Shown here: one piece after another, positions 1-64,000 of the stretch
Layout of the letters: each line of letters opens with the position of its first letter
How positions within the stretch are numbered: the stretch's first letter is position 1
Assembly: GCF_026410195.1 (NCBI RefSeq)
Contig: NZ_JAPMLM010000068.1
Span: 501,001 to 565,000 of the forward strand
Direction of reading: 5' to 3'
DNA length: 64,000 nucleotides
DNA from: Xanthomarina sp. F2636L
GTDB lineage: Bacteria > Bacteroidota > Bacteroidia > Flavobacteriales > Flavobacteriaceae
Program-made: the position numbers and the translations under genes
Notes under the pieces: model-generated
Told to the model about the DNA's origin: nothing
Seen by the model: the letters and a program-made list of their open reading frames with translations, nothing else
Databases searched by the model: none

Positions 1-560
1 TCATAGTCTTTTCCGGCTGCTTGCCAATATAAATGATTAAAAGCGTGTTCGAAGGAGGTGTTTCTATCGATGGTGGCTCTAAATCTATTGTCTATTAAAT
101 TAATAAGTTCTGTAGATGCTAATTCAATTTTTCTGTATTGCGCACTTTGAAAACCACTTGCAGGTGTTAAAGTGTTTCTAAACTTGTTGTATTGCTCTAC
201 GTCCATTCCGTCTTTCATAATTTCGAAAGAAGAGGTTAACATATCGAAATATCTACTAACACGCATGAGTTTCTCTATGAAAAAAGATGCTTCAACTACG
301 GCAGACTTTGCAACCTGATCAATTTCCCAAAGAATCATTTTAAACAACAACTCATTAATTTGATGGTACATAATAAAAACCATCTCGTCTGGTAAGACCG
401 TACGTTGTGTTTGAAGATCTAGAAGAGCATCGGTTTGCACGTAATCCCAATAATTTATGGGTTTACTATACAACAAACCTTTTAAATGAACATTTAAATC
501 TTGCCCAATGGCATCGAATTTTTCTTTTAATTGACCGGTTAATTCTTTATCTATTTCCAT
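1..560 (-). CDS. Tryptophan 2,3-dioxygenase, C-terminus cut by window edge
   Basis: This haem enzyme opens the indole ring of L-tryptophan to N-formylkynurenine, the first step of the kynurenine pathway. The first 186 residues are visible. Family blocks seen are PDEMVFIMYHQINELLFKM, with the haem-pocket histidine at 66, and KFRNTLTPASGFQSAQYR, with the substrate-binding arginine at 128. The ATG overlaps the stop of the upstream DUF3108 gene by one base (TAATG), which suggests translational coupling. The neighbouring tyrosine-degradation genes make an aromatic amino acid catabolic cluster. The identification rests on these motifs. The missing C-terminal half lies outside the window. Confidence 0.9.
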   Translation of the reverse strand, partial: MEIDKELTGQLKEKFDAIGQDLNVHLKGLLYSKPINYWDYVQTDALLDLQTQRTVLPDEMVFIMYHQINELLFKMILWEIDQVAKSAVVEASFFIEKLMRVSRYFDMLTSSFEIMKDGMDVEQYNKFRNTLTPASGFQSAQYRKIELASTELINLIDNRFRATIDRNTSFEHAFNHLYWQAAGKDY

Positions 561-1384
561 TAGTTTTTCGCAACTATTTTAAATGGGTGTTTCAATCCTT
601 TAAAAGCATCTAAATCTGCTCTTAAAGAGCCAACAGCTAAATCTGCTTGGATACGTAAAGGTACTTTATTTTTATCATTTGAAACCCATAATGTCAAGCT
701 TTCTTCTTCTTTAAAAACTCTTCCGGCCATAACATAAGGCCTAAATTTTAGAGCCTTAATTTTGCCAAATTGAGTGTCAATTAATTCTTTTCCAAGGTAT
801 TTTAATTTAAATCCATAATTTTCATCGTCAAAAAACATATCAACATGCACTTCGTTTCCAACTTTCAAATTATCTACATCTAGATTTTCTCTTAAATAAT
901 AAAACGTAGAAATCATGTCTTGAATGTTCGGTTTGGTATCGAAAACTTTTTTTCTATTGTGCTTAATGTTATTAACGTAGGCTTTGTTATTTACCTGATC
1001 GAAATTTATTTCTATGTTTTTGGTATGACCACCTTCGTTGATATCTCTAACAAATTTATAAGGCATAATATTTTCTCTATCGAAATAGCTTTCATACCTG
1101 TCTTCTACTTTAAAAAACCATTTAATAGCTCCAGTAGTCCAGCCTTTACCTACGACGTGATATACTGGCTTGTTCATATATGTGGCGTTTTTTACTGAAA
1201 TAGTTGCTTCACCTGCTTTTAAAAACCCACTATAACTCATCTCAAATCGAAACCATTCTCCATGACCAAAAGAACTTTCACTTTGAACATAATCATTAGC
1301 GCTGCTAAAAGAAGTACTTGTGCTTTGAGCAAAAAAAGATTGCGTAAAAAAGATTAATAAAATTATTATATGTAACTTTTTCAT
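560..1384 (-). CDS. DUF3108 domain-containing exported protein
   Basis: This 274-residue protein begins with a signal peptide (MKKLHIIILLIFFTQSFFAQ), so it is probably periplasmic or envelope-bound. The rest resembles the DUF3108 family: it starts with a FEMSYSGFLKAGEATISV block near residues 48-65, followed by an all-beta pattern. The function of the family is not established. It lies directly upstream of the tryptophan dioxygenase and overlaps it by one base, so the two are co-translated. A hairpin terminator separates the pair from the hppD side. A link to tryptophan catabolism is suggested only by position. Confidence 0.8.
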   Translation of the reverse strand: MKKLHIIILLIFFTQSFFAQSTSTSFSSANDYVQSESSFGHGEWFRFEMSYSGFLKAGEATISVKNATYMNKPVYHVVGKGWTTGAIKWFFKVEDRYESYFDRENIMPYKFVRDINEGGHTKNIEINFDQVNNKAYVNNIKHNRKKVFDTKPNIQDMISTFYYLRENLDVDNLKVGNEVHVDMFFDDENYGFKLKYLGKELIDTQFGKIKALKFRPYVMAGRVFKEEESLTLWVSNDKNKVPLRIQADLAVGSLRADLDAFKGLKHPFKIVAKN

Positions 1385-1459
1385 ATTCTTAATATCTGTA
1401 AATGTAACTTTTTAGTGTTTAATAGCATAATTACAATTACCATTCCAAATGTATAAAAC

Positions 1460-1496
1460 AAAAAAACTCTATCAGATAAATAGATAGAGTTTTTAG
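1460..1496 (-). terminator. Rho-independent terminator after hppD
   Basis: The arms AAAACTCTATC and GATAGAGTTTT form an 11-base-pair stem around a 9-base loop. Read on the minus strand, the stem runs into a T-rich stretch. It lies about 25 bases past the hppD stop and would end the hmgA-hppD transcript before the DUF3108 and tryptophan dioxygenase genes. Confidence 0.8.
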
Positions 1497-1518
1497 GTGT
1501 ATTTTAGTTAAATATTTG

Positions 1519-2679
1519 TTATAATGTGCCTCTTAATTCCTGTTCGCGTTCAATAGACTCGAAAAGCGCTTTAAAGTTTCCAGCTCCAAAACCTTTTGCT
1601 CCCATTCTTTGAATGATTTCAAAGAAGAGTGTTGGTCTATCTTCTAAAGGTTTTGTGAAAATTTGTAACAGGTAACCTTCTTCATCTGCATCTATCATGA
1701 TTCCTAATTTCTTAAGAGTTTCAATATCCTCACGTAATTCATGACTGTAGGTTTCCAGTCTTCCTGGAACTGCTTTATAATATTCTTCTGGCGGTGTTGA
1801 TAAAAACTCAATCCCTCTAGAGCGTAAATCTGCAACAGTTTTTATAATGTCGTCTGTGGCAACTGCTATATGTTGTACTCCCGGACCTTCATAAAAATCT
1901 AAATACTCTTCAATTTGAGATCTCTTTTTCCCTTCGGCTGGTTCATTAATTGGGAATTTAATTCTTCCATTCCCGTTACTCATCACTTTGCTCATTAATG
2001 CTGAATATTCTGTATGAATTTGTTTATCGTCGAAAGACAGGAAATTTACAAACCCCATCACGTCTTCATACCATTTTACCCAAGTATTCATTTCTCCCCA
2101 ACCTACATTTCCTACCATGTGGTCGATATATTTTAAACCTGTTGGTCCTGGGTTGTAATCTGATTTCCATTCTCTAAAGCCCGGCATAAATTTTCCTTTG
2201 TAGTTTTTTCGTTCTACAAACATATGAACGGTTTCCCCATAAGTATAAATTCCAGAGCGAACCACTTCTCCATGCTCGTCTGTTTCTACGGTTGGCTCCA
2301 TATAAGATTTAGCACCACGTTTGGTAGTTTCTTCGTAAGCACTTCTTGCGTCATCCACCCATAAAGCTACAATCTTTACACCATCTCCATGCTTTACAAT
2401 ATGATTGTTTATTGGCGATTTACTATTTAATGGCGTTGTTAAAACCAATCTAATTTTATCTTGTTTTAACACATAACTAACTTCATCTCGAGAGCCTGTT
2501 TCTAAGCCTTTATAGGCATAGGATTGAAAACCAAAAGCTGTTTTATAAAAATGTGCGGCTTGTTTTGCATTTCCAACATAAAACTCCACATAATCTGTCC
2601 CTAATAGAGGCAGAAAATCTTGTGCGCCTTCAAATATTTTCTCTAATCCGTATTCTACTGATTTAATTTCTTTACTCAT
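1519..2679 (-). CDS. hppD: 4-hydroxyphenylpyruvate dioxygenase
   Basis: This enzyme converts 4-hydroxyphenylpyruvate to homogentisate in tyrosine degradation, using Fe(II) and oxygen. It is 386 residues long and has the duplicated vicinal-oxygen-chelate fold, with one half at about 25-160 and the catalytic half at about 182-360. The iron ligands fit H187 (YIDHMVGN), H270 (GPGVQHIAVA) and E354 (LFFEIIQRMG). The C-terminal GFGAGNFKALFESIEREQ block is typical of true HPPDs and argues against hydroxymandelate synthase. hmgA, the next pathway enzyme, is 122 bases upstream on the same strand. A terminator follows the gene. Confidence 0.96.
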   Translation of the reverse strand: MSKEIKSVEYGLEKIFEGAQDFLPLLGTDYVEFYVGNAKQAAHFYKTAFGFQSYAYKGLETGSRDEVSYVLKQDKIRLVLTTPLNSKSPINNHIVKHGDGVKIVALWVDDARSAYEETTKRGAKSYMEPTVETDEHGEVVRSGIYTYGETVHMFVERKNYKGKFMPGFREWKSDYNPGPTGLKYIDHMVGNVGWGEMNTWVKWYEDVMGFVNFLSFDDKQIHTEYSALMSKVMSNGNGRIKFPINEPAEGKKRSQIEEYLDFYEGPGVQHIAVATDDIIKTVADLRSRGIEFLSTPPEEYYKAVPGRLETYSHELREDIETLKKLGIMIDADEEGYLLQIFTKPLEDRPTLFFEIIQRMGAKGFGAGNFKALFESIEREQELRGTL

Positions 2680-2801
2680 AATAAGTCCCCTCTTAATCTT
2701 CCTAAATGGAAGAAACTCAAAACAGGAAAATTTTGAATTTTTTAGTTCAACTTTAATTTATTTTTTATAAAACCTATCTATTAAATATGTTTTATTTTAA
2801 T

Positions 2802-3956
2802 CTACAGCCAAGATTTAAAATAATCTTCGTCTGCTATTTTTAATGCTTCTTCGGTAATTTTTAATGGCTTAAAAGTGTCTACCATAACAGCCAATTCGTC
2901 TGTTTTTACTTTTCCAATACTACGTTCTGCAGCACCTGGATGTGGACCATGAGCGATACCTGCAGGATGCAAAGAAATATGACCAGCATCGACATCGTTT
3001 CTGCTCATAAAATCGCCATCCACATAATACAAAACCTCATCGCTATCAATATTACTATGATTGTATGGAGCAGGAATTGACAAGGGGTGATAATCGTACA
3101 ATCTTGGTACAAAACTACAAATTACCATAGCATCTGTCTCAAAAGTTTGATGCACTGGAGGCGGTTGATGAATACGCCCTGTTATAGGTTCAAAGTCGTG
3201 AATTGAAAAGGCATATGGATAACTATAACCATCGTAACCCACTACATCGAACGGGTGTGAAGCATAAACCATTTCGAAGATATCGTCTTGTTTTTTTACT
3301 TTCATTAAAAACTCTCCTGACTCATTATAAGTTTCCAATTCTTGTGGCTGACGAAGATCTCTTTCGCAAAATGGCGAATGTTCTAATAATTGTCCAAACC
3401 AATTTCTATATCTCTTTGGTGTATAAATAGGTCTTCTAGACTCCACAATAAACAATCTATTGTCTTCTGTATCAAAATCCATTTTATAAATGGTTCCTCT
3501 AGGTACAATAAGATAATCGCCGTATTTAAAATCTAAATTCCCCAGATGGGTACGTAATTTTCCGGTTCCTTTATGAACGAAAATAAGCTCGTCGGCATCA
3601 GAGTTTTTATAGAAATAATCTGTTGTAGATTGTTTTGGAGCCGCAAGAATAATGCTGCAATCGCTATTTGTAAGCACCGTTTTTCGGCTTTCCAGATAAT
3701 CGTTTTCTGGTTTCACTTGAAAACCTCTGAAACGATAGGATTGAATGCTGTTTTCTTTTGCAATTTTAGGTGCTACACTGTATTGCTTATTAATAGCTTT
3801 AACTTGTGTTGGGCGTTGTTCGTGATAAGAATTTGTGGACATTCCATCAAAACCAATGGTCCCAAAAAGTTGTTCGCTATATAAACTTCCATCAGCTTTT
3901 CTAAATTGTATATGTCTTTTAGGTGGTATTTTTCCTAATTTATGATAAAATGGCAT
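2802..3956 (-). CDS. hmgA: Homogentisate 1,2-dioxygenase
   Basis: This enzyme opens the homogentisate ring to maleylacetoacetate, the step after HppD. At 384 residues it is shorter than the roughly 430-440 residue proteobacterial and eukaryotic enzymes, which fits a compact Bacteroidota form. The cupin-type C-terminal half contains APYNHSNIDSDEVLYYVDG and HISLHPAGIAHGPHPGAAE, which supply the histidine and glutamate iron ligands. The N-terminal half carries FSP-like beta structure and an RGTIYKMDF segment. The gene is first in a minus-strand unit with hppD. No clear -7 box was found in the 215 bases upstream. Confidence 0.93.
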   Translation of the reverse strand: MPFYHKLGKIPPKRHIQFRKADGSLYSEQLFGTIGFDGMSTNSYHEQRPTQVKAINKQYSVAPKIAKENSIQSYRFRGFQVKPENDYLESRKTVLTNSDCSIILAAPKQSTTDYFYKNSDADELIFVHKGTGKLRTHLGNLDFKYGDYLIVPRGTIYKMDFDTEDNRLFIVESRRPIYTPKRYRNWFGQLLEHSPFCERDLRQPQELETYNESGEFLMKVKKQDDIFEMVYASHPFDVVGYDGYSYPYAFSIHDFEPITGRIHQPPPVHQTFETDAMVICSFVPRLYDYHPLSIPAPYNHSNIDSDEVLYYVDGDFMSRNDVDAGHISLHPAGIAHGPHPGAAERSIGKVKTDELAVMVDTFKPLKITEEALKIADEDYFKSWL

Positions 3957-4171
3957 TTATTTTAAATTTATGAGTTCAACTTAAATCCTACTTGTATAAA
4001 TATGTATTTAAAGATACAAAATATGCCTCTTTATTCTGGATTTCTTTTGATAAGAAATTGAAGATGTGATTGTAATTCAGCCCAAAAATGTTTCATAATT
4101 TTACAAATATCGGAAATATTTATGACAAATTATTTTAAGAAAATGTTAGAATTATTTCACAAATTAAAACC

Positions 4172-6403
4172 TTAAAACCAAAACCCTAGATTAAAAAACC
4201 AAATACTATCATTGGTTTCTGGGGAATATGTATACTTTAACTCTATTGGTCCAACAATGGTTTCCAATGAATAACCAATGGCATACCCAGAATAATCTGG
4301 CGACGTAATCCACTCGCCATCATCAAAAATATCATTAGCAATATTTGAATAGTTGGCTGCAATATTAATGTGGTTTTTTTTAAAAATTTCGTAATCTAAG
4401 GAAAGCACGCCTTTTACAAAACTATTTCCCGATATTGAAATAAAATCATAGCCATAAAACGCTTCAAAATTATTTATAAAATCGTTTCCATAACCTCCAA
4501 GAGTAAAGTTTAAATAAGGATTATCGTTTTCGCCAATATTAAAACCTCCTTGAGTGGTAATATTTGCAGATAATTTATCTGTAAAACTATACGCATAACC
4601 AATGGTAGCTTTTGCTATGGAAAATTCACTAAAATTATTGTTGAAATCTGAAGAATATAGATATAAATGAAAATCTCCATTAAAATAAACACCTTCATTT
4701 GGAAAGTATTTATTATCGTAAGAATCATATTTAGCTTTTCCAAACAAACTTAAATAATCGCTGTTTTCAAAAGTAGTTTTCTTTTCGTTATCACCAGTCA
4801 AAATCGTCTCGGTTGTAATGTTCAACCTTTTGTGTTCTGCACCAAGCGTTAAAGACATATCTTTAGTAAACAGCGTTTGTAAATAAAACTGGTTGGTTAA
4901 ATCTTTAATAGCAACATCTAATTTGTTAACATTAATTATTTGTAATTCTTCTTCTGAAAGAAGTGCTGCTGCTGGAATTACTTTTTTAAATTGATTGTAA
5001 TTAGATTTTAAACCTACACTCCAATAAAACCCTTGATCTACATAGTATTCAAAATTATACCTAATATTATCACCAACAATAAAATCGAATGAAAGCACAT
5101 CGTTTTTAATTAATAGTTGCTTTTTAGTTAGGTTTAACAAAGCCGCCGTTTTGTATAAATCATCATAATGAACTCCCAACCTAAAGAAAGTAGTTATCGT
5201 GCTTTCTTTTAGCGTTACATACATATCATAACCTTCTCCATTATTTGAAGGCATTAATTTATGAACAACACTTTCAAAGTTATTTGTAGCTGCAAGGTTG
5301 TTAACACCTTCTACATATCTGCTATATTTTAAATCTACATCTTGTTTAAACTTGAGCTTTCCTAAAACGTAAGCATCTGTATATTTTTCATTTCCTTTAA
5401 TAAAGATGGCATTGATATGAATGCTATCTACAGGTTTTATAACTAAAGGTTTTTTAGGTGTTTTGGTTTGCATAGATGCCACATGTTTTAAAGCATCCAT
5501 CTCTTTAGTTGCTGCCTTTTCACCATTATTAATTATTTCTCTTCCGTCACTAAAAGAAACTACCGTAAAATCTGTAATATCTGGTTTTATATAGATATCT
5601 GTTTTTTTAGATTTCACTTTCATATCGTTAATAGTTCGATAATTATTAATCTGAAGCAAGATGGCGGGAGCAGATTTTAAATTGTCTCTAGAAGCCAAAT
5701 CATCCTGTACATCTACGCCAATAATTAAATCCATGCCTTTTGCTCTTAGTTCGTCTATGGGATAATTATTTACAACGCCTCCATCTATTAAAAGTTGGCC
5801 GTCTATATTCACGGGTTGAAACAATGAAGGAAATGCACCGCTTGCAGTAATGGCTTGAGGTAAATTGCCTTTATCTAAAACAACCGCCTGACCTGTTTCC
5901 ACATTGGTTGCAATACAGAAAAAAGGAATTGGCAGCTTGCTAAAATCTTCTACATCGCTTACATGCAAGGTTAATTTAGACAGCAAACTTAAAGTGTTCT
6001 GTCCTCTAGACAAAGCTGATGGCAGCTTTAAATTAAAATGCTCGAAAGGTAAAGTTATGGCATACTTTTCTGAATTTTCTCTTTCATAAAACGTTTTTGC
6101 AGCTCTTGGCAAATCGTCGTTTATAATTTTATCAAAATTAACATCTTTAAAAATAGAGTCTATTTGTTTTCCAGAATATCCAGAAGCATAAAGAGACCCA
6201 ACAATAGCTCCCATACTGGTTCCTGCCACGTAATCCACTCTAATCCCTAGGCTATCAATAACTTTTAACACCCCAATATGAGCCAAGCCTTTAGCACCAC
6301 CTCCACTTAATACCAAACCAATTTTTACATCTTCTTTGGTTTTATTTTGAGAAAATGTAAAACTAGTTAATAATAAAAATAGTGTTATAAAAAAATACTT
6401 CAT
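4172..6403 (-). CDS. Patatin-like phospholipase fused to outer-membrane barrel
   Basis: This 743-residue exported protein starts with a signal peptide (MKYFFITLFLLLTSFTFSQ). Residues about 25-215 form a patatin lipase domain: oxyanion loop GGGAKG (34-39), nucleophile S63 in GTSMG, and D207 in DGG. The middle (about 325-400) resembles a POTRA domain (INAIFIKGNEKYTDAYVLGKL). Residues 410-743 are beta-strand-rich and end in WFFNLGFWF with a terminal aromatic, like a BamA/D15 surface-antigen barrel. The layout matches PlpD/FplA type Vd proteins, in which the lipase is tethered to the outer membrane. The start codon overlaps the uvrC stop (ATGA), so the two genes are coupled. The lipid substrate is unknown. 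Confidence 0.9.
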   Translation of the reverse strand: MKYFFITLFLLLTSFTFSQNKTKEDVKIGLVLSGGGAKGLAHIGVLKVIDSLGIRVDYVAGTSMGAIVGSLYASGYSGKQIDSIFKDVNFDKIINDDLPRAAKTFYERENSEKYAITLPFEHFNLKLPSALSRGQNTLSLLSKLTLHVSDVEDFSKLPIPFFCIATNVETGQAVVLDKGNLPQAITASGAFPSLFQPVNIDGQLLIDGGVVNNYPIDELRAKGMDLIIGVDVQDDLASRDNLKSAPAILLQINNYRTINDMKVKSKKTDIYIKPDITDFTVVSFSDGREIINNGEKAATKEMDALKHVASMQTKTPKKPLVIKPVDSIHINAIFIKGNEKYTDAYVLGKLKFKQDVDLKYSRYVEGVNNLAATNNFESVVHKLMPSNNGEGYDMYVTLKESTITTFFRLGVHYDDLYKTAALLNLTKKQLLIKNDVLSFDFIVGDNIRYNFEYYVDQGFYWSVGLKSNYNQFKKVIPAAALLSEEELQIINVNKLDVAIKDLTNQFYLQTLFTKDMSLTLGAEHKRLNITTETILTGDNEKKTTFENSDYLSLFGKAKYDSYDNKYFPNEGVYFNGDFHLYLYSSDFNNNFSEFSIAKATIGYAYSFTDKLSANITTQGGFNIGENDNPYLNFTLGGYGNDFINNFEAFYGYDFISISGNSFVKGVLSLDYEIFKKNHINIAANYSNIANDIFDDGEWITSPDYSGYAIGYSLETIVGPIELKYTYSPETNDSIWFFNLGFWF

Positions 6404-8193
6404 GAATTATGGTAGTAATTATAAATTTTTTGAGCTTTAGAAACCCCTACAACATCTTCCAACTCATCTAATTTAGCATTAGAAATTCGCTTTACAGATT
6501 TAAACACTTTTAACAATTCTACGATTGTTTTATCCCCAATACCAGGAATAGTTTCTAACTCTGTATTTAAAGCCGTTTTGCTTCTTTTATTTCTGTGATG
6601 CTCAATTCCAAATCTGTGGGCTTCGTTTCTAAGTTGTTGAATAATTTTTAAAGTCTCACTTTTTTTATCTAAATATAAGGGAATTGGATCGTCTGGATAA
6701 AATAATTCTTCCAAACGTTTCGCAATTCCGATAACTGTTATTTTTTTACGTAAATTAAGACTATCTATACTTTTTAAGGCAGAAGAAAGCTGACCTTTTC
6801 CTCCATCTATTATTACAAGTTGTGGCAAGGGCTTTTCTTCGTCTAACAATCTTTTATAACGCCTGTAAACAACCTCTTCCATAGAAGCAAAGTCGTCTGG
6901 ACCTTCCACCGTTTTAATATTAAAATGTCTGTAATCCTTTTTGCTAGGCTTCCCATTTTTAAACACAACACAAGCAGCTACTGGATGTGTGCCTTGAATA
7001 TTGGAATTATCAAAACATTCTATATGTCTTGGCTCTTCTGTTAGGCGTAAATCGGCTTTCATTTGAGCCATAATTCTATTGGCATGCCTATCTGGGTCAA
7101 CAATTTTTACTTGTTTTAACTGCTCCAAACGATAATATTTGGCATTGCGAATAGATAAATCTAAAATATGCTTTTTATCTCCTAATTGAGGTACAATTAC
7201 TTTAACATCTTCACCTAAATTTATTTTAAAAGGCACATATATTTCTTTTGATTTTGAATGAAAGCGTTGTCTCAATTCAATAATAGCTAGTTCTAACAAT
7301 TCTTTATCGGATTCTTGAAGCTTTTTTTTAATTTCTAAAGTATGTGACCGAATGATTGATCCGTAAGATAATTGTAAAAAATTGATATAGCCATATCCTT
7401 CATCACTAACAATTGAAAACACATCTACATTACTAATTTTAGGGTTTACAATGGTAGATTTTGCCTGATAGTTTTCTAATACTTCAATTTTCTCTTTAAT
7501 TACTTGGGCTTCTTCAAACTGCATGGCTTGAGCAAACTTCTTCATTTGCTGTTTAAACTGAGATAAAGAATCTTTGAAATTTCCTTTTAAAATTTCTCTA
7601 ATGGCCTTTACATCTTCATTATAATCTTCCAAAGTTTGATAGCCTTCACAAGGTCCTTTGCAATTTCCTAGGTGATACTCTAGACAAACTTTGTATTTTC
7701 CTGCTTTTATTTTTTCTTCAGATAAATCGTAGTTACAAGTTCTAAGTTTATACAAGCCTCTAATTAAATCTAACAAAGTACTCACGGTTCGCATACTGGT
7801 ATATGGACCATAATATTCGCTGCCATCTTTAATAACGCGCCTTGTAGAAAACACTCTTGGAAATCGTTCATTTTTAATACAAATCCAGGGATAGGACTTA
7901 TCGTCTTTTAACAGAACATTGTATCGTGGTTTGTATTTTTTAATTAAATTATTTTCAAGTAAAAGAGCATCTGTTTCCGTATTTACAACAATATGTTTAA
8001 TACTGTCTATTTTTTTAACAAGTACCTTGGTCTTGCCATAATCGTGCTGTTTTGTGAAGTATGAACTAACCCTTTTTTTTAAATTCTTAGCCTTACCTAC
8101 ATACAAAATAGTTCCATTGGCATCAAAATATTGATACACTCCAGGCTCATTTGGTAAGGTTTGTAATTGTATTTCAAGCGAGGTTTTGCTCAT
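6400..8193 (-). CDS. uvrC: Excinuclease ABC subunit C
   Basis: UvrC makes both incisions in nucleotide excision repair with UvrA and UvrB. The 597-residue protein has the family domains in order: GIY-YIG nuclease at the N-terminus (GVYQYFDANGTILYVGKAKN, about 18-37), a cysteine-containing region (CNYDLSEE to CKGPC), a UVR motif for UvrB contact (FEEAQVIKEKIEVLENYQ), an RNase H-like nuclease (HIECFDNSNIQGTHPVA, then VIIDGGKGQ) and C-terminal helix-hairpin-helix DNA-binding repeats (TIPGIGDKTIVELLKVF). The downstream patatin gene overlaps its stop by four bases. No exact promoter box was recognised in the 200-base divergent spacer upstream. Confidence 0.97.
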   Translation of the reverse strand: MSKTSLEIQLQTLPNEPGVYQYFDANGTILYVGKAKNLKKRVSSYFTKQHDYGKTKVLVKKIDSIKHIVVNTETDALLLENNLIKKYKPRYNVLLKDDKSYPWICIKNERFPRVFSTRRVIKDGSEYYGPYTSMRTVSTLLDLIRGLYKLRTCNYDLSEEKIKAGKYKVCLEYHLGNCKGPCEGYQTLEDYNEDVKAIREILKGNFKDSLSQFKQQMKKFAQAMQFEEAQVIKEKIEVLENYQAKSTIVNPKISNVDVFSIVSDEGYGYINFLQLSYGSIIRSHTLEIKKKLQESDKELLELAIIELRQRFHSKSKEIYVPFKINLGEDVKVIVPQLGDKKHILDLSIRNAKYYRLEQLKQVKIVDPDRHANRIMAQMKADLRLTEEPRHIECFDNSNIQGTHPVAACVVFKNGKPSKKDYRHFNIKTVEGPDDFASMEEVVYRRYKRLLDEEKPLPQLVIIDGGKGQLSSALKSIDSLNLRKKITVIGIAKRLEELFYPDDPIPLYLDKKSETLKIIQQLRNEAHRFGIEHHRNKRSKTALNTELETIPGIGDKTIVELLKVFKSVKRISNAKLDELEDVVGVSKAQKIYNYYHNS

Positions 8194-8395
8194 TAACGAA
8201 ACTAGATCTTTTTATTAGTTCTTTTAGACATCAAAATATAAGTTTAAAAAACTTTTAACAGCATTTATCAAAGGTAATTCTTTTAAATTTTTTAGTTTTA
8301 ATAAATCTCTTCTAAATTATTTTAAAAAAATTAAAAAATAAATAATAATAAGAGTAGTAATTAAGTAACTTGCTCAACTTTTTTAATCCTTTTAA

Positions 8396-8824
8396 ATGGA
8401 AAAACATGTTATTGGGAGAGTTGATAAAATAGACTTTCCGAAATTAAATTTATTTCAAATTGATGCTAAAATTGACACTGGTGCTTATACGTCTGCCATA
8501 CACTGTTCTAAAATAATTGTTGAAGGCGAAAAATTAAAATGTACTTTTTATAGTAAAGGTCATCCTAATTTTAGTGGAAAGCAGGTTGTTTTTGATAGTT
8601 ATTCTAAAACTGATGTAAAAAGCAGTAATGGTTTTAAGGAAAATAGATTTAAAATAAAATCTGAAGTTATCTTTTTTGGAAAAACCTATAAAATTAACTT
8701 GACCCTAAGCACTAGGGATGATATGAAGTTTCCTGTATTAATAGGAAGACAATTTTTAAGTAAAAAATTCCTTGTAGATGTCGATCAGATCGATGTCTCT
8801 TTTAACAAAAAACAATCCATCTAA
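8396..8824 (+). CDS. Retropepsin-like RimB/ATP-dependent zinc protease family protein
   Basis: This 142-residue protein belongs to the family named putative ATP-dependent zinc protease (PF05618, RimB-like). The [16 protein letters not shown] block near residues 22-37 has an aspartic-protease-type DTGA with D27. Later, [10 protein letters not shown] resembles the second signature of single-domain retropepsins. The family regularly accompanies rimK, and here rimK starts 20 bases after the stop. The genomic pairing suggests a role in trimming or controlling RimK-made polyglutamate-like tails. The substrate is inferred only. Confidence 0.82.
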
Positions 8825-8843
8825 TTTTAACAAAAACAAACAA

Positions 8844-9716
8844 ATGAATATTGTTATTTTATCTAGAAACCCACATTTATATTCAACCCAAAGATTGATT
8901 GAAGAAGGTAGGAAGCGAAATCACAAGGTAGAAATTATTGATCCTCTAAAATGCGATATTATTATTGAAAAGGAAAAACCTACTATTTTTTATAAAGATA
9001 GATATTTAGATTATGTCGATGCAATTATTCCAAGAATTGGTGCTTCTATTACTTTTTATGGTTGTGCTGTAGTAAGACAGTTTGAAATGATGAATGTCTT
9101 TTCCATAGTTTCTTCTGGAGCTATTTTACGTTCCAGAGATAAACTGAAAAGTCTTCAGCTATTAAGCAAAGCTGGAATTGGTATGCCAAAAACAGTTTTT
9201 ACCAACTACTCAAGAGATGTAGAAGAGGTTATTGACCATGTTGGAGGAGCCCCAGTTATTATAAAATTACTGGAAGGAACACAAGGTCTAGGCGTAGTTC
9301 TAGCTGAAACTAAAAATGCAGCTGAATCTGTACTTGAAGCTTTTAACGGTTTGGAAGCTCGTGTGATAGTTCAGGAATTTATAAAAGAAGCTAAAGGTGC
9401 AGATTTAAGAGCGCTTATTGTAGATGGGCAAGTGGTTGGAGCTATGAAACGCCAAGGAAAAGAAGGTGAGTTTCGTTCTAATTTACATCGTGGTGGCTCG
9501 GCTAATATTATTAAATTGAGTGATGCCGAATTAAAATTAGCAATGAGTGCTGCAAAGGTTTTAAAATTACCTGTTTGTGGTGTCGATATGTTACAATCTG
9601 CTCGTGGACCATTACTGTTAGAAATTAACTCTACTCCAGGATTGGAAGGTATTGAAACTGCAACTGGAAGAAATATTGCCAAAGCCATTATTACTTATAT
9701 TGAAAAAAACAAATAA
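8844..9716 (+). CDS. rimK: RimK family ATP-grasp ligase
   Basis: RimK enzymes add glutamate residues to a protein C-terminus, classically ribosomal protein S6, by ATP-dependent ligation. The chosen start gives a 290-residue protein beginning [18 protein letters not shown], the normal RimK N-terminus. A longer frame from 8778 overlaps the upstream gene and adds 22 unrelated residues. ATP-grasp features are visible: [19 protein letters not shown] (nucleotide-binding strands), [23 protein letters not shown], the [17 protein letters not shown] loop and [14 protein letters not shown] with metal-binding residues. The stop overlaps the next ATG by one base (TAATG). The actual acceptor protein is unknown. 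Confidence 0.92.
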
Positions 9717-10690
9717 TGGAATACCAGCATAAGGATTATATAACCATTTTAGGTAGAAAAATAAAAGCTGGTGAAAGCTGCGAACTCAATTTTGGAGTTG
9801 CTAATCTTCATACAACTTCAAGTATTGATGTGCCTGTTTTTGTGGAACGCTCTAAAAAACCAGGACCTGTGGTTTTATTTACTGCAGGAATTCATGGTGA
9901 CGAAGTTAATGGTGTTGAAATTGTCCGTCAACTTATTGCTAAAGGGATTAACAAACCAAAAGCTGGAACCATTATATGCATGCCTATTATTAATGTTTTT
10001 GGTTTTATTAACTTAAAACGTGAATTTCCTGATGGGCGTGATTTAAACCGGGTTTTTCCTGGTATTAAAAAAGGCTCTCTTGCCAGTCGTGTGGCTTTCG
10101 AATTGACAAAAGAAATTGTAGCAGATGTCGATTTTATTTTAGACTTCCATACAGGTGGAGCAGGCAGGTTTAATGCACCTCAAATCAGGATTGCTAAGGG
10201 TGTTCCAGAATTAGACAAATTAGCAAATGTTTTTGGTGCGCCTTTCGTCTTGTACTCAAAACATTTAAAAAAGTCGTTTAGAAATACCTGTTTTAAATTA
10301 GGAAAAACCATGTTACTATTTGAAGGTGGGAAATCTTTTCACATAGATAATAATGTGACAAATACGGCTGTTAATGGCGCAAAAAGAGTTTTACATCATT
10401 TTGGCATGCTACAATCAAAGTTTAAAGTAACACCTCCTAAAAAGGATAGCCTTTTTATAACTGGTGGCAAGTGGCAACGTGCTAATTATTCTGGTATGTT
10501 TAAAGCTTCGGCCATTATTAGTACCAAAGTAAATGTTGGAGATATTATTGGAAATATTACAGACCCATACGGACAGTTTAACCATTTTGTAAAAGCAAAT
10601 CAGACGGGTTACATTATCAACGTCAACGAGTCTCCAATTGTATATCAAGGTGACGCCTTGTTCCATATTACAACTAAAATAAGAAAGTAG
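9716..10690 (+). CDS. AspA/AstE family zinc-dependent deacylase
   Basis: This 324-residue protein belongs to the succinylglutamate desuccinylase/aspartoacylase family (PF04952), an M14-like zinc amidohydrolase. The zinc ligands are H60 and E63 in AGIHGDEVNGVEIVRQL and H145 in LDFHTGG. The substrate-binding DGRDLNRVFPG block lies at 106-116. It is coupled to rimK by a TAATG overlap. It is neither in an arginine catabolism operon nor typical AstE, so it may release or edit an acylated amino acid or peptide produced with RimK. That role is inferred from context. Confidence 0.88.
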   Translation: MEYQHKDYITILGRKIKAGESCELNFGVANLHTTSSIDVPVFVERSKKPGPVVLFTAGIHGDEVNGVEIVRQLIAKGINKPKAGTIICMPIINVFGFINLKREFPDGRDLNRVFPGIKKGSLASRVAFELTKEIVADVDFILDFHTGGAGRFNAPQIRIAKGVPELDKLANVFGAPFVLYSKHLKKSFRNTCFKLGKTMLLFEGGKSFHIDNNVTNTAVNGAKRVLHHFGMLQSKFKVTPPKKDSLFITGGKWQRANYSGMFKASAIISTKVNVGDIIGNITDPYGQFNHFVKANQTGYIINVNESPIVYQGDALFHITTKIRK

Positions 10691-10694
10691 TTTG

Positions 10695-11261
10695 ATGACT
10701 AAAGCCGAATTGCGAAAAACATACAAGCTAAAACGTCAAGAATTATCTTCAGAAGTTATTGAAGATTTAAGCTTGCAAATAGCTAACAGGCTACTAAGTT
10801 TACCTATTTGGGAGTTTTCTTTTTATCATCTTTTTCTTTCTATTGAAGAACACAAAGAAATTAATACCGATTATATTTTAAATATTCTTTCCGGAAAAGA
10901 TAAAAATATTGTGATTTCTAAAAGTGATTTTACTACTGGAAATTTGACGCATTTTCTTTTAACTGATGGAACGGTTATCAAAAAAAACGCATACAACATT
11001 CCTGAACCCATTGATGGTATTGAGGTTTCTAATCAGAAATTAGAAGTTGTTTTTGTGCCTCTTTTAGCATTCGACAAACAAGGACATCGCGTGGGTTATG
11101 GCAAAGGCTTTTACGATAGATTTCTAGCTGAATGCAAACCAGAAACGATAAAAATAGGCTTCTCTTTTTTTGAAGCCGAAACAATAATTGAAGATGTTTT
11201 TGAAGGTGATATGGCTTTGGATTATTGTGTAACTCCTACACAAGTTTACCATTTTAATTAA
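10695..11261 (+). CDS. 5-formyltetrahydrofolate cyclo-ligase
   Basis: This enzyme (MTHFS) uses ATP to convert 5-formyl-THF to 5,10-methenyl-THF, recycling a folate storage form. It is 188 residues from the ATG at 10695; a TTG three bases earlier is less likely. The N-terminal KAELRKTYKLKRQELS binds ATP phosphate in the family. The C-terminal VPLLAFDKQGHRVGYGKGFYDRFL is the hallmark motif. It follows the AspA-like gene by 4 bases, so it is probably the last gene of that operon. Its 3' end overlaps the convergent lspA by four bases. Confidence 0.94.
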   Translation: MTKAELRKTYKLKRQELSSEVIEDLSLQIANRLLSLPIWEFSFYHLFLSIEEHKEINTDYILNILSGKDKNIVISKSDFTTGNLTHFLLTDGTVIKKNAYNIPEPIDGIEVSNQKLEVVFVPLLAFDKQGHRVGYGKGFYDRFLAECKPETIKIGFSFFEAETIIEDVFEGDMALDYCVTPTQVYHFN

Positions 11262-11878
11262 TTGTTTGAAAACGCTTTTTTATTAAAGAAAATAAGTAAG
11301 TAAAACCCTGTACTAATGGCCACATCGGCCACATTAAAAACAGGTTCGAAAAACGTGAAATATTGACCTCCATAGAATGGCAACCATTCTGGTAGGTAGC
11401 CTTTCCATAAGGGGAAGTAAAGCATATCGACAACGTTTCCATGAAGTAAACTATCGTACCCTCCTTCTGCTGGTAAAAAGGACGCCACCTGTCCGTAACT
11501 ATCATTAAACAAAACGCTATAAAAAACGGAGTCTATAATATTACCTAAGGCACCTGAAAAAATGAAGACGATAGCCCAAATTAATACATTAGGACTCTCT
11601 TTTTTTACTGCATCATACAACCAATAACCAATTCCAAAAATGGCTACAATTCTAAAAATAGTTAAAGATAATTTGGCTGTTCTATCAGAAATAAAAGAGG
11701 TAAAATCGCTAAACTTAGTTCCCCAAGCCATACCGTCGTTCTCAACAAAATAAATTTTAAACCACGAAAATACCTCTAATTCTTCCCCAATAACAAAATG
11801 TGTTTTGATATAAATTTTGCTTATTTGGTCTATTAACAAAATAAGGATGATGAAAAGAATGGATTTTTTTATGGTCAT
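11258..11878 (-). CDS. lspA: Lipoprotein signal peptidase (signal peptidase II)
   Basis: LspA cuts the signal peptide ahead of the lipidated cysteine of prolipoproteins in the inner membrane. The 206-residue protein has four hydrophobic segments and the family blocks LIDQISKIYIK (15-25), FSGALGNIIDSV (107-118), GNVVDMLYFP (148-157) and FNVADVAIST (181-190). D151 and D185 match the catalytic aspartate pair. It is somewhat longer than the usual 160-170 residues because of a periplasmic insertion around 119-147. This length is common in Bacteroidota, which make many surface lipoproteins. It is near ileS and the DksA-like gene, a conserved neighbourhood. Confidence 0.96.
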   Translation of the reverse strand: MTIKKSILFIILILLIDQISKIYIKTHFVIGEELEVFSWFKIYFVENDGMAWGTKFSDFTSFISDRTAKLSLTIFRIVAIFGIGYWLYDAVKKESPNVLIWAIVFIFSGALGNIIDSVFYSVLFNDSYGQVASFLPAEGGYDSLLHGNVVDMLYFPLWKGYLPEWLPFYGGQYFTFFEPVFNVADVAISTGFYLLIFFNKKAFSNN

Positions 11879-11949
11879 AAAAATTAATTAGTGGCTGGTA
11901 TTGGGAGCAAAAATGCTATCTTCCAAATGGTGTTCCAAAAATAGACATA

Positions 11950-12570
11950 TTATTCAGTTTTAATAACTGTAATATTGCCATTTATTGAATTTAGCACTAT
12001 TTGTTTATCTCCAAGGGCCAGCATCTCTTGCTCTACAGTTCCATGTTTACTTGAGACCTCAACTTCACTTAAATCAGTTGCAACTTGAATGTCTCCATGA
12101 ATGGTATTTACCAAAAGGCTTCCTTTATAGTTTTCAGCATTATAAGAGCCATTCATTAACTCTGCAGTTACTTGATTGTAATTACCAATCATAAATATTG
12201 ATGCAATATTGCTGGTAATAAACACATTTAGTTGTTCTGGAATACGAATTTTAAATTCAATAGAAATGAGTTTATGTGCACTCAATTTATCATTCTCTGC
12301 AACAAATAAAGGCTGATAAACACTAGAAATATGTAATTGATGATCTTTAATCTCAGCTAATAAAACGACATGTTCATTATTTTCTCCTTCAACAAAAGAC
12401 TCTATTGAAATATTATTTGTTTTTACTGTTTCAATATAAATTTTAAAAACAGAATTGCCATCAATAAACAGGGACGAAACCCCTTCAGCAGAAAAAGACT
12501 TTTTTGTTGTTTTTTGGGCATTCATTTGAAAAACAAAAAACAGACATCCTATAAGAAATATATGTTTCAT
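11950..12570 (-). CDS. Exported GIN/DUF4097-like beta-helical protein
   Basis: From the ATG at 12570 the protein is 206 residues with a signal peptide (MKHIFLIGCLFFVFQMNAQ). A longer frame to 12717 would run through the upstream terminator hairpin and hide the signal peptide, so I reject it. The body shows short repeating beta strands (GNYNQVTAELMNGSYNAENYKGSLLVNTIHGDIQVATD) like the head GIN (DUF2807) and DUF4097 putative adhesin families. It has no obvious lipobox or sorting domain. It lies between the DksA-like gene and lspA. Its function is unknown. Confidence 0.7.
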   Translation of the reverse strand: MKHIFLIGCLFFVFQMNAQKTTKKSFSAEGVSSLFIDGNSVFKIYIETVKTNNISIESFVEGENNEHVVLLAEIKDHQLHISSVYQPLFVAENDKLSAHKLISIEFKIRIPEQLNVFITSNIASIFMIGNYNQVTAELMNGSYNAENYKGSLLVNTIHGDIQVATDLSEVEVSSKHGTVEQEMLALGDKQIVLNSINGNITVIKTE

Positions 12571-12599
12571 TTTAAGAGGATAAATCTTGTTAAAACGTT

Positions 12600-12640
12600 T
12601 AAAAAAGAAACGCTTCCATTTTCTAGAAGCGCTTCTTTTA
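12600..12640 (-). terminator. Terminator after the ileS/DksA-like unit
   Basis: The arms AAGAAACGCTTC (12605-12616) and GAAGCGCTTCTT (12626-12637) pair over 12 positions with one mismatch. On the minus strand the stem is followed by six T residues. It ends the ileS/DksA-like transcript and lies upstream of the GIN-type gene. Confidence 0.82.
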
Positions 12641-12729
12641 TCAATTATATTTTTAATATATGTTTCTCTTTTATGAGATTTCTGTCTTTCAACTTTGTTC
12701 AAGTTACGCTCAACCAAAGAACAAGAATT

Positions 12730-13113
12730 TTACTGCTGCATGTTTTTGGCTTCAATACTTAAAGTAGCGTGAGGCACTAATTGTAAGCGCTCTTTCTTTA
12801 TTAGCTTTCCTGTAACTCTACAAACCCCATAGGTTTTATTTTCAATTCTAATAAGGGCATTTTTCAGGTCGCGAATAAATTTTTCTTGTCTAATTGCTAA
12901 TTGCGAATTCGCTTCTTTACTCATAGTTTCGCTACCTTCTTCAAACGCTTTAAAAGTAGGAGACGTATCGTCTGTACCATTATTTAAATCGTTCATATAA
13001 GCACTCTTTATTAAATCTAAATCGTGTTGCGCTTTTACAATTTTATCTTGGATTAATACTTTAAACTCTGCTAAATCCTTGTCTGCATATCTTACGTTTA
13101 TTTCGTCTGCCAT
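12730..13113 (-). CDS. TraR/DksA family protein with degenerate zinc finger
   Basis: This 127-residue DksA-like protein would bind the RNA polymerase secondary channel. The start MADEINVRYADKDLAEFKVLI at 13113 leaves a four-base gap after ileS; a longer frame would overlap ileS. An acidic coiled-coil region (about 10-85) is followed by YGVCRVTGKLIKKERLQLVPHATLSIEAK. Only one cysteine remains where DksA has four, so zinc binding is unlikely. This form is known in Flavobacteriia. A stringent-response role is inferred from family only. Confidence 0.88.
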   Translation of the reverse strand: MADEINVRYADKDLAEFKVLIQDKIVKAQHDLDLIKSAYMNDLNNGTDDTSPTFKAFEEGSETMSKEANSQLAIRQEKFIRDLKNALIRIENKTYGVCRVTGKLIKKERLQLVPHATLSIEAKNMQQ

Positions 13114-13117
13114 GTTC

Positions 13118-16100
13118 TTAATGTTTTTGAATAAATAATTTGGTACTAACATCGTCGAATACAATTTCTATACCATTATTTATTTGATCTATAATTTCTA
13201 ATTTTTCTGTTAAAGTTTCTGCTTTAATATACGGCATATTCGATTGTACAGCATCCACTATTTTTTCATCTTTTTGAAGTTGGACATCTATCTTATCTGT
13301 TACTTCAAAGCCTGAATCTTTACGTAAATTTTGAATGCGATTAACGAGCTCACGTGCAATCCCTTCTTTTCGTAATTCTTCAGAAATAGTAACATCTAAG
13401 GCAACTGTTAAAGCACCTTCATTAGCTACAAGCCAACCTTCAATGTCTTGCGATGTTATCTCTACATCTGCAAGTCCTAAATTAATACTTTTTCCGTTAA
13501 TTACAACCTCCATTTCTCCACTTTGCTCGATTTTCTTTATATCGTCTGGTGTGAAACCAACGATAGCGTTGGCAATCAATTTCATATCCTTCCCAAAACG
13601 AGGTCCCAGGGTTTTGAAGTTAGGTTTAATTTGTTTTACTAAGATATCTGAAGCATCTTCTAGAAGTTCAATTTCCTTAACGTTTACTTCATGTTTAATT
13701 AAATCGGCAACTGCTAAAATTTCCTCCTTTTGTTGTTTAGAATCAATAGGAATCATGATTTTTTGTAGTGGCTGACGCACTTTTATCTTCTCTTTTGCTC
13801 TTAACGATAATACTAAAGAAGATATTGTTTGAGCTGCTTCCATTTTACGCTCTAGACTCTTGTCTACAAATGTCTCATTATATATAGGGAAGCTTGCTAA
13901 ATGTACACTTTCAAAAGCTTCTTTCTTAGTTACAGAGTTTAAATCCAAATACAATCTATCCATAAAGAAAGGAGCTATTGGAGCTCCTAACTTGGCAATG
14001 GTTTCCATACAAGTATAAAGCGTTTGGTAAGCAGAAATTTTATCTTGCTGATAATCGCCTTTCCAGAAACGTCTTCTACTTAATCGCACAAACCAGTTAC
14101 TTACATAGTCTTGTGTGAAGTCTGATATAGCTCTGGCAGCTTTTGTAGGTTCATAATCTGCATAAAATGCATCCACTTTTTGAATTAAGGTATGTAGTTC
14201 TGAAAGAATCCATCTGTCTATTTCAGGTCTCTCTTCTAATGGAATATCTGCTTCTGAATACTTAAAATTATCTAAGTTTGAATATAGTGTAAAGAAAGAA
14301 TATGTGTTATAAAGCGTTCCGAAGAATTTGCGCTTTACTTCTTCTATGCCATCGACATCAAATTTTAAATTATCCCAAGGATTGGCATTGGCAATCATAT
14401 ACCAACGTGTAGCATCTGCCCCATAAGTAGATAAAGTCTCAAATGGATCTGTAGCATTGCCAAGACGTTTAGACATTTTATGTCCGTTTTTGTCTAAAAC
14501 CAAGCCATTGGAAACAACATTTTTATAAGCAACAGAATCGAAAACCATAGTTCCAATAGCATGAAGCGTATAGAACCAACCACGAGTTTGATCGACACCT
14601 TCTGCGATAAAATCGGCTGGGAAAGCCTTTTTTTCATCAATTAATTCTTTGTTTTCAAACGGATAATGCCATTGAGCGTAAGGCATAGAACCAGAATCGA
14701 ACCAAACGTCAATTAAGTCTGCTTCGCGTTTCATAGGTTGTCCACTCTTTGAAACCAATACAATCTCGTCTACAATGTTTTTATGTAAATCGATTTTCGC
14801 ATAGTTTTCTTCGGAATTATTTCCAACTTCAAAATCTTCGTAAATTGCTTTTACTAAAACCCCTGCTTCAACAGCTTTAGCCATTTCCGTTTTTAATTCT
14901 TCAACAGATCCAATACATATTTCTTCTTTGCCATCTTCTGTTCTCCAAATTGGCAACGGGATTCCCCAGTAACGAGAACGCGATAGATTCCAATCGTTTG
15001 CATTAGCCAGCCAATTTCCAAAACGTCCAGTTCCTGTTGATTTTGGTTTCCAGTTGATGGTTTCATTCAATTCGAACATACGTTCTTTGACATCTGTAAC
15101 TTTAATAAACCAAGAATCTAACGGATAGTACAGAATAGGTTTATCTGTTCTCCAGCAATTTGGATAACTGTGTTTATATTTTTCAACCTTAAAGGCTTTG
15201 TTCTCTTCTTTTAATTTAATAGCAAGTTCCACATCAACCGAACGTTCTGGTGCTTCACCATCTGCATAATATTCGTTTTTGACATATTTACCAGCATATT
15301 CGGCCATTTCTGGTCTAAATTTTCCTTGTAAATTCACTAATGGAACCAAGTTACCGTTTTCGTCTTTCACCAATAGTGGTGGCACTTCAGGAGTTGCTTG
15401 TTTTGCCACCAAAGCATCGTCTGCACCAAAAGTTGGTGCCGTATGTACGATTCCTGTACCGTCTTCGGTAGTCACAAAATCTCCAGAAATTATTCTAAAA
15501 GCATTTTCAGGATTGTCGTTTGGCAACGCATAAGGTAACAATTGTTCGTAAGTGATTCCTACTAAATCTTTTCCTTTACACTCTTTTACAACGTAATATG
15601 GTATTTTTTTATCTCCTGACCTATATTCTAATAACTCAGGTTTTGTTTCGACTCTTTTAAACTTTCCATCAAACTGGTTGTTTACTAATGGTTTTGCTAC
15701 AACAACGTTTATAGGTTCAAAAGTATATTGATTGTAGGTTTCAACTAAAACATAATCGATTTTTGGTCCAACCGTTAAGGCTGTATTACTTGGTAAAGTC
15801 CAAGGCGTTGTTGTCCAGGCTAAAAAGTAAATAGTTCCTTCATTTTGTAAAAATCCTGGAAGTGAATCTTCATTAGCTTTAAATTGTGCAACAACCGTTG
15901 TATCTGTTACGTCTTGATAGGTTCCTGGCTGATTTAACTCGTGAGAGCTCAATCCAGTTCCTGCTTTAGGAGAATACGGCTGAATGGTATAGCCTTTATA
16001 CATCAAGCTTTTGTTGTAGATTTCCTTTAACAACCACCAAACGGATTCCATATATTTTGGATCGTAAGTTATGTATGGATCGTCCATATCTACCCAATAA

Positions 16101-16522
16101 CCCATTTTTTGAGTTAGGTCGTTCCAAACATCAGTGTAACGCATGACAGCTTTTCTACAAGCAGCATTATAATCTTCTACAGAAATGGTCTTTCCAATAT
16201 CTTCTTTAGTAATCCCTAATTCTTTTTCAACCCCAAGTTCAATTGGTAAACCATGCGTATCCCAACCAGCTTTACGCTTTACTTGAAACCCTTTCATGGT
16301 TTTATATCGAGGAAAAATATCTTTAATAGCACGAGCTAACACATGGTGTACTCCTGGAAGTCCGTTAGCTGAAGGAGGACCCTCAAAAAACACAAACGGT
16401 TTATTGCCTTCTCTGGTGGTTACACTCTTTTCGAAGATGTTGCTTTCTTCCCAATATGCGCTTATTTCATTGGCTACATTTGGCAAGTCAAGTCCTTTAT
16501 ATTCAGGGAATTTTGTACTCAT
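13118..16522 (-). CDS. ileS: Isoleucyl-tRNA synthetase
   Basis: This class I synthetase charges tRNA-Ile. It is about 1134 residues from MSTKFPEYKGLDL; an ATG four codons earlier (16534) is the alternative. The HIGH-type motif is GVHHVLARA in PPSANGLPGVHHVLARA, and the KMSKR loop is seen in DKNGHKMSKRLGN. The editing domain lies between them (TTPWTLPSNTALTVGP). WFDSGSMPYAQWHYP and the C-terminal anticodon-binding and DUF5915-like region are complete. The length fits the long Bacteroidota/eukaryote-like IleRS type. Such enzymes are often less sensitive to mupirocin, but this sequence alone does not prove that. The DksA-like gene follows after four bases. Confidence 0.97.
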   Translation of the reverse strand: MSTKFPEYKGLDLPNVANEISAYWEESNIFEKSVTTREGNKPFVFFEGPPSANGLPGVHHVLARAIKDIFPRYKTMKGFQVKRKAGWDTHGLPIELGVEKELGITKEDIGKTISVEDYNAACRKAVMRYTDVWNDLTQKMGYWVDMDDPYITYDPKYMESVWWLLKEIYNKSLMYKGYTIQPYSPKAGTGLSSHELNQPGTYQDVTDTTVVAQFKANEDSLPGFLQNEGTIYFLAWTTTPWTLPSNTALTVGPKIDYVLVETYNQYTFEPINVVVAKPLVNNQFDGKFKRVETKPELLEYRSGDKKIPYYVVKECKGKDLVGITYEQLLPYALPNDNPENAFRIISGDFVTTEDGTGIVHTAPTFGADDALVAKQATPEVPPLLVKDENGNLVPLVNLQGKFRPEMAEYAGKYVKNEYYADGEAPERSVDVELAIKLKEENKAFKVEKYKHSYPNCWRTDKPILYYPLDSWFIKVTDVKERMFELNETINWKPKSTGTGRFGNWLANANDWNLSRSRYWGIPLPIWRTEDGKEEICIGSVEELKTEMAKAVEAGVLVKAIYEDFEVGNNSEENYAKIDLHKNIVDEIVLVSKSGQPMKREADLIDVWFDSGSMPYAQWHYPFENKELIDEKKAFPADFIAEGVDQTRGWFYTLHAIGTMVFDSVAYKNVVSNGLVLDKNGHKMSKRLGNATDPFETLSTYGADATRWYMIANANPWDNLKFDVDGIEEVKRKFFGTLYNTYSFFTLYSNLDNFKYSEADIPLEERPEIDRWILSELHTLIQKVDAFYADYEPTKAARAISDFTQDYVSNWFVRLSRRRFWKGDYQQDKISAYQTLYTCMETIAKLGAPIAPFFMDRLYLDLNSVTKKEAFESVHLASFPIYNETFVDKSLERKMEAAQTISSLVLSLRAKEKIKVRQPLQKIMIPIDSKQQKEEILAVADLIKHEVNVKEIELLEDASDILVKQIKPNFKTLGPRFGKDMKLIANAIVGFTPDDIKKIEQSGEMEVVINGKSINLGLADVEITSQDIEGWLVANEGALTVALDVTISEELRKEGIARELVNRIQNLRKDSGFEVTDKIDVQLQKDEKIVDAVQSNMPYIKAETLTEKLEIIDQINNGIEIVFDDVSTKLFIQKH

Positions 16523-16592
16523 GATTTCATTCATTCTTTTCGACTCGCGAAAATAATGATTTTTAGCAAAAAAGGCATTGAATTATAGGTTT

Positions 16593-17951
16593 TTAAACTA
16601 TAAAGTTTACCAAATCCTCAATTTTAGAAATCAGTTGAATTTTAATAATCGTGTTTTTTAATGCTATTTTATTGTATTTAGATACAAAAATGGTGGAAAA
16701 CCCTAATTTTTCGGCTTCCAAAATACGCTGTTCTACTCTTTGTATTGGTCGGATTTCCCCAGACAAGCCAACCTCTGCAGCAAAACAGAAATCTTTTTGC
16801 AAAGCAACATCTTCATTAGAAGATAAAATAGCGGCAACTACTGCTAAATCTATCGCTGGATCGTCCACCGTAATCCCTCCAGTTATATTTAAAAATACGT
16901 CTTTTGCTCCCAATCTAAATCCGGCACGTTTTTCTAAAACAGCCAAAAGCATGTTTAATCGTTTGGCATTAAATCCTGTGGCTGAACGTTGTGGGGTTCC
17001 ATAAACAGCCGTACTTACTAAGGCCTGCACTTCTATCATTAATGGCCGCATACCTTCAAGAGTAGCAGCAACGGCATTTCCGGAAAGTTCGTCATCTTTC
17101 TTAGAGATTAAAATCTCACTTGGGTTTGACACTTCTCGCAAACCTGAGCCTTGCATTTCATAAATCCCTAATTCATTGGTAGAACCAAAACGGTTTTTGT
17201 TGGCACGAAGAATTCTAAACACATGATTTCTATCGCCTTCAAACTGTAAAACCGTATCAACCATATGTTCCAAAATTTTTGGTCCAGCTATGTTGCCATC
17301 TTTGGTAATATGACCAATTAAAACTACTGGAGTTGATGTTTCTTTAGCATATTTTATCAATTCTGTGGTACATTCCTTAATTTGAGAAATACTCCCAGAA
17401 GAGGATTCTATATAGTCACTATGAAGAGTTTGAATAGAATCTATAACTACAATATCAGGTTCTAAAGCCTCTATTTGTTTAAAAATGTTTTGTGTTTTTG
17501 TTTCGGTAAGAATATAACAATTACTACTGTTTGGATTGATGCGCTCGGCACGCATTTTTATTTGCTTCTGACTTTCTTCGCCCGAAACGTATAAGGTTTT
17601 ATAAGATAATTTTAAGGCTATTTGAAGAAATAAGGTACTTTTTCCAATTCCTGGCTCCCCTCCTAACAATATCATGGAACCAGGAACAATACCACCTCCA
17701 AGCACCCGATTAAATTCTTGATCGCTAGTTGCCATTCGCGCATCTTGTGAAGCATCAATTTCGTTTATCAATAAAGGTTTTGACGCACGTTTTGAGGCTG
17801 AAGTTGGCATTTTCCAATCGCTTTTTTCTGCTTTTTGAATTACTTCTTCAGCAATGGTATTCCACTCTTTACAAGCCGTACATTGTCCTTGCCATTTGGA
17901 ATATTGTGTGCCACAATTTTGACAAAAAAATGTTGTTTTTACTTTAGCCAT
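16593..17951 (-). CDS. radA: DNA repair protein RadA
   Basis: RadA is a RecA-like ATPase and helicase that promotes branch migration in recombinational repair. The 452-residue protein has, in order, a C4 zinc finger (CQNCGTQYSKWQGQCTAC, 9-26), Walker A GGEPGIGKST (about 92-101), Walker B-type VVIDSIQTL, the RadA-specific KNRFG motif (ANKNRFGSTNELGIYEM) and a Lon protease-like C-terminal domain (AKDVFLNITGGITVDDPA). It sits 33 bases after the hydrolase-like gene. A 7-base-pair hairpin without a T-tract lies in that gap (17958-17975). Confidence 0.97.
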   Translation of the reverse strand: MAKVKTTFFCQNCGTQYSKWQGQCTACKEWNTIAEEVIQKAEKSDWKMPTSASKRASKPLLINEIDASQDARMATSDQEFNRVLGGGIVPGSMILLGGEPGIGKSTLFLQIALKLSYKTLYVSGEESQKQIKMRAERINPNSSNCYILTETKTQNIFKQIEALEPDIVVIDSIQTLHSDYIESSSGSISQIKECTTELIKYAKETSTPVVLIGHITKDGNIAGPKILEHMVDTVLQFEGDRNHVFRILRANKNRFGSTNELGIYEMQGSGLREVSNPSEILISKKDDELSGNAVAATLEGMRPLMIEVQALVSTAVYGTPQRSATGFNAKRLNMLLAVLEKRAGFRLGAKDVFLNITGGITVDDPAIDLAVVAAILSSNEDVALQKDFCFAAEVGLSGEIRPIQRVEQRILEAEKLGFSTIFVSKYNKIALKNTIIKIQLISKIEDLVNFIV

Positions 17952-17984
17952 GTTTACTTTCCGAGACTTCGGAAATCTATTTAA

Positions 17985-19136
17985 TTAATATCCGAAATCT
18001 GCTTTAATTTCATCTGCTTTTTCCAAAACTAAATCTTTGGTAATACCTCCAATTTCATCTAAAATATAAGCCGATTGGTAGGTTTTCATGGCTTTTTTAG
18101 TTTCACCAGTTTCTTCATAAAAACGTGCTAGATAATAACTTCCCAGCATGGTTTTTGGATATTGTTTTCTGGCTATTTTACCTAAACTTTCAAAGTATTC
18201 AAACTTCTCTTTTTTTTCAATAGCTGCCTCAATGGCTTTGAAATCGTTTATTAGAATTTGTTTGTCAATTCCGAATAAATCTAGTATGGTTTGATATTTT
18301 TCTTCTAAATATACTACTGGAGACGATTCTAGTTTTAGAATGGTGTCTTTATATTCCTGTTTGCTAATGGGTTGATAGACTAAAAATATTTTCTGTAAAG
18401 CATCTGGAATTATATAAGCAGGCAAGGAGTAATGAGAAGGTTCTTCAAGCTTCTTAAAACTGTAAAGAATATTCTTATTATCAACTACTCCTGTTATTGC
18501 TGTATTTAATGCTTCTGAACTTGTTTTAATAGCTGCTACATCGTTATCTGAAGTTGCCAAGTAATAAAATATTTTCGATTGAAATTTGGCTAATCTTTCT
18601 GGGATATATGCAGTCATATCTGGAGCTAAATCTGGACTAATAGCTATGTAAGCTTTAAATAACGGATCGCCTTTTAGCAAATAGTAATTGATAAAATTAG
18701 CCGTTTCGCCATGACCTACTGCCACCCTAAAACTCTCAGTTCTGTATGTTTTTTCTATATGAGGAATTAATTCCATTCCTATAAACTCAAAAAAGGCTGC
18801 TCCAGTTTCAATTGGCAGTGAGTTTTGTTCAGAATAATACATATCTGCTTGTCTGCTATCTACTTGATTAACGCCTACAACAATAGCATCTGGCATATCG
18901 TCCCAATAGGCATAATAATCCACATTTCCCGCAACTGCTTCGAACATATAATCGCCATCAAAAACCATGATGATAGGATACTTTTTATCTGGATTTGCAT
19001 CGTAACCTCTTGGTAATTGCACTTTAATTTCACGTGTTTCTCCTAATTTTGAAGAATTAAATGGTTCGTAAATTACTTGTGCATTTACAAATTGGAAACT
19101 AATAAAAAAGACTAGCAAATAGATGTGTTTTTTCAT
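17985..19136 (-). CDS. Exported esterase-D-like alpha/beta hydrolase lacking the nucleophile
   Basis: This 383-residue protein has a signal peptide (MKKHIYLLVFFISFQFVNAQ). Residues about 22-260 follow the putative esterase fold (PF00756): YPIIMVFDGDYMF, a WDDMPDAIVVGVNQ strand and the elbow region. At the nucleophile elbow it reads VGHGETANF, so G143 stands where the family has serine in GHSxGG. Catalysis by the usual mechanism is therefore unlikely. The C-terminal part has a TPR-like helical repeat (ARFYEETGETKKAMKTYQSAY). It is probably a periplasmic binding or scaffold protein. It lies between a flippase-like gene and radA. Confidence 0.8.
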   Translation of the reverse strand: MKKHIYLLVFFISFQFVNAQVIYEPFNSSKLGETREIKVQLPRGYDANPDKKYPIIMVFDGDYMFEAVAGNVDYYAYWDDMPDAIVVGVNQVDSRQADMYYSEQNSLPIETGAAFFEFIGMELIPHIEKTYRTESFRVAVGHGETANFINYYLLKGDPLFKAYIAISPDLAPDMTAYIPERLAKFQSKIFYYLATSDNDVAAIKTSSEALNTAITGVVDNKNILYSFKKLEEPSHYSLPAYIIPDALQKIFLVYQPISKQEYKDTILKLESSPVVYLEEKYQTILDLFGIDKQILINDFKAIEAAIEKKEKFEYFESLGKIARKQYPKTMLGSYYLARFYEETGETKKAMKTYQSAYILDEIGGITKDLVLEKADEIKADFGY

Positions 19137-19201
19137 TTTAACATGGTTAAAGTTGCCATGCAAGGTAAGAAATTACAAATAAGATTTAAAACAATAAGTA
19201 T

Positions 19202-20188
19202 TTAAACTTCATCTTTATTATTGCTTATTTTAACATGACTCTTCTTGTTGAAAATAGGCAATAACATTAAAGACAAGCCTCCTCCTAAGACAAGTAGCAA
19301 TGTTTGAGATGTCCAAGCAATCCATCCAAAAGCAATACTTGGAGATTCTGGTATTGCAAAAAGTGAAAATGCTGCATAGACCGCGATAGGATAAGAACCA
19401 ATTCCTCCGTTAGTAGCTGCAATACTAAAACTAGCAGAAATAAAACCTATTAAAATGGCTCCAAAAGGGATGTTATTTAACTCGGTTAAGGAAAAAGAAG
19501 TAACATAAAACATGACAATATACATGCCCCAAATAAAAAAGGTATGTGCTATAAAAGCCCATTTCTTTTTCATTTTAAAGATGCTTAAAACACCCTCTAA
19601 AAGACCTAAAACAAATGTTTTAATTTTTAATGCAAATGCCGACTTACTAGTTTTTATAAGCTTGAAACCTAAAAAAGCTATTACTGACAATACAATCAAT
19701 CCAATAACAATATGTAAGGGATTTAATTTTTCGATAAAAAACTGATAAATAAAATCGAATTGAATAAAAAGTGTGATGATAATAACTCCAACCATAACCA
19801 ATAAATCTGCTACACGTTCCGACACGATGGTTCCAAAACCTTTCTCAAAAGGAACCCCTTCATACGTTGTTAAAATAGATGCTCTGGCAACTTCGCCAGC
19901 TCTGGGAATGGTATAATTTATTAGATAGGCAGAAAAAACAGCCATAATACTGTTCCCTAATTTCACCTTATACCCTAAAGGCTCTAAAAGAAATTGCCAT
20001 CTATAAGCTCTAGACAAATGACTTAATAGTCCACAAAACATCCCTAATAGAATCCAGCCGTAATTGGCATTTTTAAAATAATTAAGCAATTCGTTTAAAG
20101 GGACTTTCGATAAAGAATACCATATTAAAAAAACTCCCAATAAAATTGGGAGTAGAATTTTAAGATATTTTTTAAGCGATAGATTCAA
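19202..20188 (-). CDS. LPG-synthase-TM/flippase-like integral membrane protein
   Basis: This 328-residue protein has about seven to eight hydrophobic helices and the family signature LSHLSRAYRWQFLLEPLGYKVKL and VSERVADLLVM (PF03706, lysylphosphatidylglycerol synthase TM region/UPF0104). The soluble aminoacyltransferase domain of MprF is absent. The family is often called flippase-like, but transport of a specific lipid has not been shown for stand-alone members. It starts three bases after panD, so it is in the pantothenate transcript. The late helices carry a GGIGSYPIAVYAAFSLF motif. Confidence 0.85.
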   Translation of the reverse strand: MNLSLKKYLKILLPILLGVFLIWYSLSKVPLNELLNYFKNANYGWILLGMFCGLLSHLSRAYRWQFLLEPLGYKVKLGNSIMAVFSAYLINYTIPRAGEVARASILTTYEGVPFEKGFGTIVSERVADLLVMVGVIIITLFIQFDFIYQFFIEKLNPLHIVIGLIVLSVIAFLGFKLIKTSKSAFALKIKTFVLGLLEGVLSIFKMKKKWAFIAHTFFIWGMYIVMFYVTSFSLTELNNIPFGAILIGFISASFSIAATNGGIGSYPIAVYAAFSLFAIPESPSIAFGWIAWTSQTLLLVLGGGLSLMLLPIFNKKSHVKISNNKDEV

Positions 20189-20191
20189 TTT

Positions 20192-20542
20192 TTATATGAG
20201 TCTATTAGTCGCTTCATCAGGAAAGACCAAAGAAGGCTTAAACACTTTAGCTTCTTCAAGATCCATAAATGCATAAGTAATTAAAATAAGTGTATCTCCA
20301 ATAGACACCTTTCTAGCAGCTGCGCCATTAAGGGTGATTTCTCCACTATTTCTAGGACCAGGAATCACGTATGTTTCCAAACGCTCTCCATTGTCGTTAT
20401 TTACAATTTGAACTTTTTCACCTTGAATAATATTGGCTGCATCCATTAAATCTTCATCGATAGTAATACTACCAATATAATTAAGGTCTGCACCTGTACA
20501 TTTTACTCTGTGAATTTTAGATTTTACAACTTGTATTTGCAT
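20192..20542 (-). CDS. panD: Aspartate 1-decarboxylase
   Basis: PanD makes beta-alanine from L-aspartate for pantothenate synthesis. The 116-residue proenzyme has the self-cleavage site G24-S25 (NYIGSITID), at the canonical position, which yields the pyruvoyl group. K9 ([14 protein letters not shown]) and [19 protein letters not shown] match the family. panC, whose product uses beta-alanine, ends 13 bases upstream, so the two genes form a functional pair. Confidence 0.97.
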
Positions 20543-20555
20543 GTGGCAAAGGTAA

Positions 20556-21404
20556 TTAATTTAGTGCGATATTATCAATTAATCTGATGTCGTCTGCATA
20601 AACTGCAATAAACGCACGATATGATTTGTTTTTATGTTTTCTTTTAACAGATTTTAATGTTTCAGCATCGGCAATTATAAAATATTCCAATGTTAATAAT
20701 TTGTGGTTAGCAAATTCATTTTCAACCCATTCTGTAACTTTATGTGCACTTTTTGTGCCAAACTTTTCCTTGGCAGTTTTTAATGTTTTATATATAAAAG
20801 GTGCTGCTTGTTTATAGTCTTCTTTTAGCCGTGCATTCCTAGAACTCATAGCCAAACCATTGGTTTCTCTAAATATGTCGCAACCAATAATATTTACTGG
20901 AATCTGGTGTTTTTCAACCAATTTTTTAATAATAGCTAATTGCTGAAAATCCTTCTTTCCAAAATACGCATTATCTGGAGTTACAATTTCAAACAAACGT
21001 TTTACTACGGTTCCAACACCATCAAAATGTCCTGTTCTAAATTTACCTTCCATTTCGAACTCTAGCCCGTCAAAAGAAAAATGTTCGGCAATTGCATGTC
21101 CTTCGTAAATATCGGATACAGTTGGTGCGTAAACAATTAGTTTATCGCCATAACCTTCAAGTAAAACGGAATCGGCCTCTAGATTTCTTGGGTATTTTTT
21201 TAAATCTTCTTTGTTGTCAAATTGAGTCGGATTTACAAAAATGCTAACCACGACCATATCATTTTTAATAAAGGCTTCATCAACCAAAGACAGGTGCCCT
21301 TGATGCAATGCTCCCATAGTAGGGACAAAGCCAAGAGACAAATCTTGATCTTTAATTTGCCTAATGAATTTTTGAATTTGAGTTTTTTCAGTAAAAATCT
21401 TCAC
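20556..21404 (-). CDS. panC: Pantothenate synthetase
   Basis: PanC joins pantoate and beta-alanine with ATP through a pantoyl-adenylate intermediate. It is 282 residues long with the signature blocks [14 protein letters not shown] (29-42), [32 protein letters not shown] and MSSRNARL. It is the first gene of a minus-strand unit with panD and the flippase-like gene. A -7-like TAAGTTTG lies 24 bases upstream. Confidence 0.97.
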
Positions 21405-21427
21405 CTTTAATAAAATATTAACGCGTG

Positions 21428-21435
21428 CAAACTTA
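21428..21435 (-). promoter_or_regulatory. Putative -7 box for panC
   Basis: On the minus strand this reads TAAGTTTG, an exact match to the Bacteroidota TAnnTTTG -7 consensus, 24 bases upstream of the panC start. I see no clean -33 TTG. Confidence 0.5.
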
Positions 21436-21466
21436 ATATTTTACAATGAATCTGCATAAATTTTTG

Positions 21467-21474
21467 TACTTTTG
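21467..21474 (+). promoter_or_regulatory. Putative -7 box for the glycogen-synthase-like gene
   Basis: TACTTTTG matches TAnnTTTG exactly and lies 38 bases upstream of the ATG at 21513. It is back to back with the panC box, so a 78-base divergent promoter region is likely. No clear -33 TTG is seen. Confidence 0.55.
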
Positions 21475-21512
21475 CGTGTTTTTTATTTTGAATTACTAAA
21501 AGCAATAAGTTT

Positions 21513-22322
21513 ATGAAAGATAAGAGGATATTATACGTATCATCTGAAGTTGTGCCATATTTACCAGAAACCGAAATTTCTTCTATGTCGTTTGAAACAC
21601 CTAGAATGGTAAATCAACAAGGAGGGCAAATTAGAATCTTTATGCCTAGATATGGGAATATTAATGAGAGAAGACATCAATTGCATGAGGTAATTAGACT
21701 TTCTGGAATTAATCTAGTTATTAACGATTTAGATATGCCTTTAATTATTAAAGTAGCATCTATTCCAAAAGAGCGAATTCAAGTTTACTTTATTGATAAC
21801 GACGAATACTTTAAAAGAAAAGCCACTTTAACAGATGAAGATGGGAATTTATTTCCTGACAACGACGAACGCGCCATTTTCTTTGCAAAAGGTGTTATTG
21901 AAACTGTTAAGAAATTAAACTGGTCTCCAGATATTATTCATGTTCATGGTTGGTTGGCATCGTTATTGCCAATGTATTTAAAACAATTTTATAAAGACGA
22001 ACCTTTATTTACCGAAAGTAAAATAGTGACCTCTATTTACAATCAAAGTTTCGATGGGACGTTAAATAAAGACATGATTAATAAAGTAAAGTTCGATAAT
22101 ATAGAAGATAGCTTTATTAAAGAGTTGGCAAAACCAACTTACAACAGTTTAATGAAAATTGCAATCGACCATTCTGATGCCTTAATTATAGGCTCGGAAG
22201 AGATTCCTGAAGAATTAAACAAACATTTAAAAGACTCAAAGAAACCTGTATTAGATTTTAAATCAAAAGATGAATTTGGAGAAGCTTATGTTGATTTTTA
22301 CAACACTAAAGTATTAGGCTAA
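21513..22322 (+). CDS. Truncated glycogen/starch-synthase-like (GT5 N-domain) protein
   Basis: This 269-residue protein resembles only the N-terminal Rossmann domain of GT5 glycogen synthases (ILYVSSEVVPYLPETEISSM, FMPRYGNINERRHQL, IIHVHGWLASLLPMYLKQ). The KxGGL ADP-glucose motif that follows the first strand in active enzymes is absent (PYLPETEISSMSFETPR instead), and the whole C-terminal GT-B domain is missing. It is usually annotated as a glycogen/starch synthase in Flavobacteriia, but catalysis is doubtful. It precedes the DUF4270 gene and glmS and diverges from panC. Confidence 0.75.
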   Translation: MKDKRILYVSSEVVPYLPETEISSMSFETPRMVNQQGGQIRIFMPRYGNINERRHQLHEVIRLSGINLVINDLDMPLIIKVASIPKERIQVYFIDNDEYFKRKATLTDEDGNLFPDNDERAIFFAKGVIETVKKLNWSPDIIHVHGWLASLLPMYLKQFYKDEPLFTESKIVTSIYNQSFDGTLNKDMINKVKFDNIEDSFIKELAKPTYNSLMKIAIDHSDALIIGSEEIPEELNKHLKDSKKPVLDFKSKDEFGEAYVDFYNTKVLG

Positions 22323-22346
22323 GCCCAAAACCATCAGATCTTATTT

Positions 22347-23951
22347 ATGAAAAAAATCATTAAAGCCTCAAAGTTTATTGGTGTATTATCACTTATAACT
22401 CTCACTTTTATAGCATGTGATAACGATTATAACTCGTTAGAAAGTGATATTGAAGGAATTCAGAATTTTGAAACCAATAGCGATAAGTTTGCAGTAGTAG
22501 CTTACAACAAAAGAGTGAAACCCGTACAGACTAATAATTTCCCAACAAATTTTATGGGTATTTATTACGATCCTGTCTATGAGCGTACAGCAAACAATAT
22601 TATTACTCAAGCTGTCCCTAATTCTGCATATTATGATCCAGATTTTGGCATAAATCCAGAATTTACAGCTGCTTATTTAACTGTTCCTTATTTTTCAAAA
22701 TTAACCGGGGGAACATCTGAAGCTCCTGAATATACTCTAGACTCTTTATATGGAACAGCTCCTATAAAATTATCTATATATAGATCTAACTATTTCTTGA
22801 GAGACTATGATCCTTCGGTAGAAGACGCAGATCCACAATTATACTATTCTAATAATAGTGAATTTGGAATTGCTAGTAATTTGGGGGAATTATTGTATTA
22901 TAATCCAGACTTTATTCCTAGCAATTCTCAGCAAATAATTTATGAAGAAAATGACGATGACGAACAAGAAGAAGTTAGCAAAATTCCACCAAGTTTACAC
23001 GTGCCACTTTTAAACACAAATGACTTTTGGAAAACTTTATTATTTGATAAGCAAGGCATGCCTGAATTAAGTAACGCCAATAACTTTAAAGATTATTTTA
23101 GAGGACTATATTTTAAAGTTGAGCCTGCAGATGGCACTGTAGAAGGTAGCGCCATCATGCTTAATTTTTTAAGTTCAGGTGCTAATTTAACGGTGTATTA
23201 CAATAATGAAGTTGATGGAGAAATTGTTAAAAACAACAAGTTCATAATGAATTTTAGAGGCAATAGAGCAAGTACCATAACACTTGACCCTATAGCTAAT
23301 TCGTTATTAAACAATGCTAATGATACTGCGGATACTGTAAATGGAGACCAAACACTTTATTTAAAGGGTGGAGAAGGTTCTATTGCTATTGTTGATTTAT
23401 TTAAAGACCCAGCTGTTTTAGAAGAGTTTAACCTACTTTACAAAAACAACAATGGAACTCCTAGTCGTTTAATTAACGAAGCCAATTTAATTTTTTATGT
23501 AGATCAAACTGCAACTTCTGTAATGGATAAAGATAAAAATCAAGAGCCAAACAGAGTGATATTATACGATATTAAAAACAACAGTCCTATTGTTGATTAT
23601 TATTTCGATTTAACTACAAATACAACCAATCCTATAGAATCCAAACTAAACTATTCATCTGTTTTAGAAAAAGATTCAAATGGTAAAGGTGTAAAATATA
23701 AGATTAGACTTACAGAGCACTTAAACAACATTTTATTAAAAGACTCAACAAATTTCCAATTAGGATTGTATCTTACAACCAATATTAACGAAGTTAGTAA
23801 TTCTTTTATATTGAATGATGGCGATTTAGACGGTATTCCAGTAGGAACAGGCTTATCTCAAAAAGGGACTGTTTTACATGGGAGTAATTTAAATGTCCCA
23901 GAAAATAAAAGAGTTCAATTAGAAATATACTATACGCAACCAGATAATTAA
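22347..23951 (+). CDS. DUF4270 lipoprotein
   Basis: This 534-residue protein has a lipoprotein signal (LSLITLTFIAC, followed by DNDYNSLE), so it is probably anchored in the outer membrane. The remainder resembles DUF4270, a Bacteroidota family with long beta-rich segments and an INEANLIFYVDQ block. An acidic NDDDEQEEV tract lies near 210. No enzyme motif is seen. It starts 24 bases after the glycogen-synthase-like gene and ends six bases before glmS, an arrangement that I recall as common in flavobacteria. Confidence 0.82.
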   Translation: MKKIIKASKFIGVLSLITLTFIACDNDYNSLESDIEGIQNFETNSDKFAVVAYNKRVKPVQTNNFPTNFMGIYYDPVYERTANNIITQAVPNSAYYDPDFGINPEFTAAYLTVPYFSKLTGGTSEAPEYTLDSLYGTAPIKLSIYRSNYFLRDYDPSVEDADPQLYYSNNSEFGIASNLGELLYYNPDFIPSNSQQIIYEENDDDEQEEVSKIPPSLHVPLLNTNDFWKTLLFDKQGMPELSNANNFKDYFRGLYFKVEPADGTVEGSAIMLNFLSSGANLTVYYNNEVDGEIVKNNKFIMNFRGNRASTITLDPIANSLLNNANDTADTVNGDQTLYLKGGEGSIAIVDLFKDPAVLEEFNLLYKNNNGTPSRLINEANLIFYVDQTATSVMDKDKNQEPNRVILYDIKNNSPIVDYYFDLTTNTTNPIESKLNYSSVLEKDSNGKGVKYKIRLTEHLNNILLKDSTNFQLGLYLTTNINEVSNSFILNDGDLDGIPVGTGLSQKGTVLHGSNLNVPENKRVQLEIYYTQPDN

Positions 23952-23957
23952 CAAACT

Positions 23958-25805
23958 ATGTGTGGAATTGTAGGATACATTGGTCATCGTGATGCCTTCC
24001 CTATTATTATTCAAGGGCTTAAAAGATTAGAATATCGCGGTTACGATAGCGCAGGAATTGCTTTATACGACGGAAAAGACCTTAAGGTTTCAAAAACCAA
24101 AGGAAAAGTTGCCGATTTAGAAGATAGAGTTAAAAAAGAAATTTCTAACAATGGCACTATTGGAATCGGACATACACGTTGGGCAACCCATGGTGTTCCA
24201 AACGATGTAAATGCACATCCACATTATTCAAACTCTGGAGATTTAGTTATTATCCATAATGGGATTATTGAAAATTATGAGTCTCTTAAAAAAGAGCTTA
24301 TTAAAAGAGGTTACACTTTTAAATCAGATACAGATACAGAAGTGTTAATCAACTTAATTGAAGATGTTAAATCGAAAGAAAACGTCAAATTAGGGAAAGC
24401 TGTTCAGGTAGCATTAAACCAGGTAGTTGGAGCATATGCTATTGCCGTATTCGATAAAAACAAACCAGATGAAATTGTTATAGCCAGACTAGGAAGCCCT
24501 TTAGCTGTTGGTGTTGGTGAAAATGAATTTTTTATTGCTAGTGATGCATCGCCCTTTTTAGAATATACTAAAAATGCCATCTACCTTGAAGATGAGGAAA
24601 TGGCTATCATTAAGGCTAATAAAGAAATAAAAATACGCAAAATTAAAGACGATTCGTTAGTAGATCCTTATGTTCAAGAACTACAAATGAATTTAGAGCA
24701 AATAGAAAAAGGTGGTTACGATCACTTTATGCTTAAAGAAATATACGAACAGCCAAACGCTATCAAGGACACCTATAGAGGAAGACTTCTAGTGCAAGAA
24801 GGTATTATTAGGATGGCTGGAATAGACGATAATATTGAGAAGTTCTTAAACGCAAACAGAATTATTATTGTTGCTTGCGGAACCTCTTGGCATGCTGGTT
24901 TAGTTGCAGAATATATCTTTGAAGATATCGCTAGAATCCCTGTAGAAGTAGAATATGCTTCAGAATTTAGATATAGAAATCCAGTTATTACTAATAAAGA
25001 TGTGGTAATTGCAATTTCTCAATCAGGAGAAACTGCAGATACGCTTGCTGCTATTAAGTTAGCTAAAGCAAATGGCGCTTTTGTTTTTGGTGTTTGTAAT
25101 GTGGTTGGATCTTCTATTGCTAGAGAAACACATGCAGGAGCTTATACACATGCTGGGCCAGAAATTGGAGTTGCTTCTACTAAAGCATTCACAACACAAA
25201 TTACTCTTTTAACTTTAATAGCATTAAAACTGGCTAAAGTAAAAGGAGAAATTTCAAATTCTGATTATAGGTATCATTTACAAGAATTAGAATTGATTCC
25301 TGAAAAAGTTGAAAAAGCTCTTAAATCTGAAGAGCATATTAAAATGATAGCCGAAAAATATAAGAACGCCCGTAATTTCTTATACTTAGGTAGAGGGTAT
25401 AATTTCCCTGTAGCTCTAGAAGGCGCTTTAAAACTTAAGGAGATTTCTTATATTCATGCAGAAGGGTATCCTGCAGCAGAAATGAAACATGGTCCAATTG
25501 CATTGATTGACGAAAATATGCCAGTTGTTGTAATTGCAACTAAAAAAGGCCACTACGAAAAAGTAGTTAGTAATATTGAAGAAATTAAAGCAAGACAAGG
25601 TAAGATTATAGGTGTTGTAACTGAAGGTGATGTTAATGTTAAGAAATTAGCAGATTATGTTATTGAAGTTCCAGAATCTCTAGAGTCCTTATCGCCATTA
25701 CTTACTACTATTCCACTGCAATTATTATCGTATCACATTGCTGTGATGTTAGATAAAAATGTAGATCAGCCAAGAAATTTAGCGAAGTCGGTAACTGTAG
25801 AATAA
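23958..25805 (+). CDS. glmS: Glutamine-fructose-6-phosphate aminotransferase (isomerizing)
   Basis: GlmS makes glucosamine-6-phosphate from fructose-6-phosphate and glutamine, the entry to amino-sugar and cell-wall synthesis. It is 615 residues long. The glutaminase domain starts with the nucleophile C2 (MCGIVGYIG) and carries RLEYRGYDSAG and GHTRWATHG. Two SIS sugar-isomerase domains follow (ACGTSWHAG, ISQSGETADT; later LGRGYNFPVALEGALKLKE), and the tail ends QPRNLAKSVTVE as in active enzymes. No glmS ribozyme is expected or seen. It may be co-transcribed with the two upstream genes. Confidence 0.98.
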   Translation: MCGIVGYIGHRDAFPIIIQGLKRLEYRGYDSAGIALYDGKDLKVSKTKGKVADLEDRVKKEISNNGTIGIGHTRWATHGVPNDVNAHPHYSNSGDLVIIHNGIIENYESLKKELIKRGYTFKSDTDTEVLINLIEDVKSKENVKLGKAVQVALNQVVGAYAIAVFDKNKPDEIVIARLGSPLAVGVGENEFFIASDASPFLEYTKNAIYLEDEEMAIIKANKEIKIRKIKDDSLVDPYVQELQMNLEQIEKGGYDHFMLKEIYEQPNAIKDTYRGRLLVQEGIIRMAGIDDNIEKFLNANRIIIVACGTSWHAGLVAEYIFEDIARIPVEVEYASEFRYRNPVITNKDVVIAISQSGETADTLAAIKLAKANGAFVFGVCNVVGSSIARETHAGAYTHAGPEIGVASTKAFTTQITLLTLIALKLAKVKGEISNSDYRYHLQELELIPEKVEKALKSEEHIKMIAEKYKNARNFLYLGRGYNFPVALEGALKLKEISYIHAEGYPAAEMKHGPIALIDENMPVVVIATKKGHYEKVVSNIEEIKARQGKIIGVVTEGDVNVKKLADYVIEVPESLESLSPLLTTIPLQLLSYHIAVMLDKNVDQPRNLAKSVTVE

Positions 25806-25809
25806 TTCT

Positions 25810-27198
25810 TTAAAACTTTAGTTTTCTGTCTTTTAACTTTTGATAAATTTCATCTGTTGCTTCTAACAGTTTAGGATTGCAATTAGATGTATCAATTTTT
25901 CTAGTATTCGTAAAAGGTTCTATATGCGAATAATCGAAAGACATGTTCATATCGTTTTCAATGTATTGCAATACTTCTTTTGGCTTATTTAGATAATCTT
26001 CATATTCAATAAGTAGATAATTATCATTTTCTACAGTCATTAAATAGTCGTAATAATTTAACCAGATATACAACCAATAATCTAAGGTGTTTTTATCGTA
26101 TGGAATTGAAGGCTCATCGGTATCAAACTTAAACACTTTTTGATTTTTTCCAAATTCATGATGACCCAACCAATTAAGATAGGTTTGTATAAATTCACTT
26201 TCATTTTGAAATTCTGAAAAACGTTGATGTTGGTTTAACAAAGAATATGCGTGTTCTTCTGGCTTTCTGAATAAGAAAATAATTTTAAATATTTTGTTGT
26301 ATTCACGCAACGATTCATATCTTAAAATAATATTGTTATTTTTTGATAGATAGGTAGATGCATTATCCTGACGGATTAATGACTGATATTTAATATAATT
26401 TTGGTAAGCGTCTTCGGTTAGATCATGTTTCTCTAAATAGCTTTCAGAAATAAAACTATCATTTAAAAACACTTTAAAGAAATACTCCTCCAAAGCTTCA
26501 ATGGTATTAAACCCAAACAACATTTTATCACCATGTTTCCGTTCCTTTAATCGCGCTTTTTTAGGATTATACATCTTTTTCCATAGATTTGGCGCTAATA
26601 ATAAAGGCATATTAGAATAATCTAAAGAACTAAATGCACCAGCTTTAAAAAGTTGGTCTGTCAAACTAGTTGTTCCAGCCCTTGCTAATCCAGAAACAAT
26701 TAAAAAAGTTTCTTTATCTTGAATTTTCTCTCCTTTTTTAAATCTGCGATCAAAGGAGAATAGCATTTTAGATAAATTATAATTATTTAAAATAAGTTTG
26801 TGGAAAAGAATAGATGCTTCTGAATAATCTTCGGTAGGTTTTTTTCGTTTAATTAAAAAAGGAAGAATGGTTCCAACGGAAAAACTTACAATAACCCAAA
26901 CAGAGCCTAAATCTAAATCTTGAGCAGGTATATTTTTTATCAGCTTAAAAACATATACAGGTAAAGAGGTTAAGGCAATAATTAGAAGTATTATTCCCAT
27001 ACTGACACCTAATGAGGTCAACATCGATTTTAATGCTTGAACAAGTTTTTTATGCTTGACTAATTCGTCTTCGTTAGACAAAACGGCGTTGGACAAGCCC
27101 AAAGTAGATTCTAAGGCTGCAAAAAGATGCTTACGAAAATAAATAAGTAAACTAGAAAAAATAATTCCAGAGAAACCTACTATGATGTAATAAATCAT
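25810..27198 (-). CDS. Membrane-anchored sulfotransferase
   Basis: This 462-residue protein has three N-terminal hydrophobic segments (about 1-20, 62-85 and 98-116), then a cytosolic-type PAPS-dependent sulfotransferase domain from about 165. The 5'-phosphosulfate loop is IVSGLARAGTTSL (167-179). The 3'-phosphate block is IFLFRKPEEHAYSLLNQHQ, with the Arg-Ser arrangement expected. It would transfer sulfate from PAPS to an unidentified sugar or lipid at the inner membrane. Its ATG overlaps the stop of a 47-residue membrane peptide (TAATG), and an arylsulfotransferase-like gene lies upstream. The end is four bases from convergent glmS, with no terminator between them. Confidence 0.82.
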   Translation of the reverse strand: MIYYIIVGFSGIIFSSLLIYFRKHLFAALESTLGLSNAVLSNEDELVKHKKLVQALKSMLTSLGVSMGIILLIIALTSLPVYVFKLIKNIPAQDLDLGSVWVIVSFSVGTILPFLIKRKKPTEDYSEASILFHKLILNNYNLSKMLFSFDRRFKKGEKIQDKETFLIVSGLARAGTTSLTDQLFKAGAFSSLDYSNMPLLLAPNLWKKMYNPKKARLKERKHGDKMLFGFNTIEALEEYFFKVFLNDSFISESYLEKHDLTEDAYQNYIKYQSLIRQDNASTYLSKNNNIILRYESLREYNKIFKIIFLFRKPEEHAYSLLNQHQRFSEFQNESEFIQTYLNWLGHHEFGKNQKVFKFDTDEPSIPYDKNTLDYWLYIWLNYYDYLMTVENDNYLLIEYEDYLNKPKEVLQYIENDMNMSFDYSHIEPFTNTRKIDTSNCNPKLLEATDEIYQKLKDRKLKF

Positions 27199-27341
27199 TA
27201 GTTTTTACTAAATATTTTTCGGAAAAACCGTTTAATTGGAATCCATAAAACCACTCCAAAAGCAAAAAGCACCAATAAAATAATAAAAACAATAATTAAA
27301 AGTGTGCCAAGACCTATTCCAGGACCAATGTATAATGTCAT
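27198..27341 (-). CDS. 47-residue membrane peptide in sulfotransferase operon
   Basis: A small frame of 47 residues begins MTLYIGPGIGLGTLLIIVFI. A single hydrophobic helix spans about 13-34, followed by a basic tail (IKRFFRKIFSKN), which predicts N-out/C-in insertion. It starts 5 bases after the arylsulfotransferase-like gene, and its stop overlaps the sulfotransferase ATG (TAATG). This tight packing on both sides is the main evidence that it is a real gene. I do not recognise a family. It may be a small subunit or stabiliser for one of the sulfotransferase-like neighbours. Confidence 0.65.
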   Translation of the reverse strand: MTLYIGPGIGLGTLLIIVFIILLVLFAFGVVLWIPIKRFFRKIFSKN

Positions 27342-27346
27342 AATTT

Positions 27347-28660
27347 TTAGTTTAAGGATTTCAACTCTTCATCTAAATATGTTGTCGTCCAATTAGGTAA
27401 ATAATGATAGCCTTCTATATCGCTTTTTAAAGTTGTTTTTAAAACCACACCAAGTTGATTGACAACCCATAAAATTCCAGAACCTTGTTCTTCAAAAAAC
27501 ATGTCTCCATTAGGAAATATGCGATATAAACCTTCTGCGCCAGTAAAAATTTGATGCTCTATAAAAACATCTTCATATACAGAACTATATGTATCTTCCT
27601 CAAAGTTATAAATAAGTACATTTGAATGGTTTATTTTTCGATTAACCGGATGATTTGTTGGTTTAAATTCAATCTCATCTGCATTCAATTGAGTTGCAAT
27701 GGTATTATTGTTTAAAATAGCTATAGAATTTGGTGAAATAATGTCCACATCGTGTTGAAATGTAAAAGGGCCTTCTAAAACCTTTACAACTTTATTGGTT
27801 GATGGGCGAAACTGAACAACCAACGAGTTACTTCTAAAACTTAAAAACAAATCTCCTTCTTTAAAATAATTTGAACTTTCTAAAACCGGTTGAATATCGT
27901 TTAAATGAAATGGATCGTTAACATATGGGCTTTTGTTTATTAAATGATCTAAATTGTTTTCAAGAAATATATCGGTTAAAGATTTACTGTAAAGGGTTTC
28001 TCCTGTTTCTACATCAACTTTTACAATTAAATCGTCTCTATAGTTTTGTGTATGCCCTTCCACTGAAACTTTCATTGGAACAATAATTCCATTATCATGT
28101 TTTACAGCCGGAATCCACATATTTCCTATAGAATCTTTATTCATTGCATGATGATAAATAAAATCTTCATTAAACCACTTTTCATTAGATTCAGCATCCA
28201 TTCTTAAAAGTCCTGGTCTTTCATTACAAGAAACAATAATATCAAATCCTGGTAATAAGGTTGCAGGATACAGACGGTCGTTTCCATCTACGGTATAATG
28301 CGTTGATAGTTTACTTACTGGAACTTTCCATTCATGCTTTAGCGTATTATCCTTAAAATTTTTTAATTCAATATTAAAATTATCACCATGTCTATAAGAA
28401 TATAAACCGTAGAGATTATAATCTAGTTTATTGATATTTAAAGTGTCTTGATCTCTAGTTTCAATATAGTAATCTGGTGCCTTAAATATATATTTATAGG
28501 CTTTTTTCATATTAGACACTACTTCAGAGAACCCTTTAATCGGTTCGGTTAAAACACCCAAACTCCGTTCTCCCAAAGTGACATTTCTTACAATGCCACT
28601 CCAAACCATTAATAAAAAAACACAGATTATAAGTAATGATACTCTTTTTAAAGTTTTCAT
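27347..28660 (-). CDS. Arylsulfotransferase-like beta-propeller, membrane-anchored
   Basis: This 437-residue protein has an N-terminal hydrophobic anchor (RVSLLIICVFLLMVWSGIV), then a beta-rich domain with propeller-like strands (LLPGFDIIVSCNERPGLLRMDAESNEKW, IYHHAMNKDSIGNMWIPAV, FTFQHDVDIISPNSIAILNN). It resembles the arylsulfotransferase (ASST) family, which moves sulfate between phenolic compounds without PAPS using an active-site histidine. H182/H183-type residues in YHHAMNKD and H in FQHDVD are candidates. It heads a three-gene minus-strand unit that ends in a PAPS-type sulfotransferase. The identification is moderate. Confidence 0.65.
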   Translation of the reverse strand: MKTLKRVSLLIICVFLLMVWSGIVRNVTLGERSLGVLTEPIKGFSEVVSNMKKAYKYIFKAPDYYIETRDQDTLNINKLDYNLYGLYSYRHGDNFNIELKNFKDNTLKHEWKVPVSKLSTHYTVDGNDRLYPATLLPGFDIIVSCNERPGLLRMDAESNEKWFNEDFIYHHAMNKDSIGNMWIPAVKHDNGIIVPMKVSVEGHTQNYRDDLIVKVDVETGETLYSKSLTDIFLENNLDHLINKSPYVNDPFHLNDIQPVLESSNYFKEGDLFLSFRSNSLVVQFRPSTNKVVKVLEGPFTFQHDVDIISPNSIAILNNNTIATQLNADEIEFKPTNHPVNRKINHSNVLIYNFEEDTYSSVYEDVFIEHQIFTGAEGLYRIFPNGDMFFEEQGSGILWVVNQLGVVLKTTLKSDIEGYHYLPNWTTTYLDEELKSLN

Positions 28661-28693
28661 AAGTAATTTTCAATTCAAAACATCTATATGTAA

Positions 28694-28701
28694 CAAATAT
28701 A
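28694..28701 (-). promoter_or_regulatory. Putative -7 box for the sulfotransferase unit
   Basis: On the minus strand this reads TATATTTG, an exact -7 consensus match, 34 bases upstream of the 28660 start. No -33 TTG is found at the usual spacing. Confidence 0.5.
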
Positions 28702-28804
28702 GAATAAAAATCATACTGAGAATCTTTTTATTAAAAATGAGATTCTCAATAACTTCTATTGTTTTTTATCAATAATACAATAAACACTCTATTTTGTTAA
28801 AAAT

Positions 28805-28820
28805 ATTATGCACGCATAAT
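28805..28820. promoter_or_regulatory. 16-base palindromic operator-like site, copy 1
   Basis: ATTATGCACGCATAAT is a perfect 7-base inverted repeat around AC. It differs by one base from the fully palindromic site at 60581-60596. It lies about 94 bases upstream of the TonB-dependent receptor start. A dyad of this size and symmetry is typical of dimeric regulators such as MarR or TetR types, but the regulator is unknown. A second, imperfect hairpin follows at 28824-28850. Confidence 0.6.
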
Positions 28821-28913
28821 TTTTATGAAAAACTTCTTAAAGTTTTCATAATATTATTTATATTGCCTAATAATAATTAACTAAATCAATTAATAATTAA
28901 CTAAAACTATAAA

Positions 28914-31667
28914 ATGAAATCAATCCTTTCACTTTTATTGTTGTTTTTTTGTGGCTTATCATATTCACAAACAACAATTTCGGGAATAGTAACTGACGAG
29001 AACAGTCAGCCAATTCCTGGAGCAAACGTTATTATAGTAGGCACATCGACTGGTACAGTTACAGATTTCGATGGAAACTACTTTTTAACTGTCAGTCAAG
29101 AACCTCCATTTACGTTACGAGCGAGTAATATCGGGTTTAGTACAGAAACTCAAGAAATTACAGCAAACAATCAAACCGTAAATTTTATTTTAAAAGAAGG
29201 AACATCTTTAGATGAAGTCGTTATTTCTGCGTCTAGAACTCCAGAACGTATTTTCGAATCGCCAGTAACGGTTGAGCGTTTTGGTTTAAAAGAAATTAAA
29301 AACACAGCTTCTGCAGATTTCTACAACGGATTAGAAAACTTAAAAGGAGTTGATGTTAATACAAACAGTTTAACCTTTAATTCTATTAACACAAGAGGGT
29401 TTGCAACTTTTGCAAATACGCGTTTTATGCAACTTGTAGATGGAATGGACAATTCTACTCCAGCCTTAAACTTCCCAATTGGAAACTTAGTAGGAATGAT
29501 TGAAACAGATGTACAAAGTGTCGAGTTACTTCCTGGAGCTGCATCTGCATTATATGGTGCAAATGCATTTAACGGAATTCTTTTCATGAGAAGTAAAAGC
29601 CCTTTCGATGTTCAAGGAATTAGTGGTTATTACAAACAAGGAATTACTAGTCAAGATGCTGCTGGAGACAACACCTATAGAGATTTAGGAGTTAGAATAG
29701 CTCATAAATTCAGTGATAAATTTGCTGCCAAAGTAAATTTTGGATGGCTAAAAGGAACCGATTGGTATGCTACAAACTATCAAGGTAAACCTGGCACTGG
29801 AGATACTAGAGCGAGTATTGGTTACGATGGGTATAACATCTACGGAGATGAAGTAGCTACTAACATACGTGCTGCTTCTGGTGGACTTGGAATTATTCCA
29901 GATGTTGTTGTAAGTAGAACAGGTTATGAAGAAAGAGATTTGACAGATTATAACGCAGAAAGTGTAAAAGCTGACTGGGGATTATACTATCGTCCTTGGG
30001 CAAACGATTTCGAAATTGCTTATGTAGGTAAGGTAGGTACAGGGTCCACCATCTATCAAGGATCTAACCGTTATAGCATTGACAATTTCTTCCAAGAACA
30101 ACATAAACTTGAATTGAGAAATAACAACTTCTTTTTAAGAGGTTATATGGTTGCTGATAAAGCTGGTGATTCTTATGACATGACTGTAACTGGGATTCAA
30201 ATTAACAGAGCTTGGAAAAGCGATGAACAATGGTTTAAAGACTATATTACCGCATTTGGTGGAGCTACTACAATAGGTGGAGCTACAGAAGATGAAGCGC
30301 ATGTAATAGCAAGAGCTGCTGCCGAAGAAGGTAGATTTGAGCCAGGTTCCCCAGGTTTTAAAAATGCTTTTAATAAAAGTATTAACGATCCAAATTTAGT
30401 AACTGGTTCTAAATTCCAAGATGAATCTAAATATTATCACGCTGATGCCAATTATAACTTTTCTCATCTTTGGGATGTTGTAGAAGTTCAAGCTGGTGGA
30501 TCATACAGACGATACGAATTAAATTCGTCTGGAACAATTTACACAGATTATGACGGAACCATTCCTTATTCTGAATTTGGAATCTATACGCAATTACAAA
30601 AACAGTTTGATTTAAATGAAAGTTTAGAATTAAAGTTAACAGGTTCTGCACGTTATGATAAATCAGAATTCTTTGATGGTTTTGTATCTCCAAGAGTTTC
30701 GGCTGGTTTAACCATTAACAGAAACCATAATGTTAGAGCTTCAGTTCAAACTGGATTTAGAAATCCAACCACTCAGGATTTATTTATAGGACTTGATGCT
30801 GGACCTTATGTATTAGTGGGTTCTGCTCCTGATAACTTAGACAGATATTCTAGAGACTATGATATTAGTGCTGCTGGTCAAATAGCATTCGGTCAACCTG
30901 CATCTATCAACCAAACGGGTGGAGCTGCTTATAGCAACTCATACTCACGTAAATCTGTTGAGAACTTTGCAGCATCTTCTAACCCTGCCGATTTAGTTAT
31001 TGGCAATCCAGATATTGTACAACCAGAACAAGTAACGTCTATGGAAGTTGGATATAGAGGAAAATTAAACCTATTAACTGTAGATTTAAGTATGTACTAC
31101 AACAAGTATAAAGACTTTATTTCTACTGAATATGTAATTTCTCCTTTATATGGAGTAGCTGGAGATAATGGCTTATCTCTTGGTGCTTTAGCTAATGGCG
31201 ATTACCAAGTTTATCAAGCTTATACGAACTCAGATATAGCTGTACAATCTTATGGTGCTGCTATTGGACTTGGGATGAAAGTCTTTAATGGCTTCGATTT
31301 AGATGGTAGTTATACCTTCGCTAAAGAAGATTTTGATCAAGATGCCAATCCTGATTTTAGAACAGGATTTAACACTCCTGAGCATAAAGTAAAACTATCT
31401 TTTGGACATACTGAAATAGTTAAAAACCTTGGCTTTAACGTTGCTTGGAAATGGAGTGATAATTACACTTGGCAAGCTTCTTTTGGAGATGGTGAGATTC
31501 CTTCTTTTCACTCTATGGATGCACAAATTAACTATACAGTTCCAAAAATTAAATCGGTATTTAAAGTAGGAGCTTCTAATGTTCTAGGGGAAGAGTACTT
31601 TACTGCCATAGGTACTGGTAATATAGGTTCTATTTATTACGTATCATGGACACTTAATAACTTATAA
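28914..31667 (+). CDS. TonB-dependent receptor with carboxypeptidase-regulatory-like domain
   Basis: This 917-residue outer-membrane receptor has a signal peptide (MKSILSLLLLFFCGLSYSQ), a CarboxypepD_reg-like domain at about 20-95 (ISGIVTDENSQPIPGANVII), a plug domain at about 105-230 (VTVERFGLKEI, GAASALYGANAFNGILFM) and a long beta barrel to the end. It is shorter than SusC-type proteins and no SusD gene is adjacent. Instead an SGNH-hydrolase lipoprotein follows after four bases, suggesting uptake of a product released by that hydrolase, perhaps an ester or lipid. The ligand is not shown by the sequence. An operator-like palindrome lies upstream. Confidence 0.93.
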   Translation: MKSILSLLLLFFCGLSYSQTTISGIVTDENSQPIPGANVIIVGTSTGTVTDFDGNYFLTVSQEPPFTLRASNIGFSTETQEITANNQTVNFILKEGTSLDEVVISASRTPERIFESPVTVERFGLKEIKNTASADFYNGLENLKGVDVNTNSLTFNSINTRGFATFANTRFMQLVDGMDNSTPALNFPIGNLVGMIETDVQSVELLPGAASALYGANAFNGILFMRSKSPFDVQGISGYYKQGITSQDAAGDNTYRDLGVRIAHKFSDKFAAKVNFGWLKGTDWYATNYQGKPGTGDTRASIGYDGYNIYGDEVATNIRAASGGLGIIPDVVVSRTGYEERDLTDYNAESVKADWGLYYRPWANDFEIAYVGKVGTGSTIYQGSNRYSIDNFFQEQHKLELRNNNFFLRGYMVADKAGDSYDMTVTGIQINRAWKSDEQWFKDYITAFGGATTIGGATEDEAHVIARAAAEEGRFEPGSPGFKNAFNKSINDPNLVTGSKFQDESKYYHADANYNFSHLWDVVEVQAGGSYRRYELNSSGTIYTDYDGTIPYSEFGIYTQLQKQFDLNESLELKLTGSARYDKSEFFDGFVSPRVSAGLTINRNHNVRASVQTGFRNPTTQDLFIGLDAGPYVLVGSAPDNLDRYSRDYDISAAGQIAFGQPASINQTGGAAYSNSYSRKSVENFAASSNPADLVIGNPDIVQPEQVTSMEVGYRGKLNLLTVDLSMYYNKYKDFISTEYVISPLYGVAGDNGLSLGALANGDYQVYQAYTNSDIAVQSYGAAIGLGMKVFNGFDLDGSYTFAKEDFDQDANPDFRTGFNTPEHKVKLSFGHTEIVKNLGFNVAWKWSDNYTWQASFGDGEIPSFHSMDAQINYTVPKIKSVFKVGASNVLGEEYFTAIGTGNIGSIYYVSWTLNNL

Positions 31668-31671
31668 AATC

Positions 31672-33204
31672 ATGAAACAACTTATTATGAAAACAAAATA
31701 TATATGGTTACTTGCTGTTCTCTTAGGTTTTACAGCTTGTAATAGCGATGATGATTCTTCATCATCTATGGACGAAGTCTTACCTCCACTTACTGCTGGA
31801 GAAGCAGACTTTTCTAAGTACGTTTCTGTAGGAGCCTCTTTCACAGCTGGATTTTCAGACAATGCACTATTTATAGCCACTCAGGAAAATTCTTTTCCTA
31901 ATTTATTATCCATGAAATTTGGCATGTTAGGAGGAGGAAGTTTTTCTCAACCACTAATGGCTGATAATATTGGTGGACTTTTATTTAACGGCACGCAAAA
32001 TCCTGATGGAAGCTTTGCTCAAAGATTATACTTTAATGGTGTAGGGCCAACACCTTTACCTGCTGCACCAACTACTGAAGCTACAACCGTTTTAGGTGGT
32101 ACGTTTAACAACATAGGTGTTCCAGGTGCTAAAAGTTTCCATTTAGGAATTAATGGTTACGGATTTGCAAACCCTTATTTTGGACGAATGGCATCAAACC
32201 CTATGGCTTCTATGGTTGAAGATGCTGTAGCGCAAAATGCTACGTTTTTCACATTATCTGAAATAGGTGGAAACGATGTCTTATCTTATGCTACTTCCGG
32301 TGGAACTGGTGTGGACCAAACTGGAAATTATAATCCAGCAACGTATGGAGGAAATGATATAACAGATCCAAATGTTTTTGCTAGTTCTTTTTCTGCTACG
32401 GTTGATGCCTTAGTAGCAAATGGTGCTAAAGGTGTAGTTACTAATGTTCCTTACATTACAAGTTTAGCACATTTTACTACAGTACCTCATAACCCAATTC
32501 CTTTAGATGCGGGAACTGCAGCAGCTGTAAATGGTGCTTATGCACCTTATAATGCTGGAATCGTTCAAGCATTTGCTTATATAGTTGCAACAACACCTAT
32601 GACACAAGAGCAAGCTGATGCGGAAATTGCAAAAAGAACTATTATGTTTGAAGCTTCTGAAACAAATGCCGTTGTTATTTTAGATGAAAACTTAACAGAT
32701 CTAACAGCACTTAACCCACAATTAGTTAATATGAGACAGGCTACTGCAAATGATTTATTTGTTTTGCCTGCATCTAGTTTTATAGGAACAGAAGCTATCC
32801 CTGGAAATCCTATGACAGTTAATGGCGTAGCTATTCCATTAGCAGATAAATGGGTGCTAACACCAGAAGAGCAACTAGCAATTAAAAATGCAACGGATGC
32901 TTATAATGTAACTATAGAATCTGTAGCTGCATCCAAAGGATTAGCCTTAGTTGATTTTAAAGGTATCTTAATACAAGCCTCTACTATTGGAATTGATTCT
33001 GGAAATTTCACTTTAACAACAGATTTAGTTAGAGGTGGATTAATAAGTTTAGATGGGGTTCATTTAACGTCTAGAGGATATTCTGTTATGGCTAATGAAA
33101 TCATGAGAGCTATTGACGCCACTTATGGTACAAACTTTGAAGCTTCAGGTAATTTTTACGATTGTGGAGATTATCCAACTAACTATAGTAAAGATTTTAG
33201 ATAA
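31672..33204 (+). CDS. SGNH/GDSL-type hydrolase lipoprotein
   Basis: This 510-residue lipoprotein has a signal ending LGFTAC (C23), followed by an acidic, serine-rich export tail (NSDDDSSSSMDE) typical of surface lipoproteins in Bacteroidota. The SGNH blocks are present: YVSVGASFTAGF with nucleophile S56, glycine in NNIGVPGAK (block II), EIGGNDVL at 197-204 (block III, N201) and DGVHLT at 461-466 with D461 and H464 (block V). It is therefore likely an active esterase or lipase. An ATG at 31687 is an alternative start. It is paired with the TonB receptor and followed by a terminator. Confidence 0.88.
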   Translation: MKQLIMKTKYIWLLAVLLGFTACNSDDDSSSSMDEVLPPLTAGEADFSKYVSVGASFTAGFSDNALFIATQENSFPNLLSMKFGMLGGGSFSQPLMADNIGGLLFNGTQNPDGSFAQRLYFNGVGPTPLPAAPTTEATTVLGGTFNNIGVPGAKSFHLGINGYGFANPYFGRMASNPMASMVEDAVAQNATFFTLSEIGGNDVLSYATSGGTGVDQTGNYNPATYGGNDITDPNVFASSFSATVDALVANGAKGVVTNVPYITSLAHFTTVPHNPIPLDAGTAAAVNGAYAPYNAGIVQAFAYIVATTPMTQEQADAEIAKRTIMFEASETNAVVILDENLTDLTALNPQLVNMRQATANDLFVLPASSFIGTEAIPGNPMTVNGVAIPLADKWVLTPEEQLAIKNATDAYNVTIESVAASKGLALVDFKGILIQASTIGIDSGNFTLTTDLVRGGLISLDGVHLTSRGYSVMANEIMRAIDATYGTNFEASGNFYDCGDYPTNYSKDFR

Positions 33205-33227
33205 TCTATATCTGAAAATATTTATAT

Positions 33228-33260
33228 AAAAAAACGCCTTCAAAAAGAAGGCGTTTTTTT
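33228..33260 (+). terminator. Terminator after the receptor/SGNH hydrolase pair
   Basis: The perfect 8-base-pair core ACGCCTTC/GAAGGCGT has a five-A loop and is flanked by A-rich and T-rich tracts that extend the stem. Seven T residues follow. It lies 24 bases after the SGNH hydrolase stop. Confidence 0.9.
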
Positions 33261-33308
33261 ATGCCTTAAAAAGCAATAAATTAGCTGTTATTTTTAAATT
33301 AAAAGATA

Positions 33309-33316
33309 TATATTTG
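33309..33316 (+). promoter_or_regulatory. Putative -7 box for atpD
   Basis: TATATTTG matches the Bacteroidota -7 consensus exactly, 86 bases upstream of atpD, which implies a leader of about 80 bases. It lies after the terminator of the previous unit. No clear TTG is found at -33. Confidence 0.55.
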
Positions 33317-33398
33317 CAGCGCGAAAAAACGCTTGTGTTTGAGTTAATAGTATAAGCCGTTTTTATATTAAGTTTTTAGAAAATTAATAAAATTATAA

Positions 33399-34910
<1,512 letters not shown>

Positions 34911-34947
34911 TCAAGCATTGCTTAACAAATTCCAAAAATATTAAATT

Positions 34948-34980
34948 CCAAATTCCAAAATAATATCCTTTGGAATTTGG
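34948..34980 (+). repeat. Perfect hairpin between atpD and atpC
   Basis: CCAAATTCCAAA (34948-34959) and TTTGGAATTTGG (34969-34980) are perfect 12-base inverted repeats around a 9-base loop. A related AAATTCCAAA-like string occurs just upstream (34927-34936). No T-tract follows, so it is not an ordinary terminator. It ends 25 bases before atpC, where it could affect mRNA processing or stability. Confidence 0.75.
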
Positions 34981-35005
34981 GATTTTAAAATTGAAATTTA
35001 AAAAT

Positions 35006-35299
35006 ATGTATTTAGAAATTGTATCACCAGAAGCAACCTTATTTAGCAGTGAAGTAGATTCAGTTGTTGTACCTGGAGTTAATGGAGAGTTTGAAATGCT
35101 AAAAAATCACGCTCCAATTGTTTCTCTTTTAAAAGAAGGTACTGTAAGAATTCATACACATACTCAAAGTCATTTAGTATTTGATGAATTACATGCAGAA
35201 ATACACCCACATAAAGACAATGATAAAATCTTACTTTTAAAAATAAAGTCAGGTACTATCGAAATGAAAGACAACAAAGTTATTATATTGGCAGACTAA
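35006..35299 (+). CDS. atpC: ATP synthase subunit epsilon, short form
   Basis: This subunit of the F1 central stalk is 97 residues from the ATG at 35006. An upstream ATG at 34970 falls inside the hairpin and adds a non-family sequence. The N-terminal beta-sandwich is visible (MYLEIVSPEATLFSSEVDSVVVPGVNGEFEMLKNHAPIVSLLKEG). The C-terminal helical hairpin found in longer epsilon subunits is absent. That hairpin inhibits ATP hydrolysis in several bacteria, so regulation here probably differs. A terminator follows. Confidence 0.93.
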   Translation: MYLEIVSPEATLFSSEVDSVVVPGVNGEFEMLKNHAPIVSLLKEGTVRIHTHTQSHLVFDELHAEIHPHKDNDKILLLKIKSGTIEMKDNKVIILAD

Positions 35300-35330
35300 A
35301 CAGTCTAACCTTTTATATACTAAACTATTA

Positions 35331-35362
35331 TAAACCTTGCAATTTGCAGGGTTTATTTTTTT
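35331..35362 (+). terminator. Terminator after atpC
   Basis: TAAACCTTGCA and TGCAGGGTTTA pair over 11 positions with one G-T pair around a short AT loop, followed by seven T residues. It lies 31 bases past the atpC stop. Confidence 0.85.
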
Positions 35363-35374
35363 ATACCATATTTG
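35343..35374 (+). promoter_or_regulatory. Putative promoter of the BNR/PKD cargo gene
   Basis: TTTG at 35343-35346 and CATATTTG at 35367-35374 are separated by 20 bases, close to the TTTG-N19/20-TAnnTTTG pattern with one mismatch. The -33 element lies within the atpC terminator. The gene starts 28 bases further on. Confidence 0.45.
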
Positions 35375-35402
35375 CTTTTAAACTACACCCAAACAATATA
35401 CT

Positions 35403-38400
35403 ATGAAATACACATTACTTTTAGCAACCCTACTTGTTACTTTCTTGTCTTTTTCGCAAGACAAATGGCCAAACATGATGTTTGACAGAGATGCCAATTT
35501 CTATGACATTCAACAAGATTTTGAAAAATACTACAATGAAAAAACTGGAGCCTCAAACAAAATCTCAAGAGGGACTGGCATAAAGCAGTATAAAAGATGG
35601 GAATATTATTGGGAAAGCCGTGTAGATGAAAACGGTAATTTTCCAAGTGAAGGGCATGTCCTAAAAGAAATGATGCGTTATAACACATTGCAAACAAACG
35701 CATTAAATAGAGGCTATACTACAAATACAGGAAACTGGGAACTTGTAGGCCCCATTGCCGTACCAGATAATGGAACTGGACAATTAAACGGAAATGGACG
35801 TGTAAATTGCATTGCATTCCACCCTACTGACCCAAATACTATTTTTGTTGGTGCGCCTTCAGGAGGTTTTTGGAAATCTACAGATAATGGAAGTACTTGG
35901 ACAGAATACTCCAATGGACTCGTTAGATTAGGAGTTTCTAGTATTGTTATTCACCCTACCAATCATGACATTCTTTATTTAGGAACAGGAGATAGAGATG
36001 CTGCAGATGCACCGGGTTATGGTGTTTATAAAAGTGTCGATGGCGGACTTACCTGGGCAAGCAGTAATGCTGGTATGGGAAATAGAACTGTTTATGAAAT
36101 CTTAATGGATCCAACCAATTCAGATGTTTTAATAGCTTCAACAAATGGAAATCGTATTTATAAAAGTACAGACGCTGGTTTAAGCTGGTCTTATGCCTCT
36201 ACTAGTTCTGCCATGAAAGATATTGCATTTAAACCAGGAGATTCTAACACTATTTATGCTTCCGGGACAACCGTTGATGTGTCTACAAATGGAGGAAATA
36301 GTTTTACGCAAGTTACCAATGGCGTTCCAAATGGAGGGGTTTATAGAATTGCTTTAGCCGTTTCTGCCGATCAGCCAGACTGGGTTTACTTAGTAGCCGG
36401 TGATGGAGGTGGTCTAGAAGGTATTTATAGATCTGAAGATAGTGGCGTTAGTTTTTCAACTAGAACTACCACTCCAAATGTTTTAGGTTATGAAACAAAT
36501 GGTTCTGATTCCAATAGTCAAGCCTGGTACGATTTAGTTATTGCAGCAGACCCAACAAATGCGAATATTATTTATACTGGAGGTATTAATATATGGAAAT
36601 CTATTGATGGGGGTGCCACCATGAATATAAATACTTATTGGGTTGGGAGCACTGGAACCATTGATGGCGTCCATGCCGATCAACATGCTTTTGAGTTTTC
36701 ACCGTTTACAAACGATGTATATAGTGGAAACGATGGTGGCGTTTACTATTCAGCAGATAATGGCGCCAATTGGAACGATATAAGCAGTGGTTTAGCCATT
36801 GCGCAAATCTATAAAATTGGGGTGTCGCAAATGTCAGAAAATTTGGTTATAAATGGCTATCAGGACAACGGAACTGCTATTAATAGAAATGCTGTTTTTA
36901 CTACCGAAATTGGTGGGGATGGTATGGAGTGTATTATTGACCCTACAGACGACTCTTATATGTATGGCGCACTTTATTATGGAGATATTAGACGTTCTAC
37001 CAATGGTGGTTTTTCATTTTCTACCATTGCAGACAATGGTACCAATGGGATTAATGAAACCGGAGCTTGGGTAACCCCTTATACATTAGATCCAAATACA
37101 CCTGCTAGAATGTTTGCTGGCTATGATAATGTTTGGAGATCGGACGATGTTAAAACCCCTGGTTCAAATTCAATTGTTTGGACACGAATTTCAAATTTTG
37201 GAGGGACTTCAAATATGGTAGATTTAGCCGTAGCTCCTTCAAATAGTAATGTTATGTATGTTTCTAGAAGTGGATCAGGAAGGTTTTATTATTCGAACAA
37301 TGCCTTATCTGCGTCTCCAACGTGGACAAATTTAACAAGTAGTTTACCTACTTCATCTTCACCAAAAGATATAGAGATAGACCCAACAGACGAGACTCAT
37401 CTATTTATAGCTTTAGGCAATGATATATATGAATCTACAGACGCAGGAAGTAGCTGGACAAATGTTTCAGGAACTCTTCCTAATATCTCATTAAACACCA
37501 TTGTTATTGATGCTTCAAGTCCAATAGAAGCTATGTATGTTGGAATGGATGTTGGGGTTTATTACAAAGATAATACGCTTGCAGATTGGGAACCATTTGA
37601 TACAGGATTAGCAAATTTAGAAATTACGGAATTGGAAATTCATTCTAATACAAGCGATTGTAATAGCAAACTATTTGCTGCTACTTATGGGCAAGGATTA
37701 TGGATGAGCGATTTAAAAGACCCAGGAAATGTGGCACCGACAGCTTGTTTTAAAGCAGATACAACACAAGGCTGTGTAAATTCCAGTTTTATGCTAACTG
37801 ATAATTCAGATTATACTCCAACTTCTTGGGCTTGGACCATTACGCCTGGAACATTCACTTATACTAATGGAACGACGGCTAATTCTCAAAACCCTGAAGT
37901 TATCTTTACTGATCCAGGAACTTACACTGTAGCCCTAACAGCTACCAATGCCAATGGAAGTAATACAAACACTAAAGTAGATTATATAAATATTGTATCT
38001 GGGTCTGCAGCTTCAGATTTTAATACGGATTTTGAAGCAGAAGCTTTATGCGGAACAGCATCTGATTGTGGTGCAACAAGCTGTAATCTCGTATCTGCTT
38101 TTTGGACTAACCTAACAAATGGAAGTGAAGACAATATTGATTGGAGAGTAGATGAAGGAGGAACATCTTCTTCAAACACGGGTCCTAATACAGACTATAA
38201 CCCAGGCACAGCCTCTGGAAATTATATTTATTTAGAATCCTCTTCATGCTATCAACAGATTGCCATTTTAGAAAGTTCTTGCATGGTTATGGATGCTGTT
38301 AATACCTACGATTTAAAATTTGCTTACCATATGTTTGGAACAGATATGGGCAGCCTGCATCTTGATATCCTTTTTAATGGCATTTGGCAAGAAAACATGA

Positions 38401-38816
38401 TTCCTGCAATTTCTGGCGATCAAGGCAATGCTTGGCAAACTGCTACTGTGGATCTTTCTGCTTACCTTGGAGAAACTATTAAACTAAGGTTTAGAGGTGT
38501 AACGGGACCTGGTTATACATCTGATATGGCTTTAGACGATATTCAATTGGTTAGCAATACTATTTCTACTTCTGAATTTGAATCTGCTTCAAATGACATT
38601 ACAATAAATGGTACAGAGTATTTAGAAATTGCATCTTCTAAAGAACAAATAAAACAGGTGATGGTTTATGATATTCTAGGACGACAACTATTTAATGACC
38701 CTAATATTAATACTCAGACATTTGAAATAAAAGCGATTAAGAAATCGCATACTATTTTATTGCTGAAGATTACTTTGAATAATAATCATGTTGAATATAG
38801 AAAGATCTTGTTTTAA
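35403..38816 (+). CDS. T9SS-secreted protein with BNR/sortilin-like repeats and PKD domain
   Basis: This 1137-residue protein has a signal peptide (MKYTLLLATLLVTFLSFSQ). Repeated Asp-box units (WKSTDNGSTWTEY, YKSVDGGLTWAS, YKSTDAGLSWSY, YESTDAGSSWTNV) form a sortilin or WD40/YVTN/BNR-type propeller over about 110-760. A PKD domain follows at about 775-860 (SWAWTITPGTFTYTNGTTANSQNPEVIFTD-type pattern). A cysteine-rich jelly-roll-like region lies at about 870-1045. The end (VMVYDILGRQLFND to VEYRKILF) is a type A T9SS sorting domain, so it is secreted and probably surface-attached. No catalytic residues were identified, and its role may be adhesion or binding. Confidence 0.87.
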   Translation: MKYTLLLATLLVTFLSFSQDKWPNMMFDRDANFYDIQQDFEKYYNEKTGASNKISRGTGIKQYKRWEYYWESRVDENGNFPSEGHVLKEMMRYNTLQTNALNRGYTTNTGNWELVGPIAVPDNGTGQLNGNGRVNCIAFHPTDPNTIFVGAPSGGFWKSTDNGSTWTEYSNGLVRLGVSSIVIHPTNHDILYLGTGDRDAADAPGYGVYKSVDGGLTWASSNAGMGNRTVYEILMDPTNSDVLIASTNGNRIYKSTDAGLSWSYASTSSAMKDIAFKPGDSNTIYASGTTVDVSTNGGNSFTQVTNGVPNGGVYRIALAVSADQPDWVYLVAGDGGGLEGIYRSEDSGVSFSTRTTTPNVLGYETNGSDSNSQAWYDLVIAADPTNANIIYTGGINIWKSIDGGATMNINTYWVGSTGTIDGVHADQHAFEFSPFTNDVYSGNDGGVYYSADNGANWNDISSGLAIAQIYKIGVSQMSENLVINGYQDNGTAINRNAVFTTEIGGDGMECIIDPTDDSYMYGALYYGDIRRSTNGGFSFSTIADNGTNGINETGAWVTPYTLDPNTPARMFAGYDNVWRSDDVKTPGSNSIVWTRISNFGGTSNMVDLAVAPSNSNVMYVSRSGSGRFYYSNNALSASPTWTNLTSSLPTSSSPKDIEIDPTDETHLFIALGNDIYESTDAGSSWTNVSGTLPNISLNTIVIDASSPIEAMYVGMDVGVYYKDNTLADWEPFDTGLANLEITELEIHSNTSDCNSKLFAATYGQGLWMSDLKDPGNVAPTACFKADTTQGCVNSSFMLTDNSDYTPTSWAWTITPGTFTYTNGTTANSQNPEVIFTDPGTYTVALTATNANGSNTNTKVDYINIVSGSAASDFNTDFEAEALCGTASDCGATSCNLVSAFWTNLTNGSEDNIDWRVDEGGTSSSNTGPNTDYNPGTASGNYIYLESSSCYQQIAILESSCMVMDAVNTYDLKFAYHMFGTDMGSLHLDILFNGIWQENMIPAISGDQGNAWQTATVDLSAYLGETIKLRFRGVTGPGYTSDMALDDIQLVSNTISTSEFESASNDITINGTEYLEIASSKEQIKQVMVYDILGRQLFNDPNINTQTFEIKAIKKSHTILLLKITLNNNHVEYRKILF

Positions 38817-38833
38817 GTAACAAGTTAATCTAA

Positions 38834-38868
38834 ACAAAAAGTCCTGCATGTTGCAGGGCTTTTTGTTT
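38834..38868. terminator. Bidirectional terminator between convergent genes
   Basis: ACAAAAAGTCCTGCA and TGCAGGGCTTTTTGT pair almost perfectly around TGT, with A-rich and T-rich flanks on both sides. It can serve both the cargo gene (plus) and the symporter (minus). Confidence 0.88.
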
Positions 38869-40679
38869 TATAAGATGGTCACTTTTATTTTCTTCCAGAG
38901 CTTAATAAGAACCCAAGCAAAAATGATAGCTACTCCAATAAGCATTAAAGCATTGGTATAATCGCCATAAATAATATATCCCGTAGCAAACATCACACTA
39001 TAAATTAAGGCACAACCCACTAACATGGCTAAAATTCCTGAAGGCACGCTCCAACCCTCCTTAGTATCCACCAATTCGATATTTTCTTCTCTAGCTTCCG
39101 AAATAATTTTCTCCCAACCTGGACCTCCAGGTTGAATTCTTTTGTAGAAGTTCTGTAAAACGGTTTTACTTTCAGCCTGTGTTAATAAAGTAACAGCCAC
39201 CCAAACAAGGGTAGTAACCAATACAATCATTGGGAATTTTGCCCAAGCAGGAAAAAGCCCTTCAGTCCCAAAAAAGTAAGCTCCTAAATCTGTAAAATTT
39301 AATAGAATGGAAACAATTCCGGAGACAAACATGGCCGAAATTTCACTCCAAGCATTGATACGCCACCAAAACCAACGAAGAATAAAAATCAATCCCGTTC
39401 CAGCACCAAACATTAAAATAATATCGAATAATTGCAACGCATTAGTAAGCACTAAAGCCAGTAAAGCACTACAAACCATTAAGATAACGGTTGCAGTTCT
39501 TCCCACAGCAACTAACTGTTTTTCAGACGCATCTTTATTAATTTGCTGTTTGTAAAAGTCGTTTACTATATAAGATGCTCCCCAATTTAAATGGGTAGAA
39601 ATGGTACTCATATAGGCTGCCACTAAAGACGCTAACACCAAACCTAACAACCCACTTGGAAGTTTGGTTAACATGGCCGAATAGGCTAAATCATGTCCTA
39701 ATTTATCTTCAGCAACTAAAGGAAAAGCGTCATGGATACTCGCAATATCTGGAAACACCACCAAAGAAGCTAAAGCCACAATAATCCATGGCCAAGGACG
39801 TAAGGCATAATGCATGATATTAAAAAAGAAGGTGGCGCCAATGGCATGATTTTCATCTTTTGCAGCCAACATACGTTGTGCGATATAACCTCCTCCACCG
39901 GGTTCGGCTCCTGGATACCATGAACTCCACCATTGGACTGCCAGAGGAATAATCAATAAGGTAATAAGTGCTTCTGTATTGCTAAAATCTGGTAAGATGT
40001 TTAATTTATCGACTACATTTTTATGTTGAAGCATGGCTTCTAATCCACCTACTTCTGGTAAGCCTACCAAATAATATGCAGCACCAACAGCTCCAGCCAT
40101 GGCTGTAAAGAATAAAATAAAATCTGTGTAAACCACACCTTTAAAACCTCCCAAAGCACTAAAAATAACGGTTATGGTTCCTGCATAAATAACCGTTTCC
40201 CAAGGTTGTAAGCCAAGCATGATGGCTCCAATTTTTATGGCTGCCAAGGTTACAGCAGACATGGCAAGAATATTGAATATAATACCTAAATAAATAGCTC
40301 GAAAGCCTCGTAAAAACCGTGCAGGAGCGCCTCCATAACGCAACTCGTAAAACTCGATGTCTGTGCTGACTTGCGATTTTCGCCACAACTTCGCATAAAC
40401 AAAAACTGTAAGAAGTCCCGTTAATAAAAAAGCCCACCAGACCCAGTTTCCCGAAACACCATTGGTTCTTACAATGTCTGTTACTAAATTTGGGGTATCT
40501 GTAGAAAAGGTGGTCGCCACCATAGAAACACCTAATAACCACCAAGGCATGTTTCTTCCTGAAAGGAAATATTCGGCTGCACTTTTTCCTGATTGTTTGG
40601 AAACGTAAATACCTATAAAGAGAGTGATTACAAAAAATGTCACTATTAAAATAACATCAAGGGACGACAATTCTACCAT
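38868..40679 (-). CDS. Sodium:solute symporter (SSS family)
   Basis: This 603-residue inner-membrane transporter has about 13-14 hydrophobic helices. It begins with an LDVILIVTFFVITLFIGIYVSKQ helix, followed by the family-type KSAAEYFLSGRNMPWWLLGVSM block. ATTFSTDTPNLVTDIV and GGFKGVVYTDFILFFTAM are also typical. The large C-terminal extension ends in a short basic tail. The substrate cannot be assigned; candidates in the family are sugars, amino acids and organic acids. It lies 29 bases after umuD on the same strand, so it may share a transcript, although no functional link is evident. Confidence 0.9.
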   Translation of the reverse strand: MVELSSLDVILIVTFFVITLFIGIYVSKQSGKSAAEYFLSGRNMPWWLLGVSMVATTFSTDTPNLVTDIVRTNGVSGNWVWWAFLLTGLLTVFVYAKLWRKSQVSTDIEFYELRYGGAPARFLRGFRAIYLGIIFNILAMSAVTLAAIKIGAIMLGLQPWETVIYAGTITVIFSALGGFKGVVYTDFILFFTAMAGAVGAAYYLVGLPEVGGLEAMLQHKNVVDKLNILPDFSNTEALITLLIIPLAVQWWSSWYPGAEPGGGGYIAQRMLAAKDENHAIGATFFFNIMHYALRPWPWIIVALASLVVFPDIASIHDAFPLVAEDKLGHDLAYSAMLTKLPSGLLGLVLASLVAAYMSTISTHLNWGASYIVNDFYKQQINKDASEKQLVAVGRTATVILMVCSALLALVLTNALQLFDIILMFGAGTGLIFILRWFWWRINAWSEISAMFVSGIVSILLNFTDLGAYFFGTEGLFPAWAKFPMIVLVTTLVWVAVTLLTQAESKTVLQNFYKRIQPGGPGWEKIISEAREENIELVDTKEGWSVPSGILAMLVGCALIYSVMFATGYIIYGDYTNALMLIGVAIIFAWVLIKLWKKIKVTIL

Positions 40680-40708
40680 ATGTGCTTGGTTTTCTTTAGC
40701 TGTTTAAG

Positions 40709-41149
40709 TTATACTTTTTTAATCACATTGGTTACAATACCCCAAATAACGAAATCGTTTTCTTCGGTAATTTGTATGGGTTGGTAATTGGCATTTTCTG
40801 GTTGCAACCACACCCCATCTTTTTCAACACGCAAACGTTTTACGGTAAATTCGCCATCCAAAAAGCACACCGCTATTCTATTGTCTGCAGGCTCCAGGCT
40901 TCTGTCTATTACCAATAAATCGTTATCATCCAAGCCAGCATCAATCATGCTTTGCCCACTAACACGCGCATAAAATGTGGCTAGTTTATTTTTTACTAGC
41001 ATGTTATCTAAAGACAGTCTTTCTTCTTTAAAATCTTCTGCAGGTGAAGGAAAGCCAGCCGAAATTCCTGTATCGAAAAAAACAGCTCCAGCATGTTCTG
41101 AAAAATCTGGAGAGAAAAAAGTGAGAGGTTTTGACATGTGTATTAACAT
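40709..41149 (-). CDS. umuD: UmuD-like SOS mutagenesis protein (S24 peptidase)
   Basis: UmuD is the self-cleaving partner of error-prone polymerase V. From the ATG at 41149 the protein is 146 residues. Alternatives are ATG at 41137 or a longer frame from 41209, but E. coli UmuD is 139 residues. The cleavage site is Ala-Gly (ISAGFPSPAEDF) instead of Cys-Gly. The catalytic pair is Ser in VSGQSMIDAGL and Lys in GEFTVKRLRV. No helix-turn-helix domain is present, which separates it from LexA. It lies downstream of umuC, the reverse of the E. coli order. Confidence 0.88.
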   Translation of the reverse strand: MLIHMSKPLTFFSPDFSEHAGAVFFDTGISAGFPSPAEDFKEERLSLDNMLVKNKLATFYARVSGQSMIDAGLDDNDLLVIDRSLEPADNRIAVCFLDGEFTVKRLRVEKDGVWLQPENANYQPIQITEENDFVIWGIVTNVIKKV

Positions 41150-41287
41150 AAAAGGGTTGTTTTTTATTTCAGTTTTGAATTTAGTTTTTATTTTTGAGAT
41201 TAGCCCCAATGAAGCTTCAATTTCCTGTTTTATTAGTTGTTTATTTTAATGCTATTGAATTCGTGGATCTTCAACTTCACAGATAAC

Positions 41288-42544
41288 TTACTTCACTTTT
41301 AAAATATCGTTTATATGGGTTGTATATCTTGGCGACAAACGTTCTTGGCGCATTTTCCAGGTGCGCTTTAAATCTTGGTTTGCCAGTTTCAGTTTATAAT
41401 CGCCATACTTTATATTTAATTTATCTATAACGCTCATTAAAGGTTTATGCTTTGGATTTTCATGTAAAAACAAATTCAATTGGTGGTTATGTGTTGGCAC
41501 TAATCCCATGACAACAACTCCTGCCCGCTTATATTTAATGTCTTTTTTAAACATGCTTGCAACAGCTTTTACAGCTTCATTACTTATAATAAGTGACGAA
41601 TCTGTTGGGTAAGGCAGGTTGATTATTTTACTTATACGGTGCTGTGGCAAGTCCTTTTTATGTCTGTCGCTGCTTAAAGTTACCAAAACCATATAACAAC
41701 TACTTTGTTGTTTTCGGAGTTTTTCGGCACAACTGGTTGCAAAGGTGGACACCCGTTCTTTGATATTATCTATATCTGAATAGGTGTATTCAAAACTTCT
41801 GGTAGTTGCAATGGCTTTTTTGGATGCTACTTCGTCCAATTGCAAAGTTGGAATGCCTTCTAGGTCTTTTTTTAAACGCCATTCCACTATAGAGAAATTT
41901 TTTCTCACCCAATCGTCCGAAAGTTGTGTAAACTGATAGGCTGTATGAATTTGTTTTTCTTTCAACCGTTTGTGCAAGGCACGACCTATTCCCCAAACAT
42001 CTTCTATTTTTAGCCATTTAAGGGCTTTGATGCGTTTTGCTTCTGAATCTATAATATAAACCCCTTTTGTTTCATCTGGAAACTTGCGCGCAATTTTATT
42101 AGCGACTTTACTAAGTGCTTTTGTAGGGGCCATTCCCACAGAGGTTGGAAGACCTGTCCATTTTAAAATGCGCTGTCTAATTTGAGTTCCGTAATCTTTT
42201 AAGTTATAGGTATCAAACCCTTTAAACTGCAAAAAAGCTTCGTCTATGCTGTATATTTCTACATCTGGAGTAAACTGTTTTAGAATATTCATGACCCGAC
42301 TACTCATGTCTCCATAAAGAGGATAGTTGGAAGAGAATACCTGAATGTTGTGAGCCTTAAAAAAGACTTCATACTTAAAAGCCGGTGCTCCCATGGGTAG
42401 GCCAAGGACTTTGGCTTCGTCACTTCGCGCAATGACGCAGCCATCGTTATTGCTTAAAATAGCGACAGGTTTGTTGCGTAAACTTGGGTTAAAAACCCGT
42501 TCGCATGAGGCGTAAAAATTATTACAATCTACAAGGGCGTACAT
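41288..42544 (-). CDS. umuC: Y-family DNA polymerase, UmuC
   Basis: UmuC is the catalytic subunit of translesion DNA polymerase V. The 418-residue protein carries MYALVDCNNFYASCERVFNPSL (metal site D6), NNDGCVIARSDEAKVLG and YSIDEAFLQF (catalytic D-E), then helix-hairpin-helix (VWGIGRALHKRLKEKQI), a little-finger domain and a UmuC-specific C-terminal DUF4113-like region (DKLNIKYGDYKLKLA, WKMRQERLSPRYTT). It is transcribed ahead of umuD with a 138-base gap. No SOS-box consensus was recognised upstream. Confidence 0.96.
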   Translation of the reverse strand: MYALVDCNNFYASCERVFNPSLRNKPVAILSNNDGCVIARSDEAKVLGLPMGAPAFKYEVFFKAHNIQVFSSNYPLYGDMSSRVMNILKQFTPDVEIYSIDEAFLQFKGFDTYNLKDYGTQIRQRILKWTGLPTSVGMAPTKALSKVANKIARKFPDETKGVYIIDSEAKRIKALKWLKIEDVWGIGRALHKRLKEKQIHTAYQFTQLSDDWVRKNFSIVEWRLKKDLEGIPTLQLDEVASKKAIATTRSFEYTYSDIDNIKERVSTFATSCAEKLRKQQSSCYMVLVTLSSDRHKKDLPQHRISKIINLPYPTDSSLIISNEAVKAVASMFKKDIKYKRAGVVVMGLVPTHNHQLNLFLHENPKHKPLMSVIDKLNIKYGDYKLKLANQDLKRTWKMRQERLSPRYTTHINDILKVK

Positions 42545-42755
42545 GGCTTAAAGGTATTGAAAAAAGTTGATGTTTGGTGTGAGTTGTATGTTGTTTGGTT
42601 GAAAAAATTCAAGTTCCAATAGCTAGATGTTAGGTTCTATTGCTTGTCCAAAGGCCTATATAAGTTTTGACCCATCCTGCTATGGATCTCACTTTAAGAG
42701 CAGGTTTTCTTAGGTTGTTTTAGGGTGTGATACGGAGCTTATATTACTTACATAC

Positions 42756-42799
42756 GGAGTAACTAGGGAGTAACTAGGGAGTAACTAGGGAGTAACTAC
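42756..42799. repeat. Four tandem copies of an 11-base unit
   Basis: GGAGTAACTAG is repeated three times exactly, with a fourth copy ending in C. The 11-base period is close to one DNA helical turn, so equivalent faces align. Purpose unknown. Confidence 0.9.
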
Positions 42800-42999
42800 G
42801 GGTGAACCCCTAAGGATGCTTTTATTTATAAGGGTTTAGAGCGGTTGAAAACAGGCATAACCTGTATTGATTCAAGGGAGTGGCTTTGAAAAATTAAGAT
42901 ACGCCTTTTTTCTTAAAGTCCAAAAAAACGAGGCTATTATTTAAGCTGTGTATAGAAAAAATGACCCGTCCTAAAATAACTATACAGATTAATAAATAA

Positions 43000-43015
43000 A
43001 TCCTGATATCAGGAT
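43000..43015. repeat. Perfect 16-base palindrome
   Basis: ATCCTGATATCAGGAT is a perfect dyad. It lies in the umuC-recX intergenic region close to strings that resemble insertion-sequence ends. Confidence 0.85.
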
Positions 43016-43097
43016 ACAATTCTTTTTCTTAATCCTAAAATGATTGTATAGGTTATTGGTTATATTATGATGTTTTATACCTTTATAATATTAAATA

Positions 43098-43198
43098 AAA
43101 AAACAAACTCCCCGTCCAGACCTATGTTGCACTTGGGTAAATTATATGTCCATGCGCCAACTCGCCCCTTCGCTAAAAAACAAACTCCCCGTCCAGAC
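43098..43198. repeat. 24-base direct repeat pair with 53-base spacer
   Basis: The same 24 bases (core CAAACTCCCCGTCCAGAC) occur at 43098-43121 and 43175-43198, 77 bases apart. The second copy leads directly into the GC-rich dyad at 43211. They suggest two copies or a duplicated end of an interspersed element. Confidence 0.85.
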
Positions 43199-43210
43199 TG
43201 CGTCTGTCCA

Positions 43211-43232
43211 CCCCTCTTCAACTGAAGAGGGG
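43211..43232. repeat. GC-rich short dyad
   Basis: CCCCTCTTCA and TGAAGAGGGG are perfect 10-base inverted repeats around AC. The high GC contrasts with the AT-rich surroundings. No T-tract follows, so it is REP-like and probably not a terminator. Confidence 0.8.
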
Positions 43233-43260
43233 AGCTTGGCTTGGTCCTTTTTTAAAATAG

Positions 43261-43731
43261 TTAAAACAACTCATTTACTTTATCGTACACCAGGTGGCTT
43301 TCCCAACCTCTATAAAATAGGTAGTCTGCTAGTTTTTTCTTTTTCTTTAGTGGGTTTGTTTCTTTAATGGTGGCTGCTTTTTTTTCTGCCAGAGCATGAA
43401 AGGTGTTTAAGTAGTCTGCTTCTGAAATTTCCTTAAAGGCTTCTTGAATATTAAACTTGCTAATGTCGCGTTTTTTTAATTCCAGTTCCAGGCGTTTTCG
43501 TCCCCATTTTTTAACTCGAAACTTGCCACGAACATAGGCTTTTGAAAATCGGGTTTCGTTTAAAAAATCGTGCTCCAACAAGTGCACGACCACTAGATCT
43601 ATAGCCTCTGGAATCATGCGCATATCCCGAAGTTTTTGGGCAACTTCTTTATGGCAACGTTCTTGGTAGGCACAGTAGTTTTCAAGGGTTCTTTTGGCTT
43701 CTTCAACCGTGTATGTTTTACTGGATTTCAT
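43261..43731 (-). CDS. recX: Regulatory protein RecX
   Basis: RecX binds RecA filaments and modulates recombination and the SOS response. From the ATG at 43731 the protein is 156 residues; a frame starting 10 codons earlier adds a weak leader. It consists of helical repeats typical of RecX: EEAKRTLENYCAYQERCHKEVAQKLRDM, LLEHDFLNETRFSKAYVRGKFRVKKWGRKRLELELKKR and YRGWESHLVYDKV at the end. It lies near umuDC, but with a large repeat-rich gap, so joint transcription is unlikely. Confidence 0.93.
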   Translation of the reverse strand: MKSSKTYTVEEAKRTLENYCAYQERCHKEVAQKLRDMRMIPEAIDLVVVHLLEHDFLNETRFSKAYVRGKFRVKKWGRKRLELELKKRDISKFNIQEAFKEISEADYLNTFHALAEKKAATIKETNPLKKKKKLADYLFYRGWESHLVYDKVNELF

Positions 43732-43779
43732 GGCTGCAAGATAATAACAATTTGTTAACAAGTAACCCGTTGTGAGCCA

Positions 43780-43810
43780 TTGATTTATATGATAATTTGT
43801 GTTATATTTG
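43780..43810 (+). promoter_or_regulatory. Promoter of the large T9SS cargo gene
   Basis: TTG at 43780-43782 and TATATTTG at 43803-43810 are separated by 20 bases, an excellent fit to the Bacteroidota -33/-7 pattern. The coding region starts 38 bases further on. Confidence 0.7.
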
Positions 43811-43848
43811 TATGCTCCTTTTTTAATGAGCTTAATTAATTTTTCTCT

Positions 43849-46800
43849 ATGATTAAAAAATACTCCCTCGTATTCGCGGCTTTCTTGTGCTTTGTTTTGT
43901 CTGGTTTTGGGCAGGTAACAATTTTTGATGCAGATTTCTCAAATAATGGAGATGGGTTTACAGCACATACTAGCAGTTCTCCACCTGCAACAGGACCTGC
44001 TTCTGTTGGCCCTTTTGGTACTTCACCAAATTCTTGGAATTTAAGCTATGTATCTACTCCAGCAACTGATGGCTCCGATAACACTTTTGAAGTTATTGAT
44101 GGTGTATTAGAATCAGATGATTGGGGAGGCCAAGGTATTTTTCAAAGTCAAACCATTGATGTTTCAGCGATGTCATCTGTTAACATTATCGCTAATTCAG
44201 TAAATTCTGGAGCAAACGATAATAATTTTATTTATTTTTATATTTTAGATGGAGGAACAAGAGTTGAGACTAGTAATTATAGTACAATTGATGGTGATCC
44301 CTTACTTTATTCAATTCTTAATCTGGATGTAAGTTCAGCTTCCACTTTAATTGTTGGATTTGAATTTTCTGAAAACGGAGGAGGTGATGGTTATAATACA
44401 TTTTCGTATGTGGTTGAAGGTACGCCAGCCTCTGGAAATATCATAACAGTAACCCAAGCCATAGGTGGCACAATCACACCAGGAACGACAAGTGTAACTA
44501 CTGGTGATGACCAAGCTTTTACTGCTACGCCAGATGCTTGTTATACCTTTACCAATTGGATAGTTGATGGCAGCAATGCAGGAAGTGCCAATCCATATAC
44601 ATTTACCAACGTAACGACAGATCATACCATTACGGCTGTTTTTACTATTGATACTTTCAATATTACGGCTTCTGCCGGAGCAAATGGTTCAATATCACCA
44701 GCTGGTGTAACAAATATAAATTGTGGTACAGACCAAACATATACCATTACAGCTGATTCAGGTTATGCCGTAGATGATGTTTTAGTAGATGGTGTTTCAG
44801 TAGGCGCAGTAACTTCTTATGATTTTATTAATGTGACAGGAGCTCATACTATAAGTGTGTCTTTTGTGGTTTATACAGGGCCTTGTGCTAGTGAATCTTT
44901 TGTTAATGTAAACAACGACACTTCTGGAACTTATTTAACAAAAAACTGGGAAGGTGATAATGGTATATACTGGACTGCTAATGACGCTAGATCAGACGAA
45001 GATTTAAACGGAAATGAGGCCATCATGTTAAGAAATGGCTCTCTAACCAACGACACTTCATTCTCAGGTGGTTGTGGTGTAATAACTTTTGATTATGCAC
45101 GTGTTTTTAGCAACAATTCAACATTACAAGTTTATATTAATGGCATCCAATATGGTGGAGATATTGCTGTTACTTCAACTACGTCTACTACTTTTACGGC
45201 AACTATTAATGTTCCAGGACCAATAGACGTAGAATTGAGCAATAGTGGCAACCGTACTTTAATTAATAATTTATCTTGGACTTGTTATACGGGAACTCCA
45301 AACCCAGAACTACAACTAGTAGATGATCTAGGTAGCGACCAAAACTGCGGTTACACCATAGACTTTGGAACTCTTGGAAGCAACTTTGGCACTACAGATC
45401 TTACTTTTGACATAGAAAACTTTGGTACGGTAGATTTAGATATCAGCTCTTTTGGTATAGCAGGTGCAAATCCTGGAGATTTTTCAATAATTTCTCCTGC
45501 CGCACCGTTTACAGTAATACCAGGTGCTAGCCAAACCGTTACCGTACAATTTGCACCTACTGGAAATGGTACTAGAACAGCAGAGCTTACCATAAACAAT
45601 AATGATGTGGATGAAAGCGCATGTACTGTTAACCTTACAGGTGAAGGTGTTACGCCAACTCCAGAGATTCGCGTTGAAACCAACTCTGGAAATAATATTC
45701 CAGATGGTGCAGGAATTGCTCCTGCATATAACAACACCTTTGCTGCCACAATAGAAGGACAAACCTCTGCTTCAAAAACCTACTTAATTGTGAATTTAGG
45801 TACTGGAGCTTTAGACTTAAGCAGTATAACTGTATCTACTACAGAGTTTGTAATTACAAGTAATCCAGCTCCAATAAGCTTGGCACCTGGAGATTCTGCA
45901 CCGGTTTTGATTGCGTTTAGCCCTTCTACTCCTGGCGTAAAAAATGCTACTGTAACTATTAATAATAATGACAGTGATGAAAACCCATTTACCTTTGCGG
46001 TTAGAGGAACTGGTATTTGTGGTTCTAGCAGCATGACTTCAACACCAGGTTCTGGACCCGTTGGTACAGTAATTACTTTAACAGATTTAAGTGAAGATAT
46101 TAGTACTGCAACAGTAACTTTAAATGGCACGCCATTAACTGTAACTGCTATTAGTAATAATGAAATTGAGGTTACTGTGCCTACAGGGGCGCAAACAGGA
46201 AATCTTATAGTAACAAATAGTTTTGGTTGTTCTAGCTCGTTTCCTTTTAGTGTTATTGATAGCCAAATTGGTGGCTGTGAAGGCAGCGCAACCTTAGCTG
46301 ATATATTTATTAGTGAAATTACAGATGCCACTTTAGGGGGCCTCACTTATATAGAACTATATAACGGAACTGGTAGTGCTGTTAATCTTTCAGGATATTC
46401 TTTAGGTATTTATAGCAATGGAGAGACAACACCGTCTAATTCGATTAATTTAACTGGTAGTATTGCTCATAATACCACTTTTGTTGCAGCCATAGGAGCT
46501 ACAACAAACCCACAACCAAATAACAGTTGCCCGAGTAACGGTAATGGTGAATTAGCAGATATTATAAGTTATGTAGGTGGTATTAATAAAAAGAATAATG
46601 AACATGATGCTATTCGTTTATTAAAAGCATCTGGAACTGTAGTTGTAGACGAATTTGGTGTGCATGAAAGCAGTAACTGGATGGATAGTTTACATACTAC
46701 AATATCTGGAGATAGAGGATTTAACTTTAGAAGATTGAATACTGCAAGCCCTTTACCAAATAACAACTTTGATGACAATGATTGGTTAATTATAGATTGG

Positions 46801-48957
46801 GCAGGTTCTGGAGCTAGTTCTTGTGGCACCAATGATTATTCCGACATTGGAATTTATGATTTTTCCACAGGAGTTCCTCCTTCATTAACCATACAGCCAA
46901 GCTTACCATCTAGCAGTTGCGACCTTACAGCAACCATTAGCGTAACGGCTACAGAAGGATTTCCTGGTGGAAATCCATTAGCATACCAATGGTATTATAG
47001 TGCTCCTGGAGATACAGGATGGACAGTTGTAACCAATGGTGCAATATATACAGGTGCTACAACAGATACTTTAAACATTTTAGATGCTTTAAACCTAAAT
47101 GATTTTCAATATTACTGTGAAGTCAGGGAAAATACTGCTACTTGTTATACTGCAAGTAATGCTGTACGCCTTCATACTGCTAGAACTATTTGGGATGGCA
47201 CAGACTGGACTAATTCTACGCCTCCAGATATTAATACTGTAGCGATTCTAAGGGGTGATTATACCACTGGCTTGGACGGCAGTTTTAGTGCCTGTCAATT
47301 AATAATAGATCCTACCTATGAGTTAACTATTTCTAATAATACTTATGTGGAGGTTGAAAACAATATTGATGTTGCAGGTGAAATATACGTAGATGCAAGT
47401 GGCTCCCTTGTTCAAATTAATGATTTGGGTACAATAACCCTAGCTAACGCTTCTGCTGTAAACACCTTATCTAAATATACACACCCACTTCAAAACTGGT
47501 ATGACTACACTTACTGGAGTTCTCCTCTAGAAGATGCTCAAATAGAAAATGCCTTATCTGATTCTAAAAGTAATAGACGTTTTATTTATCGTGCCAATTT
47601 ATTTAATGATTTATTAATTGAAAATGCTAATGATGGCACTTTTACTACTGGTCAGGATGATATAGACGATGATGGTAATGATTGGTTCAATCAACCTACT
47701 GGATCTATGATTCCAGGAGTTGGATATGCTGCAACACATAATAACGTTGGATTTAATTCAGGGCAATCTTATCAATATATATTTGAAGGTAATTTGGCCT
47801 CAGGTGGCGCATTTAATAATGGACCTATAAACGTAGATATTTATAACGACCAAGCTGTGCCTTATAAAAACTGGAATTTAATTGGTAACCCATATCCTTC
47901 GGCTATTAGCGCACAAGAGTTTTTTACTCATACATCCTCATTTTTAGAAGGGGTTATTTATTTCTGGTCACACTATACCAATCCAGATCCTGATGCTCCT
48001 GGTAATCAATACTTAAATTTCTCACAAGACGATTATGCTATGCTTAATTTAGTGGGAGGTGTTGCCACAGGGCATAGCCCAATAAGTGGACCTTCTAGAA
48101 TTCCAAACGGTTACATTGCTTCTGGACAAAGCTTTTTTGTTATTGCCAACAAATCATATACAGGAAGCTCCGGTTTTACTAGTCAACCAGTTTTTAATAA
48201 TGCTATGCGTGTTACTGACAATAATGACCAGTTTTTTAGAACTAGTGCTTACGAAAATAAAATATGGGTAAACCTATCTTCAGACAACGGCGCTTTTAAT
48301 CAAGTGCTTATAGGTTACGTACAAGGAGCTACAGATGGTGTTGACGGTATGCATTTTGATGCTGAAAGAAATTTATCATCTGGTGCAAATGCTGTTTTAT
48401 ATTCATTGATTTTAGATTCTAATAAAAAGTTTGCTATTCAAGCAAAAGAACCTAATAGCTTAACTTTAGAAGAAATTATTCCTTTAGGTTTTTACACATC
48501 TATAGATGAAGCAACGCTTTATAAATTATCCGTTCAGCAATTAGAAGGTGACTTCATGACCGAAAATACCGTTTACCTAAAAGATAAATTACTGAATATA
48601 ATACATGATTTAAGTGCTAACGATTACTCTTTCACTTCAGAAACCGGAGAGTTTAACGACCGTTTTGAAATTGTTTTTAGAGATTCGTTCTTATCTATTC
48701 ATGACCAAGAACTTTCTGCCAATAACATCACGATTATAGAGCTTCAAAATGGTGATGTACAATTTAAAGTACCTAATGCCTACGAGATAAGGTCTGTTGA
48801 CATTATCGATCTTTTAGGACGAACTATATATAGATTAAAAGGAAATAGTTCTACTGAAACTTACAACCTTTCTAACTTAAGTCAAGCTACTTATATTGCT
48901 AAGATTAGCTTATCTAACGGACAAGTGATAAGTAAAAAGGCTGTGAAACGGAAATAG
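43849..48957 (+). CDS. Large T9SS-secreted multidomain surface protein
   Basis: This 1702-residue protein has a signal peptide (KYSLVFAAFLCFVLSGFGQ). Domains in rough order are a jelly-roll-like N-terminal region (to about 195), two InlB B-repeat-type units (TQAIGGTITPGTTSVTTGDDQAF and SAGANGSISPAGVTNINCGTD) to about 345, a second jelly-roll, two choice-of-anchor D-like Ig repeats (about 485-725), an IPT/TIG-like domain (about 730-805), a lamin-tail domain (IFISEITDATLGGLTYIELYN, about 815-1000), an Ig-like domain and a long C-terminal region. It ends with a type A sorting domain (VDIIDLLGRTIYRLKG to SKKAVKRK). No catalytic motif was found; adhesion or matrix function is an inference. Confidence 0.87.
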   Translation: MIKKYSLVFAAFLCFVLSGFGQVTIFDADFSNNGDGFTAHTSSSPPATGPASVGPFGTSPNSWNLSYVSTPATDGSDNTFEVIDGVLESDDWGGQGIFQSQTIDVSAMSSVNIIANSVNSGANDNNFIYFYILDGGTRVETSNYSTIDGDPLLYSILNLDVSSASTLIVGFEFSENGGGDGYNTFSYVVEGTPASGNIITVTQAIGGTITPGTTSVTTGDDQAFTATPDACYTFTNWIVDGSNAGSANPYTFTNVTTDHTITAVFTIDTFNITASAGANGSISPAGVTNINCGTDQTYTITADSGYAVDDVLVDGVSVGAVTSYDFINVTGAHTISVSFVVYTGPCASESFVNVNNDTSGTYLTKNWEGDNGIYWTANDARSDEDLNGNEAIMLRNGSLTNDTSFSGGCGVITFDYARVFSNNSTLQVYINGIQYGGDIAVTSTTSTTFTATINVPGPIDVELSNSGNRTLINNLSWTCYTGTPNPELQLVDDLGSDQNCGYTIDFGTLGSNFGTTDLTFDIENFGTVDLDISSFGIAGANPGDFSIISPAAPFTVIPGASQTVTVQFAPTGNGTRTAELTINNNDVDESACTVNLTGEGVTPTPEIRVETNSGNNIPDGAGIAPAYNNTFAATIEGQTSASKTYLIVNLGTGALDLSSITVSTTEFVITSNPAPISLAPGDSAPVLIAFSPSTPGVKNATVTINNNDSDENPFTFAVRGTGICGSSSMTSTPGSGPVGTVITLTDLSEDISTATVTLNGTPLTVTAISNNEIEVTVPTGAQTGNLIVTNSFGCSSSFPFSVIDSQIGGCEGSATLADIFISEITDATLGGLTYIELYNGTGSAVNLSGYSLGIYSNGETTPSNSINLTGSIAHNTTFVAAIGATTNPQPNNSCPSNGNGELADIISYVGGINKKNNEHDAIRLLKASGTVVVDEFGVHESSNWMDSLHTTISGDRGFNFRRLNTASPLPNNNFDDNDWLIIDWAGSGASSCGTNDYSDIGIYDFSTGVPPSLTIQPSLPSSSCDLTATISVTATEGFPGGNPLAYQWYYSAPGDTGWTVVTNGAIYTGATTDTLNILDALNLNDFQYYCEVRENTATCYTASNAVRLHTARTIWDGTDWTNSTPPDINTVAILRGDYTTGLDGSFSACQLIIDPTYELTISNNTYVEVENNIDVAGEIYVDASGSLVQINDLGTITLANASAVNTLSKYTHPLQNWYDYTYWSSPLEDAQIENALSDSKSNRRFIYRANLFNDLLIENANDGTFTTGQDDIDDDGNDWFNQPTGSMIPGVGYAATHNNVGFNSGQSYQYIFEGNLASGGAFNNGPINVDIYNDQAVPYKNWNLIGNPYPSAISAQEFFTHTSSFLEGVIYFWSHYTNPDPDAPGNQYLNFSQDDYAMLNLVGGVATGHSPISGPSRIPNGYIASGQSFFVIANKSYTGSSGFTSQPVFNNAMRVTDNNDQFFRTSAYENKIWVNLSSDNGAFNQVLIGYVQGATDGVDGMHFDAERNLSSGANAVLYSLILDSNKKFAIQAKEPNSLTLEEIIPLGFYTSIDEATLYKLSVQQLEGDFMTENTVYLKDKLLNIIHDLSANDYSFTSETGEFNDRFEIVFRDSFLSIHDQELSANNITIIELQNGDVQFKVPNAYEIRSVDIIDLLGRTIYRLKGNSSTETYNLSNLSQATYIAKISLSNGQVISKKAVKRK

Positions 48958-49087
48958 GGTTTGTTGTTTAGTTCTCTGAAACTACAGATGAACAAGTGTT
49001 GCATGAATGCGATTAGCTAAATGAGGTTTCGATAGTCTATTCTTTATGAAATAATAGAGTATACGATGTTGATTTAGGCACTTCGAC

Positions 49088-49127
49088 AAGCTCAGTGTGA
49101 CACATATTAGAAAAGCTCCGTGTGACA
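49088..49127. repeat. Duplicated 15-base interspersed-type motif
   Basis: AAGCTCAGTGTGACA (49088-49102) and AAGCTCCGTGTGACA (49113-49127) differ at one base and are 25 bases apart. The first copy is preceded by ACTTCGAC, a string I recall as frequent in Bacteroidota intergenic repeats. Confidence 0.7.
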
Positions 49128-49193
49128 AATTAAGGCTGACGGCCTAGTGATAAATAAATGCAGGCAAGATTTTGTGACATATCACGTTTTAAA

Positions 49194-49240
49194 CTAATAA
49201 AAAAGCCTCTATAATAATATGGTAGAGACTTTTTTATTAG
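49194..49240. terminator. Terminator-like hairpin
   Basis: CTAATAAAAAAGCCTCTA and TAGAGACTTTTTTATTAG pair over 18 positions with one mismatch around an 11-base loop. It contains internal A and T tracts, so it could stop transcription from either side. It is about 236 bases after the cargo gene stop. Confidence 0.65.
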
Positions 49241-49309
49241 TTTAATTAGATATCTATAAACAGGCCTGTACTAAATAATCTTTTTATACATTCAAAAAAT
49301 TACTGGTCT

Positions 49310-49338
49310 TTTCTTTTTTGCATTGCCCAAAAAAGAAA
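49310..49338. repeat. Perfect 11-base-pair A/T hairpin
   Basis: TTTCTTTTTTG and CAAAAAAGAAA pair perfectly around CATTGCC. It forms the left edge of the structured element that continues to about 49525. Confidence 0.75.
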
Positions 49339-49398
49339 CAAACCTGCCGGCAGGCAGGAAAGTCTAGGCTTACGAACACTTATCTAAATTTATCATTC

Positions 49399-49484
49399 AA
49401 CGTCTAAATTTTAGAAACTCGCTTGACAAATATTGCTTGATTCAAAATTTGGCTTGCTCAAACAGACTAAAATTTCACGACGTT
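49399..49484. repeat. Long imperfect inverted repeat
   Basis: AACGTCTAAATTTTAG (49399-49414) and CTAAAATTTCACGACGTT (49467-49484) pair except for a small internal bulge. The 52-base loop has three GCTTG repeats. It could form an RNA hairpin or be an element end. Confidence 0.65.
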
Positions 49485-49582
49485 TTCATGTCAAATTTTA
49501 CGCTAAATCTTCGATAGGCCAATAATGAGAATGCTTATAAACAACTCATATAAAATAAAAAATCCTTTAGGATGCTTCTGAT

Positions 49583-51997
49583 CTATAAATTATAGATTAA
49601 AGACACTATTAAATTTCTTCCCGGAGAAGCAATTCCAGACGAATAGGTTTTATAACGTTGGTCTGTAATATTCTCTAAACTAGCTACTATAGTTGCCGAC
49701 TTGGTAATTTGATATTGAGTTCTTAAATTTAAGGTGGACCAAGATGGCGAATATGGATTTCCATTATCGTCTAAGGCATACATATAGTCTTTATCCTGCT
49801 CTGAAGGTGCTAATTGATAAAAAGACATTTCACTATTGTATTCGGCAAAGGCATCTACAAGAAACTTATTTTTTTCCCAAATTAAATGGGTGTTCCCAAA
49901 GTTAGGAGCGACATGTCTGATAGGAATTTCTTCTCCATTTTCATCTTCTTTTCCTCCAGTAACACTATATTGAGATACTAATTTTAATTGCTTAGAAAGG
50001 TTTAAACGCACTCCAGCTTCAAAACCATAAATCTTAGCATCTGAGGCATTTTGAATGGCTTGCACGTTGCTTAATTCGCCATCGTACATAATTTCTGTTT
50101 CTCCATTAAGACTGTAATCTTGTCTTACTAAAGCATCATCTAAATAGGTATAATAAGTTGCTAAATCGACAATGACCACATTATCAAAATTTAGAGTTAA
50201 ACCTAACTCTCCTCCATAGGCATATTCTGATTTTAAATCTGGATTAGGAACAACCACCGAACCTGGCTCGGAATCGAACACCTTACCAATATCGTCTATA
50301 TTTGGCGCTCTAAATGCTGTGGATACATTAAATCGCCATTGAATAACGTCATTAGGCAACCAACTAATTCCTGCAGAACCTGTTAAGGCTCCAAAATTTA
50401 AATTGGTTTCAGCAAAAGGTAAGTTAAGATATTGATTGTTTTCAGTAAAGTCTGCATGCATTAAAATATAATTGTAACGCAAACCAGATTGTAATACAAA
50501 TGTCTCACTAGGCTTAAATTTGACATTTGTGTAAGCAGCCATAGATTGCCAAGTAGAACCATTTGGATATCTTGAAACGGTTGGTTCCGTATTATTTGTT
50601 TCTGTGTTTAAGGCTTCCCCTGTAGATTTTACTTTATTATAGACATATTCTACTCCATAAAATAAGTCTGTTTTTGGAGATAATAATTTTTCAAAATCGG
50701 CATTAAAAGAATAAGCATCCACGGCTTCTTCTCTAATATCTTTAATCACTTTTTGGTAGTCTCTATCGTTTCTACTTTCTTTAAAGTTTTGATATGCCAA
50801 GGTGGTTTGTACTTTGTCGTACAAATTTGAACTGCTACTTACTTTTGTCATTTGTAGATTTCCCATAAACCACTCTTGTGGTCCATAATACCATTCGGCA
50901 GAGCGTAACTCATCTCCACGATATCTTATAAGTCTGTCGTATCTCGAGTAATCTGATGTTGTAGAATAAACCAAGCCTAAGTCAAAACTTAAATTGTCCT
51001 GTGGTTCAAACCGTACTTTTTGCATGAAGTTTACTTGGTTGTAACCAGTAGGTACCTGTATTTTAGGATTATCGTTTATAACGGTTTGGTCTACCCCGCT
51101 TTCAGTAATAACATATTCTGGTCTTAAATAATCATCAGGACCACGACTTCCCATTCGCAGATTATCGAAATCTGAATAGGTAAAACTGGTTAAAAACGCC
51201 CATTTTTTCAATCCGAAATTTAAATCTAAATGCCCCGTTTTTTCTTCATTTGCAGTCGCATATCTCGCTACGGCATTGGCTTTGAAATACATAGTATCTG
51301 AATAGGATAATTGGGCTTTTTTGGTATAAAAACTCATCACGCCACCAATAGCATCACTTCCGTAAACTACAGAACCTGCACCTAAAGTTATTTCGGTGTT
51401 TTGTATGGTAAAAGGATCGATAGAGATAACATTTTGAAGGTTTCCACTTCTGAAAATAGCGTTATTCATTCTTACTCCATCGACTGTAAGTAATAACCTG
51501 TTGGTTGAGAATCCTCTAATCATAGGACTTCCTCCACCAAGTTGGCTTTTTTGAATAAACACATTTCCAGAGCTCTCTAGTAAATCGGCACTAGTTTGTG
51601 GGTTTGAGATTTGAATTTCTCTGGCATCGATACCAATAATTTTTTGAGGAATATCTCTTTTGCTTTGCTCGAATTTTGAAGCTGAAATAACCACTTCATC
51701 TAAACCTTCAATTTTTGGTTCTAATAAAACGGTATGATTGTTAGCTATAATGGCAGATTTGGTTGTGGTTAATTTAACATGTAGAAAATCTTCGAAATAG
51801 ATTTTTTCGGAATCTGAAAAAGAGCTTAAAGAGGCCATCCCATCAAAATTGGTAATAACTATGATGGTCTTTGCCTGGTTATAAATACTAACTCCTGGGA
51901 TAGGAAGTCTAGACTCGCTTTCTAGCACTCTAATTTCCTGGGCTTGAATGGACATAGCAAAGCAAAGCCATAGGCCTAAGGTGAAAAATAATCTCAT
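49583..51997 (-). CDS. TonB-dependent receptor, haem/haemoglobin type
   Basis: This 804-residue outer-membrane receptor has a signal peptide (MRLFFTLGLWLCFAMSIQAQ), a short carboxypeptidase-regulatory-like region (about 22-95), a plug (VVISASKFEQSKRDIPQKI, GGSPMIRGFSTNRLLLTVDGVRMN, LGAGSVVYGSDAIGGVM) and a 22-strand-type barrel. The barrel contains FRAPNIDDIGK and later NPDLKSEYA, which resemble the FRAP/NPNL box of haem and haemoglobin receptors. This supports iron or haem uptake, but ligands vary in Bacteroidota. It starts 16 bases after recO, so it is the last gene of a porZ-recO unit. Confidence 0.88.
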   Translation of the reverse strand: MRLFFTLGLWLCFAMSIQAQEIRVLESESRLPIPGVSIYNQAKTIIVITNFDGMASLSSFSDSEKIYFEDFLHVKLTTTKSAIIANNHTVLLEPKIEGLDEVVISASKFEQSKRDIPQKIIGIDAREIQISNPQTSADLLESSGNVFIQKSQLGGGSPMIRGFSTNRLLLTVDGVRMNNAIFRSGNLQNVISIDPFTIQNTEITLGAGSVVYGSDAIGGVMSFYTKKAQLSYSDTMYFKANAVARYATANEEKTGHLDLNFGLKKWAFLTSFTYSDFDNLRMGSRGPDDYLRPEYVITESGVDQTVINDNPKIQVPTGYNQVNFMQKVRFEPQDNLSFDLGLVYSTTSDYSRYDRLIRYRGDELRSAEWYYGPQEWFMGNLQMTKVSSSSNLYDKVQTTLAYQNFKESRNDRDYQKVIKDIREEAVDAYSFNADFEKLLSPKTDLFYGVEYVYNKVKSTGEALNTETNNTEPTVSRYPNGSTWQSMAAYTNVKFKPSETFVLQSGLRYNYILMHADFTENNQYLNLPFAETNLNFGALTGSAGISWLPNDVIQWRFNVSTAFRAPNIDDIGKVFDSEPGSVVVPNPDLKSEYAYGGELGLTLNFDNVVIVDLATYYTYLDDALVRQDYSLNGETEIMYDGELSNVQAIQNASDAKIYGFEAGVRLNLSKQLKLVSQYSVTGGKEDENGEEIPIRHVAPNFGNTHLIWEKNKFLVDAFAEYNSEMSFYQLAPSEQDKDYMYALDDNGNPYSPSWSTLNLRTQYQITKSATIVASLENITDQRYKTYSSGIASPGRNLIVSLIYNL

Positions 51998-52013
51998 GTT
52001 GGTTAATTAAAAA

Positions 52014-52736
52014 TTATGAATTAAATACTTGATTAAAAATTTGCAAAGATTGAGGTTTTTTAAACCCTTCCAAATGCAATTCAAAATATAAAAGCATCAT
52101 TTTTAAAAATGATTGCCTTTGATTTGAGTTGATTTTAATAGCGTTTAACTCATCAAAATTTGTGCCTAACAGGTCTTTTAGAAGAATTATATTTTCACCT
52201 GTAATAGTATAGATATTTGTTTTATTCTTTTCGAACCTGCCTTCCTGTAAATTAAACCAGGTTTCGTTATTCTTAGCCTGTTCTGGAAAGAACCCTAAAT
52301 GTTTGGTCAGTTTTAGTAAAAAGAGCAAGTGAAAGTTAGCATATTCATTGTTGGTATCTAACCATTGGAGTGTGGTTTCCAAATAACTGAACAGAGTGTC
52401 GTTTCGCTCTTCTTCTTTTAAAGTACCTGCAAGTGTTTCGGCTAAAAAAAAAGCAATAGATCCTTTAATAACATGGGTTTGCAAACTAGCATACATATAA
52501 TGTATTTTTACTTCTTTTACCTCCTGTAAAGATCTATTGTTTTTATGCAGTGTCACTAACTGCAATTGTGATAGTAATTGAAAATATGCTGTCTTCGAGT
52601 GTCCTTTTTTAGAACTTGAAACGTTTCTTAAAATATAACTTACAATACCAAACTTTTGAGTGTAACATGTAACAATTAAATCGTTATCTCTATACTTTAT
52701 TTTAGATAAAACAATGGCATTAGTAGTTATTAGCAT
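52014..52736 (-). CDS. recO: DNA repair protein RecO
   Basis: RecO loads RecA onto gapped DNA with RecR. The 240-residue protein has an N-terminal OB fold (MLITTNAIVLSKIKYRDNDLIVTCYTQKFGIVSYILRNV) and a helical C-terminal region. The zinc-binding cysteines found in some RecO proteins are not obvious, which is common in this phylum. Its start overlaps the porZ stop by one base (TAATG), indicating translational coupling. Confidence 0.93.
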   Translation of the reverse strand: MLITTNAIVLSKIKYRDNDLIVTCYTQKFGIVSYILRNVSSSKKGHSKTAYFQLLSQLQLVTLHKNNRSLQEVKEVKIHYMYASLQTHVIKGSIAFFLAETLAGTLKEEERNDTLFSYLETTLQWLDTNNEYANFHLLFLLKLTKHLGFFPEQAKNNETWFNLQEGRFEKNKTNIYTITGENIILLKDLLGTNFDELNAIKINSNQRQSFLKMMLLYFELHLEGFKKPQSLQIFNQVFNS

Positions 52737-55087
52737 TATCTCACCACCATTAATTTTATAACTTTAGTTTCGAAAGATTCTAAATCGGATAACATTACTA
52801 GATAAACACCGGAAGCCACCGTGTTATTCCCTAAGTTTTTTCCATTCCAATAAGCAGTTCCTCCATCAATTTCTAAATTATATCCTTTATAACGCGAATT
52901 TGTATTAGATTGGGCTTCGGCTACCAAGTTACCTTCTATATCGGTAATTTTGACGTTCATATTTTCAGTGATCCCTCTTATTTTAACTTTTTTATCGGCC
53001 ATATTAAAATCTGGTCGAACCGGATTTGGAAAGATAAAAGCATTCTCTAGAGTAGTTTCTGTTTGAGACCCTCCAGAACCAAAGGATACTAATCCTTTAT
53101 CTGTAGCTATATATACGATTCCATTAGCTTGGTCAATAGCAACATCTACAACATCGTTAGTTGGCAAGGGCGAATTATCTTTCGTAAAATGATAAATGGT
53201 TTCTTGTCCATCTGAAGAAAAATAATATAATCCTGCACCTATAGTTGCTATCCATTTGTTGTTTGAACCATCTACCTCAATATCTGAAACATAGGTTTGA
53301 AACAAAAGTTCTTGTGGAAGACCATCGTCTAAAATAATAATGGATTGTGCCTCTATTGCTGGATCTGAAAAAAAACCTGCTGTATTATACAAGACTCTTA
53401 ATCCACTGATAGTTCCTATCCAAATTTGATTTCTTTTATCTATGGCTAAAGCTGAAACAAATGCTGTAGGCATATTTTGTTCTTCGGTGTATAAGCTTCG
53501 TAAGCTAACGCCACTCCTATTATTAAAACCTATAAGACCATTTTTATATCCACCAATCCATTTGGTGCCATTCTCATCAATTTCAATATCGCTGTAACCC
53601 CATTCTCCTTCTAAGGCGTCGGGGATTAAATCGGTAAAATCAAAGCTATTCCACTGACCAGAATTTGGATCATAAGACACTAAAGGTTTTGCTACTCTTG
53701 CTGTCATGCTCCACAAAACACCGCTTTCATCAAAAGTAGAAGCACTAACTCTAATATTTTTATAATTAGGTGCCCCTGGAATTACTAATGATCTTAATGC
53801 ACTATTACTTTCATCGTATAAAACAGTAGGAGAATCATTATTAACTTCAATTATCCCAGCAATGAACGAACTTATAAATACTTGCTGATTATTAAATGGG
53901 TTTACTGAAATTTTATTTAAATTTTTAGCTCCTAAAACACTATCGTATGGAACATTCACCCAAGCTTCATCAATAAGATGACTAAACCCACGTTCTCTAT
54001 TAGGTGCTGGATTATACGTTAAGTTATAATCCCCGAAAGTTACCCAGAGATTGTTTGGAGTTGTTTGTACTGCAAATGAATAATTTAATAAGGGACCATC
54101 TGGGTGAAGTTCTAAAAATTCAACTGGGTTTATATACTCTGTTTTTAGAAGACCATAATCTACAGTCCCTATATAAATATAATTATCTTTCTTGGTAGCA
54201 ACTGTAAATTCAGTATTATACTCTTCAGGAATAGGGATCTCTAACTCTTCTTCAAAATCACTATTATAAATATATAAAACACTATTTGTGGTTACAAAAA
54301 TTTTATTTTCTATAATTCTATAATCTAAAACAGGCGAAGGAATAATTGTTACTAATTCAACTCCAGTATCGTTTACCTTAAAAACTCTCCTATCACCTCT
54401 CATAGCATAAACATAACCTTCATCTGTAGATTGAATCCCAAGGTAGTTACGATTAGACACGACATACTCCCATTCTTGAAAATCAATAAGATTTGGATTA
54501 TCTATTAAGGCTCTTTTAAATCCCATGCCACTATAACAAGCTGTGTAAATATATCCATCTACTATTGTTGTTTGTTTTACTTTAACTTGTGTACCACCAT
54601 CCCCGATATAATACGTATCTCCAAATTCAAGTCTGGACATATCGTAAACTGAAATACCATAATCAGTAGAGATATAAACAAACTCATTATATTCTTCAAA
54701 ATAATTAATCATTTTATTACTTGGAGGAATTGTTGGTTTATCTAATATATCAACAACAGTTAAAATGTTATCATCATTATCTAATGCAATTTCAATAAGT
54801 CCATTTGAATAACCTATAATTAGCATTTCATAAGCTTCACTATAATATATAGCGGAAATTTCATCACCTGAAAGTCCATTAATAGTAGAAAGAGATTCTA
54901 TTTCGTAAGAATTTATATCATAAGAAAAAACGGCATTTTCTGCAGCTACATAAATTTTTCCGTTACCTTGGCTAACATCTTTTACATTTAAATAAGAAAA
55001 ATGTCCTTTCCAAAGTGCTGAATAATCTTGCGCTATTAGAACTATTGGACATAATAAAACAAATATTAAGAAGATTCTTTTATTCAT
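52736..55087 (-). CDS. porZ: PorZ-like T9SS surface beta-propeller protein
   Basis: From the ATG at 55087 the protein is 783 residues with a signal peptide (MNKRIFLIFVLLCPIVLIAQ); a start at 55108 would add seven residues. Two-component-regulator-type propeller repeats fill most of it (GKIYVAAENAVFSYD, YIYIGTVDYGLLKTE, GTKWIGGYKNGLIGF, NQIWIGTISGLRVLYN, NKWIATIGAGLYYF, GIVYIATDKGLVSFG). The C-terminus has a T9SS-like beta domain (AFIFPNPVRPDF to ETKVIKLMVVR). The layout matches PorZ, the T9SS attachment-complex protein that delivers anionic LPS to the sortase PorU. Linkage to recO also fits. No histidine kinase is attached. Confidence 0.82.
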   Translation of the reverse strand: MNKRIFLIFVLLCPIVLIAQDYSALWKGHFSYLNVKDVSQGNGKIYVAAENAVFSYDINSYEIESLSTINGLSGDEISAIYYSEAYEMLIIGYSNGLIEIALDNDDNILTVVDILDKPTIPPSNKMINYFEEYNEFVYISTDYGISVYDMSRLEFGDTYYIGDGGTQVKVKQTTIVDGYIYTACYSGMGFKRALIDNPNLIDFQEWEYVVSNRNYLGIQSTDEGYVYAMRGDRRVFKVNDTGVELVTIIPSPVLDYRIIENKIFVTTNSVLYIYNSDFEEELEIPIPEEYNTEFTVATKKDNYIYIGTVDYGLLKTEYINPVEFLELHPDGPLLNYSFAVQTTPNNLWVTFGDYNLTYNPAPNRERGFSHLIDEAWVNVPYDSVLGAKNLNKISVNPFNNQQVFISSFIAGIIEVNNDSPTVLYDESNSALRSLVIPGAPNYKNIRVSASTFDESGVLWSMTARVAKPLVSYDPNSGQWNSFDFTDLIPDALEGEWGYSDIEIDENGTKWIGGYKNGLIGFNNRSGVSLRSLYTEEQNMPTAFVSALAIDKRNQIWIGTISGLRVLYNTAGFFSDPAIEAQSIIILDDGLPQELLFQTYVSDIEVDGSNNKWIATIGAGLYYFSSDGQETIYHFTKDNSPLPTNDVVDVAIDQANGIVYIATDKGLVSFGSGGSQTETTLENAFIFPNPVRPDFNMADKKVKIRGITENMNVKITDIEGNLVAEAQSNTNSRYKGYNLEIDGGTAYWNGKNLGNNTVASGVYLVMLSDLESFETKVIKLMVVR

Positions 55088-55227
55088 ACTTACCTTTAAA
55101 CTTTTCAAATATATCTATATATAACGAGTTTTAGAATAAAAACATATAAATAGAATAAAAAAACATCTATTTTATTTTTCATTTAGATAAATTAAATCGT
55201 CTTGAATTATTTTGTTAATTAATCTAA

Positions 55228-55235
55228 CAAATATA
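55228..55235 (-). promoter_or_regulatory. Putative -7 box upstream of porZ
   Basis: On the minus strand this reads TATATTTG, an exact consensus match. It would give a leader of about 135 bases before the 55087 start. No -33 element is seen at standard spacing. Confidence 0.4.
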
Positions 55236-55354
55236 AGTTATCTTTAAAATTAAAATATTTTTTTGTTTTTTCGCAATGCATATTGAAGAATAAATTATTA
55301 GATTTAGCTTAATAAAGTTAAAAACCATCTTAATCTTGCATTTTGTCTGATTTA

Positions 55355-55385
55355 TTTGGTGGTTTATCGAGTTTTTATATATTTG
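55355..55385 (+). promoter_or_regulatory. Promoter of the beta-barrel gene at 55419
   Basis: TTTG at 55355-55358, a 19-base spacer and TATATTTG at 55378-55385 match both Bacteroidota promoter boxes. The start codon is 33 bases downstream. Confidence 0.75.
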
Positions 55386-55418
55386 TTTATTATTATGCTC
55401 TAATTATCGAATGCTTAT

Positions 55419-56219
55419 ATGCACTATTTGAAACAGTTATCCGTATTCTTTTTCCTGCTTATTGGAATTCAGACAAGTTTTTCTCAGTTAGGATTTTCAC
55501 ATGAAATTGGAGCCATTGTTGGTCCAGTTCAGTTTAGATCTGATTTTGGAGTACGTAATGATGAAGGTACCAATTATGGAAACTCTGGTTTTGGAATTGG
55601 AATTATTCATTATATCAATTTTGCTTATCGAGCAGACTGTAACTGCTATTCCACAGATACTTATTTTAACGATCACTTTAAATTAAGAAGTGAAATTTCT
55701 TATAATAAAACTAAACTTGATCATCACGGAAAATGGGCCGAAGGCACCAAAGTTGATGCAGCAAGATTAAGAGGGCACACTGGAGAGGCTAATAATTTTG
55801 ACATAGGGATGCAATTAGAGTACTTTCCCTTAAGCATTAGAGATTTTCAAGGTTTTTCGTACCGTTTTGCTCCATTTATAAGTTTTGGAATTCATTATAC
55901 CTCATATAATCCAAAAGCCTATACTAACTTTATGGACCCAAGTACTGGAATTGTTGATGGAAACATTAATAATGCTAGTAACTTTTGGAGTGCATGGGAG
56001 CCTGGCTCTATTGATCCAGCCCCAGGTAGTACTTGGTCCTTGGTTTCAAGTGTTGGTGTAAGATATAAATTAACTAAGCTTTCTGATTTAATGTTAGATT
56101 TAAGGTTGCAATATTATGGAAGCGATTGGATAGATGGCTTAAATCATCAATTAGAATCTAACAAATATAACGATTGGCTTATTTGGTTAAATTTTGGTTA
56201 TATCTATTATTTAGATTAG
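55419..56219 (+). CDS. Exported beta-barrel protein (THC0290_0291-like)
   Basis: This 266-residue protein has a signal peptide (YLKQLSVFFFLLIGIQTSFSQ). Its remaining sequence shows amphipathic strands and a terminal LIWLNFGYIYYLD, typical of a small outer-membrane barrel. A NFAYRADCNCYSTDTYFNDH segment with closely spaced cysteines lies near 67-86. It resembles a flavobacterial family I recall as THC0290_0291 or DUF6089-like. The function is unknown. It has its own promoter and terminator, so it is probably monocistronic. Confidence 0.75.
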   Translation: MHYLKQLSVFFFLLIGIQTSFSQLGFSHEIGAIVGPVQFRSDFGVRNDEGTNYGNSGFGIGIIHYINFAYRADCNCYSTDTYFNDHFKLRSEISYNKTKLDHHGKWAEGTKVDAARLRGHTGEANNFDIGMQLEYFPLSIRDFQGFSYRFAPFISFGIHYTSYNPKAYTNFMDPSTGIVDGNINNASNFWSAWEPGSIDPAPGSTWSLVSSVGVRYKLTKLSDLMLDLRLQYYGSDWIDGLNHQLESNKYNDWLIWLNFGYIYYLD

Positions 56220-56241
56220 ATTCAAAACATATAAAATATAT

Positions 56242-56270
56242 AAACCCCAAGAAAATTCTTGGGTTTTTTT
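56242..56270. terminator. Terminator between the barrel gene and the PLP-enzyme gene
   Basis: AAACCCCAAGAA pairs with TTCTTGGGTTT with one bulged C. Seven T residues follow on the plus strand. It lies eight bases before the end of the convergent Cys/Met-metabolism gene. Confidence 0.85.
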
Positions 56271-56277
56271 ATTCTTT

Positions 56278-57417
56278 TTAATTGATAGCTTGGTTTAAAT
56301 CTGCTATTAAGTCGTCTATATCTTCTATCCCAACACTCAATCTAATTAAAGAATCTAAAACACCTATTTTTTCACGATCTTCTTTTGGAATACTCGCATG
56401 TGTCATACTTGCTGGGTGTCCAGCTAAAGATTCTACTCCTCCTAAAGATTCAGCCAAAGTAAAAACGTTTAAATTTTCAACTATTTTAATTGCTTCTTCA
56501 AAATTATTCCCTTTAGTACTAAATGAAATCATGCCTCCATAATCTTTCATTTGTGCTTTTGCAACTGAATGATTTGGATGATTTTCAAACCCAGGCCAAT
56601 ATACCTTTTCGATCTTAGGGTGATTTGCTAAATATTCTGCAACAGCTCTTCCGTTTTCACAATGACGTTGCATTCTAACATGAAGTGTTTTAATACCTCT
56701 TAATACTAAAAAACTATCTTGAGGTCCACAAATAGCTCCACTAGCATTTTGAATAAAGTATAATTTATCTGCTAATTCTTTGTCTTTAACAACTAAAGCT
56801 CCTAGAACCACATCACTATGTCCACCTAAATATTTGGTAGCTGAATGCATAACAATATCTGCTCCTAAATCTAGGGGCTGTTGTAAATATGGTGTAGCAA
56901 AGGTGTTATCTACAGCTAAAAGCAAGTTGTGCTTTTTTGCAAGAAATCCACAAGCCTTAATATCTATAATATTCATCATGGGATTTGTTGGCGTTTCAAC
57001 CCAAATTAGCTTGGTTTTTTTATTAATATAAGCTTCAATATTCTCAGAATCTTGCATACCTATAAAGTGAAATTTAATACCAAATTTCTTATAAATTGAA
57101 GTGAATAATCTATAAGAACCACCATATAAATCACTAGTCGAGATTACTTCATCTCCTGGTTGTAATAGTTTTAAAATAGCATCAATTGCAGCCAAGCCAG
57201 AACCAAATGCCAAACCAAAATGTCCGTTTTCTATACTTGCAATAGAGTTCTCCAAAGCATGTCTTGTAGGGTTGTGAGATCTTGAATACGCATATCCTTT
57301 ATGTTCTCCAGGAGTTGTTTGTGCGTAAGTTGATGTTTGATAAATGGGAGGCATTACGGAACCGTAGGCTAAATCAGGTTCTTGACCTCCATGTATTGCT
57401 TTAGTGTTGAATTTCAT
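56278..57417 (-). CDS. Cystathionine gamma-synthase-type PLP enzyme
   Basis: This 379-residue Cys/Met-metabolism PLP enzyme is closest in pattern to cystathionine gamma-synthase (MetB) or the lyase/gamma-synthase group. It starts KFNTKAIHGGQEPDLAYGSVMPPIYQTSTY. The cofactor lysine lies in HSATKYLGGHSDVVLGALV, and the phosphate-binding region in FGSGLAAIDAILKLL and YGGSYRLF. It ends with ESLAGHPASMTHASIP and VGIEDIDDLIADL, as in family members. Synthase and lyase activities cannot be separated from sequence alone. A well-formed promoter lies upstream, and the gene is transcribed alone. Confidence 0.9.
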   Translation of the reverse strand: MKFNTKAIHGGQEPDLAYGSVMPPIYQTSTYAQTTPGEHKGYAYSRSHNPTRHALENSIASIENGHFGLAFGSGLAAIDAILKLLQPGDEVISTSDLYGGSYRLFTSIYKKFGIKFHFIGMQDSENIEAYINKKTKLIWVETPTNPMMNIIDIKACGFLAKKHNLLLAVDNTFATPYLQQPLDLGADIVMHSATKYLGGHSDVVLGALVVKDKELADKLYFIQNASGAICGPQDSFLVLRGIKTLHVRMQRHCENGRAVAEYLANHPKIEKVYWPGFENHPNHSVAKAQMKDYGGMISFSTKGNNFEEAIKIVENLNVFTLAESLGGVESLAGHPASMTHASIPKEDREKIGVLDSLIRLSVGIEDIDDLIADLNQAIN

Positions 57418-57483
57418 GTGTTAGAATTTATAAAAAACCATTAGAATTTTTCTGTTTCAGAATTACCTTCAAGAATGTTTTAA

Positions 57484-57514
57484 CAAAATTACAGTTTAAT
57501 TCGGTCTATTCAAA
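57484..57514 (-). promoter_or_regulatory. Promoter of the PLP-enzyme gene
   Basis: On the minus strand TTTG at 57514-57511, a 19-base spacer and TAATTTTG at 57491-57484 match both Bacteroidota promoter boxes. The -7 box lies 66 bases upstream of the ATG. Confidence 0.72.
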
Positions 57515-57555
57515 TGCAATAACTACCTTTAACATCATCTAAATTCTTTTGTGCT

Positions 57556-58272
57556 ATGCGCTATAAAATATTTATTTATGCCATTATTATTTCTTTAATT
57601 TCACAAACTTGTAAAGAGGAAAAAACGGTAGAATTTAAAGAAATTTCCAAAACAACAAATACCAATACTCTAGTTGAAATTAACATCCCTGAGGCCTCAG
57701 GAAATGATGATATTTCTAAAGCGATTAATCACTCTATTGAGCAACATATTATTGCGTCTTTAAATGTTAAAGATGCTAATAACCATTTGCCAAAAACCAT
57801 TGAAGAAAGCATTGATGTCTTTAATAACGAATACACAACGTTTAAAAATGACTTTTCTGATAGTGTTCTTTCTTGGGAAGCCCAAATTGATGGCGAAGTG
57901 ATGTATCAATCGCCTGATATTATTTCCATGGCAATTACAACTTATCTTAATACTGGCGGAGCTCATGGTAATTTAAGCATCTCGTTTTTAAATTTTAATG
58001 CCCAAACAGGAAAGCAACTAAAAAATGAAGATTTACTAGAGGATCATCTAGCTTTTATAGAGATAGCTAAAACTTATTTTGACGAAGAAATAGCCGACAA
58101 AAAAGAACTATACTTTGAACCTGAAAACTTTAAACTACCTGAGAACATAGGCTTTAGTGAGGAAGGTGTTATCTTACTTTACAATACCTACGAAATAGCT
58201 CCTTACTCCTCTGGAATTACCGAAATACAGATTCCTTGGCAAGATTTACAAACTTCTTTAAATTATTTATAA
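57556..58272 (+). CDS. DUF4163/DUF3298 lipoprotein-like protein
   Basis: This 238-residue protein starts with a hydrophobic leader ending SLISQTC, a plausible lipobox with the cysteine at residue 19. The body fits the PdaC/RsiV-type DUF4163 plus DUF3298 pair: AQIDGEVMYQSPDIISMAITTYLNTGGAHGNLSISFLNFNAQTGKQL, then EEGVILLYNTYEIAPYSSGITEIQIPW. Family members include deacetylase-associated and lysozyme-binding proteins, but no catalytic residues were assigned here. It overlaps the convergent DinB gene by six bases. Confidence 0.8.
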   Translation: MRYKIFIYAIIISLISQTCKEEKTVEFKEISKTTNTNTLVEINIPEASGNDDISKAINHSIEQHIIASLNVKDANNHLPKTIEESIDVFNNEYTTFKNDFSDSVLSWEAQIDGEVMYQSPDIISMAITTYLNTGGAHGNLSISFLNFNAQTGKQLKNEDLLEDHLAFIEIAKTYFDEEIADKKELYFEPENFKLPENIGFSEEGVILLYNTYEIAPYSSGITEIQIPWQDLQTSLNYL

Positions 58273-58722
58273 AGATTTTTTTAAAGCCAAAATATACCCT
58301 AAATGAATGCCTTCATGAAAGTTATTGAAATCGATGGCTTTTTCCACATTAGTTAAAACACTTTTAGTGGTAACCGTATATTCCTTGTAATCTTTAAATA
58401 GTTTGTTATTATAATCTTCTTTTGTTTTTTCAATGGTAGAAAACAACAAGTCCTTTATAATATCTACTTCGGCTTGGGTAACATCTCTCTCCACTTTAGT
58501 TCCTTTTCGATACATTTCAACTAAATCATCCGATAAAAGCATTGGCAATCCAGACATATTATAAACCAATAATTGTTGTGTAACAATGGTGTGAGCCACA
58601 TTCCAGATGATATTATTACTAAAACCTTTAGGCACTTTATTAAGTTGTTCTAAACTAAAAGTTTCTAGAAAATTTTTAAAAATGACTCTATTTTTTAATG
58701 TAATATCGAAAGCCCATTCCAT
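58267..58722 (-). CDS. DinB family protein
   Basis: This 151-residue protein fits the DinB/YfiT four-helix metal-binding fold. IIWNVAHTIVTQQ provides one histidine, and NNFHEGIHLGYILALKK near the C-terminus provides the other two of the usual metal triad. Several members act as thiol S-transferases with small thiols such as bacillithiol, which some Bacteroidota make, but the substrate here is unknown. The gene faces the DUF3298 gene convergently. Confidence 0.87.
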   Translation of the reverse strand: MEWAFDITLKNRVIFKNFLETFSLEQLNKVPKGFSNNIIWNVAHTIVTQQLLVYNMSGLPMLLSDDLVEMYRKGTKVERDVTQAEVDIIKDLLFSTIEKTKEDYNNKLFKDYKEYTVTTKSVLTNVEKAIDFNNFHEGIHLGYILALKKSL

Positions 58723-58810
58723 ATTTATAAGTTTTGCTTAAAAATAATTATTTTTCATTAAAAATGGACGTTATTTGTAGGTAGAAATTTTTTGTTTAAT
58801 GTATTAAATA

Positions 58811-58824
58811 CTCACTGTAGTGAG
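58811..58824. promoter_or_regulatory. Dyad just upstream of the ArsC-like gene
   Basis: CTCAC and GTGAG flank TGTA, ending seven bases before the ATG at 58831. It could be a weak operator or a translation-affecting hairpin. The evidence is symmetry only. Confidence 0.35.
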
Positions 58825-58830
58825 CATCTT

Positions 58831-59184
58831 ATGAAAAAAATTTACTACTTAAAAACTTGTAGTACTTGTTCACGAATATTAAAAGAATGGGATTTACCTT
58901 CAGACTTTATATTACAAGACATAAAAAATGAAGAAATTACTGTAAAACAACTAGAAGAAATGAAATCTCTTGCAGGTTCTTACGAAGCTCTTTTTAGTAA
59001 ACGCGCCAAGCTTTACAAAGAGATGGATTTAAAAAATCAAGTTTTAAAAGAAGCAGATTACAAGCAATATTTATTAGAACATTATACCTTTTTAAGTCGT
59101 CCCGTACTCCTATTAAACAATCAAATATTTATTGGTAATTCTAAAAAAGTAACGCAACAAGCCAAAGAAGCCATACATGGATAA
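58831..59184 (+). CDS. ArsC/Spx family thioredoxin-fold protein
   Basis: From the ATG at 58831 the protein is 117 residues, the normal ArsC/Spx length; a frame from 58792 adds 13 unrelated residues. It begins MKKIYYLKTCSTCSRILKEW with a CxxC near residues 10-13 and ends with SRPVLLLNNQIFIGNSKKV, the conserved cis-proline block. The family includes arsenate reductase and Spx-type regulators; neither role can be assigned. Its stop overlaps the next gene by eight bases. Confidence 0.83.
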   Translation: MKKIYYLKTCSTCSRILKEWDLPSDFILQDIKNEEITVKQLEEMKSLAGSYEALFSKRAKLYKEMDLKNQVLKEADYKQYLLEHYTFLSRPVLLLNNQIFIGNSKKVTQQAKEAIHG

Positions 59185-60073
59185 AACCAGGGTTCTAGCT
59201 CTTTTTGCTGTAATTATGGTCCATGTTATTTATGGACTCACCTTTACATTTGCTAACGATGTTTTAGCAGAAGGTTATGTAAAACCTTATGGATTTCTAG
59301 TAATTCGTGTGGTAGGAGCTGCTATTTTATTTTGGATTTTTAGTTTGTTTACTCCCAAACAACACATTGAACCTAAAGATTATCTCACCATCTTTTTTGC
59401 ATCGGTTTTTGGGCTTGCCTTAAACTTCTTAACCTTTTTTAAAGGTTTAGAATTTACAACTCCTATTCATGCTTCGGTAATTATGACTGTGGTTCCTATT
59501 GTAGTTCTTGTCTTGTCTGCATTCTACTTAAAAGAAAAAATATCTGGTCTAAAAATTATTGGTGTTTTACTTGGTTTTTCTGGAGCTATTGTTCTCTCAG
59601 TTTATGGAAAATCGTCACATCCAACAGATCATATTCTTTTTGGAAATCTTTTAATTTTTATAAATGCCGTGTCTTACAGTATTTATCTAATCATTATTAA
59701 AAAATTAACCAATAAATACCATCCATTTACTTTTATAAGATGGTTATTTTTATTTGGTTCAATTTTAGTTTTACCTTTTGGTTTTAGCGAATTTTCACAG
59801 GTAGAATGGACATCCTTTACCCCATATATTATGTTTTCAGTTTTGTTTGTGGTAGTTGGAGCCACCTTTGGAACCTATCTTTTAAACCCTATAGCTTTAA
59901 GGCATTTAAAAGCTTCTACTGTAAGTACTTTTTTATACATCCAACCTGTTATAGCTAGTGTTTTTGCACTATTTATGGGAAGTGACTCCATAGATTTGGT
60001 TAAGGTAATTGCAGCCATTTTAATTTTTTCTGGCGTATATTTGGTCACTAAAAAACCGAAACTATACAGTTAA
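59177..60073 (+). CDS. EamA/DMT family transporter
   Basis: This 298-residue membrane protein has ten hydrophobic helices in two homologous five-helix halves, the drug/metabolite transporter fold. The EamA repeats are visible (VIRVVGAAILFWIFSLF, PIHASVIMTVVPIVVLVLSAFYLKEKIS and, in the second half, LKASTVSTFLYIQPVIASVFALFMGSD). The substrate is unknown. It overlaps the ArsC-like gene by eight bases, so they are co-transcribed. Its end overlaps the convergent thioesterase by 12 bases. Confidence 0.9.
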   Translation: MDKTRVLALFAVIMVHVIYGLTFTFANDVLAEGYVKPYGFLVIRVVGAAILFWIFSLFTPKQHIEPKDYLTIFFASVFGLALNFLTFFKGLEFTTPIHASVIMTVVPIVVLVLSAFYLKEKISGLKIIGVLLGFSGAIVLSVYGKSSHPTDHILFGNLLIFINAVSYSIYLIIIKKLTNKYHPFTFIRWLFLFGSILVLPFGFSEFSQVEWTSFTPYIMFSVLFVVVGATFGTYLLNPIALRHLKASTVSTFLYIQPVIASVFALFMGSDSIDLVKVIAAILIFSGVYLVTKKPKLYS

Positions 60074-60541
60074 ATGCACAGGTTTTCTTCCAGAGGTTCT
60101 TGTATCCTCCTTAGTTAATGTTTTGTAATCTTTCGTTTTTGGAAATGTCTTTTCTTTTTCTAATAAAACTTCTGGAAGATCCGTTAATTTTCTTGTAGAC
60201 AGATCAATCCAGGCACCAAACATATCGCAACTAGCTATATTTTCACCTTTATGGTTATAAAAATTGTGTTCGAATTTAAAAAACATGCCATCTTCACTTA
60301 AACCAGAAACCTCTAAACTTACTGTTATAGGCTGTCCCATAAAAGCTTCTTTAAAGTAATACATGTGCTCGTAAAAAACTACAGGTCCTAAATTATATTC
60401 TGAAAGCGTTTTCATATTAAACCCATTTTCAATTAAAAAAGCCATTCTGGTATGACTCATGAAATTGGTGTAGGCACTATTTGCCAAGTGTCTGTTAGCA
60501 TCCACATCGCTCCATCTAATTTCAAACTGTTTTGTATACAT
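60062..60541 (-). CDS. Acyl-CoA thioesterase (hotdog fold)
   Basis: This 159-residue protein matches the 4HBT/YbgC-type hotdog thioesterases, which release CoA from acyl-CoAs. The active-site region is FEIRWSDVDANRHLANSAYTNFMSHTRM, with the catalytic-type aspartate in SDVDANRH. The LEVSGLSEDGMFFKFEHNFYN strand is also typical. The acyl chain preference is unknown. Its predicted promoter carries a 16-base palindrome, suggesting control by a dimeric regulator. A nearly identical palindrome lies upstream of the TonB receptor at 28914. Confidence 0.9.
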   Translation of the reverse strand: MYTKQFEIRWSDVDANRHLANSAYTNFMSHTRMAFLIENGFNMKTLSEYNLGPVVFYEHMYYFKEAFMGQPITVSLEVSGLSEDGMFFKFEHNFYNHKGENIASCDMFGAWIDLSTRKLTDLPEVLLEKEKTFPKTKDYKTLTKEDTRTSGRKPVHLTV

Positions 60542-60563
60542 CTTATATTCAATTTTAAAAAAA

Positions 60564-60571
60564 CAAACTTA
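60564..60571 (-). promoter_or_regulatory. Putative -7 box for the thioesterase
   Basis: On the minus strand this reads TAAGTTTG, an exact -7 match, 23 bases upstream of the start at 60541. The 60581-60596 palindrome lies just upstream, where RNA polymerase would contact the -33 region. Confidence 0.6.
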
Positions 60572-60580
60572 CAGATTTTT

Positions 60581-60596
60581 ATTATGCATGCATAAT
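60581..60596. promoter_or_regulatory. 16-base palindromic operator-like site, copy 2
   Basis: ATTATGCATGCATAAT is a perfect dyad. It lies between the -7 and -33 positions of the thioesterase promoter, which suggests repression, and roughly 47-62 bases upstream of the inferred yicC start point. It differs by one base from the site at 28805-28820. Confidence 0.65.
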
Positions 60597-60629
60597 AAAA
60601 TTACTGTTTTCTAAGCCCTTAGTTTTCCC

Positions 60630-60637
60630 TACCTTTG
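60630..60637 (+). promoter_or_regulatory. Putative -7 box for yicC-gmk-nadD
   Basis: TACCTTTG matches TAnnTTTG exactly, 20 bases upstream of the yicC ATG at 60658. No clear TTG is seen at -33. Confidence 0.55.
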
Positions 60638-60657
60638 TGCAACTTTATAAAAGAGAT

Positions 60658-61515
60658 ATGATACACTCCATGACAGGTTATGGCAAATCCGTTTTGCAAT
60701 TACCTAATAAAAAAATAACGATTGAAATAAAATCGCTTAATAGCAAAAACTTAGATTTAAATGCCAGAATGCCTTCTATTTATAGAGAAAAAGAGCTGTC
60801 TCTAAGAAAACTTATTGCTAACGAATTGGAGCGTGGGAAAATAGACTTTTCTATTTATGTTGAAATTACAGGAGAAGAAACCACTACTCAGTTAAACAAG
60901 ACCGTTATAAACCAATACATAAAACAGCTTAAAGACATTGTAGATGGAGATGAAACCGAGCTTTTAAAAATGGCTGTTCGTTTTCCTGATGCTTTAAATA
61001 CAGAGCGCGATGATATTGATGAAGATGAATGGAAAACCATTTTAAAAGAAATAAAAGTCGCTTTAAAAAACATCGTTACCTATAGGTTGGACGAAGGAAA
61101 AGTACTTGAAGTAGATTTTAAAGTTCGATTAGAAAATATTGAAACCTTATTAGATCAAGTTATTACTATGGACCCTGAGCGAATTGAAGGCGTTCGTGAA
61201 CGTTTACGCAAAGGTGTTGAGGATTTAAAAGAGAAAGTAGATGAGAATAGATTTGAACAGGAATTGGTTTTTTATATAGAAAAATTCGATATCACTGAAG
61301 AAAAAGTTCGCTTGAAAAACCATTTAGACTATTTCAATTCGGCTTTAGAATCAGACGATTCTAACGGAAAAAAATTAGGATTTATTGGACAGGAAATTGG
61401 TAGAGAAATAAACACTATTGGATCTAAAAGCAATTATGCTCCTATGCAAAAACTAGTGGTTCAAATGAAAGACGAACTTGAGAAAATTAAAGAACAACTT
61501 TTAAATGTGCTTTAA
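60658..61515 (+). CDS. YicC family endoribonuclease
   Basis: This 285-residue protein starts MIHSMTGYGKSVLQLPNKK, the conserved YicC N-terminus; a frame from 60637 would put its start within the promoter. The C-terminal DUF1732 region carries NRFEQELVFYIEKFDITEEKVRLKNHLDYF and GKKLGFIGQEIGREINTIGSKSN, matching the catalytic domain. YicC/YloC proteins were recently described as endoribonucleases involved in small-RNA turnover. gmk follows 27 bases downstream, a common arrangement. Confidence 0.93.
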   Translation: MIHSMTGYGKSVLQLPNKKITIEIKSLNSKNLDLNARMPSIYREKELSLRKLIANELERGKIDFSIYVEITGEETTTQLNKTVINQYIKQLKDIVDGDETELLKMAVRFPDALNTERDDIDEDEWKTILKEIKVALKNIVTYRLDEGKVLEVDFKVRLENIETLLDQVITMDPERIEGVRERLRKGVEDLKEKVDENRFEQELVFYIEKFDITEEKVRLKNHLDYFNSALESDDSNGKKLGFIGQEIGREINTIGSKSNYAPMQKLVVQMKDELEKIKEQLLNVL

Positions 61516-61542
61516 TTAGCGATTTATAAAAATTAAATATTT

Positions 61543-62136
61543 GTGACCAACAACAATCCAAACAAAGGTAAACTCATTGTCTTTTCTGCCCCTTCAGGTT
61601 CTGGAAAAACAACCATAGTAAGACACCTTTTAAAACAAGATCGTTTAAATTTAGAGTTTTCAATTTCTGCTACTTCCAGAGAAAAAAGAGGTGAAGAAAT
61701 TCATGCAAAAGACTATTATTTTTTATCTGCTTCAGAGTTTAAGAGCAAAATAAAGAACGATGAGTTCTTGGAATGGGAAGAAGTTTATCGCGATAATTTT
61801 TATGGTACCTTAAAAACCGAAGTAGAACGCATTTGGGCAGAAGGAAAACACGTTATTTTCGATATTGATGTCTCTGGAGGTTTAAGAATTAAACGAAAAT
61901 TTCCTAAAGAAACTTTAGCTGTTTTTGTAAAGCCTCCGAGTATTGATGAGCTTAAAATAAGATTAAAAAAACGTAAAACAGAAAGTGCCGATAAAATCAA
62001 TATGCGGATTGCCAAAGCATCTGCCGAACTTGCAACAGCTCCTCTATTCGATGTGATTATTGAAAATGATAATTTAGAAAAAGCCTTAAATGAAGCTGAA
62101 TCTTTAGTAGGTAACTTTATAAAAAACACGCTTTAA
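61543..62136 (+). CDS. gmk: Guanylate kinase with GTG start
   Basis: This enzyme phosphorylates GMP to GDP. The 197-residue protein starts with GTG. Its P-loop FSAPSGSGKTTIVRHLL lies only 14-20 residues from the start and no upstream in-frame ATG precedes it, so the GTG is well supported. Other motifs are SATSREKRGEEIHAKDYYFLS, LEWEEVYRDNFYGTLKTEVE and IDVSGGLRIKRKFP. It lies between yicC and nadD. Confidence 0.96.
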   Translation: MTNNNPNKGKLIVFSAPSGSGKTTIVRHLLKQDRLNLEFSISATSREKRGEEIHAKDYYFLSASEFKSKIKNDEFLEWEEVYRDNFYGTLKTEVERIWAEGKHVIFDIDVSGGLRIKRKFPKETLAVFVKPPSIDELKIRLKKRKTESADKINMRIAKASAELATAPLFDVIIENDNLEKALNEAESLVGNFIKNTL

Positions 62137-62139
62137 AAG

Positions 62140-62718
62140 ATGAAAATAGGACTATTTTTTGGTTCTTTTAATCCCATTCATATTGGGCATTTAATTATTG
62201 CCAATCATTTAGTGGAACACAGCAATTTAGATAAAATCTGGTTTGTGGTAACGCCTCATAGTCCGTTTAAAAAGAAGAGTTCTTTACTTGATAATTATCA
62301 ACGTTTGGAAATGGTTTATAGAGCCACAAAAGATTATGATAAATTGAGTCCAAGCGATATTGAATTCAAATTACCTCAACCTAATTACACCATAAACACT
62401 TTGGTGTACTTAGAAGAAAAATATCCAACTTACGAGTTTAGTTTAATTATGGGGGAAGACAATCTTAAAAGTTTTCACAAGTGGAAAAATTACGAGCTTA
62501 TTTTGGAAAATCATGATATTTACACCTATCCACGTATCTCTAAAGGCAGCATTGAAACACGATTTGATGGTCACAAAAGAATACATCATGTCCAGGCACC
62601 AATCATGGAGATTTCATCTACATTTATCAGAAAATCTATAAAAGCCGATAAAAACGTGAGGCCTATGTTAACTGAAGCCGTTTGGAAATATATAGATGAA
62701 ATGAGCTTTTATAGGTAA
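62140..62718 (+). CDS. nadD: Nicotinate-nucleotide adenylyltransferase
   Basis: NadD joins ATP and nicotinate mononucleotide to form deamido-NAD in NAD biosynthesis. The 192-residue protein has the nucleotidyltransferase motif GLFFGSFNPIHIGHLIIANH (with the HxGH-type IHIGH), VVTPHSPFKKKS, FSLIMGEDNLKSFHKW and the C-terminal ISSTFIRKSIKADKNVRPML. It starts four bases after gmk, so they are co-transcribed. Confidence 0.96.
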   Translation: MKIGLFFGSFNPIHIGHLIIANHLVEHSNLDKIWFVVTPHSPFKKKSSLLDNYQRLEMVYRATKDYDKLSPSDIEFKLPQPNYTINTLVYLEEKYPTYEFSLIMGEDNLKSFHKWKNYELILENHDIYTYPRISKGSIETRFDGHKRIHHVQAPIMEISSTFIRKSIKADKNVRPMLTEAVWKYIDEMSFYR

Positions 62719-62804
62719 TTTCACCTTAACATAACAATAGAATACCTACTCTTATCTATCTAAAAACAAGATAGCTTAATTATTCCCTATCTCATTATAT
62801 ACAG

Positions 62805-63710
62805 ATGAAGCAAATCTTGCACAATAAATATATTCTTCTCCTTATAATCTCTCTTACCTGGGGCTCGTCTTTTATACTTATTAAAAAGACATTACCAGTT
62901 TTCGACCCTTATCAAATTGGGGCATTTCGAGCGGGACTTTCAGGAGTTTTTTTAGCTTTTATCGGTTTTTCTGCCATGCGTAAAATGACAAAGAAAGATA
63001 TTTTTTGGATTGCTTTATCTGGATTTTTTGGAAATTTTTTAGTTGTTTTTATTTTTCCATTTGCTCAACTTGAAGTAAGTAGCTCTTTGGCAGGGATCAT
63101 CAATGCATTAGACCCTATTTTCACCTTAATTTTAGGCGTGTTTCTTTTTGGAATTAGGAGTAAGTCCATTCAGTACTTTGGTGCTGTAATTGGTTTTATA
63201 GGAGCTCTAATTCTGATTTATTCCTCAGGTACAGAGAGCGGTGAGAGTCATTACTTTTATATATTATTATTAGTCATTGGATCTGCCCTTTACGCAGTTT
63301 CCGCACTCATTGTCGAAAAGAAATTGAAGCATATAAAAACAACAGAATTAACGAGTTCTATTTATACTATCTGGATGATTCCTTCACTTATAATATTAGG
63401 ATTTTCTGGTTTCTTTACAAAAATTGATTACTCTCAATCAGCAACTATGGAGGCTCTAGGATCTCTAGTTTTCTTAACCGTTGTTAGTACAACTTTGGTT
63501 ATGTTTCTGTTTTTTAAACTTGTCCAAGATACTTCGGCTGTTTTTGTTAGTACCGTTTCGCTTTTAATTCCAGTTATTGCAGTTTTTTGGGGGATTTTAG
63601 ACGATGAAAAATTTACTTTTTGGTATGCTTTAGGGGGAACTTTAGTTCTAATAGGCGTCTATTTTATCCGTGATAAGAAAACAAAGAAACCCTTAGTGGA
63701 AACTAAATAA
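62805..63710 (+). CDS. EamA/DMT family transporter
   Basis: This 301-residue protein has ten hydrophobic helices in two EamA halves (LTWGSSFILIKKTLPVFDPYQIGAFRAGLSG; SLAGIINALDPIFTLILGVFLFG; in the second half AVFVSTVSLLIPVIAVFWGILDDEKFT). The tail is basic (RDKKTKKPLVETK). The substrate is unknown. It is 86 bases after nadD and is distinct from the EamA gene at 59177. Confidence 0.9.
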   Translation: MKQILHNKYILLLIISLTWGSSFILIKKTLPVFDPYQIGAFRAGLSGVFLAFIGFSAMRKMTKKDIFWIALSGFFGNFLVVFIFPFAQLEVSSSLAGIINALDPIFTLILGVFLFGIRSKSIQYFGAVIGFIGALILIYSSGTESGESHYFYILLLVIGSALYAVSALIVEKKLKHIKTTELTSSIYTIWMIPSLIILGFSGFFTKIDYSQSATMEALGSLVFLTVVSTTLVMFLFFKLVQDTSAVFVSTVSLLIPVIAVFWGILDDEKFTFWYALGGTLVLIGVYFIRDKKTKKPLVETK

Positions 63711-63799
63711 TATATTAGTATTGAGAAAATACAAAACTCATATTAATTCATCATATTTTGAGGAATTCTAATTGAAATAGGATTTTATTGAGCTAGATT

Positions 63800-64000
63800 T
63801 TATTGAAAATTATTTTGTTTCGAAGTTCTTAAAACAGCCTGTTCATTTTTCCAGTCAATCCATTTTTGCCCTCTTATTCGTCTCATAATATTATCAAAAT
63901 ACCTCATGATAAAAATATTATAGACTGCTTTCCCTAAATTAGTAGGATTTCTTGGAATAGCTCTTAAACTCATGGAGAAACCCGTAGTTTTATATTTCAT
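63800..64000 (-). CDS. Unidentified protein, C-terminal fragment at window edge
   Basis: An open frame runs from the window edge to a stop at 63800 and encodes at least 66 residues, ending RTSKQNNFQ. It is rich in arginine, with RYFDNIMRRIRGQKWIDWKN near the middle. The ATG at the very edge may be internal, so the gene probably continues outside the window. I do not recognise a family. A 15-base-spaced GATTTTATTGA pair lies at its 3' end. Confidence 0.4.
   Translation of the reverse strand: MKYKTTGFSMSLRAIPRNPTNLGKAVYNIFIMRYFDNIMRRIRGQKWIDWKNEQAVLRTSKQNNFQ

Follow-up and report, generated by a model that had tools for sequence, protein, structure and literature searches.

A near-identical palindrome before putative lipid-uptake and thioesterase genes of Xanthomarina sp. 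F2636L and its predicted MarR-type regulator of fatty-acid genes

The locus and its two palindromes

The window, that is, the whole analysed stretch of 64,000 nucleotides from Xanthomarina sp. F2636L, carries two near-identical palindromes, both of which were located as described in the first-pass annotation (Table 1). According to a palindrome scan, the 24-bp palindrome near the thioesterase gene is the longest perfect palindrome without a spacer in the window. Using a weight matrix derived from the marR operators of 80 relatives, the two dyads were the sole window positions with a score above 0, and the best score over 200 mononucleotide shuffles of the window was 16.6. Counting with up to three mismatches gave three matches in the window versus 1.75 expected, which is an ordinary number.

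Table 1. Coordinates of the features discussed, in window positions
Feature	Position	Strand	Remarks
Operator dyad ATTATGCACGCATAAT (candidate)	28805..28820	.	Upstream of the TonB-dependent receptor; weight-matrix score 25.6; dyad also at receptor orthologues of relatives
TonB-dependent receptor	28914..31667	+	PF00593, PF07715, CarbopepD_reg_2 N-terminal domain
SGNH/GDSL-like hydrolase	31672..33204	+	4 bp past the receptor gene; lipobox-like N-terminus (by eye)
4HBT acyl-CoA thioesterase (YbgC/FadM-like)	60062..60541	-	PF13279; upstream dyad in 9/16 orthologues
Putative -7 promoter box TAAGTTTG of the thioesterase	60564..60571	-	Starts 9 bp past the operator, which would fall in the -33/-7 spacer
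24-bp perfect palindrome	60577..60600	.	Encloses dyad ATTATGCATGCATAAT at 60581-60596; weight-matrix score 31.9
yicC endoribonuclease gene	60658..61515	+	Divergent from the thioesterase

Pfam Lipase_GDSL matches of the SGNH protein fell under the gathering score (21.7 versus 23.6 and 20.8 versus 32.9), and no credible solved relative of it was found. The blocks GASF, GVPG, GGND and DGVH were discerned by eye and would correspond to the SGNH catalytic blocks. The thioesterase matched its Pfam family with 75.2 bits (cut-off 25.5), and its score against the YbgC/FadM subfamily model (40.1) was below the cut-off of 68.7. The minus-strand -7 box of the first-pass annotation was recovered unchanged and presumably serves this gene, judging by the Bacteroidota promoter consensus; the proposed repressor position of the second dyad is clear. 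The yicC gene is probably a bystander. Its control from 60581 is disfavoured, since three relatives (G018, G014 and G008) keep the thioesterase dyad with no yicC start in the upstream stretch inspected.

Genome-wide sites and the marR gene

The whole genome contains four exact ATTATGCRYGCATAAT sites against an expectation of about 0.01 calculated with rounded base frequencies, an excess of about 370-fold. Two lie in the window, the third precedes a MarR-family gene, and the fourth precedes a nitronate-monooxygenase-like gene. The slightly wider pattern AYTATGCRYGCATART also occurs four times, and the reversed pattern is absent. At two mismatches the excess vanishes, with seven sites versus five in the reversed controls; thus, the signal is confined to near-perfect dyads. 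All six exact TATGCRYGCATA cores were intergenic, one of them 2 bp past an rpmF-like stop codon, versus six of seven one-mismatch cores located within ORFs of at least 100 aa (Fisher's test, p = 0.005). Cores with one mismatch were present in ordinary numbers (13 versus 10 in the reversed control). With counts at chance for two to three mismatches and most one-mismatch cores inside ORFs, looser patterns were rejected as a source of additional regulon members. The genome scan suggested in the first-pass annotation, which had counted random scatter in coding regions against a shared operator, placed the exact sites outside coding regions.

The annotation had further suggested that the regulator, perhaps of MarR or TetR type, is not encoded in the window, and had advised looking for such a gene with the site in front of it; both expectations were borne out. 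The marR gene is located on contig C54 (G000:C54, about 211656-212111), where it opens a marR-fadB-fadA-fadE operon adjoining fadD, and it is preceded by the exact dyad. The MarR profile gave its sole match in the genome on this contig and none in the window, which rules out a copy of this MarR there. The same dyad before a MarR-led beta-oxidation operon also supports the suggested common regulator linking lipid uptake with acyl-CoA metabolism.

The protein contains the MarR winged-helix domain PF01047 (43.2 bits versus a cut-off of 24.6, E = 3.7e-11). The predicted structure of a 96-percent identical relative (L025, pLDDT 85.5) had MarR proteins as its top PDB matches, with TM-scores normalised by query of up to 0.79. 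In a domain-model search at E 0.001, only MarR-type or related winged-helix models matched, with no GntR domain (FadR type) or TetR domain (PsrA/FadP type). Alignment of 17 diverse MarR members placed 19 of the 34 invariant columns in residues 49-93, the winged-helix part. Among 80 loci, the same-strand neighbours of marR included fadB in 80, fadA in 78, fadD in 77 and fadE in 74.

Other genes of the same genome were scanned for sites. Apart from the marR site, no position in the fadD locus (L008) scored above 0. The EtfD-like gene closely follows another ORF and has no site in the 250 bp upstream. A core on the fabH side was rejected as a weak operator candidate: its score of 15.1 is within the shuffle range, and it lies 163 bp upstream, beside a terminator-like hairpin.

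Conservation across relatives and promoter geometry

In all 80 named relatives kept out of 567 candidates, a dyad that agrees with the consensus at 12 or more of 14 positions lies upstream of marR. A box TAnnTTTG starts 9 bp (56 promoters), 10 bp (17) or 1 bp (5) past the site and is absent in the remaining two of the 80. In four of five genomes of family f14, the final base of the -7 box is also the first base of the dyad. Among the closer genomes, the upstream dyad accompanied marR in 24 of 24. At the phylum level, 29 genomes encode MarR; a dyad with at least 11 of 14 positions was found upstream in 27 by direct reading and in one by coordinates (flank cut). Dyads with 11/14 positions approach chance best matches (10 in G128, the one genome with no dyad at marR).

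Strict dyads co-occurred with the regulator. They were detected in 18 of 29 MarR-positive versus 0 of 129 MarR-negative phylum genomes (p = 1.6e-16), and in 22 of 24 versus 1 of 7 genomes in the closer set. Restricting the comparison to genomes with FadB retained the difference (18/29 with MarR versus 0/57 without, p = 2.3e-11). The 11 MarR-positive phylum genomes without a strict site all have a drifted dyad at marR. The reversed-pattern control was positive in 0 of 31 closer genomes and 1 of 158 phylum genomes.

Most of the 96 sites inspected in the own genome and relatives precede marR, etfBA, the TonB-receptor/SGNH pair or other fatty-acid genes. The marR-fad operon and etfBA recur often, EtfD-like genes twice, and fadD, a FadH-like gene and an acyl-CoA dehydrogenase gene once each; some sites precede genes with no obvious link (L137, L141, L273, L301). 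G128 has three sites away from marR, and two of these precede genes of the acyl-CoA-dehydrogenase and EtfD-like kinds; the EtfD-like protein (L300) matches PDB 9ojn, EtfD of Mycobacterium smegmatis, with E = 1.2e-42. By its conserved sites before several separate degradation operons, the predicted regulator would belong to the functional class of FadR, PsrA and FadP, the regulators of fatty-acid degradation.

Conservation at the orthologues of the two window loci, a check proposed in the first-pass annotation, was confirmed for the receptor, whose orthologues hold 10 of 64 strict sites in 23 genomes including the own, and only partly for the thioesterase: 9 of 16 orthologues keep the dyad, one of them (G005) with a score of just 13.5, and seven lack a clear dyad. 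The repressor position likewise holds for part of the targets. Thioesterase, marR and nitronate-monooxygenase-like promoters show it clearly. The receptor promoter does not: its closest -7-like element, TATATTGC, starts 37-39 bp past the site in 8 of 11 aligned promoters. At etfB promoters, a TAnnTTCG-like box lies 19-21 bp past the site in 12 of 16. With these distances, the site falls outside the -33/-7 spacer at both receptor and etfB promoters.

Predicted regulation and comparison with known systems

It is very probable that a single regulator, whose gene lies outside the window, binds both palindromes and switches genes of fatty-acid uptake and breakdown on and off in marine Flavobacteriaceae and relatives. 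Building on what was directly observed, namely the sites, their conservation and co-occurrence with MarR, the target genes and the distances to promoter-like boxes, we consider it highly likely that one dimeric MarR-family repressor of fatty-acid genes, probably released by activated fatty acid, uses both palindromes as operators. The MarR dimer would bind the dyad A[T/C]TATGC[A/G][C/T]GCATA[A/G]T, cover the core promoter and block transcription of its own operon, the thioesterase gene and the nitronate-monooxygenase/FabK-like gene. The etfBA genes and the TonB-receptor/SGNH-hydrolase pair, a putative uptake pair with a presumed lipid substrate, may be repressed in the same or a related mode. 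In the presence of fatty acids, MarR would be released by binding one in activated form, most likely as long-chain acyl-CoA and possibly as the free acid. The best reading is that MarR would act as a MarR-type functional counterpart of FadR.

That the two palindromes are a coincidence with no common function has a negligible probability. Chance-level counts at two to three mismatches would fit it, but exact sites exceed expectation about 370-fold, reversed controls were empty in 31 genomes, and site conservation upstream of orthologues already refutes it. It is also quite improbable that the dyad serves another regulator, with marR a mere target through its place in the beta-oxidation operon. 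Sequence footprinting is silent on which protein binds, and one genome (G028) has two strict sites with no MarR at E 1e-20, their neighbours having no evident fatty-acid role. However, among genomes with FadB, strict sites occur only together with MarR, and the invariant MarR columns concentrate in the winged-helix part. A 16-bp perfect dyad in the gene's own promoter fits a MarR dimer, and such a dyad precedes marR. A dual role, with MarR repressing at the marR, thioesterase and nitronate-monooxygenase-like promoters and activating from further upstream at the TonB-receptor promoter and perhaps that of etfB, appears unlikely, though less so. The distances to the downstream boxes at receptor and etfB promoters favour it; however, TTGTTAAA at most 25 bp upstream of the same eight receptor sites would permit another promoter enclosing the site.

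A broader proposition can be put forward only tentatively, namely that the regulon reveals a TonB-powered route by which Flavobacteriaceae take up fatty acids or lipid esters, and that MarR governs fatty-acid catabolism as a master regulator across much of its class. If true, the TonB receptor and a surface SGNH esterase would free and import acyl chains, replacing or supplementing FadL.

Searches of open-licence PubMed Central papers showed no fatty-acid degradation regulator for Bacteroidota and no description of this regulon. FadR is known to control the FadM thioesterase; here too a thioesterase carries the site, as does a FadL-family gene in one relative. FadR (GntR family) and PsrA and FadP (TetR family) are catalogued as regulators of fatty-acid degradation in Proteobacteria (PMC5343134). 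They resemble the present system, predicted from sites, in being dedicated regulators over dispersed degradation genes. Unlike them, the predicted regulator here is a MarR-family protein of another phylum and has a different operator, and the outer-membrane component that usually carries the site is a TonB receptor paired with an SGNH lipoprotein, not FadL.

FabT of Lactobacillales, a MarR-family protein, is described as an autoregulated repressor encoded by the first gene of a fatty-acid operon under its control (PMC13046290). It represses fatty-acid synthesis, and acyl-ACP makes it bind its operator more strongly. The MarR gene here likewise heads a fatty-acid operon and has a dyad in its own promoter; in contrast to FabT, the operon is fadB-fadA-fadE, for degradation, and ligand binding would be expected to take the protein off its operator. 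CoA thioesters or aromatic acids are the signals of some MarR proteins, and CouR, HcaR and PcaV, along with other MarR catabolic repressors, control aromatic-acid catabolism. Sequence or fold comparison with solved structures returned all three as MarR matches, and they share the fold of the MarR protein here; identities in the fold search were 15-22 percent.

EtfD of M. smegmatis (PDB 9ojn) is proposed to carry electrons from ETF to menaquinone (PMC13083937). The EtfD-like Bacteroidota protein is shorter, with 431 aa versus 1042 aa. With its single operator sequence, the compact regulon points to functions for poorly assigned genes, namely the receptor/SGNH pair and those of the nitronate-monooxygenase-like and EtfD-like proteins, and a MarR protein apparently fills here the role that GntR and TetR proteins have elsewhere.

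Palindromic sites in the window and in the genome

Both near-identical 16-base palindromes proposed by the first-pass annotation as a shared operator were confirmed at 28805-28820 and 60581-60596. Scored against a weight matrix derived from the operators at marR in 80 relatives, they reached 25.6 and 31.9, respectively; no other window position scored above 0, and the best score across 200 mononucleotide shuffles of the window was 16.6. In the whole genome (3.37 Mb, 75 contigs), exact ATTATGCRYGCATAAT occurred in 4 copies against ~0.01 expected from base composition. Since allowing 2 mismatches gave 7 sites against 5 in the reversed control, the near-perfect copies hold the information. The core TATGCRYGCATA was found in 6 exact copies, all intergenic (sites a to f), and 6 of its 7 copies with one mismatch lay within ORFs. 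Site f, on the rpmF/fabH side, is weak and was left out of the established sites. The gene at site c passed the Pfam NMO model and matched the FabK model only far under its cut-off; the names EtfB, EtfA, PdhB, FabH, FadA and rpmF were given by direct reading of the sequences.

Operator-like sites and accompanying features, with positions in the window
Feature	Position	Context
Core site a		38 bp upstream of the 152-aa MarR gene, after which come fadB-, fadA- and fadE-like genes; a fadD-like acyl-CoA ligase gene adjoins
Core site b		Between divergent etfB-like and pyruvate-dehydrogenase-E1-beta-like genes
Core site c		Upstream of a nitronate-monooxygenase/FabK-like gene
Core site d	28805	Upstream of the TonB receptor, then the SGNH-like lipoprotein gene
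Core site e	60581	40 bp upstream of the 4HBT thioesterase
Core site f		Between rpmF-like and fabH-like genes; weak, score 15.1
24-bp perfect palindrome	60577-60600	Second dyad is its centre
Aligned receptor promoters with TTGTTAAA and TATATTGC	28780-28900	Also loci L156, L153, L164, L166, L172, L134, L150
Arylsulfotransferase-like gene (PF14269)	27347-28660	On the far side of the operator from the receptor gene, transcribed away from it
GC-rich inverted repeat CCCCTCTTCAACTGAAGAGGGG	43211-43232	Perhaps a terminator

The MarR-family gene and its co-occurrence with the dyad

The product of the MarR gene, the proposed reader of the dyad, matches PF01047 (E 3.7e-11). A structure predicted for a relative with 96 percent identity (pLDDT 85.5) matches solved MarR proteins, among them HcaR, MexR, PcaV, SlyA-DNA and CouR-DNA. 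The best 80 of 567 relatives from a scan of named genomes, titled as Flavobacteriaceae genera, Flavobacteriales or Bacteroidetes/Bacteroidia, all carried a dyad in the 400 bp preceding marR, with 14/14 specified positions matched in 36, 13/14 in 33 and 12/14 in 11. Same-strand genes around marR at these 80 loci, some of them incomplete, included fadB (80), fadA (78), fadE (74) and fadD (77).

Across 158 genomes of the phylum, the MarR profile matched 29 at E up to 1e-20, the chosen value on which the MarR-negative class depends; all 29 were among the 86 genomes with FadB. The strict pattern AYTATGCRYGCATART occurred in 18 genomes, all within the 29 (Fisher p 1.6e-16), and was absent from all 57 that have FadB and lack this MarR (p 2.3e-11); these p-values overstate certainty because the genomes are related. 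To the extent that handles are listed, the three counts cover identical genomes. The 11 MarR-positive genomes without a strict site all had a drifted dyad upstream of marR (11-13 of 14 positions), five reaching only 11/14, close to the 10 that the best chance hit attains. At marR, a dyad with 11 or more positions was read directly in 27 of the 29, placed by coordinates in one (G082, flank incomplete) and absent from one (G128), where marR and fadB lie on separate contigs.

Among 31 closer genomes, which share the own genome (G000) and G022 with the phylum set, the strict pattern was present in 22 of 24 with MarR versus one of seven without. All 24 had an upstream dyad at marR; 21 scored at least 16.7 (lowest G021), and the other three (G000, G022, G019) were taken from other readings, the G019 stretch being incomplete in the scored set. 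The exception was G028, a 1.9-Mb genome without MarR that holds two exact operator-like dyads (L127, L128); these are either chance occurrences or sites recognised by a different protein.

Genes adjoining the sites

All 64 strict sites of the 31 closer genomes, own genome included, were inspected. The sites fell at marR (21), etfB (16), the orthologous TonB receptor (10), a nitronate-monooxygenase-like gene (6) and the thioesterase (2), with one site each at genes for a KAS III-like protein, wax-ester synthase/DGAT, FadL/OMPP1 (PF03349), an EtfD-like iron-sulfur protein and a distant TonB receptor. For four, no link was evident: L137 (zinc-type oxidoreductase), L141 (aminotransferase) and the two G028 sites. 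Another 46 sites came from the phylum set, of which 14 adjoining marR were omitted and 32 inspected: etfB (15), the TonB receptor (4, one a 67-aa fragment only), a distant TonB receptor (2) and one each at nitronate-monooxygenase-like, fadD, KAS III-like, lone SGNH-like, FadH-like, short-chain dehydrogenase, acyl-CoA dehydrogenase, EtfD-like and outer-membrane barrel genes, the target being unclear at two (L273, L301). Targets were mostly named by BLAST against own-genome proteins and ten others via Pfam; the FadH-like one we take to be such from its domain composition. The EtfD-like protein of G128 matches 9ojn (E 1.2e-42), which is M. smegmatis EtfD according to PMC13083937; a site lay upstream of two of the ten EtfD-like homologues searched (G128, G011) and of none of the other eight, own genome included.

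The operator separates etfB from a divergent pyruvate dehydrogenase E1-beta-like gene in many relatives (among them L129, L130, L145 and L157), so control of pyruvate dehydrogenase might be touched as well. The site at the wax-ester synthase/diacylglycerol acyltransferase gene of G001 (L165) hints at co-control of lipid storage.

The expected conservation of the dyad upstream of thioesterase orthologues held in part: among 16 orthologues from 20 genomes, nine retain it (G000, G002, G003, G004, G005, G007, G008, G014, G018; scores 13.5 to 31.9) and seven lack it. In G008 and G018, the -7-like TATTTTTG precedes the site instead of following it. SGNH homologues were present in 18 of 22 genomes. 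An SGNH-like gene of G163, possibly a paralogue (41 percent identity), has its own site separate from that of the receptor (L289, L290), which in this single case ties SGNH to the regulon independently of the receptor. In G019, where no SGNH match was seen, a FadL-family gene has a site at 195 bp upstream (L181; single case). The arylsulfotransferase-like gene occupies the same place in four relatives (L156, L164, L166, L172).

Promoter geometry and putative mode of control

Boxes were read using the Bacteroidota promoter consensus (-33/-7). At 78 of the 80 marR promoters, a TAnnTTTG box follows the dyad, starting at 9 bp (56), 10 bp (17) or 1 bp (5); given this spacing, a bound dimer would occupy the spacer of the -33 and -7 elements or cover the elements themselves. 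In four of five genomes of one family (f14), the final base of the -7 box is also the first of the dyad, and at six aligned nitronate-monooxygenase-like promoters the box follows the site at 9 bp (5) or 6 bp (1). The site thus stays over the core promoter despite shifting in exact place, which fits the prediction of steric repression. Among 16 aligned etfB promoters, a TAnnTT[T/C]G box lay 19-21 bp past the site in 12, at 9 bp in one and at 39 bp in one, and was absent from two. In eight of 11 aligned receptor promoters, TATATTGC lay 37-39 bp past the site, and the same eight had TTGTTAAA within 25 bp upstream of the operator. At these distances (19-21 and 37-39 bp), control at etfB and the receptor could run in either direction.

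From the operon content and by analogy with FadR, PsrA and FabT, we infer that MarR would repress its targets and that acyl-CoA may be its ligand, the latter partly in view of the ligands of FadR and PsrA. The three comparison systems were drawn from PMC5343134 and PMC13046290. Among the matches listed from titles and abstract starts of open-licence PubMed Central articles, neither a MarR regulator of Bacteroidota fatty-acid degradation nor the operator sequence was described. This MarR is read as a functional counterpart of FadR, but one from a different protein family.
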